This document shows, piece after piece, positions 1-64,000 of a stretch of DNA of 64,000 nucleotides. Made by a program: the position numbers and the translations under genes. Origin of the DNA: Nesterenkonia pannonica (GTDB lineage: Bacteria; Actinomycetota; Actinomycetes; Actinomycetales; Micrococcaceae); contig NZ_CP080575.1 of the NCBI RefSeq assembly GCF_019575955.1, positions 1,550,001 to 1,614,000 of the forward strand, given 5' to 3'. Numbering within the stretch: the first letter of the stretch is position 1; each line of letters starts with the position of its first letter. The notes beneath the pieces were generated by a model, which saw only the letters and a program-made list of their open reading frames with translations, was not told the origin of the DNA and did no database searches.

Positions 1-69
1 CTGGACCGCCTCTACGCAGACGTGCCGGTGGTGGACCTTGATTTGGCTCCCGGCTCTGAGCAGGTGTAA
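1..69 (+). CDS. C-terminal end of an unidentified protein (partial)
   Basis: An open frame runs from the left edge to a TAA at 67-69 and ends with the residues LDLAPGSEQV. Only 22 residues are visible, so no family can be named. Codon use is high-GC and the frame has no internal stop, which fits the 3' end of a real gene whose body lies left of the window. The tRNA gene begins 50 bases downstream on the same strand. Confidence 0.5.
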   Translation: MDRLYADVPVVDLDLAPGSEQV

Positions 70-119
70 TATATAGGGGTTGCCGACGCAGAGATGCTGA
101 AGCAGTCAAGCAGGAAAAT

Positions 120-192
120 GGGGCATTGGCGCAGCTGGTAGCGCGCCTGCATGGCATGCAGGAGGTCATCGGTTCGAGTCCGATATGCTCCA
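120..192 (+). tRNA. tRNA-Ala (anticodon GGC)
   Basis: A full cloverleaf can be folded. The acceptor arm GGGGCAT (120-126) pairs with ATGCTCC, followed by discriminator A at 192. The anticodon stem CCTGC/GCAGG encloses the seven-base loop ATGGCAT, so the anticodon is GGC and the tRNA reads GCC alanine codons. The T-arm has the usual GGTTCGAGTCC core. CCA is not fully encoded: the sequence after A192 is TTAATC. A terminator hairpin follows at once. The region to the right is degenerate and accessory, so the tRNA 3' end could have served as an integration site, although no attachment repeat is seen. Confidence 0.93.
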
Positions 193-201
193 TTAATCTG
201 G

Positions 202-233
202 AAAAAGACCCGCCCGGTGTGGCGGGTCTTTTT
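202..233 (+). terminator. Rho-independent terminator of tRNA-Ala
   Basis: The 13-base arms AAAAAGACCCGCC and GGCGGGTCTTTTT pair perfectly around a six-base loop and end in a T run. They lie 10 bases after the tRNA. Confidence 0.9.
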
Positions 234-670
234 CGTGCGTCTCTGTCCGCCAGCGATAGAACGTCCGAAGACTGATCTGGACCGAAGCGGCGTGTGCGTC
301 AGAGTGCAAGCAGCCCATCGACCACGTCAACGAGGTCGTCGCCCCGAACGTCCGGCGCGAGGAAGACTTCGCCAAGCTCACCTTCCAGCCGTTGGAACCG
401 CATAATGAACGGTTCCAACATGGAAGCATGCTATCCCACCTCCTCGAGCCGTTCTCCAATGGGGCAAGGTCGAGCAGAGTCTCGAGCACATCGAGCACCA
501 CAGCATCTACGTGACCAGACATGAGGAGCTCATTCGCATCGGGGGCATACGTGTGTTCATCGTTGCTGCGGCAACACGCGGAGAGGAGTCCCACAGGATA
601 AGAACGACTCTTGTAGCCCCTCGACCGCAGATCTATGATCCAAGTCACATTTCGCGTGAGGAGCCCGATC
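234..670. other. Degenerate stretch between tRNA and aldehyde dehydrogenase
   Basis: No intact gene is seen here apart from the dehalogenase remnant at 430-522 on the minus strand. A second short minus-strand frame (about 304-426, beginning MLEPFIMRFQRLEGELGEVF) directly continues the remnant in another frame and may be part of the same decayed gene, but it does not clearly match the family. The stretch looks like a decayed insertion next to a tRNA. Confidence 0.4.
430..522 (-). pseudogene. Remnant of a type II haloacid dehalogenase (HAD) gene, N-terminus only
   Basis: Starting from ATG at 522, the minus strand reads MSGHVDAVVLDVLETLLDLA followed, after a one-base frame change, by PLEERLEEVG. 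This matches the start of L-2-haloacid dehalogenase-type HAD proteins, where the catalytic Asp sits in the sequence LDVxETLxD and is followed by PLxxRFEEVG. The reading frame then meets a stop and the cap and core domains are missing. So this is a 5' fragment and not merely a frameshifted gene. The function of the original protein is inferred from about 30 residues only. Confidence 0.5.
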
Positions 671-2138
671 GTGTCAGAGCAAGGGAACATCCGGAACAAT
701 CTCTGATCAACGGACAATGGGTCGCCCCGGCAGAAGGGACGGCCTACGACGTAGAAGACCCCGCGACAGGCAAGGTGGTCGGCCAGGCCGCAGCCGCCTC
801 GCCTACTGACGCACACACGGCAGTGCGAGCAGCACGCGCAGCCTTCGACGACCAGCGATGGTCAGGCATGCCCGCGCGGGAGCGCTCCCGCATTCTGCTC
901 AGAGCCGCATCCCTGATGCGTGAGCACACCGAGGAGCTCGCCCAGGCGGAGAGCCTCGACGTCGGCAAACCCATTACCTTTGCGCGGAACATCGACGTAC
1001 CGAACGCCGCGGACCACTTCGAGTACTACGGGGCGCTTGCCCAGCAGCTCGATGGGTCCGTCAGGAACACTCCGCTTCCGGCGCTGGCCTACACTCGCCG
1101 CGAACCCCACGGGGTTGTCGCAGCCATCAGCCCCTACAACTTCCCTCTGATCCTCAGCTGCTCAAAGATCGCCCCCGCACTTGCGGCTTAAGCAACACGG
1201 TGGTCCACAAGCCCGCACCCCAGACTCCGCAGACCGCTCAGCTGCTCGCCTAAGCATCCTCCAGGAGGCGGGTGTGCCTGATGGGGTATACAACCTCCTC
1301 ACTGGGCCCAGCCCGGAGCTCGGTGCGGCCTTGGTGGAGCATCCTGACGTCAACGCCATCGCGTTCACCGGCTCAACCGCTGTCGGCCGCCAGGTGGCAC
1401 GGACCGCGGGGAGCACCTGAAGCCTGTGGTCGCGGAGCTCGGCGGCAACGGTCCGAACATCATCTTCGAAGACGCGGACCTCGAGGCGGCGGTCAACACA
1501 GCCATCAGCGGGTTCATCTTCAACACCGGCCAGTTCTGCATGGCTTCTACCCGACTCCTGGTCCAAGAGTCCGCCTACGAAGCGGTCCTGAACATTCTGG
1601 AAGGCGCCGTGCCGCACGTTCCGGTCGGCCGACCCAGCGACCCCGGAACCGTGATCGGCCCGCTCATCAGCAGGTCCCAGCTCGAAGGCGTCGAGGCCAA
1701 GATCCAGCAGGCGCTGGATCAGGGCGGGCGGCTCATCACCGGAGGTTCGCGCCTGGAGCAGGACGGCGGCTTCTACTTGAGCCCACGGTGCTCGCCGACC
1801 TTCCCCAGGACGCGCCAATCATCCAGGAAGAGGTGTTCGGGCCGGTCCTCACCGTGCAGTCATTCAGCACGGAGGAGGAGGCCATTCGGCTCGCCAACAG
1901 CACCCCTACGGTCTCGCGGCCGGGCTCCAGTCGCAGAACATCAGCCGCGCGCACAGAGTCTCGGCGAAGCTCGACGCCTAAGCATCGTCTGGGTCAACGG
2001 CTGGGGCATGCTCGATGCGGCAGTGCCCTTCGGCGGAGTCGGCGACTCCGGATGGGGAGGGAGTCAGGGCCTGAAGCGCTGGCCTCCTACACACGCACCA
2101 AATCCGTCATCGTCGCAGTCGACCAGGAAGCCTCCTGA
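671..2138 (+). CDS. NAD(P)-dependent aldehyde dehydrogenase, frame-disrupted
   Basis: Joined across frames, this encodes a near full-length aldehyde dehydrogenase (about 490 residues) that would oxidise an aldehyde to its acid in the cytosol. Visible landmarks are INGQWVAPAEG near the start, AISPYNFPLILSCSKIAPAL, FTGSTAVGR, the active-site segment FNTGQFCMASTRLLV with the catalytic Cys, and EEVFGPVL. The frame is broken by three GCCGGC-type scars (1186-1193, 1248-1255, 1976-1983) and by short homopolymer losses near 1410, 1780, 1905 and 2055. The GTG at 671 is preferred because it fits the family N-terminus if one C is missing near 703. The lesions resemble those in essential genes elsewhere in the window, so the gene is probably intact in the organism. 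The substrate cannot be told. Confidence 0.8.
1186..1193. other. GCTTAAGC scar replacing GCCGGC (aldehyde dehydrogenase)
   Basis: The aldehyde dehydrogenase motif predicts ALAAGNTVV, in which Ala-Gly would be encoded by GCC GGC. The sequence reads GCTTAAGC, two bases longer, and gives a TAA stop. It is the first of about 30 such sites. Confidence 0.8.
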
Positions 2139-2255
2139 CGACCGAAACAGCCAATGTCGCGCTGAGCGGCGTACGCCGCGGGTAGGCTGACAGAATGATG
2201 ACGGCGAGGATGCGGCGCATCTGCGCCAGCCTGCCCCGACCTTTTTGGGGTCGCC

Positions 2256-4100
2256 ATGACGAAGACGTCGGAAACCCTGGACATCATCTCCTTCGACTTT
2301 GCTCCTGGGGCTGAGCACAAACTCCGCGAAGAAGGAACCCGCCTGCAGAACTGGCTTACCGTCTACCTGATCAGGAACGAGCAGAACCGCACCATCTACG
2401 TCGGCGAATCCACTAATGTTTCCAAACGCATCAGCCAGCACTACGCCAACCATGAGAAGACCAAGCTCAGGGCGCTGCATGGTTCACGCGCCAGAGAGTC
2501 GCGCGTCATCTTGACGACGAGTTCAACAAGTCGGCCGCCCTGGATCTTGAGGCTTTCCTCATCCAACACCTCGCGGGAGACGGCAAGTACCACCTGCTTA
2601 ATCGCAATGACGGCATTGTCGATCGCAATTACCACGGCAAGAACAGCTTCCAAGCTCGATTCCGCGGCCAGCTTTTCGATCAGCTCAGACAGCATGAGAT
2701 CTTTCGCAAGAGCATCGAAGAGATCGAAAACGACGACCTGTACAAACTCTCCCCGTTCAAATCACTTGAGGAAAACCAAGAACGAGCTGTTCGAGACATT
2801 GTCTCGCTGCTGCTGAGAAGTCTCAGCGGTAGGACCGCGGCAGGCTCCATCGTCGTCGAAGGAGACCCGGACGGGGAAGACAATCGTCGCAGTCTTCCTC
2901 CTCAAACTGCTCGTAGACATCGGCACAGCTGCTGACACCGATCCCGTGCAGGAGGAAGGTGAAGGGTCAGAGTTCAGCGAGTTCTTCACCCGAGAGAACC
3001 GGCTGGCCATCAGGTCCCTCCTGGAGACCGGTAACGGATCGGCCTAGTAGTCCTCAGCAGTCGCTGCGCGAATCGATACAACGGGTGTTCCGGCGAATCC
3101 CGCATCTCCGTGCGGACATGGTGGTCAGTCCCTTCACAGTGGGGAACTCCGACACCCGCTATTCCTTGCTCGTTGTCGACGAGACGCATCGCCTCTCTCA
3201 GAAAGCTGCGCAAGCGTCGGGCCCGCTGAACGGAACCTACCGCGACATCAACAGTCGACTCTTCGGGGATGAGCCCGACGGGGCACTTAAGACGCAGCTG
3301 GACTGTGCAGCGGCTGAGCGACCACCAGATCCTGCTTGCTGATCTGTCGCAGACCGTTCACGCCTCGGACCTGCCCAGGAGCACCTTCGCGGCGTCATTG
3401 CCAAAGCCGAGGGGGAGGGCAAACACCACAGGCTCCGCTCCCAGATGCGAGTCCTCGGCGGCAACGACTACATCAAGTACATCAAGTCGCTCGTCGGCGG
3501 AGAACCCCTCGTCATCCCACACGCTTCGGCAGCGATTACGAGTTCACCATGTTCGAGGATCCGGCGCAGATGCACCACGTGATCCGTGAACGCAATCAGG
3601 AGTTCGGGCTCGCCCGCATGGCAGCGGGCTACGCGTGGGAGTGGGTGAGCAAGAAGGACGGGTCGCTCACCGACATCCGCATTGGTGACTACCAGGCGCG
3701 CTGGAACTCGCGAGTGAAGGATTGGGTGGACTCACCCGGCTCGCTCGAGGAGGTCGGCTCCATCCATACCCTTCAGGGTTATGACCTCAACTACGCCGGG
3801 GTCATCATCGGCCCCGATCTGCGATACGACCCGGATGAGGACTCGCTATGGTTCGACCGAAGCAGCTTCTTCGACAAGCGGGCCATCTATCGCAATAAGC
3901 AGAAGGGACGAGACTGGACTCCTGAGGAGCTCCTCGAGTGGGTCCGCAATGTCTACTACGTTCTGCTCACTCGCGGCCGCCGTGGAACATTCGTCTACGT
4001 GTGCGATCACAACCTCCGCGAGTACCTTCGCCCGTATGTGCCCGATTTCGAATGGTCCGACCAGAAGGCCACATACAGGCGAAACCGCGACCACCGGTGA
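2256..4100 (+). CDS. GIY-YIG nuclease fused to DUF2075 DNA/RNA helicase domain
   Basis: The protein joins an N-terminal GIY-YIG nuclease-like module to a Schlafen-group-3 (DUF2075) helicase domain. In the first, NWLTVYLI leads to IYVGESTNVSKRISQHY. The second has a frame-broken Walker A (near 2860, originally GDPGTGKT), Walker B LLVVDETHRL, and helicase motifs including the late segment SIHTLQGYDLNYAGVIIGPDL. The length of about 610 residues is normal for the fusion. The frame is lost several times (about 2490, 2865, 3035, 3300, 3400, 3520), mostly through single missing bases. Proteins of this architecture are often seen in accessory regions and have been linked with phage defence, but no partner toxin or methylase is adjacent here. 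The DNA-processing role is inferred from domains only. Confidence 0.8.
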
Positions 4101-4114
4101 CGTGAGACTTCAGA

Positions 4115-4424
4115 TCACGGGCGCACCGTATCGACGGCCCATTCCCGTGCCTCGCTGATCTCGAGGTCGAAGGTGAGGATCTCGCCATTGTCTATATCTT
4201 TGGCCTGACCTGGTACATCGGGCGCTCCAGCAGCTTCGCCGCGTCGGTTCGGCAGACGGCGGACCCTGGTCCACCACCCTCATGGCGGCCGATCCAAAAA
4301 TGGGCCGCGAACAGACCACAAACCGGCGATCCTCAAAGATAAACTTCAGCGGGGCACCACCCGCAGTGGTCCACACCTGTGCGGTGCGCACCTGCTGCCC
4401 AGTCTCCAGAGTCTCAGCGCTCAT
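4115..4424 (-). CDS. DUF6504-like hypothetical protein
   Basis: The minus strand reads from ATG at 4424 (MSAETLETGQQVRTAQVWTT), through PLKFIFEDRRFVV, then after two frame changes KLLERPMYQVR and a C-terminal ILTFDLEISEAREWAVDTVR ending in TGA at 4115. The pattern of a small beta-rich protein with an early VW, a central F.(E/W)..R(F/Y).V segment and a final W near the end fits the DUF6504 family, which in actinobacteria is often found beside DNA-repair genes. It is divergent from the SRAP gene with 43 bases between the two starts, so they may share a control region. The function is unknown. Confidence 0.5.
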
Positions 4425-4467
4425 AGAAACAAGAGTAGAACCAGATCCTGACACGTAAGCTGACAGC

Positions 4468-5221
4468 ATGTGCGGCCGCTACGTCCAAGCTCGAGCCACC
4501 GGCGATCTCGCCGCCGCACTCCACGCCGACCACGACCCCGACTACCAGCACCAGCCCAGCTGGAACATCGCACCCACCGATACAGTCCCCATCGTTGTGG
4601 AAACCCTCGTCGACGGAGAAATCCTGAGGCGCCTCGGCCCCGCCCGGTGGGGACTGCTGCCCCCGTGGGCCAAGGACAGAACCTTCTCCTCAAGAACTTT
4701 CAACGCCCGTTCTGAAACCGTCACCACCAAACCCAGCTTCCGCTCCGCAGTACGGCGCAAGCGCGCCATCGTCCCAGCCGAGGGCTATTACGAATGGCGC
4801 ACCGAGGGGCGGACGAAGACCCCGCACCTCATCAGACCCGCCGACGGCTCTCTCATGCTGTTCGCCTACTCTGGGAGAGCTGGACGGACGGAGAGGAGAC
4901 GATCGTCTCCACCACCATTCTCACCGGCCCAGCACCCACAGCTGATGACGCAGTCCTGCGTGAGCTCGGTGCCCTGCACGACCGCACCCCACTGGCTATG
5001 ACGCCCACACTTGCCGACCAATGGGTTCAGCCCGGCGAGCCCACCAGCACAGAGCTGGAAGAGCTTCTCGACGAAGTGCGCGGGGAGTGCCTGAGGTGGC
5101 ACGCCTCTGGGAGATTCACCCGGTCGGCCCCGAGGTCGGCAATGTGCGCAACAACGGCCCTGAACTCATGGCGCCCGTGCCGAGGCTGTTCTTTTCCCTG
5201 AAAGCGACCCCGCATGACTGA
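4468..5221 (+). CDS. SOS response-associated peptidase family protein (SRAP, HMCES/YedK-like)
   Basis: SRAP proteins crosslink to abasic sites in single-stranded DNA through the N-terminal Cys2 and protect them. That residue is present after Met removal (MCGRYVQ). Other family landmarks are SWNIAPTDTVPIV, the Asn/Arg/Glu segment SRTFNARSETV, AIVPAEGYYEWR and the late His motif ALHDRTPLAM. The frame slips near 4870 (LFAY to LWESW) and near 5095-5105, giving about 250 residues overall, the usual length. The stop TGA overlaps the ATG of the DUF4269 gene, suggesting co-transcription. Its neighbours, a GIY-YIG helicase and a DUF6504-like gene, make a small DNA-transaction island. Confidence 0.88.
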
Positions 5222-5768
5222 GGCACCCTGCATGACTGCAGCAGAGGCTGAGCGACAGCTCTTAACCAGTGACTATCTGCGCAAGGGGAACAGCAGGCAG
5301 CAGCGCGCTGCCCGGACTCTGACCAGCTGCCCTCGATTCGATGCCGCAGGTCGAGGAATGGGCCCTAGCAGGCACCGTGCCGCTGGACATCGATCTCCCG
5401 AACTCCGACCTGACATCCTTATATCGACCAGCCAGCCCGCGAAGGTTCGCGATGACCTCACGACCTGCTTCTCCCATCGGTCCGATTTCAGCTCGTGGGC
5501 ACATGGCCGTGAAGCAGGTGCGTGGTGCGCAGCCTTCACCATGGGGACATACCCGATCGAATTCTTCATCCAACCCACTCCCGTCAGGAAACAGCGGGCC
5601 TTCAGGCACTTAGTGGCTGAATACGTGCTGCTCACCCGACACGGTGAGGAGTTCCGCGAACAGATTCGGCAGCTGAAGAGCAGCGGTATGAAGACTGAAC
5701 CAGCCTTCGCCGCTGTCCTGGGCCTACGCGGAGACCCATATCTAGCACTGCTTGAATTGCCGCTATAA
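5214..5768 (+). CDS. DUF4269 family protein (nucleotidyltransferase-like fold)
   Basis: The N-terminus TSDYLRKGNSRQQRAARTL and the C-terminus, with IEFFIQPTPVRKQRAFRHL, LKSSGMKTEPAFAAVLGL and RGDPYLALLEL, match DUF4269. The middle, read in the neighbouring frames, gives WALAGTVPLDIDLPNSDL, the family's LaGT(I/V)P..Id...SDLDI signature. Two frame changes near 5340 and 5450 separate the parts. The DxD-like element resembles nucleotidyltransferases, but activity is unproven for the family. It overlaps the SRAP stop by eight bases, so the two are likely translated from one message. Confidence 0.72.
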   Translation: MTEAPCMTAAEAERQLLTSDYLRKGNSRQQRAARTLTSCPRFDAAGRGMGPSRHRAAGHRSPELRPDILISTSQPAKVRDDLTTCFSHRSDFSSWAHGREAGAWCAAFTMGTYPIEFFIQPTPVRKQRAFRHLVAEYVLLTRHGEEFREQIRQLKSSGMKTEPAFAAVLGLRGDPYLALLELPL

Positions 5769-6075
5769 CGACCTTGGCGCCCAACGCATGCGCCCATTTC
5801 CGCGTATTCGAAGCGTCTTAGCAAGCATCCCTCTTCCTGCCGTTCAACACGAGTGGCCGTGACTCGCTCTGCGGAAGGGCGCTGCCGAAGTTGGGACGCG
5901 AGCGTTGATTTCTGAGCCCGTGATCTTAGACGCAACGCGCCCCAGTTGGGGCCGGTGCTCCGCCCCAACCTGGACATCAATGCGGAGGTTTCGCCCGCCC
6001 GGACAGCTTCCAACTTCGCGTATGTACTCGCTGGCTGACGCAATAGCACCAGATGCCACGACGCAAGCCACCACG
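5769..6075. other. Intergenic stretch, nothing recognised
   Basis: The stretch holds only weak frames. One minus-strand frame (5844-6074, MVACVVASGAIASASEYIRE) has a hydrophobic start but no convincing continuation. Local composition is less GC-rich than the neighbouring core genes. Confidence 0.4.
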
Positions 6076-6546
6076 TTAATGGCACAGATTGAGGCGGTCA
6101 GGACAGCTGTTGAGCCACTCTAATCGCGCTCTGGTCTGTTTGATTGAGCAGAATGTAGAACCCTGATCTGTGTCGCCGAAGCTCAGATCTGGCGTGACGT
6201 GCCCCGGTTCAGTGGGAGGAGCGGAAGCGTTCTGAGAGATGCCGAAGACGCTTCCGTCAGTCAGCGAATACTCGTGAAAAGTAGTGCCATCAGACTGAGT
6301 GACGGTGTATGAAGCTCCTGTGTCCTTAAGGTCCCTTCGATCGATGCCAAGTCCGCTGTCGAGAGGTGTACTTCTTCGGAGCTGAATGTTTGCTCTTCTG
6401 AAAGGGTCTCGGTGGAGGTCTGCTGGGTTTCGGGCTTCGCGCTTGCCGCGCCTGCATAGGCAGGCGGACCTCCGAAAAGGACCGCCAAGACTGATATCAG
6501 CGGGACTGCGGCCAGGCTGCGGCTAGTTGTCTTTGTATGCTTCATC
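6076..6546 (-). CDS. Small exported protein of unknown function
   Basis: It starts at ATG 6546 behind a GAAGG-like ribosome site. MKHTKTTSRSLAAVPLISVL followed by AVLFGGPPAYAGA is a classical signal peptide with an AYA-type cleavage site. The mature part is Thr/Ser/Glu-rich. Near 6325 the frame changes, and the alternative frame reads DTGASYTVTQSDGTTFHEY and later SVFGISQNASAPP before a TAA complement at 6076. No family is recognised. The low-complexity, polar mature region suggests a secreted or cell-surface protein. The upstream frame (membrane protein) runs into it without a stop, so a lesion between the two is likely. Confidence 0.5.
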
Positions 6547-6776
6547 TTGACACCTTCGGTAGGGGACTTCCGTTCTCTTCCCGCACCCGCAGAGCATCTG
6601 CTTGGCGGCCGACTCCAGGCATTGACCAGCGCACCGAGGAAAATGATGAAGAGCGCTGGTAGTACGTCAGCCGGGGCCCAGTTGGTGTTGGGCAGGAGAA
6701 CTTTGAGAAGCAGGTAACCAACGCTCCCTCCCAGCATTACAACTGCAAATCGGGGAGCGAATTTTCGCGCTGGCAT
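6544..6776 (-). CDS. Small membrane protein of unknown function
   Basis: From ATG 6776 the frame reads MPARKFAPRFAVVMLGGSVG then YLLLKVLLP and PADVLPALFIIFLGALVNAW. This gives two probable transmembrane helices and a basic C-terminal tail. No domain is recognised. It sits directly upstream of the small exported protein on the same strand and reads into it in frame without a stop, so the true stop has probably been lost to a sequencing indel. The two are likely one transcription unit. Confidence 0.4.
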
Positions 6777-7308
6777 GATTTCAGTCTCCTTGCCCTTCTA
6801 CTGACAGATAGTCCCCTGGGGCGGACGTTCTGGGACCCGAGGCATGGGGTGGTCCGGCCGAGGGTTGGAGATGCCTGCGGGTCGCCGGAGCCTTAGACCT
6901 CGCCAGATTCGCTCAGTTCCCAGCCGGAATGGGTCCCCACACAGGCACATTTGGGACAGAAATGACCCAGTCTCGGCGAGGAACAAGTCCACGGAGGCGA
7001 GCACATCCTGCCGTCCGCGGCGACCAGGGCCACAGTCGCGTATACATCCTCCGACTCTTCTGACCTACGGCTGGTTCCCATATGACCCCGCCATGACTGA
7101 CGATGCTGCCCCGGACATACCGGCTGAAGCCGGAACCATCACCTCCAAGGGGAGACGTGGATGTCAGGGCGGGGAGCGCAGACATCACGGATGCACTCCC
7201 AGAAGAATCCGGTGGTGAGCAGACCTTACCGGGCGGAGACGCGCTGAAGGCCACCACTAAGGCCTGCCTTGCTGGTGCCGCAGATGCGAATAGGTCAGAA
7301 TTGACTTA
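6777..7308. promoter_or_regulatory. Upstream region of the suf operon
   Basis: More than 500 bases separate the small membrane gene (leftward) from sufR (rightward). Overlapping frames exist on both strands but none shows a domain. A minus-strand frame near 6913-7080 contains a short FCPKCACVG segment that is too weak to call. The sufR promoter and any SufR operator should lie here, but no clear dyad was found by eye. Confidence 0.35.
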
Positions 7309-8221
7309 TGCAATCGGAAGCTTAAGCACTCCAGCGCCAGCAGCGGAGACCCTCGCGCCCGAAGCGGACGGGTCCACCCGTGAGCGGGTTCTGCAGCTCG
7401 TCGTGGAGGAGGGGCCAATCTCTGCGGCCCAGCTCGGCAAGAAGCTCAGCCTCACCCCCGCAGCGGTCCGTTTAACACTCGACGCCATGACCGAGCAGGG
7501 CATCGTCGAGATCAAAACCGTCACAGGATCCAAGCGCGCGGCCGGACGGCCCTCGCGCCGCTACGTGCTGTCCTCCCGCGGGCAGCAGATCCTGGGCGAC
7601 GACTACCTGAACCTCGTCCGGGCCGCTCTCCAGGTGCTGGACCAGCACGCTTCCGGCGAGCCACTCGCAGAAGCAGGAGCCGACCCTCAGCTCACGCCCG
7701 TGGACCAAGCCGGGATCGATACCCGTCAGGAAGCGGCCGCCGACTCCTACGGGGCACGCACCTCGCCAAGGAATACTTCTCCGGCTTCGAGGCCCGCTAC
7801 TGGGAGCAGCTCAGCAGCATCGAGGACCTCGACGAACGCTCCGAGAAGCTCGCCGAGCTCTTCAACGACGACGGATTCTCCGGCTTCACCCGGCTTGTGG
7901 GCCGCGACAACCCCTTCTGGCCATGCAGTCCACCCAACTCTGCCAAGGTCATTGCCCCGTCCGGGAAATAGCCGCCGCCCATCCGGTGTTCTGCGAGGAA
8001 GAGACCGCCATGATCTCCCGACTGCTGGAGGTCGATGTCCGGCGGCTCTCAACCCAGGCCGCGGGAGCACATGTATGCACAACACACGTCCCGGTCGGAC
8101 GCGAGAAGCTCGCTGCTGAACGCAGAGCCCGTGCAGAACAGGGACCACAGACCACCGCCGCACCCAGAAGGGGCGGCCGGAAGCGAATCGTAATCTCCCC
8201 GCGTCAACAAGAGAGGCTGTC

Positions 8222-8225
<4 letters not shown>
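7309..8225 (+). CDS. sufR: SufR-type iron-sulfur-sensing transcriptional regulator
   Basis: The protein represses the suf operon through a winged helix-turn-helix and a [4Fe-4S] cluster. The N-terminal DNA-binding part is visible (RERVLQLVVEEGPISAAQLG, then VRLTLDAMTEQGIVEIK and RAAGRPSRRYVLS). The C-terminal part has the cluster-ligand region LCQGHCPVREIAA, then VFCEEE and HVCTTHVPVG. The start at ATG 7309 is chosen because reversing the scar GCTTAAGC at 7320-7327 to GCCGGC keeps this ATG in frame (MQSEAGTPAPAAET). Further frame losses occur near 7680, 7745 and 7918. Its stop overlaps the sufB start (ATGA), as expected for the first gene of the suf operon. Confidence 0.85.
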
Positions 8226-9694
<1,469 letters not shown>

Positions 9695-9814
9695 CGACCC
9701 CATCACACGCTGTCCGCGGTCCCACCCTTGGGGCCGCGGACGAGCTGTGAGAGGCTCACTCAGTCCTCACCCCTGACACCGCGTCAACACACACCACAGA
9801 GGGAAGAGAAAACG

Positions 9815-11096
9815 ATGACCAACACCCCTGCCGAGCAGGAGGAGAAAGTCGCCGGAGTAGACGTCGGCGAACGCCGCATCTCCATTCCGGGCTTCACCGA
9901 AGAGGGCGAGAACCTCGCCGAGACCATGGACGACAGCCACAGCCACGGCGGCCTCGGCGAAAGCCAGGAGATCACCTCCGGCGTAAGCTCGCGCGCCAAG
10001 CGCACCGTGAGCTTCGACCCCGCCGACTACCCGCAGCCCACCGGCAGGAAGAGGAGTGGCGCTTCTCACCGCTGAAGAAGCTGGCCTCAGTCCTCGAAGA
10101 CACCCCCACCGAGGGCGCTCCTGTCGACTACCAGATCTCCGCCCCGAAACCGCTGCAGTGTCATCCTCACCGCCGACACCAGCCCCCGCGGATCCGTGCT
10201 GCAGCCTGCCGACCGCGCAGCTGCTATCGCCTCCAAGCAGACGCCGGAAGCTCTCTACATCCAGATCCCCGCCGACACCGAGATCGAAGCGCCCATTCGC
10301 GTCGACATCACCGGAGTCGAAGCAGGCAAACGGGCCAACAGCCACATCGTCCTCGAAGCCGCCGCGCACGCCAAAGGCACCATCGTCCTCGAGCACCGCG
10401 GATCCGCGATCTTCAACGGCAACGTCGAGATCAAAGTCGGTGACGGCGCAGACCTCAAAGTCATCAGCCTCCAGCGCTGGAACAGCGACGCCATCCACAC
10501 CGGCCAGCACGACGCCGAAGTGGGACGCGACGCGAAGTACAAGCACGTGGCCATCAGCCTCGGCGGCGAAATCGTCCGGCTCAACGTCAACTTCCGCTAC
10601 GCCGCAGAAGGCGCCGAAGCCGAAATGTACGGGCTCTACTTCGCCGACTCCGGCCAGCACATCGAGCACCGCACCTTCGTGGACCACAACTCGCCGTCCA
10701 ACAAGTCCAACGTGCTCTACAAGGGCGCGCTCCAAGGGCAGACGGCACGCACCGTGTGGATCGGCGACGTTCTCATCCGCAAAGAGGCAGAGAACACCGA
10801 CTCCTACGAGAAGAACGAAAACCTGGTCCTCACCGACGGCGCCCGAGCGGACTCCGTGCCCAACCTGGAGATCGAGACCGGCGTCATCGACGGCGCAGGC
10901 CACGCATCCTCCACCGGACGCTTCGACGAGAACCACCTGTTCTACCTCATGGCGCGCGGCATCCCCGAAGAGATCGCCCGTCAGCTGGTGGTCCGCGGAT
11001 TCCTCCACGAAATCATCCAGAAGATCGGCGTGCCCGCCATCGAAGAGGCTCCTCCAGGAGGACCTCGAGAACGAGCTCAAGATCCACGGCAACTGA
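9815..11096 (+). CDS. sufD: Fe-S cluster assembly protein SufD
   Basis: SufD pairs with SufB in the scaffold complex. The N-terminus MTNTPAEQEEKVAGVDVGER leads to the beta-helix core (for example GTIVLEHRGSAIFNGNVEIKV) and the typical C-terminus HLFYLMARGIPEEIARQLVV with GFLHEIIQKIG. Frame losses lie near 10050, 10160 and 11050. At 9983-9988 GTAAGC stands where GCCGGC is likely, changing Ala-Gly to Val-Ser without a frameshift. An RBS-like GGGAAGAG precedes the ATG. Many Arthrobacter-type operons carry a Rieske ferredoxin gene between sufD and sufC. Here only 51 bases separate them. Confidence 0.94.
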
Positions 11097-11147
11097 CCTC
11101 ATCCCCGGTCGCCCGCACACTGCCCAGACACAGAAAAGGACACTCAC

Positions 11148-11902
11148 ATGTCTACCCTTGAGATCAAGGACCTCCACGTTTCCATCGAGACCGAGCAGGG
11201 CTCCAAAGAGATCCTGAAGGGCGTCACCCTGAGCATCACCTCAGGTGAGAAGCACGCCATCATGGGGCCCAACGGCTCCGGCAAGTCCACCCTGGCCTCG
11301 ACCATCGCAGGCCACCCCGGTACGAGGTCACCTCCGGCTCCATCACCCTAGACGGTGAGGACGTCCTGGAGATGGGACCCGACGAGCGGGCCCAGGCAGG
11401 ACTCTTCCTGGCCATGCAGTACCCCGTGGAGGTTCCCGGTGTCACCATGACCAACTTCCTGCGCACCGCCAAGACCGCCATCGAAGGCGAAGCGCCCAAG
11501 CTGCGCACCTGGACCAAAGAGGTCAAGGACGCCATGGAGAAGCTCAAGATCGATGCCGACTTCGCCAACCGAAACGTCAACGAAGGCTTCTCCGGCGGTG
11601 AGAAGAAGCGCGTGGAGATCCTCCAGCTGGAGCTCTTCAAGCCCAAGTTCGCCATCCTGGACGAAACGGACTCAGGCCTCGACATCGACGCCCTGCACGT
11701 GGTCTCCGAAGGCGTGAACCGCGCCCACGAGAGCAACAGCATGGGCACGCTGCTGATCACCCACTACACGCGCATCCTCAACTACATCAAGCCCGACTAC
11801 GTCCACGTCTTCGTGGACGGTCGAGTGGCCGAGCAGGGAGGCCCCGAGCTGGCAGACGAGCTCGAAGCCAACGGCTACGACCGGTTCCTCGCAGCCGCCT
11901 GA
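11148..11902 (+). CDS. sufC: Fe-S cluster assembly ATPase SufC
   Basis: This ABC ATPase powers the SufBC2D scaffold. Walker [10 protein letters not shown] is at about residues 40-48, the signature is [15 protein letters not shown], and Walker B/D-loop is [16 protein letters not shown], which is diagnostic for SufC with its DETDSGLD. The length is about 252 residues once a one-base loss near 11315 ([12 protein letters not shown]) is repaired. It follows sufD closely, with AAAGGACACTCAC upstream of the ATG. Confidence 0.95.
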
Positions 11903-11979
11903 TTTCCCTCAACGAGGAATCAACCCTTGTGCGACATCGTTATGACGCGCAGGATTGAATGCAGAGAAAGGAGCGGTAC

Positions 11980-12305
11980 ATGACTGACACCGCAACACAG
12001 GCGCCGCTTGAGGACGTCGAAGAGGCGCTCAAAGACGTCATCGACCCCGAGCTCGGCATCAACATCGTAGACCTCGGACTGCTCTACGGCCTCCGCTACG
12101 AGGAGGACGGCGCGCTGGTGATCGACATGACACTCACCACCGCCGCATGCCCCTCACGGACGTGCTCGAGGAGCAGGTCGGGCAGAACATCGGCACCATG
12201 GTCGACGAATGGCGGCTCAACTGGGTCTGGATGCCGCCATGGGGCCCCGAGAAGATCACCGACGACGGCCGCGAGCAGATGCGGGCCCTCGGATTCAACA
12301 TCTGA
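11980..12305 (+). CDS. sufT: SufT / DUF59 (MIP18-type) metal-sulfur cluster assembly factor
   Basis: This small DUF59 protein helps mature Fe-S proteins. Landmarks are LKDVIDPELGINIVDLGLLY near the start and the cysteine segment TLTTAACPLTDVLEEQVG, followed by MPPWGPEKITDDGREQMRAL. A C5 run near 12150 is one base short, which breaks the frame after AACP. Its ribosome site AAAGGAG is strong. sufS and sufU are absent between sufC and this gene, so the cysteine desulfurase must be encoded elsewhere. Confidence 0.9.
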
Positions 12306-12340
12306 TCAGGCTCCACGCCTCACACTGAAACCGCGCACAT

Positions 12341-12371
12341 GCGGCCCGGCTCCCGACAGGGACCGGGCCGC
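12341..12371 (+). terminator. Hairpin terminator after suf operon
   Basis: The GC-rich arms GCGGCCCGG..TCCC and GGGA.CCGGGCCGC pair around a short loop, 35 bases after the sufT stop. There is no long T run. Confidence 0.6.
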
Positions 12372-12455
12372 TGTCGTGCCCGGAACGCACCAACCCCAGC
12401 CCGGTACACTGACACGGGCCTCCCGCACCCTCAACAACCCCTTGGAGCAGAACCC

Positions 12456-14052
12456 TTGATCAGCGTGTCCAACCTCGAACTGCGCGTCGGCGCGCGCCTG
12501 CTCATGGACGAGGTCTCCTTCCGGATCGACGCAGGGGACAAAGTCGGTCTCGTCGGCCGAAACGGGGCGGGAAAGACCACCATGACCCGCATCCTCGCCG
12601 GAGCCGGGCAGCCCACCGACGGCACAGTCGAACGCCGCGGAGAGATCGGGTACCTGCCCCAGGACCCCAAGGTCGAGAACATGGACCAGCTCGCGCGCGA
12701 GCGCATCCTCTCGGCCCGAAACCTCGACCAGGTCACCACGAAGCTGCGTGAGGCAGAGAAGGGCATGGCCTCAGAGGACGGGGCCGTCCAAGAGAAGGCC
12801 ATGAAGCGCTACGCCCGGCTCGAGGACGAATTCCAGGCAGGCGGGGGTACGCCGCCGAGGCCGAAGCAGCAACCATCTGCGCCAACCTCGACCTCCCTGA
12901 ACGCATCCTCACCCAGCCGCTGCACACGCTCTCCGGCGGTCAGCGCCACGCGTCGAGCTCGCCCGCATCCTGTTCTCCCAAGCCGAGACGCTGCTGCTCG
13001 ATGAGCCCACCAACCACCTCGACGCCGACTCCATCACGTGGCTGCGCGAACACATCAAAAACTTCCCGGCGGAGTGCTGATGATCTCCCACGACGTCGAC
13101 CTCATCGAAGACACCGTCAATAAGGTTCTGTACCTCGACGCCATGCGCCAAACGGTGGACGTCTACAACATGGGCTGGAAGAAGTACCTCGTCCAGCGTG
13201 AGCAGGACGAATCCCGGCGCAAGCGCGAATACGCCAACGCGGAGAAGAAGGCCTCCCAGCTGCGGCAGCAGGCCGACAAGATGAAGGCCACCGCGACCAA
13301 AGCCACTGCCGCCCAATCCATGCTCAAGCGCGCTGAGCGCATGATGCGCGGCCTCGAAGGAGAGCGGGCCACCGACAAGGTCGCCAAAATCCGCTTCCCA
13401 GAGCCCCAGTCCTGCGGCAAGACCCCGCTCATGGCGGAATCTCTCTCGAAGTCCTACGGCTCCCTCGAAATCTTCACCGGAGTCGATCTGGCCATCGACC
13501 GCGGCTCACGCGTCGTCATCCTCGGATACAACGGCGCTTAAGCAAGACAACGCTCATGCGGCTGCTCGCAGGAACCGCCGAGCCCGACACCGGGAACATC
13601 ATCTCCGGTCACGGGCTCAAGCTCGGATACTTCGCCCAGGAGCACGACACCCTCGACACCGAGCGCTCCGTGCTGGAGAACATGAAGACGGCAGCACCGT
13701 TCCTCAACGACACAGATCAGCGAAAGATCCTCGGATCCTTCCTCTTCTCCGGGGACGACACCGCAAAGCGGCGTCAGTGCTCTCAGGAGGCGAGAAGACG
13801 CGCCTGGCCCTGGCCACGCTCGTGGCCTCCAGGGCCAACGTGCTGCTGCTCGACGAGCCGACCAACAACCTCGACCCAGCCTCCCGCGAAGAGATCCTCG
13901 CGGCGCTGCGGACCTACGAAGGCGCGGTCGTCCTCATCTCCCACGACCCCGGTGCCGTTGAAGCGCTCGACCCCGAACGCGTCGTGCTGCTTCCCGACGG
14001 CGTCGAAGACCTCTACACAGCGGAGTACGAGGACCTCATCCAGCTGGAGTGA
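12456..14052 (+). CDS. ABC-F family ATP-binding protein
   Basis: This is a duplicated ATPase without membrane segments, of the ABC-F type that acts on ribosomes or in translational control. Domain 1 has Walker [10 protein letters not shown], signature [18 protein letters not shown] (frame-repaired) and [14 protein letters not shown]. The inter-domain linker holds the charged coiled coil around [20 protein letters not shown]. Domain 2 has a Walker A that should read GYNGAGKTT and [14 protein letters not shown]. The TTG at 12456 is chosen because of GGAG upstream and because the protein begins [11 protein letters not shown]. The second Walker A is destroyed by the GCTTAAGC scar at 13536-13543. 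Other lesions are near 12845, 12950, 13070 and 13770. The gene follows sufT in many Micrococcales. Confidence 0.9.
13536..13543. other. GCTTAAGC scar inside an ABC-F Walker A motif
   Basis: The invariant GxxGAGKTT requires Ala-Gly here, expected as GCC GGC followed by AAG. The sequence reads GCTTAAGC then AAG. The replacement removes the P-loop glycine and stops translation, which is implausible as a natural allele seen repeatedly across the window. Confidence 0.85.
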
Positions 14053-14061
14053 GGCCCGTCC

Positions 14062-14968
14062 TCACCGGCCCGCCATATGCTCGTCGACCCAGGCGTCTTC
14101 GGCATCCTCATCCGTCAGGCGTCCCTGCTGACGCATCCGCTCGGCCCGTGCGCGCCTGAGAACCTCACGCTTAGGTATGCCCGCAGGCAGCTCACCGTCG
14201 TCCTCCTCCGCATAGGCCACGTCATTGCTCCGGGCCTGCAGACGGGCCGCATAGCCCCAGCCGACAAAGCTGAGCATTCCGAACGCGATCCACTGCATCG
14301 AATAGCCCAGGTGCGGTCCCTCATCCACGCTGGGACGAGCGAACCCTCGGGGCTGCTCAGCTTACTGCGGAGACTCCGATGACATCTCTCCGTAGGCGCC
14401 GCCCATGACGCTGTAGCCGACCTGATCCTCAATCTCGTCAGGCTCGATGGACGCCAGCTGGCCCTCGGGCGCATCACGGCCGATCTCAGGCTCGCCGGGC
14501 TTGATCCGCACCGTCACCTCGGCCTGCCCGCTCGGCGGCTCAGGGTTCTGACGCAGGCAGCGATCCGTCCTCGCTTCCCGGGGCAAGCCAGCCCCGGGAA
14601 ATGATCACCACGTCACCCGTCGAGGCCTCACGGAAGGGCACGACCTGCTCGTAGCCGACCTGCCCGGAGTTCGCACGGTTGCGGGCGAAGAGATGGTCCT
14701 GCGCCAGATACTCGCCGACGAGCTCCACGCTCTTCCACTCATCGTCCTCATCAGCAGAGGCGAAGATGTCCCGGGCCTCTGAGTAGGAAATGGGGTCCTG
14801 ATCGTAGTTGGCCTGGATGGTCCCGATCTCATCCAATGCGGCATCTCTGCGGTCCCACTGCCATTGGCCCAAGAAGTAGCAGACCACCATGAAGAGGATG
14901 CAGACCGCGAACCACCCGATCCAGGTGGGTGAGGCCAAGAACGAATACCGCTGACGAAAGTCCGTCAC
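14062..14968 (-). CDS. SURF1 family cytochrome oxidase biogenesis protein
   Basis: SURF1 proteins assist assembly of the aa3 cytochrome oxidase. The protein has an N-terminal helix (WIGWFAVCILFMVVCYFLGQ) followed by WQWDRRDAALDEI, the extracytoplasmic core (SVELVGEYLAQDHLFARNR, VIISRGWLAPG), and a second helix near the end in GYSMQWIAFGMLSFVGWGYA. Two-helix topology and about 300 residues are normal. GTG 14968 is the likely start. At 14360-14365 GCTTAC (minus strand GTAAGC) creates an in-frame TAA in SPQ*AEQPRGFARP, where SPQPAEQ is expected from GCCGGC. Other frame changes lie near 14400 and 14550. The C-terminal tail is charged. Confidence 0.85.
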
Positions 14969-15227
14969 TCCTGAGTCCCTGGACAGCCTGGGACGGCTCA
15001 GCCTCAAGCGGCTCAGTGGATCGCCAGAACAGCCGAGCCTGCAGGAACTGCTCCAGCCATTCCCTATGCTCGCCACATGCAAGCCATACTTTGCGACGCT
15101 CTGCGTCGTGAATCTTGGGGTTGTTCCACAGAACCTTCCACGCGGCAGATTCGCGGCATCCCTTGCGGGAGCATTCCGGCGCCTGAGGGCCTTCAGCGCC
15201 AGACGAGAGGGAGCCCAGCAGATCCAT
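14829..15227 (-). CDS. Conserved small cysteine-containing actinobacterial protein (often mis-annotated acetone carboxylase)
   Basis: Residues include ECSRKGCRESAAWKVLWNNP then KIHDAERRKVWLACGEHREW and LEQFLQARLFW. The CxxxxC and later C.xH pattern suggests a metal site. This family sits beside SURF1 and DUF3099 in Arthrobacter-like genomes and is commonly given the unsupported name acetone carboxylase. The frame as it stands runs 140 bases into SURF1, which is unlikely. The true stop is probably a TGA overlapping the SURF1 GTG near 14966, with one base lost. The function is unknown. Confidence 0.6.
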   Translation of the reverse strand: MDLLGSLSSGAEGPQAPECSRKGCRESAAWKVLWNNPKIHDAERRKVWLACGEHREWLEQFLQARLFWRSTEPLEAEPSQAVQGLRSDGLSSAVFVLGLTHLDRVVRGLHPLHGGLLLLGPMAVGPQRCRIG

Positions 15228-15639
15228 TACGGCTCACCCTCTCCACCTCGCCGGAAACGATCTCACCTTCAATGACTGTGTCCCCGCTCTGCACGCCCAC
15301 GGGCTCCTCGGGCTGCTCCTCCCACCATTGGCGGGGCTCATCCTCGGGCTCCTCATGCTCCGCGGTCAGCTGCCGCTGCGGATCAACGCCTTCGCGGGCA
15401 GCCCTGAGGTACCGATCCCCGCTGGCCGTGGCGCCGACCACCGCGGTGTAGGGCAGAATAATGGCTGCGACGACGAAGACGGCGGCCCACCATGACTGCC
15501 AGACCACCGCTGTAAGACCCGCGAGCAGGAAGCACACCATGCGCAGGCTCATCTGGACGGTGTAAGCCACCATCCGTGATCTCTGCTCCACACTGTGGCG
15601 CATCGGCGCGTCGGTGACGGAGTAAACGGGTTCTGACAT
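15193..15639 (-). CDS. DUF3099 family membrane protein
   Basis: The start at ATG 15639 gives MSEPVYSVTDAPMRHSVEQR. Two predicted transmembrane helices follow (YTVQMSLRMVCFLLAGLTAV and AAVFVVAAIILPYTAVVGAT), then an acidic cytoplasmic tail rich in Glu and Pro. Order, helices and length match DUF3099 proteins of actinobacteria, whose role is unknown. It is divergent from fabG, with an 80-base intergenic space. Confidence 0.85.
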   Translation of the reverse strand: MSEPVYSVTDAPMRHSVEQRSRMVAYTVQMSLRMVCFLLAGLTAVVWQSWWAAVFVVAAIILPYTAVVGATASGDRYLRAAREGVDPQRQLTAEHEEPEDEPRQWWEEQPEEPVGVQSGDTVIEGEIVSGEVERVSRNGSAGLPLVWR

Positions 15640-15718
15640 CCGTCCTATTCTACCGCTCACCCCTGCGGCCCCGATAGGGTGAGCACCGGCAGACCGGCAG
15701 ACACGAAGCAGGAGACAC

Positions 15719-16426
15719 ATGAGCGATCGATCCATACTGATCACCGGCGGAAATCGCGGCATCGGCCGGGCGATCGCCGAAGCCTTCATCGCCAACGGCG
15801 ACAAGGTCGCCGTCACCACACGCAGCGGCGAAGCCCCGGAGGGAGCCCTCGGGGTCGCAGCAGATGTGACCGACTCTGCGAGCATCGACACCGCCTTCAA
15901 ACAGGTCGAGGAGGCCCACGGTCCAGTCGAGGTCCTGGTTGCGAACGCGGGCATCACTCGTGACACGCTTCTGATGCGTATGAGCGAGGACGACTTCTCC
16001 GAGGTTCTCGACACCAACCTCACCGGAGCCTTCCGCGTCGTCAAGCGCGCCAATAAGGGCATGCTGAAGCAGAAGAAGGGGCGAATCGTGCTGATCGGCT
16101 CCGTCGTGGGCCTCTACGGCACGCCCGGGCAGATCAACTACGCCTCCTCCAAGGCGGCCCTGGTGGGCATGGCCAGGTCCCTGACTCGAGAGCTGGGCGG
16201 CCGCGGAATCACAGCCAACGTGGTGGCGCCCGGATTCGTCCGCTCGGACATGACTGATGCACTGGACGAGGACACCCAGAAGAAATACCTGGAGTCCATC
16301 CCTGCCGGACGGTTCGCCGAAGCCGAAGAGGTCGCCAAAGTTGTCGCCTGGCTCGGCTCCGACGACGCCGCCTACATCAGCGGGGCCGTCATCCCGGTCG
16401 ACGGCGGCCTCGGCATGGGTCACTGA
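15719..16426 (+). CDS. fabG: 3-oxoacyl-ACP reductase FabG-type SDR
   Basis: This intact 235-residue short-chain dehydrogenase reduces beta-ketoacyl-ACP in fatty-acid synthesis. The nucleotide motif is TGGNRGIGRAIA, the structural motif is LVANAG, and the catalytic Ser/Tyr/Lys are in VLIGSVVGLYG and INYASSKAALVG. The C-terminus ISGAVIPVDGGLGMGH is typical of the actinobacterial FabG (MabA) group. It is followed after 24 bases by a second SDR with enoyl-reductase-like spacing, the arrangement seen with mabA-inhA pairs. Confidence 0.85.
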   Translation: MSDRSILITGGNRGIGRAIAEAFIANGDKVAVTTRSGEAPEGALGVAADVTDSASIDTAFKQVEEAHGPVEVLVANAGITRDTLLMRMSEDDFSEVLDTNLTGAFRVVKRANKGMLKQKKGRIVLIGSVVGLYGTPGQINYASSKAALVGMARSLTRELGGRGITANVVAPGFVRSDMTDALDEDTQKKYLESIPAGRFAEAEEVAKVVAWLGSDDAAYISGAVIPVDGGLGMGH

Positions 16427-16450
16427 CAGAATCTCGAAAGGACTGATCGC

Positions 16451-17215
16451 ATGACTTCACAGGATCTCGCTTAAGCAGGGGAGCCGTCATCACCGGCTCC
16501 TCCCGCGGCATCGGCGCCGCCACCGCTCAGCTCGTGGCAGAGCGCGGCGCAGGCGTTGTCGTCAACTATCGCGCCAAGGCGCCGCGCGCCAAGAAGGTTG
16601 TCAAGGGCATTGAGGAGGCTTAGGCGGCCGCGCGGTCCCGGTCCAGGCCGACATCACCGAGGCCGAGGGAGCACAGGCTCTTGTCGACGCGGCCGTCGAA
16701 AACTTCGGCAGTCTCGACCTGCTCATCCTCAACGCGTCCGGGGCATGGAGTCCGACCGGGGTGAGGACTACGCGCTCATGCTCAACCGCGATGCGCAGGT
16801 GAACCTGGTGCGCACCGCACTTGAGGTCATGCCGCGCGGCTCCCAGATTGTGTTCGTCACCAGCCACCAGGCCCACTTCATCAACCAGACAGCAACGATG
16901 GACGCATACGAGCCCGTGGCCCGCTCCAAGCGCGCTGGTGAGGATGCCCTCCGGGAGATGACGCCTGAGCTCGATGAGAAGGGCGTCTCGCTGACAGTGG
17001 TCTCCGGCGACATGATCGAAGGCACCATCACTGCGACCCTCCTTGATCGGGCACAGCCCGGCGCTCTCGAAGCCCGCCGCGACGCGGCTTACCGCCTCTA
17101 CACCGTTGAGGAGTTCGCGGCCGAGATCGCCTCCATCGTGAACCGAGAGGGTCTCGAGCAGGCCCATACGGAGCTGGTGGGCGGCGCTGAGGACTTCCTG
17201 GCCAACAACACCTGA
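16451..17215 (+). CDS. SDR family oxidoreductase, second SDR of the fabG pair
   Basis: The repaired protein begins MTSQDLAGRGAVITGSSRGI and has a classical TGSSRGIGAAT motif and LDLLILNASG. The catalytic region is SHQAHFINQTATMDAYEP followed by VARSK, giving Tyr-x6-Lys spacing as in enoyl-ACP reductases rather than the usual Tyr-x3-Lys. A role in fatty-acid metabolism is inferred from this and from the adjacent fabG. Scars at 16469-16476 (GCTTAAGC) and 16618-16625 (GCTTAGGC) each replace GCCGGC and break the frame. One further change lies near 16740. The length of about 254 is normal. Confidence 0.75.
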
Positions 17216-17224
17216 GACATCATC

Positions 17225-17447
17225 ATGACGCAGCAGCCCCGCCCCAAGAGAGCCAAGTGCGGCGCCTGTTCACCCTCGCGGTCCTCTTCGGGCTGGGGGC
17301 GCTCGGAATGGTGCTCCTGAACCTCACCCTGACTTGGGGCTCAGCTTCGCCCCGGTGTTTCTGAGCCTCTTCGCCGTCATATGGACCGTGATCGGTCTTT
17401 TCGCCTGGCGGTACGAACGAAAGCAGTCCGACAGCCCCGATCACTAG
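17225..17447 (+). CDS. Small membrane protein (two helices)
   Basis: After two one-base repairs (near 17260 and 17340) the frame reads MTQQPRPKRAKVRRLFTLAV then LFGLGALGMVLLNLTLTWG, SFAPVFLSLFAVIWTVIGLF and WRYERKQSDSPDH. It has a basic N-terminus, two hydrophobic helices and about 73 residues. It begins 8 bases after the SDR stop and so probably shares its message. No family name is known. Confidence 0.6.
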
Positions 17448-17468
17448 AGCCTCCGCCAGACTGTGCAG

Positions 17469-18438
17469 TCAGCTGACAAGGATCAGCGTCGTCGGCCCCA
17501 CGAGAAGCAGAGCGCTCACCGCAAGCAGGTTTACTGACGCAGGCCACGCCAGAGGACGGGGCCGCGTGAGCAGCCGCTGCAGCCTGATGCCGGTGATGAG
17601 TCCCGAAGCGCCTGGCTGAAGATCGGCCCGCGTTCCGTCGCCTGAGGTGCTTGTGGTGGCAATGGACCGCAGAAGCACATCACTGCCGTGCTCGGCCAAC
17701 GCACCGTCGTCGGCCAGCATCTCGGTGAGCTCCAGAACGGCCTCACGACCGTAGCGGGTCGTCGGAAGCCAGGGAGAGCGCGGTACCACGCCTCAAAGGC
17801 CATGGTCAGCAGGTGGTGCCGCTGACGAAGGTGCGTCCGCTCATGCGCGACCACCGCGGCAAGCTCAGCATCGGTGAGCTGGTCCAGGAGGCCTCGCGAG
17901 AGCACAGTCACCGAGCTTAAGCGTTCGTCCGCCCGGGAAGGCAGTAGGCCAGGGGAGCGTCGTGCTCGATCACCTGGGCATCGAAGTCGGGAACGCTCGT
18001 CATCTCTCCGAAGGAGGGGAGCGCAGCGGCGTCGAGAGGAGCTGAACCATCTGGCGGTGACGCGCTCGGGCCCTGCGCACCCGGTAGAACGTCCGGGCCA
18101 GAGTCAGCAGCAGATGGCCCCCAGCACAAGGCCCAGGCAGAGAGCGAAGATGTGCCAGGGGTGGACATCCATGGCCGCCAGGGCCTCGTAGTCCTCTGCG
18201 GTGGTCAGCCTCGACCGCAGTCCCAACTGCCTCCGGGAACGATGATCCGAACGGCGAGAGCCCGTAGATGATCGGCGAGCCCACCATGGACAGTCCGCCG
18301 CTCAGCGCAATAGCCTGCCAGAGCACCATCCAGACCCATGGAGAGCGTGCCCTGGCTAAGCGCCTCATGAAGGAGCATAGGAACGGGCACAGCAAGGGCA
18401 ACGGCTAGAAGGGCGAGGCCAAGGGCAAGAATCTCCAC
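17469..18438 (-). CDS. M56 family membrane metallopeptidase (BlaR1/MecR1-like)
   Basis: Downstream partner of BlaI. The N-terminal helix is MEILALGLALLAVALAVPVP. The protease core shows the zinc site VVAHERTHLRQRHHLL (HExxH) preceded by the M56 segment HDAPLAYCLPG and VTVLSRGLLDQLTDAEL. A last helix precedes the stop (LAVSALLLVGPTTLILV). No penicillin-binding sensor domain is seen, so it is the short actinobacterial type. A GCTTAAGC scar at 17915-17922 separates CLPGRTNA from SVTVLSRG. GCCGGC restores NAGSVTV. Several other indels occur between 17770 and 18350. Confidence 0.8.
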
Positions 18439-18476
18439 TGAGCGAAGATTCTATCTGCTGAGGTGAGGGCCGTGCG

Positions 18477-18818
18477 TCAGCTCAGAATGCGGCGCAGCGC
18501 AGCCGCTTCCTCTTCCGAAACGCCACCGATGAACCGAGCGAGGACCGCTTCGCGGTCACCGGCCTGGCCGAGCACCTCGTTGAGCATCTCCACGGTGTGG
18601 TCCTCGCGTGAAGCCTCTGCCGTGTAGCGGTGGGGGCGAGACCCGCGGTCACGCCGGACGAGGCCCTTCTTCTCCAAACGGGAAAGCACCGTGAGGACTG
18701 TGGTGACAGCGAGGGCGTCATCCAGCTCATCACGCACATCGTTGGCCGACAGCTGGGAGCCCGTGTCCCACAGCAATGTCATCACCTGACGCTCAAGTTC
18801 GCCGAGACTGGCCATCAT
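18477..18818 (-). CDS. BlaI/MecI/CopY family transcriptional repressor
   Basis: An intact 113-residue winged-helix repressor. MMASLGELERQVMTLLWDTG and the recognition region TVLTVLSRLEKKGLVRRDRG are followed by YTAEASREDHTVEMLNEVLG, the dimerisation part with the site normally cleaved by the M56 protease. It precedes the M56 gene on the same strand, the standard order. The M56 protease presumably relieves repression by cleaving this protein. No beta-lactamase gene is adjacent, so the regulated target is unknown. An RBS (AAAGGAGC) lies just upstream. Confidence 0.92.
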   Translation of the reverse strand: MMASLGELERQVMTLLWDTGSQLSANDVRDELDDALAVTTVLTVLSRLEKKGLVRRDRGSRPHRYTAEASREDHTVEMLNEVLGQAGDREAVLARFIGGVSEEEAAALRRILS

Positions 18819-18841
18819 TCGGTGCTCCTTTCAGCAACGCA

Positions 18842-18890
18842 CTACTACGATACTGCTGAAATCACCATTCTTCTACGCTCTGTAGTAAAA
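18842..18890. promoter_or_regulatory. Candidate BlaI operator/promoter region
   Basis: The sequence just upstream of blaI has CTAC (18873-18876) and GTAG (18882-18885) as a dyad with five bases between, plus a tandem CTACTAC at 18842-18848. TACTAC/GTAGTA elements are the core of known BlaI/MecI operators. The match is by eye only. Confidence 0.4.
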
Positions 18891-18902
18891 GTGTGTCGAA
18901 TG

Positions 18903-21383
18903 TTACCTATGCCTCGGGGCATAGACCGATGAGAGCGCCTCAGGACTCGACGCCACCGCGGTGATCCGCTGCTCCAGAGCCACGCCCGAAGCGTCGCGCC
19001 TGGCCATCTCCGCCGGGAGTGTGCGCGCGGAGCCCGAGCTGTCCGCAGCCATAGGAGCCGCAAGAACGGCCGCGCCGAGCATCAGGCGCTCCTCGCCGCG
19101 CAGGAACCGATGTGCCCGCACACCTCCCGTCGCCCTGCCCTTGATGGGGAACTCAGAAAGCTCAGACACTTTGATCGTCCCGCTCTCCAGGCCCTCCAGG
19201 GTGCCGTCACCGGCTGCCGCCGTCACCACCACCGCGGCACCGGGAGCATCGGCCACGGCAGCGGGGATGGCGCCAAAGCCGATCACCTCGTCGCCCGGCG
19301 CGAGCTTGATGCCCGCGATGCCCGAGCCGGTGCGCCCCTGGGGACGAACCTTGTCGGCGCCGAATCTGAGCAGCTGAGCGCCCGCAGTGATCAGAACCAT
19401 CTGGTCGGACTCATCAGCGGACGGGACGGCAGCCACCACCGTGTCCTTCTCCTTCAGGGCAATGACCTCCCACTCATCCCGGTTAGCCGGGTAGTCAGGA
19501 TTGATCCGCTTGATGCGCCCCTGGGCCGTGGCCACCGCCAAGACCTTCTCAAGCGGCACGAGCCCGACCACCTGCTCCCCGCGCGCCAGGCTGAAATAGT
19601 CCTTCGCCTTTCCGCCCTGGTTCAGGCTGATGGTGCCGCCTGCAACCTCCAGAACGGGCATGTCCATCACAGAGAGCCTGATCATCCGACCTGCCGTGGT
19701 GATGGCGCCGACTGCCCCACGAGCGGTCGCCGGGACCAGCGAGCTCAGCGCGTCGTGCTTTCTGCGCCGTCCCGGATGCACCAGCTGCGCACGATCAGCG
19801 GTGCGAGCGAGCATGCCGGAGGTGGAGAGCACAGCCCAGCACGGAGCGTCCGGGATCCGCAGCGCGGCTTCAGGATCCTCACCCTTGGCCGCATGTGAGA
19901 GCAGGCACAGGCTCCGCGTCCTCCGTCTCCACCAGCTCAGTCCGACGCTCGTCGCCGTACTTGTCGGCGATGCTGTCGAGCTCGTCAGCCACAGTGGTCC
20001 GCAGGACCTCCTCAGAGTCCAAGATCGCGGCGAGGTGTGCAATCTCCTCCTCAAGCCGCTGCTTCTCCTTCTCCAGCTCGAGAGTCGAATAGCGAGTGAG
20101 CTGCCTGAGCCGCAGCTCCAGGATGTGCTCAGCCTGCGCCTCGGAGAGATCGAAGACCGTCATGAGCCGCTGCTTCGCCGTAGGTCCGTCCTCAGCGGCA
20201 CGAATGATCTGGATGACCTCATCGATGTCCACGATGGCGATCAGCAGCCCTTCGACCAGATGCAGACGGTCCCGTCGCTTGGAGAGGCGGAACGCTGTGC
20301 GACGCCGGACCACGTCGATGCGGTGATCCACGTAGACCTGCAGCAGCTCGAGCAGGCCCATGGTGCGAGGCTGCCCGTCCACCAGAGCCACATTGTTGAT
20401 GCCGAAGCTGTTCTCCAGAGGCGTGAGCTTGTACAGCTGCGCGAGGACCGCCTGGGGATTGAAGCCACTTTGAGCTCGATGACCATGCGCAGTCCGTGCT
20501 TGCGGTCCGTCAGGTCCAGAACATCCGACACCCCCGCGAGCTTCTTGGCCTGCACCGCCTCCTTGACCTTTCGATCACCGTTTCGGGCCCCACCATGTAG
20601 GGAAGCTCATCGACGATGATGCCGGTTCGCCGGGGGAGACCTGCTCAATACGCGTCTTCGAGCGGACTTTGAAGGACCCTCGCCCCGTCCTGTAAGCATC
20701 TCGGATGCCGTTCAGGCCGACGATGCGTCCGCCTCCGGGGAAGTCCGGGCCGGGGATCAGCTCCATCATCTCTTCGAGCGTCGCCTCGGGGTGAAGGATG
20801 AGGTGCTTGGCCCCGACACCACCTCCCGGAGATTGTGCGGGGCCATGTTCGTCGCCATGCCCACAGCGATGCCGCTGGCCCCGTTGACCAGGAGGTTGGG
20901 GAATGCGCTGGGAAGAACAGACGGCTGCGTGAGCTGATTGTCGTAGTTGGGCTCGAAGTCCACGACATCCTCATCGAGGTCCGCGGTCATCGCCAGGGCA
21001 GCGGGAGCCATACGCGCTTCGGTGTAGCGCGAAGCGGCCGGGCCGTCATCCAGGGACCCGAAGTTGCCGTGGCCGTCCACCAGCGGCAGGCGCAGCGCCC
21101 AGGACTGCGCCATGCGCACCAGAGCGTCATAGATGGCGGAATCGCCGTGGGGATGGAGCTTGCCCATCACCTCACCGACGGTCCTCGCCGACTTCACATG
21201 ACCCTTCTCGGGGCGAAGACCCATCTGGGACATCATGTACAGGATGCGGCGCTGCACCGGCTTCAGGCCGTCCCTTGCGTCGGGAAGGGCCCTTGAGTAG
21301 ATCACCGAGTACGCGTACTCGAGGAATGAGGTCTCCATCTCCGAAGAGACGTCGATGTCGGTGATGTTGTCTTCCGGGGTCAC
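18903..21383 (-). CDS. parC: Topoisomerase IV / gyrase-type subunit A (ParC-like)
   Basis: This is a type IIA topoisomerase A subunit that breaks and rejoins DNA through a catalytic Tyr. Visible are [53 protein letters not shown], the active-site segment [12 protein letters not shown], and the breakage-reunion region up to [18 protein letters not shown]. The C-terminal beta-pinwheel blades are of the ParC type, without a GyrA box (Q(R/K)RGGKG). Frame breaks occur near 20800, 20620, 20560, 20470 and 19890. The length of about 820 residues is normal. The ParE partner is not in the window. Confidence 0.88.
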
Positions 21384-21501
21384 CGGGGTGCGGTCTCAGT
21401 GCTGCGGCGGGCCATAGGCTGGTGCTTCAGATCCCTCAGGTTCGGCGTGTTCGATCATCGCAGACGATGACGCCGCGGCGGCGGCGGCTACAGTTGATCG
21501 T

Positions 21502-24231
21502 ATGGGTTCAACGGCAGCTCGGCGTGGATATCCGGCCCATTGGGAGGCCGATGTCGTCCTGCGCGACGGCGCTGCGGCGCAGCTGCGCCCTGTCTGGGAG
21601 GAGGATGCCCCGCGGCTTCAGCGGATGCACGCGGAGCAGTCGGAGTCGTCACGATACCTGCGCTACTTCTCCTACAAGCCGAGCCTCTCAGCTGCTGAGC
21701 TGGAGCGATTCACCGACGTCGACCATGCGGATCGGGTCTGCCTGGTCGTTCTGGTGGCTGACCGCTCCGGCGAAAGCGACATCATCGGTGTGGGCGGCTA
21801 TGACCGCATCGGCTCCACTGACGAGGCAGAAGTCTCCTTCTACATCTCCGACGCGCACCAGGGGCGGGGCGTGGGCTCCATCCTTCTGGAGCACCTCGCC
21901 GCGGCAGGCCGAGAGCGCGCACTCACCCGCTTCTCAGCGGAAGTCCTCCCCGCCAACCGGAAGATGCTCTCCGTGTTCCATGAGGCGGGCTACGAGATCG
22001 ATCGCAGCTTCGAGGAGGACGTCATACTCGTCGGCTTCAGCATCGATCCCAATGACCGCTCCCGCCAGGTCATGGAAGCACGGGAGCATCGGGCCGAGGC
22101 TCAGAGCGTGGCTCAGCTGCTGAATCCGCAGCAGGTCGCGGTGATCGGCAGCTCCCGGCTCTACGGCTCCGTGGGCTACCACCTCCTCCATCACCTCATG
22201 GAGGCACGGTTCACAGGCGGCGTGCACTCGGTCAGCCCCGAAGCGTACGAACGAACTGACGACGATGCGTCGTCGCGTTCGATGCTGGACCACATTGAGC
22301 CAAAGATTGATCTCGCGGTGATCGCCGCCGAGCCTGACCGGATGATCGCCGCCGTCACCGACTGCGGCCGGGCCGCGTCAAAGGCGTGCTGATCGTGACG
22401 GAGACCAGCGGAGACCATCAGCGCGAACTCGTCCGGCTGGCGCGCAGCTACGGAATGCGCTTGGTCGGCCCGGCGTCCATGGGACTGATCAGCACTGACC
22501 CCGACGTGCGGCTCAACGCCTCGCGGCTGCCTCAGATGCCCATCCGCGGAGGAGCCGGAATCTTCAGCCAATCGGCGTCCATGGGCCTCTCCCTCATAGC
22601 TCAGGCTCAAAGACGCTCTTTGGGTGTGACATCGGCGATCTCGGCAGGCAACAGGGCCGACGTATCCGGCAACGACGCCATGCAGCACTTCGAAGACGAC
22701 TCAGCCACACGCACCGTAGGCATCCACCTCGAATCCTTCGGCAACCCGAGAAAATTCGTGCGAATCGCCCGACGACTCTCGCAGGCGAAACCCGTGGTCG
22801 TCTCAAAGTCGGAGCTGATGGGTGTGCGGGTGCCTCCCGGCCATGAGACACGCACCACCGCGGCGCCGCCCGCGGCAGTCGACGCCATGCTCGAACGCTC
22901 GGGCGTCATCCAGACAGCCAACAGCGACTCGCTCATGGACGTGCTCCAAGTGCTCGCCACTCAGCCCATACCCGCTTACCCGCGACTCGGCATCCTCACC
23001 AACTCGCCCTCCATGGGCCGACTTCTGGCCGACTCCGCCGAAGCCGAAGGGCTCGACCCCACCCGCGTGGACCCGGACCTGTGCATCGAAGGCACTGAGG
23101 ACGAGGCTCGAGCCGCCCTTCAGCAGGCGCTGCAGGCGCAGTTCGACGACGACTCAGTCGACGCGGTGGCGCTCTGCCTGCAGCCCACCATCCCCGGCGC
23201 GCAGCATGATTTCTATCGCGCCATCTCCGACGTAGCACGTCAGCAGACGAAGCCCATGGTCATGTCCTCATCGGGGTCACTGATCCGCATGTGCCTCTGA
23301 ACTTCATCGGCAACGCCGGACCCGTCATCGAAGACGGTGCCCTGCAGCAGGGAGTCCCTGTCTTCTCCTCGCCTACACGCTCGGTGACTGTGCTCAGCAA
23401 GATCGCGGCCTACCGCACCTGGCGCGAGCGCGGAGTCGGCGAGCCCGTCGTGCCCGAGGGGCTGGAGGGTTCGGCGGCCTACCGCGCGGCAGAGGCACTC
23501 ATCGCCGACTGGGTCCCTGCAGAGGGGGAGACCCTGCTCGATCAGAAGCAGACGCAGGAGCTCCTCGGCCTCTACGGAATCGAGCTCATGGGTGCAGCCC
23601 GGGTGGCCACAGCTGACGAGGCCTGCGATGCCGCCCGCCGAATCGGGTTCCCTGTGGCCCTGAAGACGACGCATCCGTACCTGAGGCAGCGGCTCGACCT
23701 CGGGGAGTCCAGCTCGGACTGGAGGACGAGGCGGACCTGCGTCGCGCTGTCGTCGAGATGCGCCGCACACTGGCGCCGCTGACAGGATCGAATGCTGCCG
23801 ATGAGCCTGACTTGGAGGTTCAGGCGATGGCTCCCACCGGGCAGGCCTGCACGGTCCGTGGACTCGAGGACCCGCTCATCGGACCCGTTGTGTCATTCGG
23901 CATGTCGGGCGATGCGTCCGACCTGCTCCAGGACTGGGCGTACGCAGTCCCTCCGATGACCGATCAGGACCTCGACCAGCTCGTCACAGGACCGAAGGCC
24001 GCAGTCAAGCTGACAGGCCACCGCGGACTGCCCCGCGTGGACATGGAGTCAGTCAAGGACGTGGTTCAGCGCATCGCCTCGCTGAAGGACAACCACTCGG
24101 AAGTCTCGCGACTGGAGCTCACTCCTCTGCTGGCCTCGCCGGAGGGGGTCCGTGTTCTTCACGCGTCGGTGCACCTGCGCGAGCCGGACCAGCGCACCGA
24201 TTCTCCACGCCGGGTGATCTCCAGATACTGA
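21502..24231 (+). CDS. GNAT N-acetyltransferase fused to ADP-forming acyl-CoA synthetase-like domains
   Basis: The N-terminal GNAT domain (about residues 20-180) has the acetyl-CoA loop SDAHQGRGVGSILL. It is followed by a CoA-binding/succinyl-CoA-ligase module (LLNPQQVAVIGSSRLYGSVG, GIFSQSASMGLSLIAQAQRR, TSAISAGNRADVSGND) and an ATP-grasp part (LLDQKQTQELLGLYGIEL, RRIGFPVALKTTHPYL). This is the protein-lysine acetyltransferase architecture with GNAT at the N-terminus, as in Streptomyces PatA-type enzymes, rather than the C-terminal GNAT of enterobacterial Pka. Such enzymes regulate acyl-CoA synthetases. Frame losses are near 22370, 23275 and 23720. The Tyr in PIPAYPRLGILTNS (22972-22979) may be another Gly lost to the GCCGGC lesion. 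Confidence 0.85.
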
Positions 24232-24281
24232 GCGTCGTATGTAATATGCGGGGTACGACAAAGACGTCGAGAAGGGAAGCC

Positions 24282-24750
24282 ATGAACTCAGACTTCAGCA
24301 CCTGCGACCTCTACGATGAGGACGAATCCCTGCAGTCCCTGCCCTGCAGATGCAGAACCTCGGAGGTCTGCAGCGCTTCACCGGCCCGATCCGCACCGTG
24401 CGCTGCTATCGCGACAACGGCCTGCTGAAGTCCATCCTCAACGGTCCGGGTGACGGCGCCGTGCTGGTGGTCGACGGAGACGGGTCGCTCGAGTCTGCCC
24501 TGATGGGGACATGATCGCCGAGGCCGCGCTGGCGAACAGCTGGACTGGAGTGGTCATCAACGGTGCGGTGCGGGACAAAACCGCCTTGTCGCAGCTGACG
24601 ATAGGAGTCCGTGCGCTCGGCACCAATCCGAGGAAGTCGGCCAAGCAGAGCGTAGGAGAAGCGGACTCGGTCCTCAGCTTCGGAGGCGTGACGTTCCGTC
24701 CCGGAGCAACGCTGTGGAGCGACGAGGACGGAATCCTCGTCACGGCCTGA
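24282..24750 (+). CDS. rraA: RraA family regulator of ribonuclease activity
   Basis: The trimeric RraA fold is recognised from STCDLYDE near the start, [34 protein letters not shown] and [20 protein letters not shown], then [10 protein letters not shown] and a C-terminal DEDGILVTA. In Escherichia coli RraA inhibits RNase E. Many actinobacterial homologues are annotated the same way but some may be 4-hydroxy-4-methyl-2-oxoglutarate aldolases. Two single-base problems (near 24345 and 24510) split the frame. Length 157 is usual. The RBS AAGGGAAG lies 7 bases before ATG 24282. Confidence 0.88.
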
Positions 24751-24753
24751 GGA

Positions 24754-25790
24754 TCAGAGGACCTGCCCAGTTCGCCGCACATGACGGGCCAGGCGCTCCA
24801 GCCCCTCGTCGAGGGTGATCTGCGGCGTCCAGTCCAGGATCGCACGCGTGCGTCGCTGATCGAACCAGTGTGCTGTGGAGAGCTGCTCAGCAAGGAAACG
24901 GGTCATAGGCGGCTCATCGGCGTGCGGACCCGTGGCAGCCCACAGCTTCTCGACCACCCAGCCAGCAGCCTTCGCCGCAGCTTAGCGAAACCCTCATAGA
25001 GGGAGCCTTCGCGCCACCGGCCTGGGCGATGCCCGCCAGAAGCTCACCGATCGGCCGCGGCTCGCCGTTGGTGACGACAAGCCTGCGGTCCTCCACCGGC
25101 CCCTTGGCAATCTGCGGCAGGCGTCGGAGGCCGCGACGAACGCATCCACGGCATTGTCGATGTACAGGGTGTCCACCAGCGGCGCGCCCGTGCCGAGCAG
25201 CGGAAGCCTTCCTGAGCGCGCACGATCGACGATCCGTTTGGTGAGCTGACCGTCGCCGGGACCCCACACCAGGTGAGGACGCAGAACCAGCACCTTCATG
25301 CCCACCTCGGCGTAGGACTCGGCGATCAGCTCAGCCTGCGCCTTCGTCACGGCGTAGCTTCCCTCAGCATGCTCAGGATCCGGGCGCCCTGCTTCGGCCC
25401 CGATCAGCGACGAACCGGCATGCGCCACACTTGGGAGGACACGTGCAGCACGTGCTCCACCCCGGCGCCCCAGGCAGCCTCGAAGAGTGTGTCCGTGCCG
25501 CGAACATTGACGTTCTCAAAGTCCTCGTGCTTGCCGGAGACCGACACCTTGGCCGCCATATGGACCACAGCGTCCTGGCCGTGGACAGCAGACGCCACAT
25601 CGACCGGCTCTGTCAGCGAACCTCGGACGTCCTCGGCCCCATCGACGCCGGACGCGGACCGCTGGAACGTCCGCACCTCAAAGCCCGCTTCGATGAGCCC
25701 ACGGGCGACGCTGCGTCCCAGCAGCCCCGAAGCGCCGGTCACCAGCACTCGGGAGCCCACAGGCAGCTCAGAAGCAAATGCCGGACTCAT
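24754..25790 (-). CDS. oleD: OleD-like NAD(P)-dependent 2-alkyl-3-ketoalkanoic acid reductase
   Basis: OleD reduces the beta-keto acid made by OleA in long-chain olefin synthesis. This extended SDR has the Rossmann motif VLVTGASGLLGRSVA, NVRGTDTLFEAA, Tyr-x3-Lys in SYAVTKAQAELIAES, and RPHLVWGPGDGQL. It overlaps the OleC stop (ATGA), and the cluster order A-B-C-D supports the assignment. A GCTTAGC scar at 24980-24986 (one base longer than GCCGGC) breaks the frame inside MRVSPAAAKAAGWVV. Another loss near 25120 and one near 25420 are homopolymer-type. Length about 345 residues. Confidence 0.85.
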
Positions 25791-27445
25791 GGCGAACCCA
25801 CCTTCTCTCCCGCCAGGACCCGTTCGGCCCACTCTGCGAGGACTCCGCGTTCGATCTTCGAGTTGTGCCTGATGTCGGTGGAAGCTCCTCGACCACCAGC
25901 ACCGCAGAGACCGCGAGGGGGAAATCTCGCGCACGCGGGCTGAGAATTCGGGCGAGGCCAGAGGCGAGGACCCATACGAGAGAGAGGCGCCGGACTCCGG
26001 CTCCACGATCACTGCGACAGCTTGGGCGCCCTCGGGCCCCACCCCGACCGTGGCCGAGCGGGCGACGCCGTCCAACGAATCGACGGGGTCTCCACCACGC
26101 CGGGGCCGAAGGGACCCTCGGCTGTCGTCATCACATGCTGCAGGCGGCCCTGGATCCACAGCCTACCAGCTGCGTCGACGTGGCCGACGTCGCCCGTGCG
26201 ATGCCAGCGCAGCCCTCGGCGTCATCGCGGGACGACCGACGCTCGGTGTGCCACAGCCTGTCGTAGCCCGCTTTGAGGTGAGCGGCGGAGACCACCAGTT
26301 CGCCCAATACGCCGACGGCATCCTCGGGGCGCTGAGCTCCTCAGAGGGCCTCCCCAGCTCATCCAAAGCCGCCACGGCGAAGCGGACGCCCTTCACCGGT
26401 CGGCCCACACAGACGCCTACTTGGCCTGTGGACATCGCTTCGTGCACCTCATCGCGCGTGATGTCCGCTTGAGCAGACCCTCGGTCATGCCGTAGGGGTG
26501 TGAATCTCCGCTGAGGGGAAGATGCTCTGCACCGAGTCGAGAATGTCCGGGTGCACGGGTGCGCCCGCCGAAAGGACAAGCCTGATGTGCCTCAGCGCCT
26601 TGGTCTGCTTCGCCGACAGGTCGCCGGCAGTCGCCACCACATTCCGCAGTGCCGCAGGGGATCCGAAGAACATCGTCGCCTCGCTTACCAGGGCAGCATC
26701 AGCCACCGCAGACGCGGTCAGAGTCGCGGGCTTGGTCACCGACATGTCCGGCGTCACCGAGGTGGCCCTGATGGCTTACCCAGCAGAGCGAAGGGAGCGA
26801 AGCCTGCAATCAGCGAGGCGCCCGGCTTCACGTCGAAGGTCTGACGAAGCAGGGCCACCAGAGCACCGAGCCGCGCATGGGTGTATCGCACGCCCTTGGC
26901 TCTACCCTGTTGAGCCGGAGGTGAAGAGGATCGCGGCGTCATCGCTGGGCTCAGGACGCGGCACCTGATCCAGAAGCGCGCCGGCGTGACGTCGCAGCAG
27001 CCTCTCCACGGACGCTTCAGTGCCCAGCAGGGCGGACTGGCGGTCGGACAGGGCCGACACACTGATCCTGCGGCCCGGCCAGCCCAGCGCACGCGCGGCC
27101 GCCAGACCCGGTCGCGCACCGATCACCCACGCGGGGCGCGCACTGCGTGCTGCCCGCGTCAGACCCTTGACTCCGAGCCCAGCATCAGCAACCACAGCCA
27201 CCGCCCCGAGGCGGAGCAGGGCATACAGAATGACGGTCAGATCGTTGCCGGGCTGCACCAGCAGCGACACACGGTCCCCGCGTCGAACACCCTGCTCGTG
27301 CAGGCCGACGGCCAGAGCCTCAACCTTCTCCCTAAGCTCACCCCAGGTCACGGATTCGCCGCTGCGAGTCATGTCGACCGCAGCAGGCTCGGTGCGGCGC
27401 CACGTGAACGTCAGCTCAGTCAGCTGGTGGTGGAGCGGGGTGACC
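25787..27445 (-). CDS. oleC: OleC-like AMP-dependent beta-lactone synthetase
   Basis: OleC adenylates the beta-hydroxy acid and forms the beta-lactone in olefin synthesis. ANL landmarks are SVTWGELREKVEALAVGLHE, the phosphate loop AAILFTSGSTG, and the A5 motif after an indel near 26500 (originally YGMTEG). Later comes HRTGDVGHVDAAGRLWIQGR. Two GTAAGC-type replacements (minus strand at 26683-26688 and 26774-26779) turn Ala-Gly into Val-Ser and damage FALLGPA. No start codon is found in frame before residue Met at 27372. The reading frame continues directly from OleB after a single indel, which suggests an OleBC fusion like that known from Micrococcus. Confidence 0.85.
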
Positions 27446-28523
27446 TCACCTGCCGGGGAGGGGACTGGCGCTGCTCAGCCGGTGCGTGAGATGCGCCGAA
27501 GACATCCCCAACCATTGAAAGAGCGGGCCGGTCAGGTCTCGATCCTCGATGAGAAGGTGGCTCGCACCCTCATAGCGGTGAAGGTCAGCGTGCGGGACGC
27601 GTTCACGCAGGTCGGCGAGATAGCGATCCCGGAAGACGGGATCCTTGGGCCCCCACAGAAGAAGCGTCGGCTTGTCCCAGGCGCTCAGACCGCTGGAGAT
27701 CTCCTCAAGAACCGTCCTGGAGCTGTGTGCCGCCAGCGCCGGAATATCGGCCACGAATCCTCCGATGCCGCCTCGACCCAGTCGGGAGACATAGGGGAGC
27801 GGTACGCGGCAGCCACCTCCGGAGGAAGCCCCTTGGCCGATCCCTGAGGTGCGGCGAGGGCCAACGTCGTGCGCAGGAACGCATCTGTGAGCACGGTGGC
27901 CGAAGGAAGCACCGCAGGGGACATTGCCGCCCTCAGCGCGCATGGAACCGGTTCGCCCGAGGGGTGATCGACCGCAGTATTGAGCGAGACGGCGGCGTCG
28001 ACCACGTTGCTGTGCCGGACGGCCCAACCCAAGGAGATGATTCCGCCCCAGTCGTGGCCGAGGGTCACCAAGGGATGTGAGACGTCGACGTCGAGCTCGT
28101 CCATGAGCCCGTCAAGATCCCCAGCCGCTCCTCGAGACGCCGATACCCGGAGGCGAAGGCGGAGGGAGGCTCAGTGTGCTCGAGGCGATCGGAGAACCCC
28201 ATGTCCAGCTGATCCGGCGCAATGACTCTCCACGCGTGGCCGGGACGTGCCTGCTGCAGCGACGCCGCCAGCACGCTGCGCCACAGGTATGACCAGGTCG
28301 GGTTGCCGTGCACAGCCAGGATGGTGCCGGTGGCCTCAATCCCCGGGCAGCGAGCTCAGGGCCCGTGTCAAGGACGTGGAAGGTGTGCTCCCCGTCGTCG
28401 GTCTTGGCTGTCACGAGCCGCGACCAGGCGGGGTCGAGCCCCGGCAGGGAGTCTCGGTGAGCGTCTTGAAGGGCAGCCGCGCAGAGGCAGCCGGAATGCT
28501 GCGCCACCAGGGAAGCTCGCCAT
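27446..28523 (-). CDS. oleB: OleB-like alpha/beta hydrolase (beta-lactone decarboxylase), probably N-terminal part of OleBC
   Basis: This alpha/beta hydrolase belongs to the haloalkane-dehalogenase-like group that converts the beta-lactone to the cis-olefin plus CO2. Landmarks are TILAVHGNPTWSYLWRSVLA, VIAPDQLDMGFSDRLEHTE, the nucleophile elbow LVTLGHDWGGIISLGWAV with Asp, and late residues WDKPTLLLWGPKDPVF and GASHLLIEDRD. The start is ATG 28523, which lies 5 bases after the OleA stop. Frame changes occur near 28430, 28345, 28115, 27845 and 27790. The apparent stop (TGA at 27446) falls just before OleC in the neighbouring frame, and OleC lacks its own start, so I favour one fused OleBC protein. 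Confidence 0.85.
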
Positions 28524-28530
28524 CAGTGCC

Positions 28531-29562
28531 TCACCATTCGATCTCGACCATTGCTGTGTTGAGACCCGACCCTACCCCATGCAGAGGACGCGCGAGCCCT
28601 CTCCAGGCGGCCTGCGGCCTCCTCCCTCGCCAACGTGATCGGCAGGGATGCGGGCCCCACGTTTCCCAGCTCCGGGTAGGTGACGGGCACCTTCTTCTTG
28701 TCCAGCTTCGCCGCCTTGATGATCGACGACGTGTGCAGCTGGGAGACCTGATGGGTCACATAGGAATCCATGCCGTTCCAGTCGAAGTCTTCCTGAGCGT
28801 CCTCCCAGGCGTCCATGACCAGCTCCAGGCCGCCTTCAAGAAGGCCTCGGGCATCGGTGAACATACCCCGATGGTCGCCGACGCAGAGCTCGTGGTGCTG
28901 CGTGGCCGCACGCGTGACTCCGCCCTTGATCCGGTGACCCTCCGGATGCTCGTCCGCTTACCCGATCACCGCTGCGGCGGCGCCGCACCCAAGCGTCAGC
29001 GACGCAAACTCCTTCATGAAGTCGTCGCGGGCCACGTGCTCCAGGGTGTTGATGCGCTCGATCGTGGCATCCTGCACTCGGCGAGCGTCCTCTCCATTCA
29101 CGATGAGGACATAGCGCGCCTGGCCCGCATCGATCAGCGAGCTGCCCAGCGTCATAGCATTGACGAAGCCCAGGCACGCATTCGTGATGTCGAAGTTCAT
29201 CGCGGAGCTCGGCAGGCCCAGCTCATGATGGACGCCTACCGCCACCGATGGCTCCAAGTGCTCCCGAGTGACCGAGGTGTTGATCATGACGGAGACGTCT
29301 TCGCCGGATATCCCAGCCGCCTTCAGCGCTCGGCGCGCGGCCTCAACGGTGCCCGTGCGGACCTCGTCATCGCTGCGCCAGTTGCGCCGCGCCCGGACCC
29401 CGGCGACGCGCTGGAGCAGTCCTGCCGGAAGCTTCAGCCGCTTGCGGGCGTCGGCCAGGCGTGCGTCGAGATCCTTGGACGATACGACGACCGGCGCCTC
29501 AACCTCCGTCACTGAGAGAAGGGCAGCGTTGCGGTGGTGGAACGTGGCGTTCCCATGCGCAT
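28531..29562 (-). CDS. oleA: OleA-like 3-oxoacyl-ACP synthase III (head-to-head condensing enzyme)
   Basis: This thiolase-fold enzyme joins two fatty acyl-CoAs to start long-chain olefin synthesis. It has the active-site Cys in NFDITNACLGFVNAMTL, the RNWRSDDEV start region and the C-terminus LCMGVGSGLNTAMVEIEW. A minus-strand GTAAGC (28956-28961) gives an in-frame TAA in AAAAVIG*ADEHPEG, where GPAD is expected. A single missing G near 29550 hides the N-terminus GNATFHHRNAALLSV, which matches OleA and not FabH. ATG 29562 is therefore preferred over GTG 29512. A last frame change lies near 28600. It is the first gene of the leftward ole operon. Confidence 0.88.
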
Positions 29563-29696
29563 GGAGCGTGCGGCTGGGGAGGAGGCTGGTCGGGTCTGAA
29601 GCACCCCGCCATTATCCAGAATGCCCCCTGCCGGAGCGAACTTGGCGCGCCCTTTCTGCTCAGCGCAGATCCTCGGGGCCGAGCGGCGGCGATACG

Positions 29697-30316
29697 ATGG
29701 CCTCTATGACTCTGACCCGGAGCCTCAAAGAGGCTATCGATCGAGGCGGCTTCTACCCCGACCTGGTGCACCACACGGTCGCCGAGGCTCTCGACGGACG
29801 TGAAGCGAGCCACCAGATCGTTCACGTGGACACCCATTTCGATATGGAGGAGGTCCACCGCCACATCACCGTGCTCGCCCTGGCCGACAATGTGGTGGTC
29901 GTCGCACACCTGGACGATCACGACGCCGACGAAGATCCCAACTTCGCCCACGACGACGGCGGAAGACGCAGCTCGGGGAGGTTGTGGCGCGCATTTCGAC
30001 AGAGGTGGTGCCGGTGGCCCGAATGGGCTCAGTGATCCTCTCCGAAGTCCACAGGAGCCCCCAGAACTTCCGGCCGGACCGAGGCCTGGTCGAAGTCACA
30101 CTGACGATGAACTGGTCCGGCGGCGCTCGGCTCGACACGATGCCTGCGGACTGCGGCAACCCGGAGTGCATGGCTGATCACGGCGACACAGGGAACGTGT
30201 CTCCCGAGGACATCACCCTGCGCATCGCCTCTACGGCCGAGGGCGACACAGCTGTCCGGGAGGCCCGGGCGTTCGTCCGGGCCCTGCGGCGGGCCCAGGT
30301 GCACCAGACCCGCTGA
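29697..30316 (+). CDS. DUF5998 family protein
   Basis: The sequence begins MASMTLTRSLKEAIDRGGFY, continues with LVHHTVAEALDGREASHQIV and HFDMEEVHRHITVLALADN, and after one missing G near 29965 (GGKTQLGEVVARIS) reads MGSVILSEVHRSPQNF and ends ARAFVRALRRAQVHQ. This matches the conserved actinobacterial DUF5998, function unknown. The cysteine pair in MPADCGNPECMADHGD may bind metal. The stop overlaps the next start (TGATG), so the phosphodiesterase is translationally coupled. Confidence 0.82.
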
Positions 30317-31530
30317 TGGCCACCGCACTTCCGGCTCCGCCCGACTACGCCGGCGCCCACCTGCGACACGTCATGACGTCCGCAGCCGCTGCTCTGGGCG
30401 TGGAGGGCTTTGAGAACCGGCTCGGAGTTCCCGAGTCCAGCATCGCCGTCGTCGTCATGGTCGACGGGCTCGGCGACGACAACCTGGCTCGGCACACCGG
30501 GCACGCACGCTTTCTCGCCTCAGCCTGGCGAAGCGGCCGAAGCGCCCGAACCCTGGATGTGGGGGCTCCAGCCACCACGGCCGTCTCACTGACCTCCCTC
30601 GGCACAGGGCTCACCCCGGGGAGACAGGAATGCTCGGCTACGACCTCTACGCCCCACATCTGGGGCGCGTGGTCAACATGCTCAGCGGCTGGCCCGACGA
30701 CCTCGACCCCTCATCCTGGCAGCCCCATCCCACGGTGCTCCAGAGGGCGCAGTCCGCGGGGGCTGAGGTCCTCACCGTCTCACGGCCGCAGTTCCGGAGC
30801 TCCCAGCTGACCCGCGCATCACTCTCAGGCGGAGAGTTCCGGGGCGCTGAGCGCATCGAGCATCGATTCGCCGCCGCCGCCGACTGGATCGGCGGGCACC
30901 GGAAGTCAGGGAACTCGGCGCGGGCTTAGCCACCCCGCTGCTGGTGTACCTCTACGTCGACGAGCTCGACCGAACAGGCCACCGAGAAGGAACAGCCTCA
31001 CCGCGCTGGCGCGAATACCTTGAGGGACTCAACGCCGCGGCCGAGCGATTCAGCATGCAGCTGGCGCAGCGGTTCGGCGAGAGGGCGACCGTGCTGCTGA
31101 CGGCGGACCACGGCATGGTCGACGTGCCGCACGCTGCGGGCATAGACGTCGCAGAGCGCGAGGACCTGCTCGGGGAGTCGAGCACACAGCCGGAGACCCA
31201 CGGATGATGTACCTGCACACGCTTCCCCACGCCGATCCGGGGCAGATCGCCGACCTATGGCGCCGCGCCCTCGGAGAGTCCGCCTGGGTGCTCACCCGTC
31301 AGGAAGCCGTCGACGCGGGATGGTTCGGCCCCGTGACCGACACGGCCCTGCCGCGCATCGGAAATGTCATCATCGCGGCGCGCGATGACATCGCTTTCTT
31401 CGACACGAGGCGCAGCGGCCAAGGAGTGCGCGAGATGGTCGGCCAGCACGGATCGCTCACAGAGCTGGAGAGGAAGGTTCCTCTCCTGGAGCTCACAGGC
31501 CGCACCTTCGACCCTACGACCCCCGTCTGA
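30316..31530 (+). CDS. Nucleotide pyrophosphatase/phosphodiesterase-type alkaline phosphatase superfamily protein
   Basis: A metal-dependent hydrolase of the alkaline phosphatase superfamily. Metal Asp and nucleophile regions are visible as VVVMVDGLGDDNLARH and APATTAVSLTSLGTGLTPG (Thr nucleophile), with the second metal set YLYVDELDRTGH and LLTADHGMVDVPHAA. Frame changes occur near 30630, 30895-30930 and 31180. GCTTAGC at 30924-30930 is a probable GCCGGC lesion (originally Gly-Pro-Ala or Ala-Gly before TPLLVYLYV). No signal peptide is seen, so it is probably cytoplasmic. It lies downstream of DUF5998 in many actinobacteria. The substrate is unknown. Confidence 0.85.
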
Positions 31531-31539
31531 CCACCGGCC

Positions 31540-32762
31540 TCAGTCTGATTTGCTGCCGAAGAGGATGTCGTCCCAGCTCGGCATCGAGGACGACGGCTCT
31601 TCCTCCGGCCCCGCTTCGGCGCGTCGTCCGCCTCCGTGCCTGCCTCCGCACCAGCGTCCGCCCCGGGCCGTTCCAGGAGTCGTCTCCTGATCATCTGCGT
31701 AGCTGAAGCCCCAGGCGTCGACGTCCTGAGCACCTGAGGCCTACTTCAGCCTCGGAGCCGGTCTCGGCCTCAGTCGCACCAGCTTCTTCGGACCCTCCCC
31801 GTCGCTGGATCTCGTCCAGGCCCGGGAGGGTCTCGGTGACGTGCTCCTCCGGATCCTCATCCTCCACCGGTTCGACGGGCTGCAGCCGCGGCGCCTCAGT
31901 CGCCTCCTCATCACGCGTGATGAGGGTCGCCAGTTTGTCGTCCGCGGCTTCGTCGGTGCCGAGTCTCTGTCCGCGGCGCGCGCAGAATGTCCAGAAGGTC
32001 CTCCGCGTCCGCGCCTGCAGGCATCTCATGGCCTGCCCCCGCATCAGGAACCCTGCGCGAAGCCGGAGCCGACGCCGAATCGACGTCGAAAGGCTCCTCC
32101 ACGGCAGCCAGTCGACGGCCCGGCTGCCTGCGCGAGGCATCCCGAGGAAGTGAGGAGAGCGCCTCAGCCCACTTGTTCTGAGGATGGAGGGCACGGGTGG
32201 TCGGGTCGTAGCTCCACAGGGTGGCGGCTGCTCGCCCACGCTCTCGGAGTGAGCCGTCGCCGGGTCCAGATCGAAGTCGCAGCTGACCGTCCAGAGACCG
32301 TCCTCCCGGCGCCACGCGTCCCACGAAGCCGTTCCAGGGGAGCGCCGACTGCGCGCAGCCTCACGCGCACCATCGCCTCCAGCGTCGCCGGAGCGTCGCC
32401 GAAGGCCAGTCGATGATTCTCCGATGAGGAGCTGCGGGCAATGACAGCGGCTCGAGCTCGAGCACCGTGGAAGGCCCGCTCGTCGGCCACGGGTCCTGCG
32501 AAGCGGATGACATATTCACGATCATGGCCGCTTGCCTCCACGACCTCCTCGACAGAGGCGCTACTCGGAGGCGCGCCTGGATCTCTCGAGGCCCGAAGGC
32601 TCCGGGCTCCTCAACCCGCGCGGCACGATGGGCGCCGGTGCCCCCACCGCTGCGCGGAGCGCTTCGCTGATCTCCACGCTGTACTCGACGCCGTCCTTGT
32701 CAGAGAGCAGTAGGACCGGGGCGCTGCTGCGACTCGACCCCGACTATCCGGAGCTGCTGCAT
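31540..32762 (-). CDS. sepH: SepH-type septation regulator (DUF3071)
   Basis: The N-terminal DUF3071 region reads MQQLRIVGVE near the start and SDKDGVEYSVEISEALRAAV, then, in a neighbouring frame, the helix-turn-helix typical of SepH (FGPREIQAR, VVEASGHDREYVIRFAGPVA, DERAFHGARARAAVIARSS). The C-terminal part is long, acidic and Pro/Glu-rich, ending SSMPSWDDILFGSKSD, the conserved C-terminal motif of this family. SepH stimulates FtsZ assembly in Streptomyces and mycobacteria. The frame is broken many times (near 32690, 32625, 32560, 32290, 32155, 31990, 31720). It is convergent with the phosphodiesterase. Confidence 0.82.
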
Positions 32763-33042
32763 CCTGAACGGACCTCCCCATGAAGGCGTGCAATAACTGG
32801 TGTAGGCACGGCCGCCTCCGCGGGCAGACCGTCCTGATGGGCCACCATACTCCGCCAAGCGCAGCCCACACCTGAGCCGCTCAAGCCGAGGTTGAGGCCG
32901 TCCGGCGTCCCTTCATTTCGCCCCTGACAGAATGGATTTGTCCCTGCACGGCTCATAAGACACAATCTGTGCGACCTGAAGTGTCCCCCACCGGTGCACC
33001 GACCTGTGCGGGGCGTCCGGACTCACGAGTGGAGCAGCAGAT
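32763..33042. promoter_or_regulatory. Divergent intergenic region between sepH and DUF4193
   Basis: These 280 bases hold the outward promoters of sepH and of the DUF4193-dut gene string. A ribosome site precedes the DUF4193 ATG (GGAGCAGCAGAT). No other structure or coding frame is convincing. Confidence 0.4.
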
Positions 33043-33339
33043 ATGGCTACCGATTACGACGCGCCGCGCAAGAACGACGACGAGTCCAACGAAGACTCCA
33101 TCGAGGAGCTGAAGAACCGCTCCGGCAGTCGTCAGTCCGCCGTCGTCGATGAGGACGAAGCGGAGGCGGCGGAAGGATTCGAGCTGCCCGGAGCCGACCT
33201 CTCCGACGAGGAGCTCCAGGTACGCGTCCTTCCTGCGCAGACCGATGAGTTCACCTGCGGATCATGCTTCCTGGTCCGCCACCGCTCCCAGGCTGTGGAG
33301 CGCAACGGCGTGCTGATCTGCGCCGACTGCGAGGCCTGA
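33043..33339 (+). CDS. DUF4193 family protein (putative zinc-ribbon)
   Basis: An intact 98-residue acidic protein, MATDYDAPRKNDDESNEDSI followed by an acidic region, then a C-terminal FTCGSCFLVRHRSQ and ICADCEA. The two CxxC pairs suggest a zinc site. This matches DUF4193, which in actinobacteria is almost always next to DUF3093 and dut, as here. The function is unknown. Confidence 0.92.
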   Translation: MATDYDAPRKNDDESNEDSIEELKNRSGSRQSAVVDEDEAEAAEGFELPGADLSDEELQVRVLPAQTDEFTCGSCFLVRHRSQAVERNGVLICADCEA

Positions 33340-33345
33340 GCACCC

Positions 33346-33823
33346 ATGCCCGAGGACCCGATCTACTCGGAGAAGCTCTGGCCAGCCTGGTGGCTCTGGA
33401 CAGCAGCTGTGATCATCGGGGCCAGCTTCTCGACCATCTTCTTCCCGATCGATGTGTTCTGGGGCGTCCTGGCGATGATCGTAGGCATCGCCTTATGCGT
33501 CTTTGCGCTCATCATCACCACCCCGGGTGGAGGTGACAGAGACGCATCTGCGCGCGGGTCGCGCCCGCATCGAGCGGAAGCACCTGGGCAGAATCGTCGG
33601 CCACACCGGAGACGCGGCCCGGAATCAGCTGGGACCGGGCTTCGACGCGCGGTCCTACCAGTGCGTGCGAGGCTGGATCGGCTCGGTCCTGACGGCCGAG
33701 ATCACAGATCCCAAGGACCCGACGCCGTACTGGCTCGTATCCACCCGCCAGCCCGAGGCTCTGGCATCGGCCCTCGCCGGTGCGGCAGAGTCCGGCCGGA
33801 CTGCATCGCCCGGCACACTCTGA
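33346..33823 (+). CDS. DUF3093 family membrane protein
   Basis: The N-terminus MPEDPIYSEKLWPAWWLWTA leads to two hydrophobic helices (AVIIGASFSTIFFPIDVFWG, LAMIVGIALCVFALIITTPG). The cytoplasmic part, found one frame away after a lost base near 33528, reads VTETHLRAGRARIERKHLGR and RSYQCVRGWIGSVLTAEITD, then PTPYWLVSTRQPEAL. This is the DUF3093 pattern. It sits between DUF4193 and dut as in most actinobacteria. The function is unknown. Confidence 0.88.
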
Positions 33824-33881
33824 GCCCGGCGCTGACGATCTCCTCGACGATCAGCTCGCCTCGGCCAGTAGACTCATTCCT

Positions 33882-34334
33882 GTGACCACCCCGTACGACG
33901 CCGTCGACGTCCCGCTCCGCCTCCTGGACTCTGAGCTTCCTCCGCCCTCCTATGCGTCCGAGGGCGACGCTTACGCGGATCTCCGAAGCACGGAAGACAT
34001 TGTTCTGCAGCCGGGGAGCGGCGCATGGTGCCGACAGGCGTTGCCCTCGCCATCCCCCCAGGGTGGGTAGGCCTCGTCCACCCGCGCTCCGGCCTTGCGG
34101 CCAAGCACGGCATCGCGCTGGTCAACGCGCCAGGGACGATCGATGCCAGCTACCGCGGTGAGATCAAGGTCCTCCTCCTGAACACCGACAGGGCAGAGTC
34201 TGCGGCTTTGGCCCGCGGAGACCGCATCGCCCAGCTGGTGCTTCAGCGCGTAGGCCAGGCAGTCTTCAGGACAGTCGAGGAGCTGCCCGGCAGCGAGCGG
34301 GGAACAGGCGGATTCTGGCTCCAGCGGACGCTGA
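33882..34334 (+). CDS. dut: Deoxyuridine 5'-triphosphate nucleotidohydrolase (dUTPase)
   Basis: The trimeric dUTPase hydrolyses dUTP to dUMP. Motif 1 should read GDAGADL but the sequence gives [14 protein letters not shown]. The Tyr comes from GCTTAC (33969-33974) in place of GCCGGC. Motif 2 [11 protein letters not shown], motif 3 [17 protein letters not shown], motif 4 [11 protein letters not shown] and motif 5 ERGTGGFGSSGR are all recognisable, the last after removal of one extra base near 34317. A second indel lies near 34015. The GTG at 33882 starts the protein [20 protein letters not shown], with a good fit to actinobacterial Dut. Confidence 0.93.
33969..33974. other. GCTTAC in place of GCCGGC in dUTPase motif 1
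   Basis: The invariant DAGADL of dUTPase requires Gly here. The sequence gives DAYADL. It is a length-neutral version of the recurrent lesion, with GCC GGC read as GCT TAC. Confidence 0.8.
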
Positions 34335-34393
34335 CCACACGCTTCACGGCCGAACAGAACGGCCAGGCAGAGACATACAGCGAAGGAGAGACC

Positions 34394-35239
34394 ATGGCGC
34401 TTTTCGGCAGGAAGAGCAAAGACTCGGCCAACAAACCCGCAACCATCAGGGAGGCCCTCGCCCACGACGCCGAGGACCCCGCCGACCAGGTGGACATCAC
34501 AGAGGCTGATGCCGGGCGTCCTGACGATGACGCAGATGTGGTGTCCTCGCCGGACCCTCAGCAGCTTGCCGCCGGGGAGGAAGGTGCTCAGCGGGCAGCG
34601 TCGATCCTCTCCGAACGGACACCGCGCGACGTCTCGGACCTGACGTCGACGAAGGGATACATCAACTTCGGCTCGCTCCTGGTGCCAGGAGTGAAGAACC
34701 AGCAGGTACGGCTGGACATCGACCAGAAGTCGAAGAAGATCGTGTCGCTGACTATCAGGATCGGCGAGGCCAGCCTGCAGGTCCAGGCTTTCTCGGCGCC
34801 GAAGTCCGGCGGAACATGGGATCACGTCCGAAGCCAGATCGAGGAGTCGGTCGTCAAGCAGAAGGGGCGGGCCAAGCACGTCGACGGACCCTTCGGCAAG
34901 GAGCTGCACGCCCGGGTGCCCACCACTCTGAAGGACGGCAGGCAGGGCTGGCGAGCTGCCCGGTTCATCGGCTTCGAAGGTCGCCGCTGGTTCCTGCGCG
35001 GCGTGATCGGAGGCAAAGGGCGATTGACCGGAAGGCCGCAGCCGGGGTCGAGACGCTGTTCTCCCACTTGGTCGTCAACCGCGGCGACGAGCCCCTTCCC
35101 TCGTGAGCTCCTTCCGCTGAATCCTCCCGAGGGCGCAAAGCGCGTGCGTGTGCCCCGCAGAGGACAGGCCGGACAGCGAGGCAATGCGACGCCGACCAAC
35201 GGAGTGCACCCCGGATCACCTGGAAACGCGCAGAACTGA
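34394..35239 (+). CDS. DUF3710 family protein
   Basis: The ATG at 34394 is preceded by AAGGAGAGACC. The sequence reads [20 protein letters not shown], an acidic linker, then [40 protein letters not shown] and [20 protein letters not shown] followed by [15 protein letters not shown]. This is the DUF3710 pattern, a family found downstream of dut in actinobacteria. One base is lost near 35025. The role is unknown. The C-terminal tail is basic and Pro-rich. Confidence 0.88.
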
Positions 35240-35241
35240 CC

Positions 35242-36008
35242 ATGGCGGATCAGCAGAGCAGCCGACAGGCGGAGACGCCCGACGAAGATAAGAGCCGCGC
35301 CGATGAGGTGGGGGAGCAGCTGTCTGCCCAGGCGGCCTCCAAGCTGCACGCCCGGGACGACGGGTCCCTTGAGGTGTGGAGCTCCCTCGGCGGGTGGAGA
35401 GGCCTCGCTGAAGCAACCCTCCCGCCTACCGCCTTCCTCCTTGTCTTCCTGTTCACGGAGGAGCTGGGCCCAGCCCTGCTGAGCTCACTGCTCGTGGCCG
35501 GCGCCTTCGGGATCGCCCGGCTCATCCAGCGGGGCACGCTCGTCCAGTCCGTCTCCGGAATAGTGGGAGTGGGACTGTGTGCGCTCGTCGCGCAGCAGAC
35601 CGGGGAGGCCCGTGACTTCTACGTTCTAGGAATCCTGGTCAACGTCGTCTACACCACGGCATTCGTCATTTCGATCGCGGTGCGCTGGCCTGTGGTGGGG
35701 CTGCTCTTCGGGTTCATCCGCGGTCAGGGGTCGCGTGGCGCCATCAGGCCAATCTCAGGCGTCGCTACGCACTGGCCACCTGGATCCTGGTGGCCATCAT
35801 GGTCGCGCGCTTCGCAGTTCAGGTTCCGCTCTACGTGGCCGATGCCTTCGGCCCGCTGGGGACCTCGCGTCTGGTGATGGGTGTGCCTCTGTGGGCCCTC
35901 GGCCTCTGGCTGGGCTGGATGATCACACGGCCTGAGTCCGCAGGAGAAGCAGCCGACACCGACGAAGGTTCGGCCGCACGCGATGACCGCGAGCCCGTCC
36001 GTGACTGA
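35242..36008 (+). CDS. DUF3159 family integral membrane protein
   Basis: It starts two bases after the previous stop. After a charged N-terminus come several hydrophobic helices (LPPTAFLLVFLFTEELGPAL, LSSLLVAGAFGIARLIQRGT, SVSGIVGVGLCALVAQQTGE, LGILVNVVYTTAFVISIAVR). Then comes the DUF3159 sequence WPVVGLLFGFIRG, continuing in another frame after 35730 with YALATWILVAIMVARFAVQV and MGVPLWALGLWLGWMITRPE. Length about 255 residues, five or six helices. The function is unknown. Confidence 0.85.
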
Positions 36009-37435
36009 CCTGCTCACCCTTGAGGTGGGCCCGATGGCCCACGGCGGTCACTGCGTCGCCCGGCACCAGGGGCGCGTCGTGTTTGTGCGGCATGCCATTC
36101 CGGGAGAGACCGTTCGAGCAGCGGTGACCCAAGGGGAGCGTCCGCGAAGTTCTGGCGGGCCGACGCGGTGTCCGTGATCGAGCGCTCGGAGCATCGGCGC
36201 ACGCACCCCTGGCCAGCTGCCGATGCCCACACGGCGCACGCCTCCGGAGCTCTGCCGGTGGGTGGTGCGGAGCTGGGCCACATCAGCCTTGCCCATCAGC
36301 GACGCCTGAAGGCCCACGTCTTCCGCGATCAGCTCGCGCGCATCGGCGACCTCACCCTCGACCGAACACTGCTGGGCGGGTTCGACCGAGACCATCTCAC
36401 CGCCGAGGGAGAGCCCCGGGTGACAGCCCTGGACGGCTCCAGCGACGGGCTGCACTGGCGCACACGCGCGGACTTCGCCGTGACCCCAGAGGGTCAGCTG
36501 GGTATGCATCCCCATCGGGAGCACGAGGTCATACCCATTTCCGATATGCCTCTGGCGGTGGAGGCTCTGACCGAATCGCCCGTCTTCGGCTGGGACTTCT
36601 CAGGCGCGGAGCACGTCGATCTCATCGCACCCGGCGCCAGGGGCCCCTGACCGTGATCGTCCGAACCCGCGGAGAGGTCTCCAGCCTGGAGGAGCGTCTG
36701 GTCCACGCTGCTAAGCAGCTCCCGGGAGAGTTCAATCTCGTCCTCGCGCGCATCAGACCATCGGAGCCCCGCCGCTCACCCCGCCGAGAGAGTTCGCGAC
36801 GACGCCAGAACTCGGGGCTGCGACTCGTGCATGAGACGCTCCTGGGCTTAAGCACACCGTCGACGAGCCCCTTCCTCACCCTGTGGCGGCGCCCGACGGC
36901 CCTCGTACCCATGTGACGCTGCGAGCGGAGAGCTTCTGGCAGATCCACCGGCGTGCACCGCAGGCACTCATCTCCGCAGTCGACCGGATGGCCGACATCG
37001 GCCCCGGGAGTCCGTGGCCGATCTGTATGCGGGGCGGGCCTGTTCACCGCGTGGGCCGCAGAGCGCGTAGGGCCCACCGGCCATGTGCTCTCCGTCGAAG
37101 CGGCCGAGGCATCCTCCTCCAGTGCGAAGGATCTCTTTCAGGGCCTCAATCATGTCGAGGTGCTGAAGGCACCGGTCGAGCGAATCCTGTCGCGCCTCCG
37201 GAGCTCAGACCTGGTCCTCCTGGATCCGCCGCGGGCAGGGGCAGGTGAGCGCGCCATTGCAGGAATCGACGCGGCGGCCCCGAGACAGATCATCTACGTC
37301 TCGTGCGATCCCGCCTCCTTCGCCCGAGACGCCAAAGCCCTCGCTGTCCGAGGATGGCGCCTGCGAGACCTCGAGGTCATCGATATGTACCCCAACACTC
37401 ACCACATGGAGTCCGTCGCCGTCTTCGCGCGGTGA
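35983..37435 (+). CDS. TrmA/RumA-type 23S rRNA or tRNA (uracil-C5)-methyltransferase
   Basis: The N-terminal TRAM domain reads LTLEVGPMAHGGHCVARHQG and VVFVRHAIPGETV. The catalytic part has the SAM segment (VLSVEAAEASSSSAKDL), the motif LVLLDPPRAGAGERAIAGID and the nucleophile Cys in QIIYVSCDPASFARDAKAL. It ends NTHHMESVAVFAR, as TrmA-family proteins do. Cysteines of an Fe-S site are not evident, as in many actinobacterial members. A GCTTAAGC scar at 36846-36853 splits VHETLLGRHTVDEPL. Other lesions are near 36150, 36650 and 37025. It overlaps DUF3159 by 26 bases, though a start at GTG 35999 is possible. Confidence 0.88.
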
Positions 37436-37569
37436 CGACAGACCTGTGTCTGCGGACACGCCAACGATTCACGTGTGAGTAGGATGGTCTCTGAATCACG
37501 ACGAGGTCATCGGTCGCGCCCAAGTCCGAGGCCCGCGTCAGTTCGGACAACCAGACAAAGGAGTCCCGC

Positions 37570-40397
<2,828 letters not shown>

Positions 40398-40420
40398 GCG
40401 TCAGCGCCCATCAGAAGCGG

Positions 40421-40460
40421 CGAGGGCGGGGTCAGACCATACGGTCTGACCCCGCCCTCG
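40421..40460 (+). terminator. Strong bidirectional-type hairpin between acnA and dxs
   Basis: The 18-20-base arms beginning CGAGGGCGGGGTCAGACC and ending GGTCTGACCCCGCCCTCG are perfectly complementary around a four-base loop. No poly-T follows. Confidence 0.85.
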
Positions 40461-40508
40461 CTCGTCGCGTGTTGGGACCGTGCAGGTCGGGCTGGGTACC
40501 ATAGCCGA

Positions 40509-42502
40509 ATGAGCATTCTGCCCACTATCGGGGCTCCTCAGGACCTGAGCCGACTCAACGCCGAGCAGCTCGAGAATCTTGCGGAAGAGATCCGCGCATT
40601 CCTCATCGCCAATGTCTCCGCCACCGGCGGGCATCTCGGCCCGAACCTGGGCGTCGTCGAGCTCACGCTCGCCATCCACCGAGTGTTCGACTCTCCTCGG
40701 GACTCCGTCATCTTCGACACCGGGCACCAGTCGTATGTGCACAAGCTGGTCACCGGACGGCAGGACTTCACGACGCTTCGCAAGGAAGGCGGGCTCTCCG
40801 GGTATCCGGATCGCGGCGAATCCCCACGACATCGTCGAATCCTCGCATGCCTCCTCCTCACTCTCCTGGGCAGATGGGATCTCGCGGGCTTATCAGCTGC
40901 AGGGCGAGGGCGACCGCTTCGTCATTCCCATCATCGGCGACGGCGCGCTGACCGGGGGCATGGCCTGGGAAGCCGTGAACAACATTGCGGCCGACAAGGA
41001 CCGGCGCGTGGTGATCGTTGTCAATGACAACGGGCGCTCCTACGCGCCGACCGTCGGCGGGCTGGCCGACCAGCTCTCCAAGCTGCGCAGAGGCGTGCTG
41101 GACAAGGTCCGCACGCACCGCGCCTACGAAGACATGCTGGACGGCACGAAGCGCCGCCTTCAGCAGGGCGGCGCGGTCTCGCGGATGATGTACCGCAGCC
41201 TTCATGCGGCGAAGAAGGGAGCCAAAGACTTCTGGAGTCCCCAGGGACTCTTCGAGGATCTCGGCATCAAGTACATCGGGCCCGTCAACGGCCACGACCA
41301 GCGCGCCCTCGAGGATGCCCTGGCTGACGCTCGCAACTACGGCGGACCGGTGCTCGTGCACGCCATGACGGAGAAAGGCCGAGGATTCGCGCCCGCCCGC
41401 GCGGACACAGCCGATCAGATGCACGCCGTGGGCGTCATCGACCCCGAGACCGGGATCCTGTCTCGCGCGGCTCCGCCCGCTCATGGACATCCGTCTTCGA
41501 AGAGGAGATCGCAGCCATTGCTGAGGAGCGGCAGGACGTCGTGGCTCTCACCGGGGCCATGATGATGCCCGTAGGACTCTCCACGATGGCCAAGCGGTTC
41601 CCGGACCGGGTGTACGACGTGGGCATCGCCGAACAGCACGCAGTCGCGTCGGCGGCGGGTCTGGCGTACGGCGGCCTCCACCCGGTGATCGCCGTCTACG
41701 CCACATTCCTCAATCGCGCGTTCGATCAGCTTCTGATGGATGTGGCCCTGCACAGGGCAGGAGTCACCCTCGTGCTCGATCGCGCCGGCGTCACAGGTCC
41801 CGACGGGCCGAGCCACCATGGCATGTGGGACCTGTCGCTGCTTCAGATCGTGCCGGGCCTGCGGATCGCGGCGCCTCGTGACTCCACCCGACTGCGTGAA
41901 GAGCTGCGCGAAGCCGTGGCTGTCGAAGACGCCCCCACCGTGGTGCGCTTCTCCAAAGGATCGGTCAATGACGAGATTCATGCCCTCGAGCGGCTCGACG
42001 ACGGGGTCGACGTGCTGCACAGCACTGCGGCGGCTTCGAACAGCGACTATGCGAACGACGTCCTGATCGTCTCAGTGGGAACAATGGGGAGCTGTCCCTC
42101 GACCTGGCCAAGAGGCTGGAGGACCAAGGGATCACTGCCACCGTCGTCGACCCGCGCTGGGTGCTTCCGGTCCCGGAGACGGTCGTGTCCCTTGCCGCAC
42201 GCCACCGGATCGTGGTGTGCATCGAGGACGGCGTCAGAGCAGGAGGCGTGGGCTCCCGAATCCGGCAGGAGATGCGAGCTGCCGGAGTGGACACCGCGCT
42301 GAACGAAGTGGGACTGCCGGTGACGTTCCTCGCTCATGGGTCCAGGGACCAGGTGCTCGAGAGAGTCGGACTCACCTCTGCCCAGATCGCCCAGGACACT
42401 GTGGCCCAGGTCCTCGGCACCAAAGTGCCCTTCGCGCGTCGCCTGCCGGGAGAAGCGATGCCCACCGGAGAGATCCCTCTCTTTCAGCAGCGCCCGCACT
42501 GA
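40509..42502 (+). CDS. dxs: 1-deoxy-D-xylulose-5-phosphate synthase
   Basis: DXS makes the first intermediate of the MEP isoprenoid pathway from pyruvate and glyceraldehyde 3-phosphate. Thiamine-diphosphate landmarks are [38 protein letters not shown], the GDG motif [18 protein letters not shown], and [20 protein letters not shown] in the transketolase-like second half. The C-terminus has [17 protein letters not shown]. Frame changes occur near 40815, 41480 and 42085. Length is about 660 residues. The gene begins 48 bases after the acnA terminator, with its own promoter presumably in the gap. Confidence 0.95.
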
Positions 42503-42515
42503 GCATCGATCGACC

Positions 42516-42545
42516 CCGGGCACGCCTCAGGTGAGCCGTGCCCGG
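42516..42545. terminator. Hairpin between convergent dxs and Rieske genes
   Basis: CCGGGCACG (42516-42524) pairs with CGTGCCCGG (42537-42545). It overlaps the Rieske stop codon and would serve both converging messages. Confidence 0.6.
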
Positions 42546-42948
42546 ATCGTCCCCTCGCTGATCTCCGCATCGTAGGACGTCAGTCCACGGGGTGCTGGTC
42601 CGGCGATCCGCTCACCCGTGAACTCGAACTGGGAGCCGTGGCACGGGCATTCGAAGCGATCCTCGTCCATGCCGACCGTGCACCCTCATGGGGGCAGACG
42701 GCTGAGAACACCATCACCGAGTCTTCGTCCGGGCGATTGACCAGAAGCGTGTGCTCACCCACCTCCGCAATGCCCGCCTCTCCAACCGGCAGGCTCTCCG
42801 CTGGTGCGATGTCAGTCCAGTCCTGGTCGTCGCTGGCGTCCTCGGAGTCTCTTCCGCCGCCGCAGGCAGTCAGCGACAGCGCCCCTGCCCCCAGAAGAGC
42901 TCCTCGGAGGAACTGCCGCCGAGGAGAGCAGCCGGTGAAGCACGACAT
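42527..42948 (-). CDS. Tat-exported Rieske [2Fe-2S] lipoprotein
   Basis: The N-terminus has a twin-arginine segment and a lipobox (SPRRQFLRGALLGAGALSLT then AC), so it is probably exported folded and lipid-anchored. The Rieske site has CPHEG followed, in the neighbouring frame after one lost base near 42685, by CTVGMDEDRFECPCHGSQF, giving CxH and CxxH ligand pairs. The C-terminus is GPAPRGLTSYDAEISEGTI. The length of about 140 is normal for small high-potential Rieske proteins of unknown partner. Its ATG overlaps the RNase D stop by one base. Confidence 0.85.
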
Positions 42949-44179
42949 CAGTCGTCGACCGGTTCTGGGTCGAGCAGGGCGACGGTGACGATCGCTGCGG
43001 TCTGCTGGATCTGCCAGGGACGCGCTCCGAGGGCCTCGAGCGCCGATGCCACGGTGTCGAAGTCCACCGGATTCGGCGGTGTCCAGCAGAGCTGCTTCAG
43101 CGCCGCGGGGTCAGCAGCGTCTCAGGCATGACGTCGATCTGCTCCGCATGACGATGCACCCGCGCCCGCGCAGTCCGAAACTGCGCGAATGCCTCGGGGT
43201 TCCGGTCGCGCCACGTTCTGGGCGGGGAGGGGCGCCCCGCCCCGGGCCTGCTTGACGGGAAGATCGTCCGAACGCGCGCCTACCTGAACGGCAGCGAGCC
43301 AGCGCCGCGCCTCCTTCTTGGCGGCACGGCCGTGGAATCCTTGGACATCGAGCAGCTGGGGCACAGTCCGCGGCTGGGCATCGGCGGCTGCGATCAGCGC
43401 GGAATCGGGGATCAGGTGCCCCGGAGCGACGTCCTTGCTCTCCGCGAGCGATTCCCGCACGTTCCACAGCTCCCGGAGTACGGCGAGCTTGCGCGGCGAC
43501 TTCAGCCTGTTCAGTCCGGACGTCCTCCGCCACCTGTCTTCGGGCGGCTGCTGAGCAGGTTTGAAGGTGCGCAGGTATTCGAACTCCTGCTCAGCCCACT
43601 CCGTCTTTCCCTGATCGTCCAAGAGCTGGCTGAGCTCCTCGCGAAGCTCCACGAGCAGCTCTACGTCCAGGGCTGCATAGCGGAGCCAATCCTCCGGAAG
43701 CGGCCTTCTGGACCAGTCCGCTGCCGAGTGCTCCTTGGCCAGGCGCAGACCCAGCAGGTTCTCGACCACCGCCCCGAGACCCACTTTGGGAAGGCCAGCC
43801 AGCCGTGCGGCGTGCTCCGTGTCGAAGAGGCGGGTCGGCTGCATGCCTACCTCCTCCAAGCAGGGAAGGTCCTGGGTGGAGGCATGAAGAATCCACTCGG
43901 CATCGCCCAACGCCTCCTGAATGGGAGCGAGCGGCTCCAAGGCGTCGAATGCCTCGGGGTCGATCAGCCAGATGCCCGAGTCCTCCCGCTTGAGCTGCAC
44001 CAAGAAGGCCCGCTGACCGTAGCGGAACCCCGAAGCACGTTCGGCGTCCACTGCAACGGGTCCCTGGCCCTGGGCCAGGGCCTCCGCCGCTCTCATCAGC
44101 CCCCGCTGCGTGCTGATGACCCCAGGAACGCCGTCCTGGGGCTCGGTCAGCAGGGGAGCGCTTCGCTGTCCTGCGGCAT
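42948..44179 (-). CDS. Ribonuclease D-like 3'-5' exonuclease with HRDC domain
   Basis: DEDD exonuclease for RNA 3' trimming. Exo motifs are PVAVDAERASGFRYGQRAFL, WILHASTQDLPCLEEVGMQP and WLRYAALDVELLVELREELS. The HRDC region follows (LWNVRESLAESKDVAPGHLI, DSALIAAADAQPRTVPQLL). The C-terminal domain, in another frame after 43220, reads ALKQLCWTPPNPVDFDTVAS and LGARPWQIQQTAAIV. The start at ATG 44179 gives MPQDSEALPLLTEPQDGVPG after one missing C. Other changes lie near 43215 and 43120. It is downstream of DUF3000, a pairing typical for actinobacteria. Confidence 0.9.
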
Positions 44180-44209
44180 TGACTGCTCGGGGTGAGGGGG
44201 CACGTTCTC

Positions 44210-44899
44210 CTATATTCTCCGGATGTGCGGCATCGCAAGCACGCCGTCGGGCTGTGAGGGAAGCCCGGCGAATGAGCAGACCATGTCCGCCCAGGCTTCC
44301 AGGTGAGCGCCGAATCCCTCGCCTAAGTGGCTGTCCACGACGCGCGCAGCTCCACATCATTGGTCGACTCGCGCGAATTCAGGGACCCGAACGATTCAGA
44401 CAGAATCCTTGTCGCCGTTCCCCTGCGGCCGTGTGCTCCACGCCGTGCTGGGCCAGTGAGTCAGAGAGCCAGGTCCACGCCACCTCGGCAAGAAGGGGGT
44501 CGTTCCCCATCTCGGGCTCCAGCTCAGCTCTGATGTAGATCACCACGCGAAACGTTCCGCCCCACAGGGGCTGCCCGGCCGGGTCGTGAAGAAGGATGAA
44601 GCGCCCGCTTGCCAAGGTCTGACCCGAATCTGTGTCCGGACGCTGCGCGCCGGAGGCGACCGGGGCCGAGGACCCGTCGACCGAAACTTCTGCCCGAAGC
44701 GCCACAGCGTATGGAGCGAGTCTGACGGGAGCCGGAACCTCTTCGACGAAGGCCTCGTGCCGCGGTGCGGCAGCACGAAGCTGTTCCAAGGCGGACCTGA
44801 AGCTGCCGGGAAGGCCGGATGGCTCAGGCGAGTCGGCCGCGTCGCTCGCTTACTGTGGGGCGAGACGTGCCGCCGCCTCGGCTGCGGGCCCGAAAACAC
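44210..44899 (-). CDS. DUF3000 family protein
   Basis: From GTG 44899 the frame reads VSVFGPAAEAAARLAPQ then FRSALEQLRAAAPRHEAFVE, PVRLAPYAVALRAEV, ASGRFILLHDPAGQPLWGGT, FRVVIYIRAELEPEMGNDPL, LLAEVAWTWLSDSLAQHGVE, and at the end VELRASWTAT and HLEAWADMVCSFAGLPSQPD. This is the conserved actinobacterial DUF3000. GTAAGC (minus strand, 44848-44853) makes a TAA after LAPQ, and GCCTAAGT (44321-44328) breaks the frame after RASWTAT. Both are GCCGG-type lesions. Another loss is near 44415. The function is unknown. Confidence 0.85.
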
Positions 44900-45067
44900 T
44901 CACGTGCCCAGGCTAGGCAGGCCGGGGAGCATCGGACCGCAGGCACGCCGTGGCGGTCGCCCCAGAGTCGCAGGCATCCAGGCGACGCACACGCGAGATC
45001 CAGGATCGGGTGGTGTGGTGGTGGCAGCGCCCAGAGCAAGAACGTTTCTGCAGGAGGATTTACAGGT

Positions 45068-46715
45068 ATGCGCATCGCCGTCGTCGGAGCAAGCGGAAAT
45101 CTCGGAACCGCCGTGCTGAACGAGCTCATGGAGCGCGGTGAGGCTGACAGCATGAGGGCCATCGCCCGTCGCCGTCCGAACACCGATGTGGACCCCTACC
45201 GGCAGGCCGATTGGCTGAGCATCGATGTCCAGTGGGAGGAATCCGTGGACGAGCTCACGGAGGCCTTCGACGGAGCCGATGCGGTCATCCACCTTGCCTG
45301 GCTCATTCAGCCCAACCACGACCGTGAGCTCCTGCGCCGCGTCAACGTCGACGGAACCGCCCACGTCCTCGAGGCGGCTGCCAGGGCGGGGGTGAAGCAC
45401 GTGGCCCTCGCATCCTCTGTGGGTGCGTACTCGCCGGTCGAGGATCACGAGCTGCGGGACGAGACCTGGCGCACCGACGGCATTCAGACGGCCCACTACA
45501 GCGTGGACAAGGCGGCTCAGGAGCGAGCCGTCGATGCGTTCGAGGCCGAGCATCCCGACGTCGCGGTGGCTCGGATCCGCCCCGCTCTGATCTTCCAGGA
45601 GCAGCGGCTTCGGAGATTCAGCGCTATTTCCTGGGCAAGCTTCTGCCCAACAATCTTCTCGGGACGGTCAGGCCGCCCCGCCTTCCTATGCCCGACGGCA
45701 TCCGACTGCAGGCTCTCCATGCTCGGGATGCTGCGGCCGCCTTCGTCGAGGCTGTGCTGCGAGGTGCGCACGGCCCCTTCAACGTGGCAGCCGATGACAT
45801 CCTCGACGGCGAGGCCCTCGCATCCGCGCTGTCGAACACGGAGGCTGCCCAGCAGGCTGAGATGGGCAAAGTGGACTCTGCGTACAAGGCCGTGGAGAAG
45901 AGCTCATTCCCGTGCCGAGCTTCCTGATCCGCCCTCTGATCAAGCTGGCCCATCGCAGCCGTCTGCTCCCCATGGACGAGGGCTGGCTGGACATGGCGAT
46001 GCGGTCCCCGCTGATGAATACGGACCGGGCCCGTGAGGAGCTCGGCTGGAAGCCGACCAGGACTGGCCTGGAGGCACTCGAGGAGCTGATCGACGGCATG
46101 TCCCGAGGCAATGGTGCAGATTCGGGCCCCATGCGGGCCAAGACGAAGGACCCGGCGTCGCAGGCGAACCTGCCGCTGCCCGGGGCAGACCACTCATTGG
46201 ATGAGGATGCGGTCAGCAGCGACCTCCTGGGCCAATACCTCAGAGACCACCTGTCGGGGGCCGCGGCGGGCCTGGACCGCATCACGGCGATGGCGGAGGG
46301 GTATCAGGACACCCCCGTGTACGCGCAGCTCGCCGCCGTGGCCGAGAGCATCGCCGGTGAGCGTGCGTGGCTTGAGGGCCTGATCGAGCGGCAGGGCTTC
46401 ACCCGGCCCACGATCATGGAGCAGGCGGCCTCAGCCGCGGAGAAGCTTGCTCGGCTCAAGCCCTTCGGCACGGGTGTGACGGATCGCTCTCCCTCGGAGA
46501 TGGTTCTTGAAGTTGAGCTGATGATGGGGGCCATCACAGCAAAGATGCATGCCTGGCTGGTGGTGGCCGACTACTGCGAGGAGCTGGGGGTCAAGCGCGA
46601 CGTGGCGGACGAGCTCCTCGAGACCGCAGAGGCTCAGCGGGAGACGCTGGCAGGCGTCCACGAATACGCCCGACGGAGGGCGTACCGCCCCGATGCCAAC
46701 GCCTTTCCCAAATAG
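45068..46715 (+). CDS. NAD-dependent epimerase/dehydratase fused to a four-helix (ferritin/DUF892-like) domain
   Basis: The N-terminal extended SDR starts MRIAVVGASGNLGTAVLNEL, with the second-strand Arg in AIARRRPNTD, VNVDGTAHVLEAAARAGVKH and YSVDKAAQERAVDAF as the Tyr-x3-Lys segment. After position 46090 comes a polar linker, then a helical domain rich in Glu and Ala (LLGQYLRDHLSGAAAGLDRI, VYAQLAAVAESIAGERAWLE, EMVLEVELMMGAITAKMHAW) resembling four-helix ferritin-like bundles. Lost bases near 45605, 45670 and 45915 split the frame. The fusion is about 540 residues. The role of the second domain is inferred from helix pattern only. Confidence 0.75.
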
Positions 46716-46749
46716 ACGCTCCGGCGCAGGAGCCGACGTGCCCGGGTGC

Positions 46750-46795
46750 GTGACAGTTCTGACTCATTCAGAATAAGCGTTAGACTGAGGCCCTC
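46750..46795 (+). promoter_or_regulatory. AT-rich promoter/operator upstream of catalase
   Basis: An unusually AT-rich stretch (GACTCATTCAGAATAAGCGT around 46761-46780) lies about 40 bases before the catalase ATG. It contains a degenerate inverted arrangement (CATTC..GAATAAG) reminiscent of Fur/PerR-family boxes, which control catalase in many actinobacteria. By-eye evidence only. Confidence 0.35.
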
Positions 46796-46820
46796 CACCC
46801 AAGGACGAAAGGAGTGCCCC

Positions 46821-48502
46821 ATGGCTGAGCAGACACTCACCACCCGACAGGGCCACCCAGTTCAGCACAACCAGAACATGCGCACGGTCGGCTCACGCGG
46901 ACCCGCCACACTGGAGAATTACCACTTCCTCGAGAAGATCTCCCACTTCGACCGCGAGCGGATTCCCGAGCGCGTCGTGCATGCGCGCGGATTCGTAGCC
47001 TACGGCGAGTTCGAGGCGACCGGCATGATCGGCGACGAGCCCGCCTCGAAGTACACCCGCGCCAAGCTCTTCCAGGAAGCTTAAGCAAGAAGACCGACCT
47101 CGCCATCCGCTTCTCCACCGTGATCCACGGCCGCGACTCAGCAGAGACTCTGCGGGACCCCGCGGCTTCGCCGTGAAGTTCTACACCGAGGACGGCAACT
47201 GGGACCTCGTCGGGAACAACCTGGCCGTGTTCTTCATCCGTGACGCCATCAAGTTCCCCGATGTGATCCACTCCCTGAAGCCGGACCCCGTCTCCTTCCG
47301 ACAGGAGTAAGCGCGCATCCTCGACTTCATGAGCCAGGCGCCTGAGTCGATGCACATGCTCACCCACCTCTTCAGCCCTCGAGGCATTCCGGCCACGTAC
47401 CGGCACATGGAGGGCTTCGGCGTCAACACGTACAAAATGATCAACGCCGAAGGCGAGTCGGTCCTCGTCAAGTACCACTGGCATCCCAGAGTAAGCGTCG
47501 CCTCCTCAGCAGCGATGAGGCCGCCAAAGTGCAGGGTCAGGACCTCGGCCACGCCAGCCGCGACCTCTTCGACTCCATCGAGCGCGGCGAGCACCCCCAG
47601 TGGGACTTCTACGTCCAGATTATGGAAGACGCGGAGCACCCTGAGCTGGACTTCGACCCCTGGATGACACGAAGATCTGGCCGGAGGACCAGTTCCCGCT
47701 GCGCCACGTCGGCACCATGACGCTGAACCGCAACGTGGACGATCACCACAACGAAAACGAGCAGATCGCCATGGGCACCGGAGTGCTGGTGGACGGGCTC
47801 GACTTCTCGGACGACAAGATGCTGATCGGCCGCACCTTCTCGTACTCGGACACCCAGCGCTACCGGGTGGGCCCGAACTACCTGCAGCTGCCTGTGAACT
47901 CGCCCAAGGGCGTCAAGTCGGTGCACACCCACCAGCGCGGCGGCCTCATGTCCTACGGCGTTGACCTCGCCGAAGGACAGAACCCGCACGTAAACTACGA
48001 GCCCTCCATTACTGGCGGTCTCACCGAGGCGGAGAAGAAGCCGAACAACCAGCCCGAGATCACCGGTCGCGTTGCTCCTGCGAACATCGAGCGCCGCAAC
48101 GACTACATGCAAGCACGCGCCCGCTACGTCACGATGAATGCGTGGGAGCGCGACGGGCTGGTCGAGGAGCTCGGCGGCATGATTCAGGAGGCCGCACCGC
48201 AGGTGCAGGAGCGCTTCCTCTGGCACCTGTTCATGATCCACGATGACTACGGCACACGCGTCGGCGAGTTCATCAGCAAGAGCGCCGATGACGTCAAGCA
48301 CCTCGAACCCCTGTCGACGCAGACGCTCACGGAGGAGGAGCAGAAGCGCCTGCAGAACCTCGGTCGCAACGGTGACGAGTTCGACTCCACCGTCTGGGGC
48401 ACGTGGACCTCTTCGGTGGTCAACCACCAGGTCACCGCAGAGCAGGTGATGAACGGCCTGGGCAGCCTCGAGTACACCCGCGAGGACGCACCGGCCGCCT
48501 GA
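46821..48502 (+). CDS. Monofunctional heme catalase (large-subunit-like N-terminal core)
   Basis: The enzyme destroys hydrogen peroxide. Catalytic His is in [20 protein letters not shown], Asn in [20 protein letters not shown], and the proximal heme Tyr in [19 protein letters not shown]. The core matches clade 3 type small-subunit catalases (about 510 residues after repair). Three GCCGGC lesions fall in this gene: GCTTAAGC (47079-47086) in FQEAGKKTDL, GTAAGC (47307-47312) giving TAA in RQE*ARILDF, and GTAAGC (47491-47496) giving HPRVSVAS instead of HPRAGVAS. Other losses are near 47157, 47508 and 47672. GAAAGGAG precedes ATG 46821, and the upstream in-frame ATG is not used. Confidence 0.93.
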
Positions 48503-48527
48503 CCGGGAGCGCATCCCACTCTGACAG

Positions 48528-48575
48528 CTGAAGGGCCCCGCAGCGTGACGCTGCGGGCCCTTCAGCATTTGCCCA
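48528..48575 (+). terminator. Rho-independent terminator after catalase
   Basis: The arms CTGAAGGGCC.CCGCAGCG and CGCTGCGG.GCCCTTCAG form a long near-perfect hairpin 26 bases after the catalase stop. Confidence 0.85.
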
Positions 48576-48630
48576 GGCTCGACCGTTTGACTGGGCAGCT
48601 GAGCAGAGATCATCTCCGTACGACAGGTCT

Positions 48631-49849
48631 ATGAGGTCGAAGCGTATGCCAGACACCTTCCGAAACTGGTCCGGGAGCATCGAGTTCACCCCGAAGAGCA
48701 GAGCCGCCCCGCGAAGCTCCCGCCAGGTGCAGCAGCTCGTTGCCAAAGCGCGCCGAGGGGAAGACGCTGCGGCCCGTGGGCTCGGGCCACTCCTCGACTC
48801 CGCTGTTCAACACCCCGAGACGCTCGTCTCCTCGAGAGGCTCTCCGGCGTGAAAGCTGCGGACTATGAAAGCCGCACCGCACGGGTGCTTCCCGGAACCG
48901 GGCTGCGGGATCTGGGAGCGATGCTGGGCGAGCACGACCTCGCCATGATGAACCTCGGCGACGTCGACTATCAGGCCATCGCAGGAGCACTCTCGACAGG
49001 AACCCACGGGTCAGGCATCTCACTGGGCAACCTCTCGTCAATGGTCATCGGCGGGGTGCTTGTCAACGGACTGGGGAGGAGATCCCGTTCGGCGTCGACG
49101 CCGGTGAAGGCGAGGACCATGACCTCAGCCGTGCCGCGGCGCTCAGCCTGGGGACGCTGGGAATCATCACTTCCCTCACCCTGCGGCTCGAGTCCTCCTA
49201 CATGCTGCACCGACAGAACTTCATGATCCATATCGATTGGGTCCTCGAGCACTTCGCCGAGCTGGTGGAGCAGAACCGCAGCTTCGACTTCTACTGGTAC
49301 CCGCGCTCCGACATGGCTCAGGTCCGTCTTCTCAACGAGCCGGGAGAGGAGCCGACCCTTCTGCCTCCCGGTGAGCTGAAGAAGGAGGTGACAGGACCCT
49401 CCTACGAAGTGATCCCGAATGACCGGCACCTTGTCTTCGAGGAGATGGAGTACATGCTGCCCTTCGACGAGCAGCTGGCCGCCTTCCGCGAAGTGCGGGA
49501 ACGCGTGAAGTCGGAGCATCGCGCTCTTGTCGGCTGGCGGGTGCTGGTGCGCACGATTGCGGCAGACAACGTCATGATCTCCAATGCCCAAGGGCGAGAC
49601 ACCATGACCATTGCGCTGCTGCAGAACAATACTCTGCCGTTCAAGGAGTATTTCGATGACATCGAGCCGATCTTCCAGCGGCACGGCGGTCGGCCGCACT
49701 GGGGCAAGAAGCACACGATGAAGGCTCCTGAACTGGCGCGGCTCTACCCGGAGTGGGAGCGGTTCCAACAGATTCGGAAGCAGATGGACCCGGACGGAGT
49801 CATGATGAACGACTATCTGAAAGAGCTTCTCGGAGAGGAAGGCGAGTAG
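48631..49849 (+). CDS. FAD-binding sugar/aldonolactone oxidase (ALO / alditol-oxidase family)
   Basis: A vanillyl-alcohol-oxidase-type flavoenzyme. The early NWSGSIEF segment is followed by the FAD part, KTLRPVGSGHSSTPLFN in repaired frame, then AIAGALSTGTHGSGISLGNL, LSLGTLGIITSLTLRLES and the C-terminal HWGK motif GRPHWGKKHTMKAPEL. It oxidises an alditol, xylitol or D-arabinono-1,4-lactone to the corresponding product with release of hydrogen peroxide. The adjacent catalase would remove this. Indels near 48760, 48835, 49078 and 49160 break the frame. It is about 430 residues, the usual length. The exact substrate is unknown. Confidence 0.83.
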
Positions 49850-49853
49850 AGAC

Positions 49854-50291
49854 GTGGCGCTGAAGCACTCCATGAAACGTGGCAGCTCGAAGGAACGTGC
49901 ACGCGGGCGCAAGCGCGATGCGGGACTGGGACGCACCTCCTGGGTCTTCTCCGCTTACTTCGCTCCCAGTCAGAGCACAGGCCAGGAGCCTGAGTTCACC
50001 TCACGCAATACCCTCTGTCTGCTGAACACTGCGTTCGAGGAGGCCTGCGTTCGCCTCACCGTGTTCCACGATGACGCAGAACCCGTCGGGCCGTACGAAA
50101 TCCTCGTGGACCCAAGACGAGTGCGGCACCAGCGGATCAACGATCTCATCGAACCCGAAGCCGTCCCGCTGGACGCGCCGTTCGGCCTCGTCGTCGAGTC
50201 TGATGTTCCGGTGGTGGCTCAGCTCTACTACTTCGACTCGCGGGGAGGCGCCCTGAGCGCCTCCCACCTGAATCCGGCTCCGGCGGACTGA
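49854..50291 (+). CDS. ASRT family protein (anabaena sensory rhodopsin transducer-like)
   Basis: The conserved pattern TSRNTLCLLNTAFEEACVRL, VFHDDAEPVGPYEILVDPRR, VRHQRINDLIEPEAVPLDAP and SDVPVVAQLYYFDSRGGAL matches the ASRT/sensory rhodopsin transducer fold, a small beta-sandwich tetramer. No rhodopsin gene is in the window, and in actinobacteria such proteins are thought to bind sugars or act near sugar metabolism, which suits the oxidase next to it. The start is GTG 49854. The segment FSAYFAPSQS probably should be FSAGFAP (GCTTAC at 49953-49958 for GCCGGC). It follows the oxidase stop by four bases, so co-transcription is likely. Confidence 0.8.
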   Translation: MALKHSMKRGSSKERARGRKRDAGLGRTSWVFSAYFAPSQSTGQEPEFTSRNTLCLLNTAFEEACVRLTVFHDDAEPVGPYEILVDPRRVRHQRINDLIEPEAVPLDAPFGLVVESDVPVVAQLYYFDSRGGALSASHLNPAPAD

Positions 50292-50292
50292 T

Positions 50293-51143
50293 CTAGCCTC
50301 GCTCTGCCTCGGCGGCATCGATGAGCGCGCCATACCCTTCGCGGAACGTCGGGTAGCGCAGTCCGTCGGCCGGAAGAAGCGAATGGAGCAGGCTGGCGTC
50401 GATCGTCTTGCCCGTGAGTGTTCCGTCGCCCGAATCTTCCGGCACGGGCACTCCGAGGCGGGACGCGACGTAGGTGAGCACTTCGCCCATGGTGGATGGG
50501 GCGCGGTCCACAGCGTGGACCAGAGAGGGAGGCTCCTCCAGCTCGAGGAGCGTCACGATGGCGCTGGCCAGATCGTCTGAGTGGATCCTGTTGGTGATGC
50601 GTCCGTGATCGGTACTTGCTTACCCGGACGCGGTCAATCGTCCGTGTCCGCCCGGGCCCGTATATCCCTGCTTACCGCACCACGGTCACCTCCGGAAACT
50701 GCGCGTATGCATCGCTCTCTGCACTGTGAAGAACCTTGGCTGTTGCTCTTTCGGCGACGGCGGGGTCTGCTCGGTGACAGTGTCACCGTCCCAGTCGCCC
50801 AGGACACCGGTCGATGAGACGAACACCAGGCGGGGAGCGGGCGCGGCAGGATCGAGGCGAGGCCTGCGAGAGTCTGCCGGTACGCGCGCTCATACCCCTC
50901 ATGAGTGGGCTCGTCCGCTGTCATGGCAATAACGACGGCATCTGCCGCCGGCAGCTCGTGCCTGCGGTCGGGTTCAGCGAGATCCATTCCCAGCACCGGG
51001 AAGGGGAGCCCATGAGGCTTCGGGCGGCGCCTGATGCCGGTCACTGGCGTACCCTGTGCGTGCAGCAGCGTCCCGACCCGTTCACCCAGGTCGCCGCATC
51101 CGGCCAGCAGCACATGCTGCAGCGGGCTTGTTCTCGCTGTCAT
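50293..51143 (-). CDS. NAD-dependent epimerase/dehydratase-type protein (SDR)
   Basis: The nucleotide motif is VLLAGCGDLGERVGTLL, with GIRRRP after strand 2 and LVFVSSTGVLGDWDGDTVTE in the repaired frame. The conserved VVRPAGIYGPGR and RITNRIHSDDLASAIVTLLE follow. Two length-neutral GTAAGC lesions (minus strand at 50618-50623 and 50670-50675) fall in this part. One changes the Ala-Gly of RVRAGK and the other creates TAA in VVR*AGIYGPG, where VVRPAGIYGPG is expected. Further changes occur near 50745 and 50860. It is related to YeeZ-type proteins. The substrate is unknown. It is convergent with the ASRT gene, with stops two bases apart. Confidence 0.78.
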
Positions 51144-51253
51144 TCGGAGCTCCTTGAGGGTCGAATGAGTCCCCGGAGCAGACTGCTCGGGCGGACACAT
51201 ATGGCGGAACCAGAATACTGAGATCCCGGTCCCGCCACGAACGATGAGCGCGC

Positions 51254-51522
51254 CTAGCGGTCTCGCAGGGCTTCGATCAGCTCATCCTTCTTCATCTGTG
51301 AGTAGCCGTCGACGTCGAGCTCCTTGGCGCGCTGCTGAAGCTCCTCCACGGTCCTGTCCTCATAGTTCTCAGAGCTGCCGCCCTTCTCGCCCTGCTTCTG
51401 CCGCCCCTCTTTGGCGGCAGAGTTGGCGATGCGGGCTGCCTTCTCCTTGAGTACCCCTGGTCCTCACGGAGCTTCTCGTAGAGCCCTTCGTCCTTGACTG
51501 AGCTGCGCTCCTCCTCAGGCAT
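51254..51522 (-). CDS. Small Rho-N / DUF7218-type protein
   Basis: The protein begins [20 protein letters not shown] then, in the next frame after one lost base near 51455, [20 protein letters not shown] and [20 protein letters not shown] followed by [24 protein letters not shown]. The first half matches a small stress protein family, and the C-terminal part is a Rho termination factor N-terminal (SAP-like) motif that binds nucleic acid. About 89 residues. It sits seven bases upstream of the SDR stop on the same strand. Confidence 0.72.
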
Positions 51523-51528
51523 CTGAAC

Positions 51529-52425
51529 TCACGCTCCTGTGAACGGCTTGCCGCCGGTGACGGGGATGACGGCGCCCGAAGTGTAGCTCGCCTCCTCGGA
51601 GGCCAGGTATACGTAGGCTCCAGCGAGCTCGGTAAGCTGCCCGGCGCGCTCCATAGGGTGTCGCCGCCGAAGTTCTCCACCTTTGACTCGGGGAAGCCGG
51701 TGGCCGGGATGAGAGGGGTCCAGATCGGTCCCGGAGCGACCGCGTTGACGCGGATGCCGCGAGGCGTGAGCTCTTGTGCCAACGACTCCGTGAAGGCGAC
51801 CTGGGCCGCCTTCGTCATCGCGTAGTCGAACAGCGGGGAGCGGGGCCTGCTGCCTGCACGGATGTGGTCGTGATGATCGAACCGCCCTCGGGGATGTGCG
51901 GCACCGCGTGCTTGGTCAGCGCAACGTGAGCGGTGAGGTTGGTGCCGAACACCTTCTTCACGTCATCCATGGATACGTGCTCGATGCCGCTGCGCTTGCG
52001 CTGGTAGGCCGCGTTCAGAATGAGCACGTCGATTCCGCCCAGGTCCTTCAGCGCATTGCCGACGACGCCTTCCGCAGCGTCGTCCTTCGTCAGGTCAGCC
52101 GGGTATGCGTGCCCGCGCTTACCAGCATCGTGAACATGCTTGAGCGTCTCTTGGGCGTCCTCCTTCTCCTCCGGGAGATGGACGAACGCTATGTCGGCCC
52201 CTCCCGCGCGAAGGCGATGGCGGTTGCTCGCCCGATCCCGGAGTCTCCGCCGGTGATCAGCACCTTCTTCCCCTTGAGGCGATCGGCGCCGACGTAGGAG
52301 TCTTCGCCGTGGTCAGGGGTGGGTGCTGTTTCGCTGTCCAGGCCTGGCTGACCCACATCCCCATGCGCGGGGAACTGATCGTCATGATGCTTGGTGGTCG
52401 GGTCCGTCTGGTTCTTCTCAGTCAT
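51529..52425 (-). CDS. SDR family oxidoreductase (YhdF/YhxC-like general stress type)
   Basis: The charged N-terminal extension (MTEKNQTDPTTKHHDDQFPA) is followed by the dehydrogenase fold: KVLITGGDSGIGRATAIAFA, PADLTKDDAAEG, LILNAAYQRKRSG, SIITTTSVQAA and Tyr-x3-Lys in DYAMTKAAQVAFTESLAQEL. The C-terminus is YTSGAVIPVTGGKPFTGA. This is the pattern of general-stress SDRs next to catalase-type genes. Two GCCGGC lesions are likely: GTAAGC (51632-51637), where GQLTELAG should be GQPAELAG, and GCTTAC (52117-52122). Frame changes also occur near 51655, 51840 and 52195. Length about 295. Confidence 0.85.
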
Positions 52426-52481
52426 GGCGTCCTCCTCGGGATCGCTCGAACGGTTTCAGAAGCTCTTCGAGACGCAGGCCT

Positions 52482-53666
52482 TCAGCTTGCCTGGGGGTCG
52501 AGGACGACCTTGATGCAGCCGTCCTCCTTCTTCTGGAAGGTCTGGTACGCCTCAGGCGCCTGGTCAAGGGGAGATGGTGAGTCACGAAGTCGTCGACGCC
52601 GAGAGGGTCCTTCGTGTCCTCCACGAGGGGGAGAATGTCGTCGACCCAGTTCTTGACGTTGGCCTGACCCATAGTCACTGGATCTGCTTGTCGAACATGG
52701 TCAGCATCGGCAGGGAGAGGCCTGGCCGCCGTAGACGCCGGAGAGGCTGATGGTCCCACCCCGGCGCACCAGATCGATGGCTGTGTAGACAGCACCCAGC
52801 CTGTCCATGCCCACGGTGTCCATCATCGGCTGCGAGATCTTCTTCGGCATGAACTGTGCGCCGAGCTGCGCGAACTTCGCCACCGTGGACTGGACGCCTC
52901 CGTGGGCCTCCATGCCGACTGCATCGATGACAGCATCGGGCCCCCGTCCCTGTGTCTTCTCCTTGATGGTCGCCACCGCGTCCTCGGTCTGGGGAAGACC
53001 TCGATGCCGTGGCGCGCTGCCATCTCTCGGCGCTCGGCTTCGGGCTCAATGGCATACACCGTCATGCCCAGGTGCCGTGCGATGCGCGCGCAGAACTGAC
53101 CGATCGGTCCGAGGCCGAGCACCGCGACGCTGTCGCCCTTCTTAACCCCGGCGTACTGAACTGCCTGCCACGCGGTGGGCAGCACATCCGACAGGAAGAG
53201 GTAGCGGTGGTCGGGAAGCTCGTCGCTGACCTTGATGGGCCCATAGCGGCGTGGGGCACACGAAGGAACTGTGCCTGCCCGCCGGGGATCGCGCCGTAGA
53301 GCTGCGAATATCCGACAGGAAGAGGACCGGTGCCCATGTCTGTGTTCTGCGTCGTCTCGCACTGGGTCTGGAGCCCTTGCTGCAGAAGTAGCAGTTGCCG
53401 CAGGCGATCTGGAACGGAACGACGACCCGGTCGCCGACCTTGAGGTCGGTTCCGGACCCGGTCTCGACGACGCGCCCCATCGGCTCGTGGCCAACGATGT
53501 CCCCAGGCGTCATAAAAGGGCCCAGGACTTCGTAGAGGTGAAGATCCGAGCCGCAGATCGCGGTGGAGGTCACCTCGATCACGGCGTCGCTGGGCTTTTC
53601 GATGGTCGGGTCGGGGACGGTCTCGACCGACATCTTGTGCGTGCCTTGCCAAGTCACTGCTTTCAC
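52482..53666 (-). CDS. Zinc-dependent alcohol dehydrogenase (glutathione-independent formaldehyde dehydrogenase-like)
   Basis: The medium-chain dehydrogenase opens [20 protein letters not shown]. Catalytic zinc ligands are in [10 protein letters not shown] and [12 protein letters not shown], and the structural zinc motif [10 protein letters not shown] is followed by a further Cys. The nucleotide fold is in [20 protein letters not shown], and the end is KVVLDPQAS. Lost bases near 53370, 53250, 52995, 52720, 52680, 52570 and 52495 scatter the frame. Family members act on formaldehyde or other alcohols and often occur with stress SDRs. The start ATG 53666 is preceded by an AAGGAGCG site. Confidence 0.88.
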
Positions 53667-53810
53667 GCTCTAACGCTCCTTTATGGAATGTGGTGCAACT
53701 CGTGATGAGCTTTACCCACACTAGAGAGACCGACCTTGGCAGGTGCTGGACGTATGCATGAGATCCGGTCAGAGTCTGCCGGGCGTCGCCGCGGAGCCCC
53801 TCGGATCGCT

Positions 53811-53823
53811 ATTATGTCAACTT
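53811..53823 (+). repeat. Isolated dif half-site (XerD arm) at the end of DUF3054
   Basis: The 13 bases ATTATGTCAACTT are identical to the XerD-side arm of the dif site at 54284-54311 but in inverted orientation. The XerC-side sequence before them does not match. They overlap the DUF3054 stop codon, so the gene is framed by an inverted 13-base repeat. Confidence 0.7.
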
Positions 53824-54248
53824 GTGGACATGCGCTCTGCTCGGCCCGCCAGCAGCTTCGAGATCGCTCGACGCCCCATCAGCAGAACGCCGAGGCTGAG
53901 GGTGGCCACCACGACGAAGCTGGTCTGCACACCTCCGTCAGTGAGCAGAAGGCGCAGCAACATGCCAATAAGCACTGTGCAGGCCACCACGACGACGCCA
54001 TGGGGCCACAGCCGGTGCGGGGAGCGAGGGCTTCCACTGATCAGCCACGCGAGCGCCAGCGCGGCGAGGAACGGCCATGCAGTGGACAGGATCTCCCATG
54101 GACTGAGTCCGATTCGTGCGAGCGGTTGCCCACCACGGCGAAGATCACCACGAGGCTTGCTGTCGGCTGCGAAGGCTGCGGAAGCAGAACCTGTGCGGGC
54201 TCGCTTGTCAGCGTCGTGGCTCGCTCGGCGGCCGGGGGTGTGGGTCAT
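53817..54248 (-). CDS. DUF3054 family membrane protein
   Basis: From ATG 54248 the protein begins MTHTPGRRASHDADKRARTG, then, read in a neighbouring frame around 54130-54190, ASLVVIFAVVGNRSHESG. The rest is SPWEILSTAWPFLAALALAW and VVVVACTVLIGMLLRLLLTD, FVVVATLSLGVLLMGRRA. Four hydrophobic helices and the GRxSH-like element fit DUF3054. The function is unknown. The gene lies between a dif half-site and the full dif site. Confidence 0.75.
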   Translation of the reverse strand: MTHTPGRRASHDADKRARTGSASAAFAADSKPRGDLRRGGQPLARIGLSPWEILSTAWPFLAALALAWLISGSPRSPHRLWPHGVVVVACTVLIGMLLRLLLTDGGVQTSFVVVATLSLGVLLMGRRAISKLLAGRAERMSTS

Positions 54249-54283
54249 CCGTCCAGGGTAGCCGGGAGTCGCACTCACACTTA

Positions 54284-54311
54284 AGTTGACATAATGTAGA
54301 TTATCGGTCAT
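54284..54311 (-). other. dif: Chromosome dimer resolution site dif (XerC/XerD)
   Basis: On the minus strand the 28 bases read ATGACCGATAA, then the six-base centre TCTACA, then TTATGTCAACT. This matches the actinobacterial dif pattern of a CCGATAAT arm, short centre and ATTATGTCAA arm, and keeps the TTATGT of the XerD arm found across bacteria. It is an AT-rich island in an otherwise GC-rich intergenic region. It marks the replication terminus, where XerC/XerD and FtsK resolve chromosome dimers. The central six bases and both arms are intact. Confidence 0.88.
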
Positions 54312-54407
54312 TCAGGCAACGCGTGAGCGCAGTGATGAGCACCACCCGCCGCGTGCAGTCTGTCCTGAGCACGTGACAGCCAGCATTCGGGTCTAGCCTT
54401 GGGCATC

Positions 54408-55313
54408 ATGGATGACGCGACGCTGACCGCCGCAGCGAGCCGGAGCGTGCAGCGCACGTGGCCGGTGCTGTGCCCAAACTGCCGTCAAAGACTCATCGTC
54501 ACACCGGACCCGGACCCGGAGGCGGACCGGAACGCCTCTCAGCACTGCTATGCCCCGCCTACCACCGCTTCGATGCGGCCAGGCAGGGTTATGTCAACCT
54601 CATGTCCGGAGCGGGCACCCGCCTCACCCCGGATACCCCGGAGATGATCATGTCCCGTGAACGGGTCCAGCGCTCCGGCATCTTCCAGCCTGTCCTCGAC
54701 TGCCTGAAGACCCTTGTCGTCGCAGCGGATGAGATGGTTGCGGACTGCGGCGCGGGCACCGGCTACTATCTGCACGGCCTCCTGGATGAGAATCCCACCC
54801 GCAGCGGCATAGCTCTCGACATCTCCGCAGCGGGCATGAAGCGCGCGTCCAAGCATCCGCAGACCCTGGCGCTGGTATGGGACCTCTGGAAGCAGCTGCC
54901 CTCAGCAGCGGCTCGATCACCACCGTTGTCAACGTCTTCGCGCCTCGGCACCCAGCTGAGTATGCACGCGTCCTGCAGCCCGGCGGACAAGCCCTCATCG
55001 TCATTCCCTGCCGGATCATCTCCACGAGCTCCAGCAGCACGGTCTCATCTCTCAGCAGCGGGCCAAGCGCGATCACGTGATCGCTGACCTGGAGCCGCAC
55101 ATGGGTCGCCCCGTCAGCACCCAAGAAGTGCGCACCGAAGTCAGCGTGGACTCCGTCTCCGCCGCCGACCTGATCCACATGGGCCCAGCAGGACATCACC
55201 GCACACGAGCGGCAGTCGAAGAAGAGATCGCATCCTCCGACGTCGCACGCGTGACCGTGGCGGTAGAGGTGATGGTGTGGACGAAGGCCTCTGCCTCTGC
55301 ACACGAGGAGTAA
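54408..55313 (+). CDS. RlmA-type 23S rRNA (guanine-N1)-methyltransferase
   Basis: The N-terminal zinc-ribbon part begins with LCPNCRQRL and, after frame changes, LRCPNGHRYDAARQGYVNLM. The methyltransferase has the SAM motif MVADCGAGTGYYLHGLLDEN and IALDISAAGMKRASKHP. NVFAPRHPAEYARVLQPGGQ follows, with QTEL-type late sequences at about 55080-55250. The frame slips near 54540, 54900 and 55010, leaving about 295 residues. The fold and Cys4-like N-terminus place it in the RlmA(I/II) family, of which some members confer tylosin resistance. It follows dif by about 100 bases. Confidence 0.83.
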
Positions 55314-55394
55314 CACCTGTTTCGTCCGAGCCTCCGCACCGCTAAGGTGAGATGACTAGGGTCAGCAGCAGAGACGAATGAAGGTGAGCCGCAC

Positions 55395-55875
55395 ATGATC
55401 GAATGGTTCGGCGAGAACCTCTGGGCAGCGTGGTTGGCCCTGTGCTTCATTCTCCTGATGTTCGAAGTCTTCAGCCTCGACCTCATCTTCATCATGCTTG
55501 CCGCGGGAGCAGTGGCAGCGGGAGCCGTCGCTTTGGCGGGCGGCGCTGTCTGGGCGCAGCTTCTGGTCGGCGGAGTCGTCGCTCTGCTGATGATCGGAGC
55601 TATCCGGCCCGTCGCACTGAAGCACCTCAAGAGCCGATCGCCCGAGACCCTCACCGGCGTCGACCGGCTGACCGGGATCGAGGCCGCCGCGGTCGAGACG
55701 GTCACTCAGACGTCCGGCCTCGCAGAGGTCGACGGAGACACCTGACCGCCCGAGCGTCCGGCGACTTCATCCTGGAGCCCGGTGCGCCTACCGTCGTCGA
55801 CTCAGTGGACGGCGCGACGGTGTACCTCTCCCCATTCGTTCCATCGACTGGAACCCGGAGCCCGAACAGGCTTGA
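55395..55875 (+). CDS. NfeD family membrane protein
   Basis: Two hydrophobic helices (WAAWLALCFILLMFEVFSLD and FIMLAAGAVAAGAVALAGGA) are followed by an OB-like NfeD C-domain (GVDRLTGIEAAAVETVTQTS, GLAEVDGD then LEPG and SPFR). The second half, after a lost base near 55745, gives the end of the OB-fold and stops at TGA 55875. NfeD proteins act with SPFH membrane proteins, and the SPFH gene begins 40 bases downstream on the same strand, forming the usual pair. Confidence 0.88.
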
Positions 55876-55914
55876 CCCCTGCCCCTGCCCAATAACCCCT
55901 AGGAACGGACCTCT

Positions 55915-57191
55915 ATGGACTTCTTACTCCTCATTGTCGGCGTCGTCTTCCTGCTCTTCGTCGTGGTGATCCTGGTCAACTCGGTCAAGATCGTCCCGCA
56001 GGCGCGGGCAGGAATCGTTGAGCGCCTCGGCAAGTATCACCGAACGCTCCAGCCCGGCCTGGCGCTGCTCGTCCCTTTCCTCGACAGGCTCGCCCCGCTC
56101 CTGGACATGCGTGAGCAGGTCGTATCGTTCCCGCCGCAGTCGGTGATCACCGAGGACAACCTGGTCGTGGACATCGACACCGTGGTCTACTTCCAGCTCA
56201 CGGATCCCAAGGCTGCCAGCTATGAGATCCAGAACTACATCGTCGGCGTCGAGCAGCTGACCACTACGACCCTGCGAAACGTCGTCGGCGGAATGAACCT
56301 CGAGAAGGCTCTCACCTCACGAGATGACATCAACTCGATGCTCCGCGGCGAGCTCGACAAAGTCACCGGGCGCTGGGGCATCCGCGTCGCCCGTGTGGAG
56401 CTTAAGGCCATCGACCCGCCGCACAGCATCCAGGACTCCATGGAGCAGCAGATGCGTGCCGAGAGAAACCGCCGCGCAGCGATCCTGACTGCCGAAGGAA
56501 ACAAGCAGTCTGCCGTGCTCAACGCTGAGGGCGAGAGGCAGGCGGCCATCCTCCAGGCGGAGGGTGAGGCGCAGTCCCGCATCCTGGGCGCGAACGCTGA
56601 AGCCCAGGCCATCGAGACCGTGTTCAATGCTGTGCACGCCTCAGAGCCGTCGCCTGAGCTGCTCTCCTACCAGTACCTGCAGTCCCTCCCCGAGATGGCC
56701 AAATCGGAGTCGAACACCATGTTCTTCATCCCCGGCGAGTTCGGCGAGGCGCTGAAGAGCCTTGCGGGTGCCTTCGGCGGAGGAAGCGGCGGCGAACAGG
56801 AGGTCTCCTTCGAGGAGAAGGAGAAGATGAGGGAAGCACGCGCCGAGCGTCTGCGCGCACGGCGCGAGGAAGAACAGGCCAAGACCGGCAGAGCGGCACG
56901 GCCGGGCATTTCGCACTCCATCGCCGACCTCGCAGAATCTGCGCGAGCAACCTCCGTCACGGACGACGCGGCACAGTATGAGTCTGCCGCCGACTTGAGG
57001 ATGCCGCACGGCAGGCCAAGCCGGGTCGACAGAGCGGCAAGCCGTCCCTGGGCGAGGAGTCTGCCGAGGACGTCATCGCCCGCGTGTCTGAGGAGAGCCC
57101 AGGTGCCGCACCTCGACCGGCAGCGGAGACCAGCAGAGCAGCTGAACCCCTTCCCCAGCAGGTCACAGCCGTTCAGGGTCCCGTGGAATAA
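55915..57191 (+). CDS. SPFH domain (stomatin/flotillin-like) membrane protein
   Basis: The N-terminal anchor FLLLIVGVVFLLFVVVILVN precedes the SPFH domain (KIVPQARAGIVERLGKYHRT, VVDIDTVVYFQLTDPKAASY, LEKALTSRDDINSMLRGELD, VARVELKAIDPPHSIQDSME). The coiled-coil part follows, rich in Ala and Glu (AEGERQAAILQAEGEAQSRI). A Gly-rich and then charged C-terminus of unknown role ends with QGPVE. A lost base at about 56995 splits the tail. The partner is NfeD. Such complexes scaffold membrane quality control and proteases. The CTTAAGG at 56402 is a natural Leu-Lys pair and not a lesion. Confidence 0.92.
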
Positions 57192-57265
57192 TCTGCGGAC
57201 CCTGCTGGTTGGAGTAGGGAGACCAGCACCACAGAACGTAGTCGACGAAGAGAGCCGAAAACCCG

Positions 57266-57607
57266 ATGAGTGATCGCAGTCTGCGCGGCATGCGCCTCGG
57301 CGCCCAATCCATGGAGACAGAGACGGGCGTCGAGCCAGCGCCCCGCCAAGATGTGGAATACGTCTGCGAGGATGGCGAGAAGATCGTCGTCACCTTCGCC
57401 TCCGACGCGGACCTGCCCACCACGTGGACAGCCTCGAGCGGCAAAGTGGGCGTTCTCGCCCAGGGCGACAAGCCCGACGAGGAGCCTGAGAAGCCCGCCC
57501 GAACCCACTGGGACATGCTCCTGGAACGGCGCTCGACCGACGAGCTTGAGGAAATTCTTCAGGACCGTATTAAGATTCTGCGCGAACGCCGCGGCGAAAA
57601 GGTCTGA
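57266..57607 (+). CDS. rbpA: RNA polymerase-binding protein RbpA
   Basis: An intact 113-residue actinobacterial transcription factor. The N-terminus MSDRSLRGMRLGAQSMETET carries the conserved R-G-M-R-L-G-x-x-S element. The core domain reads VEYVCEDGEKIVVTFASDAD with PTTWTASSGKVG, and the C-terminal sigma-interacting helix includes THWDMLLERRSTDELEEILQ. It activates transcription by the primary sigma factor. It follows SPFH by 74 bases and is closed by a strong terminator. Confidence 0.96.
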   Translation: MSDRSLRGMRLGAQSMETETGVEPAPRQDVEYVCEDGEKIVVTFASDADLPTTWTASSGKVGVLAQGDKPDEEPEKPARTHWDMLLERRSTDELEEILQDRIKILRERRGEKV

Positions 57608-57622
57608 GACTCGCCTGAGCCG

Positions 57623-57667
57623 CTGACAGTGAAGGCCCGCCCCTCAGGGGCGGGCCTTCACTGTCAG
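57623..57667. terminator. Palindromic terminator between rbpA and ppm1
   Basis: The arms CTGACAGTGAAGGCCCGCCC and GGGCGGGCCTTCACTGTCAG are perfectly complementary over about 21 bases with a short loop. They would serve both converging genes. Confidence 0.9.
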
Positions 57668-57680
57668 CACGGCCGAACGT

Positions 57681-58414
57681 TCACCGGGTTCCGGCCAGCT
57701 TCCCAGCGAGCGTCGAGGCCCGGGCCGCCAGGCCCCACCTGGTCACGTTGGTGACGGCCTCCACCACGATGCCGCCGCTCATCTTCGACTCGCCGACCGT
57801 TCGTTCGACGAAGGTGATGGGCACCTCCCGAATCGTCTTGCGCTGACGGGCAACGCGGAAGGTCATGTCCACTTGAAAGCCGTAACCCGCCGACTTGATC
57901 GACTTCAGGTCAATGTCCTCCAAGGTGGAGCGCCGGAATACACGGAAACCCGCAGTGATATCTCTCACATTGAGTCCGAGCATGGTGCGGGAGTAAAGCT
58001 GCCCGCTCGCGAAATGAGCTCACGGTGCAGCGGCCAGTTGACGACAGAGCCCCGGGACCCATCGCGACCCGATGACGAGGTCTGCTTCGTCGAGCAGGGC
58101 GATGAGATCCGGCAGCTGCTCGGGCTGGTGCGAGCCGTCGGCATCAAGTTCGACGAAGGCGTCGTAATCGCGTCGGAGCCCCACGTGAATCCGGCGATGT
58201 AAGCTCCGCCCAACCCGTCCTTCTTGGTCCGATGAATGACGTGGACCTTCTCGTCGGCGGCCGCCATCTCTTCCGCCAGCTGGCCTGTGCCATCAGGGCT
58301 GGAGTCATCGACGATGAGCACGTCGGACTCAGGCAGAGCGGCCCGAAGCCGGTCGAGCGTCACCGGCAGGGCGTCGATCTCGTTGAAGGTGGGAATGACG
58401 GTCAGGATCTTCAT
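57681..58414 (-). CDS. ppm1: Polyprenol-phosphate mannosyltransferase (DPMS/Ppm1 family)
   Basis: GT2 family enzyme that transfers mannose from GDP-mannose to polyprenol phosphate for glycolipids and glycoproteins. It begins [20 protein letters not shown], with [32 protein letters not shown] and, in another frame, the catalytic [20 protein letters not shown]. The lower part is [40 protein letters not shown] and [20 protein letters not shown]. Frame losses lie near 58185, 58155, 58070 and 58005. About 244 residues, soluble type without a C-terminal membrane domain. Confidence 0.9.
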
Positions 58415-58424
58415 GCGGACCACG

Positions 58425-59631
58425 TTAGCTCACTGCCTCCCCGCGAATGACCGTCGCTCTCCACCGAGGCAGGCCTCCCTCCTCATCGCGTCCGGGGAGG
58501 TACGGGAGCAGCGGTGTGCGGGCACGGGTATCTGTGCTCCACGCCGACACAGCCGAGTGGGGAGTCTGCACTGACAGGGAGTCCGCCTCCCACACCACAT
58601 ATGTCGCCTCCGACCCAGGATTCAGGGTTCCCGCCTCCGGCTGGCCACCTGGCAGGAGCGGAACGCTCCTCGGGTCTGCGCATTGAAGCTTAAGCACGCA
58701 CAGACACCGGGTCGCTCTGGTGATGCACGTGCTCACTGATCAGCTGCCACGGGCTCTCCCCCTCAGGCGGGGCCGCCGACGTAGGGACTCCCACGCTCAG
58801 GGCAGTGGAGAGATGGATGGCCCGCCGGGCGAGCACCTGCGCCCCAGTGTTGAGCAGGTCTTCCCAATGAGCCCGCTGCGAGGAGTCGAAGCCGACCAGG
58901 ACCGTGGGGTTCTCAGCGCTCGGGGTGTGCTTCAGCTGCCGGAGCTGGGACGTGGTTGCTGCGAGAGACTGGACCACCTCCCCGGGTCCTCACCGGTGAC
59001 GTCAATCAGAAGCTGGCGGGACTCCTCCGCCATCCAGGTGCGGACACCGATGAGGTTCTCGGCCACCTCCGCATAGGACACGGCCACAGAGATGCGTCGG
59101 CCCTCCGCCTCTTCGACCTCGTGGGCGTCCCCAGCAGCGTCAGGAGTTCGTTCAGTGCCCTCAGACCGCCCGCTCCGGCCACATCGTGCAGCCCGGAGAG
59201 CTGCACAACCGGGTATGTGTCCATCGGATGCGCGGCCGCCGTGCGCAGAGAGCTGGTCAGTCCCGTGACGACGCTCTGCAGCGACTCACCTGTGAGCAGC
59301 TCCGCCGGGATGGCCAGCCCCATTCTGAGGGTCGTGTAGCCCAGAGCTGCTGCGGCGTCGAGACGCTCGGCCAGATCACCTGAGTCCCCTCAGCGACACC
59401 GCGCGTAATCCACCCAACGAATCCGGGCGCAACCAGCGTCCGGTCGAGGTCCTGCTCCTGGACGACGCCCTCGGGATACTGCTCCTTGAGCCGAGAGGCG
59501 GTCTCGTCGGATCCGAGCCACGCCACGTGTCCCTTCTCGACGAGCATCGCCTCGGCGTAGGGCTCCGCAGTGGAATGGATCGTCCCGTTGTTCAGAAGGT
59601 GCACGCTCTCGAGCGAGGCGGCTTCATTCAT
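58425..59631 (-). CDS. Amidohydrolase-like protein (YtcJ/metal-dependent type)
   Basis: The N-terminus is [20 protein letters not shown] followed by [20 protein letters not shown] and, after a frame change near 59425, the barrel part. [16 protein letters not shown] follows in another frame, then [19 protein letters not shown] and [15 protein letters not shown]. Late residues PVSVRA and FNAQTRG are separated by the GCTTAAGC scar at 58688-58695, where RAGFNAQTRG is expected, as in amidohydrolases. The end is [20 protein letters not shown]. It has the general shape of an actinobacterial amidohydrolase downstream of helY, but clear metal His ligands were not located. Substrate unknown. It overlaps helY by eight bases. 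Confidence 0.7.
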
Positions 59632-62556
59632 CGTCAAGTTCTTCGTCCTCCATGGATTGGTACGCGACTGAGGAGTATGCCACCACTCCCCTGCTGATGA
59701 GGCTGACCGCGTCCTGGCAGGCCGTGGCGAGCTTGCTGGTGGCCGTCGGCACCTTTGACAGCTGGTCGAGCGCGTCGATGCACTGCTTGGCCCACCGTAC
59801 AAAATCTCCGGCGGCCAAAGGGGACTCCTCAAGGGCGGCTCGGAGGCTGGCGCCCGAGGCCCACCGATGCATCGGCAGCGTCAGGCCCATCTCCGGCGCA
59901 GCAGTCGGCTCGAGGTGATGCCGCTTCTCCAGCGCTTCCAGCTCGGTGTGCACCTCCAACGCTTCGCGGACCGCACGTGTGAGACCCGTCGTGGGCATCT
60001 GCGGCATCGCGCCCTCGTCCTCGCGCTTTGCCTGGTAGACCAGAAGGGTTGCGAACGACGCAAGCTCCTGCGGGCTCAGCGCGCTCAAGGCACCCTGCTC
60101 CACAAGCATCTCCGTGAAGAGATCTCGCTCGCCGTAGATGCGCCGGAGCCTCTGTCCCCGCTCCGTGACCACGAACTCCTCGGCCCGGAACTCATCCGCC
60201 ACGGGCGCCGCCGTCGGCATCCGTTCATCGTCGGCGGGCACCATGTGCCTGAGGTCGAAGAGCACCCCGCACACTCGGTCGAACGTCTTGGCGATGGAGC
60301 CGGTGCGCTGATCAATCTTGGCCTTGAGCTGATCCGTCTCCCTCTGCAGCTTCCACCAGCGCTCCGCCCAGCGGACGTGGTCCTCCCGATCGCTGCAGGA
60401 GTGGCAGGGTGCTTGCGAAGGGCGTTTTCGAGCTGCTCGGTGTGTTCGCTGTCACCCGGCTGTTCGGCGAAGCCGAACCCCGGCTGCGGTGCGTTCTGAC
60501 GAGGCGGAACCCGCTCCTGCAGGGCGGCCCTGAAGCTGGATGCGAGATCCCTGCGGATCTTGGGCACCTTGACCTGGGGTTTGCGAGGAAGCCGTATGGA
60601 GGAGATCACCTCAGGCGGCTGGGCGAAATCCTCGACTGTGAGGCTGCGAAGCTTGCCGTCATGGGTTACAACGCCGGGCCGCGGGTCGTGCTCCGGCGCG
60701 GCATGGACGACCAGGCACTCCCCAGATGACGCTTCGCCTTGCCGACCGAGCCGACGTCGATGATGTCCCCAGGCTCGAGGGCGGAGAGGACACGCACGAT
60801 GTCCCGACGTCGCTGACGGCTTCTTGCCTTGGCCTGGTCCTTCTGCTGCTCGTTCAGCCTGCGTCTCAGCTCGAAGTACTCCTTGAAGCTGCCGAGGTGG
60901 CACTCCATGGATTCCTCGTAGCCTACCAACGAGGACTCGCGCTTGGCGACGTCGCGCGCCAGGCCCACCACGGCACGGTCGGCCTGGAACTGCGCGAAGG
61001 AGGACTCCAGAATGGTGCGGGCCCTGCGCCGTCTGAACTGAGCCGTGAGATTCACGGCCATGTTGTAGCTCGGGCTGAACGAGGAGTTCAGCGGGTAGGT
61101 GCGCTTCGACGCCAGACCTGCCACCTGCCGCGGATCCATGCCCGGCTGCCAGACGACCACCGCGTGCCCTTCGACGTCGATGCCGCGTCGGCCCGCACGT
61201 CCGGTCAGCTGCGTGAATTCGCCTGGCGTGATGTCGACGTGCGACTCGCCGTTGAACTTGTCGAGCTTCTCCAGAACGACGGTCCGGGCTGGCATGTTGA
61301 TGCCCAGGGCCAGCGTTTCTGTGGCGAAGACCACCTTGAGCAGTCCCTCGGCGAAGAGGCTCTCGACCAGCTCTTTGAAGGGAGGCAGCATGCCGGCGTG
61401 GTGAGCGGCGACACCGCTGACGAGCGCCTCCCGGAATGTGTCGAAGCCGAGCACGGAGAGATCTTCGGCTTAGCAGCTCCCACCCCATCGCTTCAACGCG
61501 TGAGCTGATTTCGGCCGCCTCTTCCTTCGACGTCAGTCGCAGGTCCTGCTGGACGCACTGCTCCACTGCGGCCTCGCAGCCAGCCCTGGAGAAGATGAAG
61601 GCGATGCAGGGCAGCAGAGCCTGGCGGTCCAATGCGCGGATCATCTTGGGGCGAGAGAGCCTGTGCGTGCGCGATGGGGCCCCTGACAAGCTGGAGACCT
61701 GAGAGGACCCGCCTCCGCGCGCAGACGTGCGCTGCTCCCGCTGCGGACCTCCTCGGCCTCCCACGACCACGATGGCCGCCCGGGCGGCGCGAGCCGGGTG
61801 ACTGCTGCAGCTGGACCATCCGCTGAAGCTGCGGATTCACGAGTGCCTGACGGTCGTCAGCCTCCTCCTCGTCAGCCTCGCCGGTGAACAGGTCGTACAG
61901 CTGGTGATCCACCACCATGTGCTGCCACAGCGGCACGGGACGGTGCTCTGAGACCACCACGGCGGTCTCGCCGCGCACGGTGTCCATCCATGCGCCGAAC
62001 TCTTCTGCGTTGGAGACCGTGGCCGAAAGCGCAGCCACCTGAACCGACTCCGGCAGGTGGATGATCACCTCTTCCCACACGGCGCCGCGGAAGCGGTCAG
62101 CCAGGTAGTGCACCTCGTCCATGACGACGTACCGAAGCTGCTCGAGGGTCGATGAGTCCTGGTACAGCATGTTCCTCAGGACTTCGGTGGTCATCACGAC
62201 CACGTCCGCTTCGGAGTTCACCGAGGTGTCGCCGGTGAGAAGCCCCACACGCGCGGCGCCGTAGTCCTCAACGAGCTCCTGATACTTCTGGTTGCTCAGC
62301 GCTTTGATGGGAGTGGTGTAGAAGGCCTTCTTGCCCTGGGCCAGGGCAAGGTGAACCGCGAACTCCCCGACGATCGTCTTGCTTACTCCCGTGGGCGCGG
62401 CGACCAGCACCGCCTTCCGGCTTCCAGTTCACGGCATGCCTGCACCTGAAATTCGTCCAGGTCGAAGGCCTGCGCCGCCCTGAAGGCACCCAACTGTGTC
62501 TTGGCCTCCGCGGCGCGACGGCGAGAGGCTGCATAGCGTTCGGCCGGTGAGCTCAT
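59624..62556 (-). CDS. helY: HelY-type DEAD/DEAH box RNA helicase (Mtr4/Ski2-like)
   Basis: The protein begins at ATG 62556 (MSSPAERYAASRRRAAEAKT). Helicase motifs are Walker A, expected APTGAGKTIVGEFAV but reading APTGVSKT (GCTTAC at 62381-62386), TTPIKALSNQKYQELVEDYG, VVMTTEVLRNML, DEVH in YVVMDEVHYLADRFRGAVWE, VAALSATVSNAEEFGAWM, and in the second half FATETLALGINMPARTVVLE and GEFTQLTGRAGRRGID. The C-terminal DSHCT-like domain ends [23 protein letters not shown] (61468-61474) breaks the frame in WELLPAEDLSVLG. The length of about 970 residues is normal for HelY. Frame losses are also present near 62415, 61800, 61760, 60690 and 60400. Confidence 0.92.
62381..62386. other. GCTTAC in place of GCCGGC in the HelY Walker A motif
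   Basis: On the minus strand GTAAGC encodes Val-Ser between PTG and KT, where the invariant P-loop needs Ala-Gly (GCCGGC). This is a length-neutral instance of the recurrent lesion, in an essential motif. Confidence 0.85.
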
Positions 62557-62595
62557 GGCTCACACCCTATCGGCCGGAACTGACCATCCCCTTGT

Positions 62596-62984
62596 CTAGC
62601 CCGACTGGACGGGCGCCAAGCTCTCGCTCTCCTCCTCAGTGAAGAGACGGGACCTCACGAGGAAGCGGTGACCGGTGGGACCCTCAATGCTGAACCCTGC
62701 TCCCCTGCCCTGCGTGACGTCGATGGTGATGTGGGTGTGGGACCAGTACTCGTACTGCGCTTTGGAGATCCAGACCGGGACGGGCTCGCCCGTTCCCGCA
62801 TCCAGCTCCCCAGAAGAACGTCCGCCGGACCCGTGGCGAAGGTTCCCTGGGTGTAGCACATCGGGGCCGAGCCGTCGCAGCAGCCTCCGGACTGATGAAA
62901 CATCAGAGGTTGGCCATGGTCCTCGCGCAGCTGCCGCAGGAGCGCAGCAGCCTCTTCGGTGATCGCGACACGTTCGGCACTCAT
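62596..62984 (-). CDS. DUF779 family protein
   Basis: The protein reads MSAERVAITEEAAALLRQLR, then MFHQSGGCCDGSAPMCYTQG with conserved cysteines, VPVWISKAQYEYWSHTHITI and DVTQGRGAGFSIEGPTGHRF with LVRSRLFTEEESES. This is DUF779, which is typically encoded next to a broad aldehyde dehydrogenase, exactly as here. The function is unknown but the Cys/His content suggests a metal site. One base is lost near 62815. About 128 residues, two frames repaired. Confidence 0.9.
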
Positions 62985-63075
62985 AGGGGCCTCCTTCAGA
63001 CTTTGGGACGTCGCTCACTCGGCGGGATGGCCGGTGCGCACCAGCTGCGATGCGCACCGGCCCCTGCCGTCTGGA

Positions 63076-64000
63076 TCAGAAGAAGCCGAGCTTGTCCTCT
63101 GAGTAGCTCACCAGCATGTTCTTCGTCTGCTGATAGTGCGCCAGCATCATGAGGTGGTTCTCACGGCCGATGCCCGACTGCTTGTATCCGCCGAATGCCG
63201 CATGCGCCGGGTACTGGTGGTAGCAGTTCGTCCAGACCCTGCCTGCCTGAATGTCTCTTCCTGCACGATACGAAATATTGGCATCGCGGGACCACACACC
63301 GGCGCCGAGTCCGTAGAGCGTGTCGTTGGCGGTGGAGATGGCATCGCGGTAGTCGGAGAACCCCGTCACCGACACGACAGGACCGAAGATCTCCTCTTGG
63401 AAGACGCGCATTCTGTTGGTGCCGCGGAAGATCGTCGGCTCCACGTAGTAGCCTCCGGCCAGGTCTCCGTCCAGCTCGGCCCGAGCACCTCCAGTCAGCA
63501 CCTCGGCACCCTCCTTCTGGCCGATGTCGAGGTAGCTCAGGATCTTCTCCAGCTGGTCGTTGCTGGCTTGGGCTCCGACCTGGGTGTCGGTGTCCAGAGG
63601 GTTGCCCTGAACGACGGCCTTCGTCCTTCCACCGCTGCTTCGAGGAAGCTGTCGATGATGCTGTCCTGGATGAGCGCTCGTGAAGGACAGGTGCACACCT
63701 CGCCTTGGTTGAGCGCGAACATCGTGAAGCCTTCAAGTGCTTTGTCGTAGAAGGCGTCATCGGCCCGGCTGACATCCTCGAAGAAGATGTTCGGACTCTT
63801 CCCGCCGAGCTCCAGCGTGACCGGAATGAGGTTCTGGGATGCGTTCTGCATGATGAGCCGACCCGTGGTGGTCTCACCGGTGAAGGCAATCTTACGGATC
63901 CTCGAGCTGGATGCCAGCGGAGCGCCTACTCGGCTCCGAAGCCGTTGACCACATTGAGCACGCCATCAGGGAGCAGGTCTGCGATGAGCTCCATCAGCAG
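63076..64000 (-). CDS. Aldehyde dehydrogenase of the DUF779-linked (ExaC/AcoD-like) type, 5' part cut by the window edge
   Basis: The visible C-terminal part has [38 protein letters not shown], the catalytic Cys segment [60 protein letters not shown] and [20 protein letters not shown], ending SEDKLGFF. The paired Cys (CTC) and the DUF779 neighbour mark the acetaldehyde/broad-substrate type. A probable GCCGGC lesion is at 63923-63929 (GAGTAGGC for GAGGCCGGC), giving TAG after GFGAE. One base is lost near 63625. The gene continues beyond 64000. Confidence 0.9.

What the first reader, a model, noticed from the sequence alone, without database searches (positions are those of the whole stretch)
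1186..63929. A specific sequence lesion: GCCGGC repeatedly reads as GCTTAAGC, GCCTAAGC, GCTTAGC, GCTTAC or complements
At about 30 places where conserved protein sequence predicts GCCGGC (Ala-Gly, Pro-Ala or Arg-Pro/Gly contexts), the central CpG is replaced by TTAA-like bases. Two-base gains (GCTTAAGC etc.): 1186, 1248, 1976, 7320, 13536, 16469, 16618, 17915, 36846, 44321, 47079, 58688. One-base gains: 24980, 61468, probably 30924. Length-neutral (GCTTAC or GTAAGC): 9983, 14360, 26683, 26774, 28956, 33969, 44848, 47307, 47491, 49953, 50618, 50670, 51632, 52117, 62381. One-base losses: about 13770 and 63924. Both strands are affected and the core is palindromic, so it fits a symmetric event such as base-calling failure at modified cytosine in a methylated GCCGGC (NaeI/NgoMIV-like) site. 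The inferred biology is a GCCGGC methyltransferase.
Basis: partly seen in the sequence, partly recalled or inferred. Interest (0 to 1): 0.85.

Follow-up and report, generated by a model that had tools for sequence, protein, structure and literature searches.

The report
Methylated GCCGGC sites misread in assembly
The odd TTAA-like letters in this bacterial genome are most likely sequencing errors left where the DNA sequence GCCGGC carries a chemical mark from the cell's own restriction-modification system, so they are a data artefact that happens to point to a real enzyme system.

Summary
The window lies in a Nesterenkonia genome (2.70 Mb, one contig, 62.5% complete). GCCGGC is its most depleted hexamer; GCTTAC and GCTTAAGC are strongly enriched. 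At 11 of 29 alignable sites a relative reads GCCGGC, against 46 of 2016 random places. Genome-wide, GCCGGC occurs 686 times against 2412-9020 in 29 congeners; GCTTAAGC 165 times against 1-31.
The form taken depends strongly on the flanking bases, replicated in a second 400 kb, as expected of a signal miscall.
The predicted enzyme type exists outside the window, at 174.7-177.1 kb: a C5-cytosine methyltransferase, a NaeI-family endonuclease and Vsr. That methyltransferase type lies beside NaeI in 18 of 25 loci from other genomes.
Best reading: nanopore-type consensus errors at 5mC-marked NaeI sites, a known kind of artefact. Limits: visible lesions plus intact sites make up only about half of the GCCGGC expected, real scarcity is plausible, and most detected frame changes lie elsewhere. 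Platform and methylation are inferred.

The parts
1186..1193 (.). GCTTAAGC, two-base-gain form
   Evidence: exact string; no relative aligns
1248..1255 (.). GCCTAAGC form
   Evidence: exact string; no relative aligns
1976..1983 (.). GCCTAAGC form
   Evidence: exact string; no relative aligns
7320..7327 (.). GCTTAAGC form
   Evidence: G013 reads GCTGGC, G001 GCCGAG
9983..9988 (-). GTAAGC, length-neutral minus form
   Evidence: G013 reads GCCGGC
13536..13543 (.). GCTTAAGC form
   Evidence: G013 and G003 read GCCGGC, two bases shorter
13768..13772 (.).
   Evidence: G013 reads GCCGGC; no TTAA letters
14360..14365 (+). GCTTAC, length-neutral plus form
   Evidence: G001 reads GCCGGC but failed the flank filter
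16469..16476 (.). GCTTAAGC form
   Evidence: G013 and G002 read GCCGGC
16618..16625 (.). GCTTAGGC form
   Evidence: relatives read GCAGGC, GCTGGC, GTCGGC or GCGGGC
17087..17092 (+).
   Evidence: G013, G001 and G002 read GCCGGC
17915..17922 (.). GCTTAAGC form
   Evidence: G002 reads GCCGGC
24980..24986 (.). GCTTAGC, one-base-gain form
   Evidence: no GCCGGC in four aligned relatives
26683..26688 (+). GCTTAC form
   Evidence: all four relatives read GCCGGC
26774..26779 (+). GCTTAC form
   Evidence: G013 reads GCCGGG, others GCTGGG, GCAGGT, GCCGGA
28956..28961 (+). GCTTAC form
   Evidence: G013 and G003 read GCCGGG
30924..30930 (.). GCTTAGC form
   Evidence: no GCCGGC in three aligned relatives
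33969..33974 (+). GCTTAC form
   Evidence: G002 reads GCCGGC but failed the flank filter
36846..36853 (.). GCTTAAGC form
   Evidence: the one aligned relative reads otherwise
44321..44328 (.). GCCTAAGT, imperfect form
   Evidence: G013 reads CCCCGGCC here
44848..44853 (+). GCTTAC form
   Evidence: no relative passes the filter
47079..47086 (.). GCTTAAGC form
   Evidence: G013 reads GCCGGC
47307..47312 (-). GTAAGC form
   Evidence: G013 reads GCCGGC
47491..47496 (-). GTAAGC form
   Evidence: G013 reads GCCGGC
49953..49958 (+). GCTTAC form
   Evidence: G013 reads GCCGGC
50618..50623 (+). GCTTAC form
   Evidence: no relative aligns
50670..50675 (+). GCTTAC form
   Evidence: no relative aligns
51632..51637 (-). 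GTAAGC form
   Evidence: G013 reads GCAGGC
52117..52122 (+). GCTTAC form
   Evidence: G013 reads GCTGCC
58688..58695 (.). GCTTAAGC form
   Evidence: no relative aligns
61468..61474 (.). GCTTAGC form
   Evidence: no relative aligns
62381..62386 (+). GCTTAC form
   Evidence: no relative aligns
63924..63929 (.).
   Evidence: no relative aligns

Best explanation
The genome carries a NaeI-type restriction-modification system whose C5-cytosine methyltransferase marks GCCGGC on both strands. The assembly was made from native-DNA long reads of nanopore type whose base caller did not know this mark, so a strand's read of GCCGGC tends to come out as GC-TTA-C, above all before a pyrimidine. The consensus shows the plus-strand error (GCTTAC), the minus-strand error (GTAAGC) or a merger of both (GCTTAAGC, GCTTAGC). 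Shown here: the words, their excess, GCCGGC at homologous places in relatives, the flank dependence, and the NaeI/methyltransferase/Vsr cluster. Inferred: the platform, that the mark is 5mC, that the enzyme is active, and the merging step.
For: Relatives read GCCGGC at lesion sites. Against G013, GCCGGC is kept at 3 of 205 places, while GGCGCC is kept at 34 of 149, CGGCCG 28 of 162, CCGCGG 40 of 181, GCGCGC 22 of 86, GGGCCC 13 of 65; three other congeners keep G013's GCCGGC at 23 of 75, 28 of 72 and 15 of 70. At 33 of the 205 places this genome has a word with TTA or TAA. GCCGGC is the most depleted and GCTTAC the most enriched hexamer (by z) against stretches of four relatives. Flank dependence in the first 264 kb: pyrimidine-GCCGGC-purine intact in 31 of 52, purine-GCCGGC-pyrimidine in 1 of 30, chi-square p about 2e-17; in 400 kb of new stretches 70 of 113 and 7 of 65. 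Read in one orientation, GCTTAC is followed by a pyrimidine in 247 of 311 cases (79%), against 41-64% for nine look-alike words in the same 664 kb and 13 of 24 for GCTTAC in G013. The genome holds NaeI (PF09126; best solved match 1ev7 NaeI), PF00145 and Vsr side by side, and that methyltransferase type (42% identity or more) lies within the roughly 1.5 kb held either side of NaeI in 18 of 25 loci of other genomes. Error signature: CCCCCC 1 against 39 in G013; frame changes 11.5 per 10 kb coding against 0.26-1.5. Neighbouring lesions share orientation slightly more than chance (177 of 290 pairs, 155.7 expected; 34 of 5000 permutations reach it). Published precedent, passages read: PMC6591954, PMC10687267, PMC11610573.
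Against: Visible lesions plus intact sites make up only about 182 of the 374 GCCGGC expected in 264 kb (my sum). G204 and G397, which have NaeI and are 100% complete, show even lower GCCGGC/CGGCCG ratios (0.17, 0.22) without a GCTTAC excess, so part of the shortage can be real. CCCGGG (6 of 83) and CGCGCG (7 of 49) are also kept rarely against G013. Twelve of 22 covered reader sites show no GCCGGC in a relative. GCTTAC is unequal between contig strands genome-wide (732:506, p about 1e-10; control word 488:549) but not in my samples (60:58:85 with p 0.11), so I cannot explain that inequality. The reverse-complement symmetry of the flank rule is what any strand-symmetric word would show and is not evidence by itself. 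A second C5 methyltransferase exists. No reads were seen and no record names the platform.
Confidence: 0.85

Rival explanations
1. The letters are true: the genome really lost GCCGGC by mutation (avoidance of a restriction site, or deamination and repair of methylated C), leaving TTA-like scars.
For: GCCGGC is scarce in some other NaeI-bearing genomes. Single substitutions at G013's GCCGGC places fall on codon position 3 in 54 of 68 coding cases, so real loss exists too.
Against: The TTA/TAA forms change about three letters at once and often add one or two bases; their form depends on flanks; in 25 other NaeI-bearing genomes GCTTAC (both strands) is 0.003-0.70 times as frequent as GCCGGC, here 1.8 times; the assembly is full of other frame changes.
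Confidence: 0.06
2. A base-calling artefact at GCCGGC, but from another mark: the second, phage-neighboured C5 methyltransferase, an enzyme not found by the searches, or a mark other than 5mC.
For: A second PF00145 gene lies at about 1761.1-1761.7 kb among phage-like genes. Its target is unknown.
Against: It is not the type linked to NaeI: at NaeI loci of other genomes it finds only weak matches (25-32%), all in loci that also match the NaeI-linked type. No PF01555 (N6/N4) methyltransferase was found, though that is one family in a frameshifted genome.
Confidence: 0.06
3. A sequence-only artefact: the base caller fails at GCCGGC whatever its chemistry.
For: The flank rule shows that sequence context matters. 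The assembly has many other errors, and two other GC palindromes are kept rarely.
Against: Five of seven other GC palindromes are kept at 17-26%, and none of 393 other genomes of the class comes near this one in CGCTTAAGCA (54 against at most 8, both strands summed). How many of those are nanopore-only is unknown.
Confidence: 0.02

Closest known systems
Dcm-motif (CCWGG) consensus errors in nanopore assemblies (PMC6591954, passages read)
   Same: 5mC from a C5 methyltransferase at a palindromic motif causes consensus errors when the base caller was not trained on it.
   Different: Motif GCCGGC and NaeI linkage here; errors here often add one or two bases and rewrite the core as TTA/TTAA. Platform inferred, not known.
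Modification-mediated errors at GCAGC and GCTGG in Listeria (PMC10687267, passages read)
   Same: Low-quality assemblies whose errors centre on one motif specific to a lineage.
   Different: There shown with hybrid and whole-genome-amplified data; here inferred from the assembly alone, with a restriction-modification system that names the motif.
NaeI restriction-modification system (NaeI structures 1ev7 and 1iaw)
   Same: NaeI-family endonuclease beside a C5 methyltransferase, as in 18 of 25 NaeI loci of other genomes of the class.
   Different: In this assembly the endonuclease matches in four pieces and the methyltransferase in two, presumably through sequencing errors; activity untested.
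GCCGGC methylation in Neisseria gonorrhoeae (NgoAIV; PMC12871193) and Aeromonas hydrophila NEB724 (PMC8565308); passages read
   Same: 5mC at GCCGGC, by nanopore 5mC calling and by RIMS-seq respectively.
   Different: Reported as methylation, not as consensus lesions in the passages seen; no NaeI relation tested.

Membership tests
Modification-induced consensus errors of long-read assemblies | Errors concentrate on one sequence motif | tested here: met
   GCCGGC kept 3 of 205; five of seven other GC palindromes kept at 17-26%, CCCGGG 6 of 83 and CGCGCG 7 of 49 lower; most depleted hexamer.
Modification-induced consensus errors of long-read assemblies | A methyltransferase for that motif is present | tested here: met
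   C5 methyltransferase next to NaeI endonuclease; specificity inferred from the partner, not assayed.
Modification-induced consensus errors of long-read assemblies | Error depends on read strand and local context | tested here: inconclusive
   Strong flank dependence, replicated; weak clustering of orientation; strand inequality genome-wide but not in samples. Per-strand reads not available.
Modification-induced consensus errors of long-read assemblies | Errors vanish in amplified DNA or short reads | not testable with these tools
   No reads available.
Modification-induced consensus errors of long-read assemblies | Nanopore platform | tested here: inconclusive
   Shortened C/G runs and many frame changes fit it; no record of the platform.
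NaeI-type restriction-modification system | NaeI-family endonuclease | tested here: met
   PF09126 in four pieces over the cut-off; phmmer of one piece to 1ev7, E 1.7e-19.
NaeI-type restriction-modification system | Adjacent C5 methyltransferase of the type found at other NaeI loci | tested here: met
   18 of 25 loci of other genomes at 42% identity or more (some matches short because the held locus ends), 21 of 25 with weaker matches, 4 of 25 none.
NaeI-type restriction-modification system | Intact catalytic and target-recognition regions | not tested
   Both genes are interrupted in this assembly; not read through.
NaeI-type restriction-modification system | Cleaves and methylates GCCGGC | not testable with these tools
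   Needs an assay.

The most novel reading that the evidence does not exclude
The mark at these NaeI-type sites is not plain 5mC but a larger modified cytosine, which would explain why the core is rewritten as TTA or TTAA with added bases instead of a single C-to-T miscall.
Probability: 0.05. Interest if true: 0.6.

Novelty: new member of a known kind. Interest (0 to 1): 0.3.

Why it matters
A deposited assembly can carry a readable footprint of a strain's methylation: here sequence alone led to a motif and then to an enzyme system that fits it. The footprint probably alters roughly a thousand or more places in this genome (my estimate: 1238 GCTTAC/GTAAGC, less a background scaled from G013, plus 165 GCTTAAGC), so gene calls, site counts and trees from it deserve care. 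It also warns that restriction-site depletion statistics can be inflated by such errors.

Tried and rejected
Frame-breaking gaps in nucleotide alignments: not usable, because the relatives gave rates of 37-47 per 10 kb against 47 here through compensating gaps; replaced by protein-level frame changes. That all frameshifts come from GCCGGC: rejected, 10 of 123 detected frame changes lie near a length-changing lesion (1.6 by chance), 6 near a length-neutral one only, 107 near none. That GCAGGC and GCCCGC at G013's GCCGGC places are further miscalls: not favoured, since single substitutions fall mostly on codon position 3 and total counts of those words show no excess. G001 as a control for a working NaeI system: rejected, its NaeI-family gene holds unknown bases and only 43 residues of the methyltransferase type match. 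A test for strand blocks along the contig gave a weak signal; control words GCATAC, GCTTCC, GCTTGC and GCATTC did not exceed their permutations by more than 1.5 s.d., but the control word GTTGAC shows short-range agreement of orientation too. An NgoMIV-like endonuclease (another GCCGGC cutter, recalled and named) was not searched for. Rfam scan of the window: one tRNA. Literature: in the listings I saw no paper whose title or abstract start reports GCCGGC consensus errors; this covers those searches of an open-access library only. The listing (Nesterenkonia and nanopore) did not identify this genome; no paper of it was opened. The 80 named loci served only to place the genus.


Full report
What the window is. 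The window is 1550001-1614000 of a single 2,699,453-base contig with 62.5% completeness.

The observation. GCCGGC occurs 8 times in 64 kb where 56 (first-order) or 72 (third-order) are expected, and GCTTAAGC 8 times where 0.7 are expected. In 264 kb (window plus ten neighbouring stretches) compared with stretches of four congeners, GCCGGC is the most depleted hexamer by z-score (45 sites, 374 expected), and GCTTAC, GCTTAA, TAAGCA and CTTAAG are the most enriched. Over whole genomes GCCGGC occurs 686 times against 2412-9020 in 29 congeners; its ratio to the reversed word CGGCCG is 0.25 against 0.92-1.46. GCTTAAGC occurs 165 times against 1-31. In 394 genomes drawn from the class, CGCTTAAGCA occurs 54 times here (both strands) and at most 8 times in any other.

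What stood there. Aligned with four congeners, 29 of 42 examined sites (32 reader sites and 10 more motif occurrences) have a usable relative and 11 of these have GCCGGC in at least one; random places give 46 of 2016 and eight look-alike hexamers 1 of 60. In the reverse direction, 205 GCCGGC of G013 align with good flanks in the 264 kb: 3 are kept and 33 carry a TTA or TAA word. Other GC palindromes: GGCGCC 34 of 149, CGGCCG 28 of 162, CCGCGG 40 of 181, GCGCGC 22 of 86, GGGCCC 13 of 65, and lower CCCGGG 6 of 83 and CGCGCG 7 of 49. Three other congeners keep G013's GCCGGC at 23 of 75, 28 of 72 and 15 of 70. The remaining single substitutions fall mostly on codon position 3 (54 of 68 coding cases, frames from long open frames of G013), that is, ordinary divergence.

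Why it looks like a miscall. The outcome depends on the neighbouring bases. In the first 264 kb, with a pyrimidine before and a purine after, GCCGGC is intact in 31 of 52 cases; with a purine before and a pyrimidine after in 1 of 30; with pyrimidines on both sides GCTTAC prevails (24 of 42), with purines on both sides GTAAGC (36 of 58); chi-square p about 2e-17. Twenty further stretches (400 kb) repeat this: 70 of 113, 7 of 65, 52 of 78 and 48 of 81. These counts include natural GCTTAC and GTAAGC. Read in one orientation, GCTTAC is followed by a pyrimidine in 247 of 311 cases, while nine look-alike words in the same 664 kb give 41-64% and GCTTAC in G013 13 of 24; intact sites are concentrated in the pyrimidine..purine class (101 of 164) against 139 of 449 in G013. 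The reverse-complement symmetry of the rule is not evidence by itself. Neighbouring lesions share orientation somewhat more often than expected (177 of 290 pairs, 155.7 expected, 34 of 5000 permutations as high), which fits consensus stretches dominated by one read strand but is weak, since some control words show short-range agreement too. GCTTAC is more frequent on the contig's plus strand genome-wide (732 to 506; control 488 to 549), yet 60 to 58 and 108 to 85 in my samples; unexplained. The assembly has shortened C/G runs (CCCCCC 1 against 39 in G013) and 123 detected frame changes in 84 genes (11.5 per 10 kb coding) against 0.26-1.5 per 10 kb in three relatives.

The enzyme. PF00145 finds two C5-cytosine methyltransferases. 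One, at 174.7-175.6 kb, lies beside a NaeI-family endonuclease (PF09126, four pieces at 175.7-176.5 kb, each over the cut-off) and a Vsr gene at about 176.6-177.1 kb. The only solved relative of the endonuclease's first piece at E up to 0.001 is NaeI (1ev7, E 1.7e-19). NaeI recognises GCCGGC (PMC7653180, passage; the review PMC4081073 prints the site otherwise, passage, which I take for a misprint). PF09126 occurs in 26 of 394 genomes drawn from the class, this one included. In the 25 loci of the other genomes the same type of methyltransferase (42% identity or more) is in the roughly 1.5 kb held either side in 18, weaker matches bring this to 21, and 4 have none. The second methyltransferase lies among phage-like genes and is not of that type. 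No PF01555 enzyme was found.

Most likely mechanism. A NaeI-type methyltransferase marks GCCGGC (inferred); native reads of nanopore type are miscalled there (inferred from flank dependence and the general error pattern); the consensus keeps GCTTAC, GTAAGC or a merged GCTTAAGC/GCTTAGC (words shown, merging inferred). Precedents: Dcm sites made up about 70% of consensus errors for then-current ONT base callers on K. pneumoniae (PMC6591954, passages); motif-centred errors in Listeria (PMC10687267, passages); strand-dependent base ratios in Klebsiella (PMC11610573, passages). 5mC at GCCGGC is known in other bacteria (PMC12871193 and PMC8565308, passages).

What does not fit neatly. In 264 kb, visible lesions (about 137 above background) and 45 intact sites sum to about 182 of 374 expected (my arithmetic). 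The rest may be real scarcity or forms that I did not recognise. Real scarcity is plausible: among 25 other NaeI-bearing genomes the GCCGGC/CGGCCG ratio runs from 0.17 to 1.42, with G204, G397 and G368 below 0.3, and GCTTAC is 0.003-0.70 times as frequent as GCCGGC there against 1.8 here. G412 has a high GCTTAC to control ratio (0.94) with normal GCCGGC. Length-changing lesions lie near only 10 of 123 frame changes (1.6 by chance), so the low completeness is probably due mostly to other errors.

Verdict. It is most likely an artefact of a known kind with an unusual error form.

Noticed in passing
G000:C1:1752000-1771999 (L115), 8675-9776 minus: A second C5-cytosine methyltransferase among phage-like genes; target unknown.
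   Followed up: partly
L143-L167 (NaeI loci of other genomes): NaeI-bearing genomes differ widely in GCCGGC content (ratio to CGGCCG 0.17-1.42). A Vsr gene is in the held flanks of 10 of 25 loci: 6 of the 10 genomes with the lowest ratio and 4 of the other 15. A lead on repair or avoidance, not tested and confounded by kinship and short flanks.
   Followed up: partly
L142 5096-6234 (G001): A NaeI-family gene holding unknown bases, with Vsr-like sequence and only a 43-residue match to the methyltransferase type: a relic or an assembly gap; GCCGGC is not depleted in that genome.
   Followed up: partly
whole window and sampled genome: Shortened C/G runs and a detected frame change roughly every 0.9 kb of coding sequence, mostly away from GCCGGC; other error classes or modified motifs may exist (ACGTCAG, GTCGAC and CGCGTC are mildly enriched).
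   Followed up: partly
G000 whole contig: GCTTAC is unequal between strands genome-wide (732:506) but not in the sampled stretches, while single 20-kb stretches are lopsided, for example L181 13:0 and L185 1:11.
   Followed up: partly
window:34025-35239 +: One open frame joins a dUTPase and a DUF3710 domain; a real fusion or a frameshift artefact was not tested.
   Followed up: no
window:120-192 +: A tRNA gene (Rfam RF00005, 64.6 bits).
   Followed up: no
G014 (unnamed congener): 31 GCTTAAGC, the highest among congeners after this genome; cause unknown.
   Followed up: no
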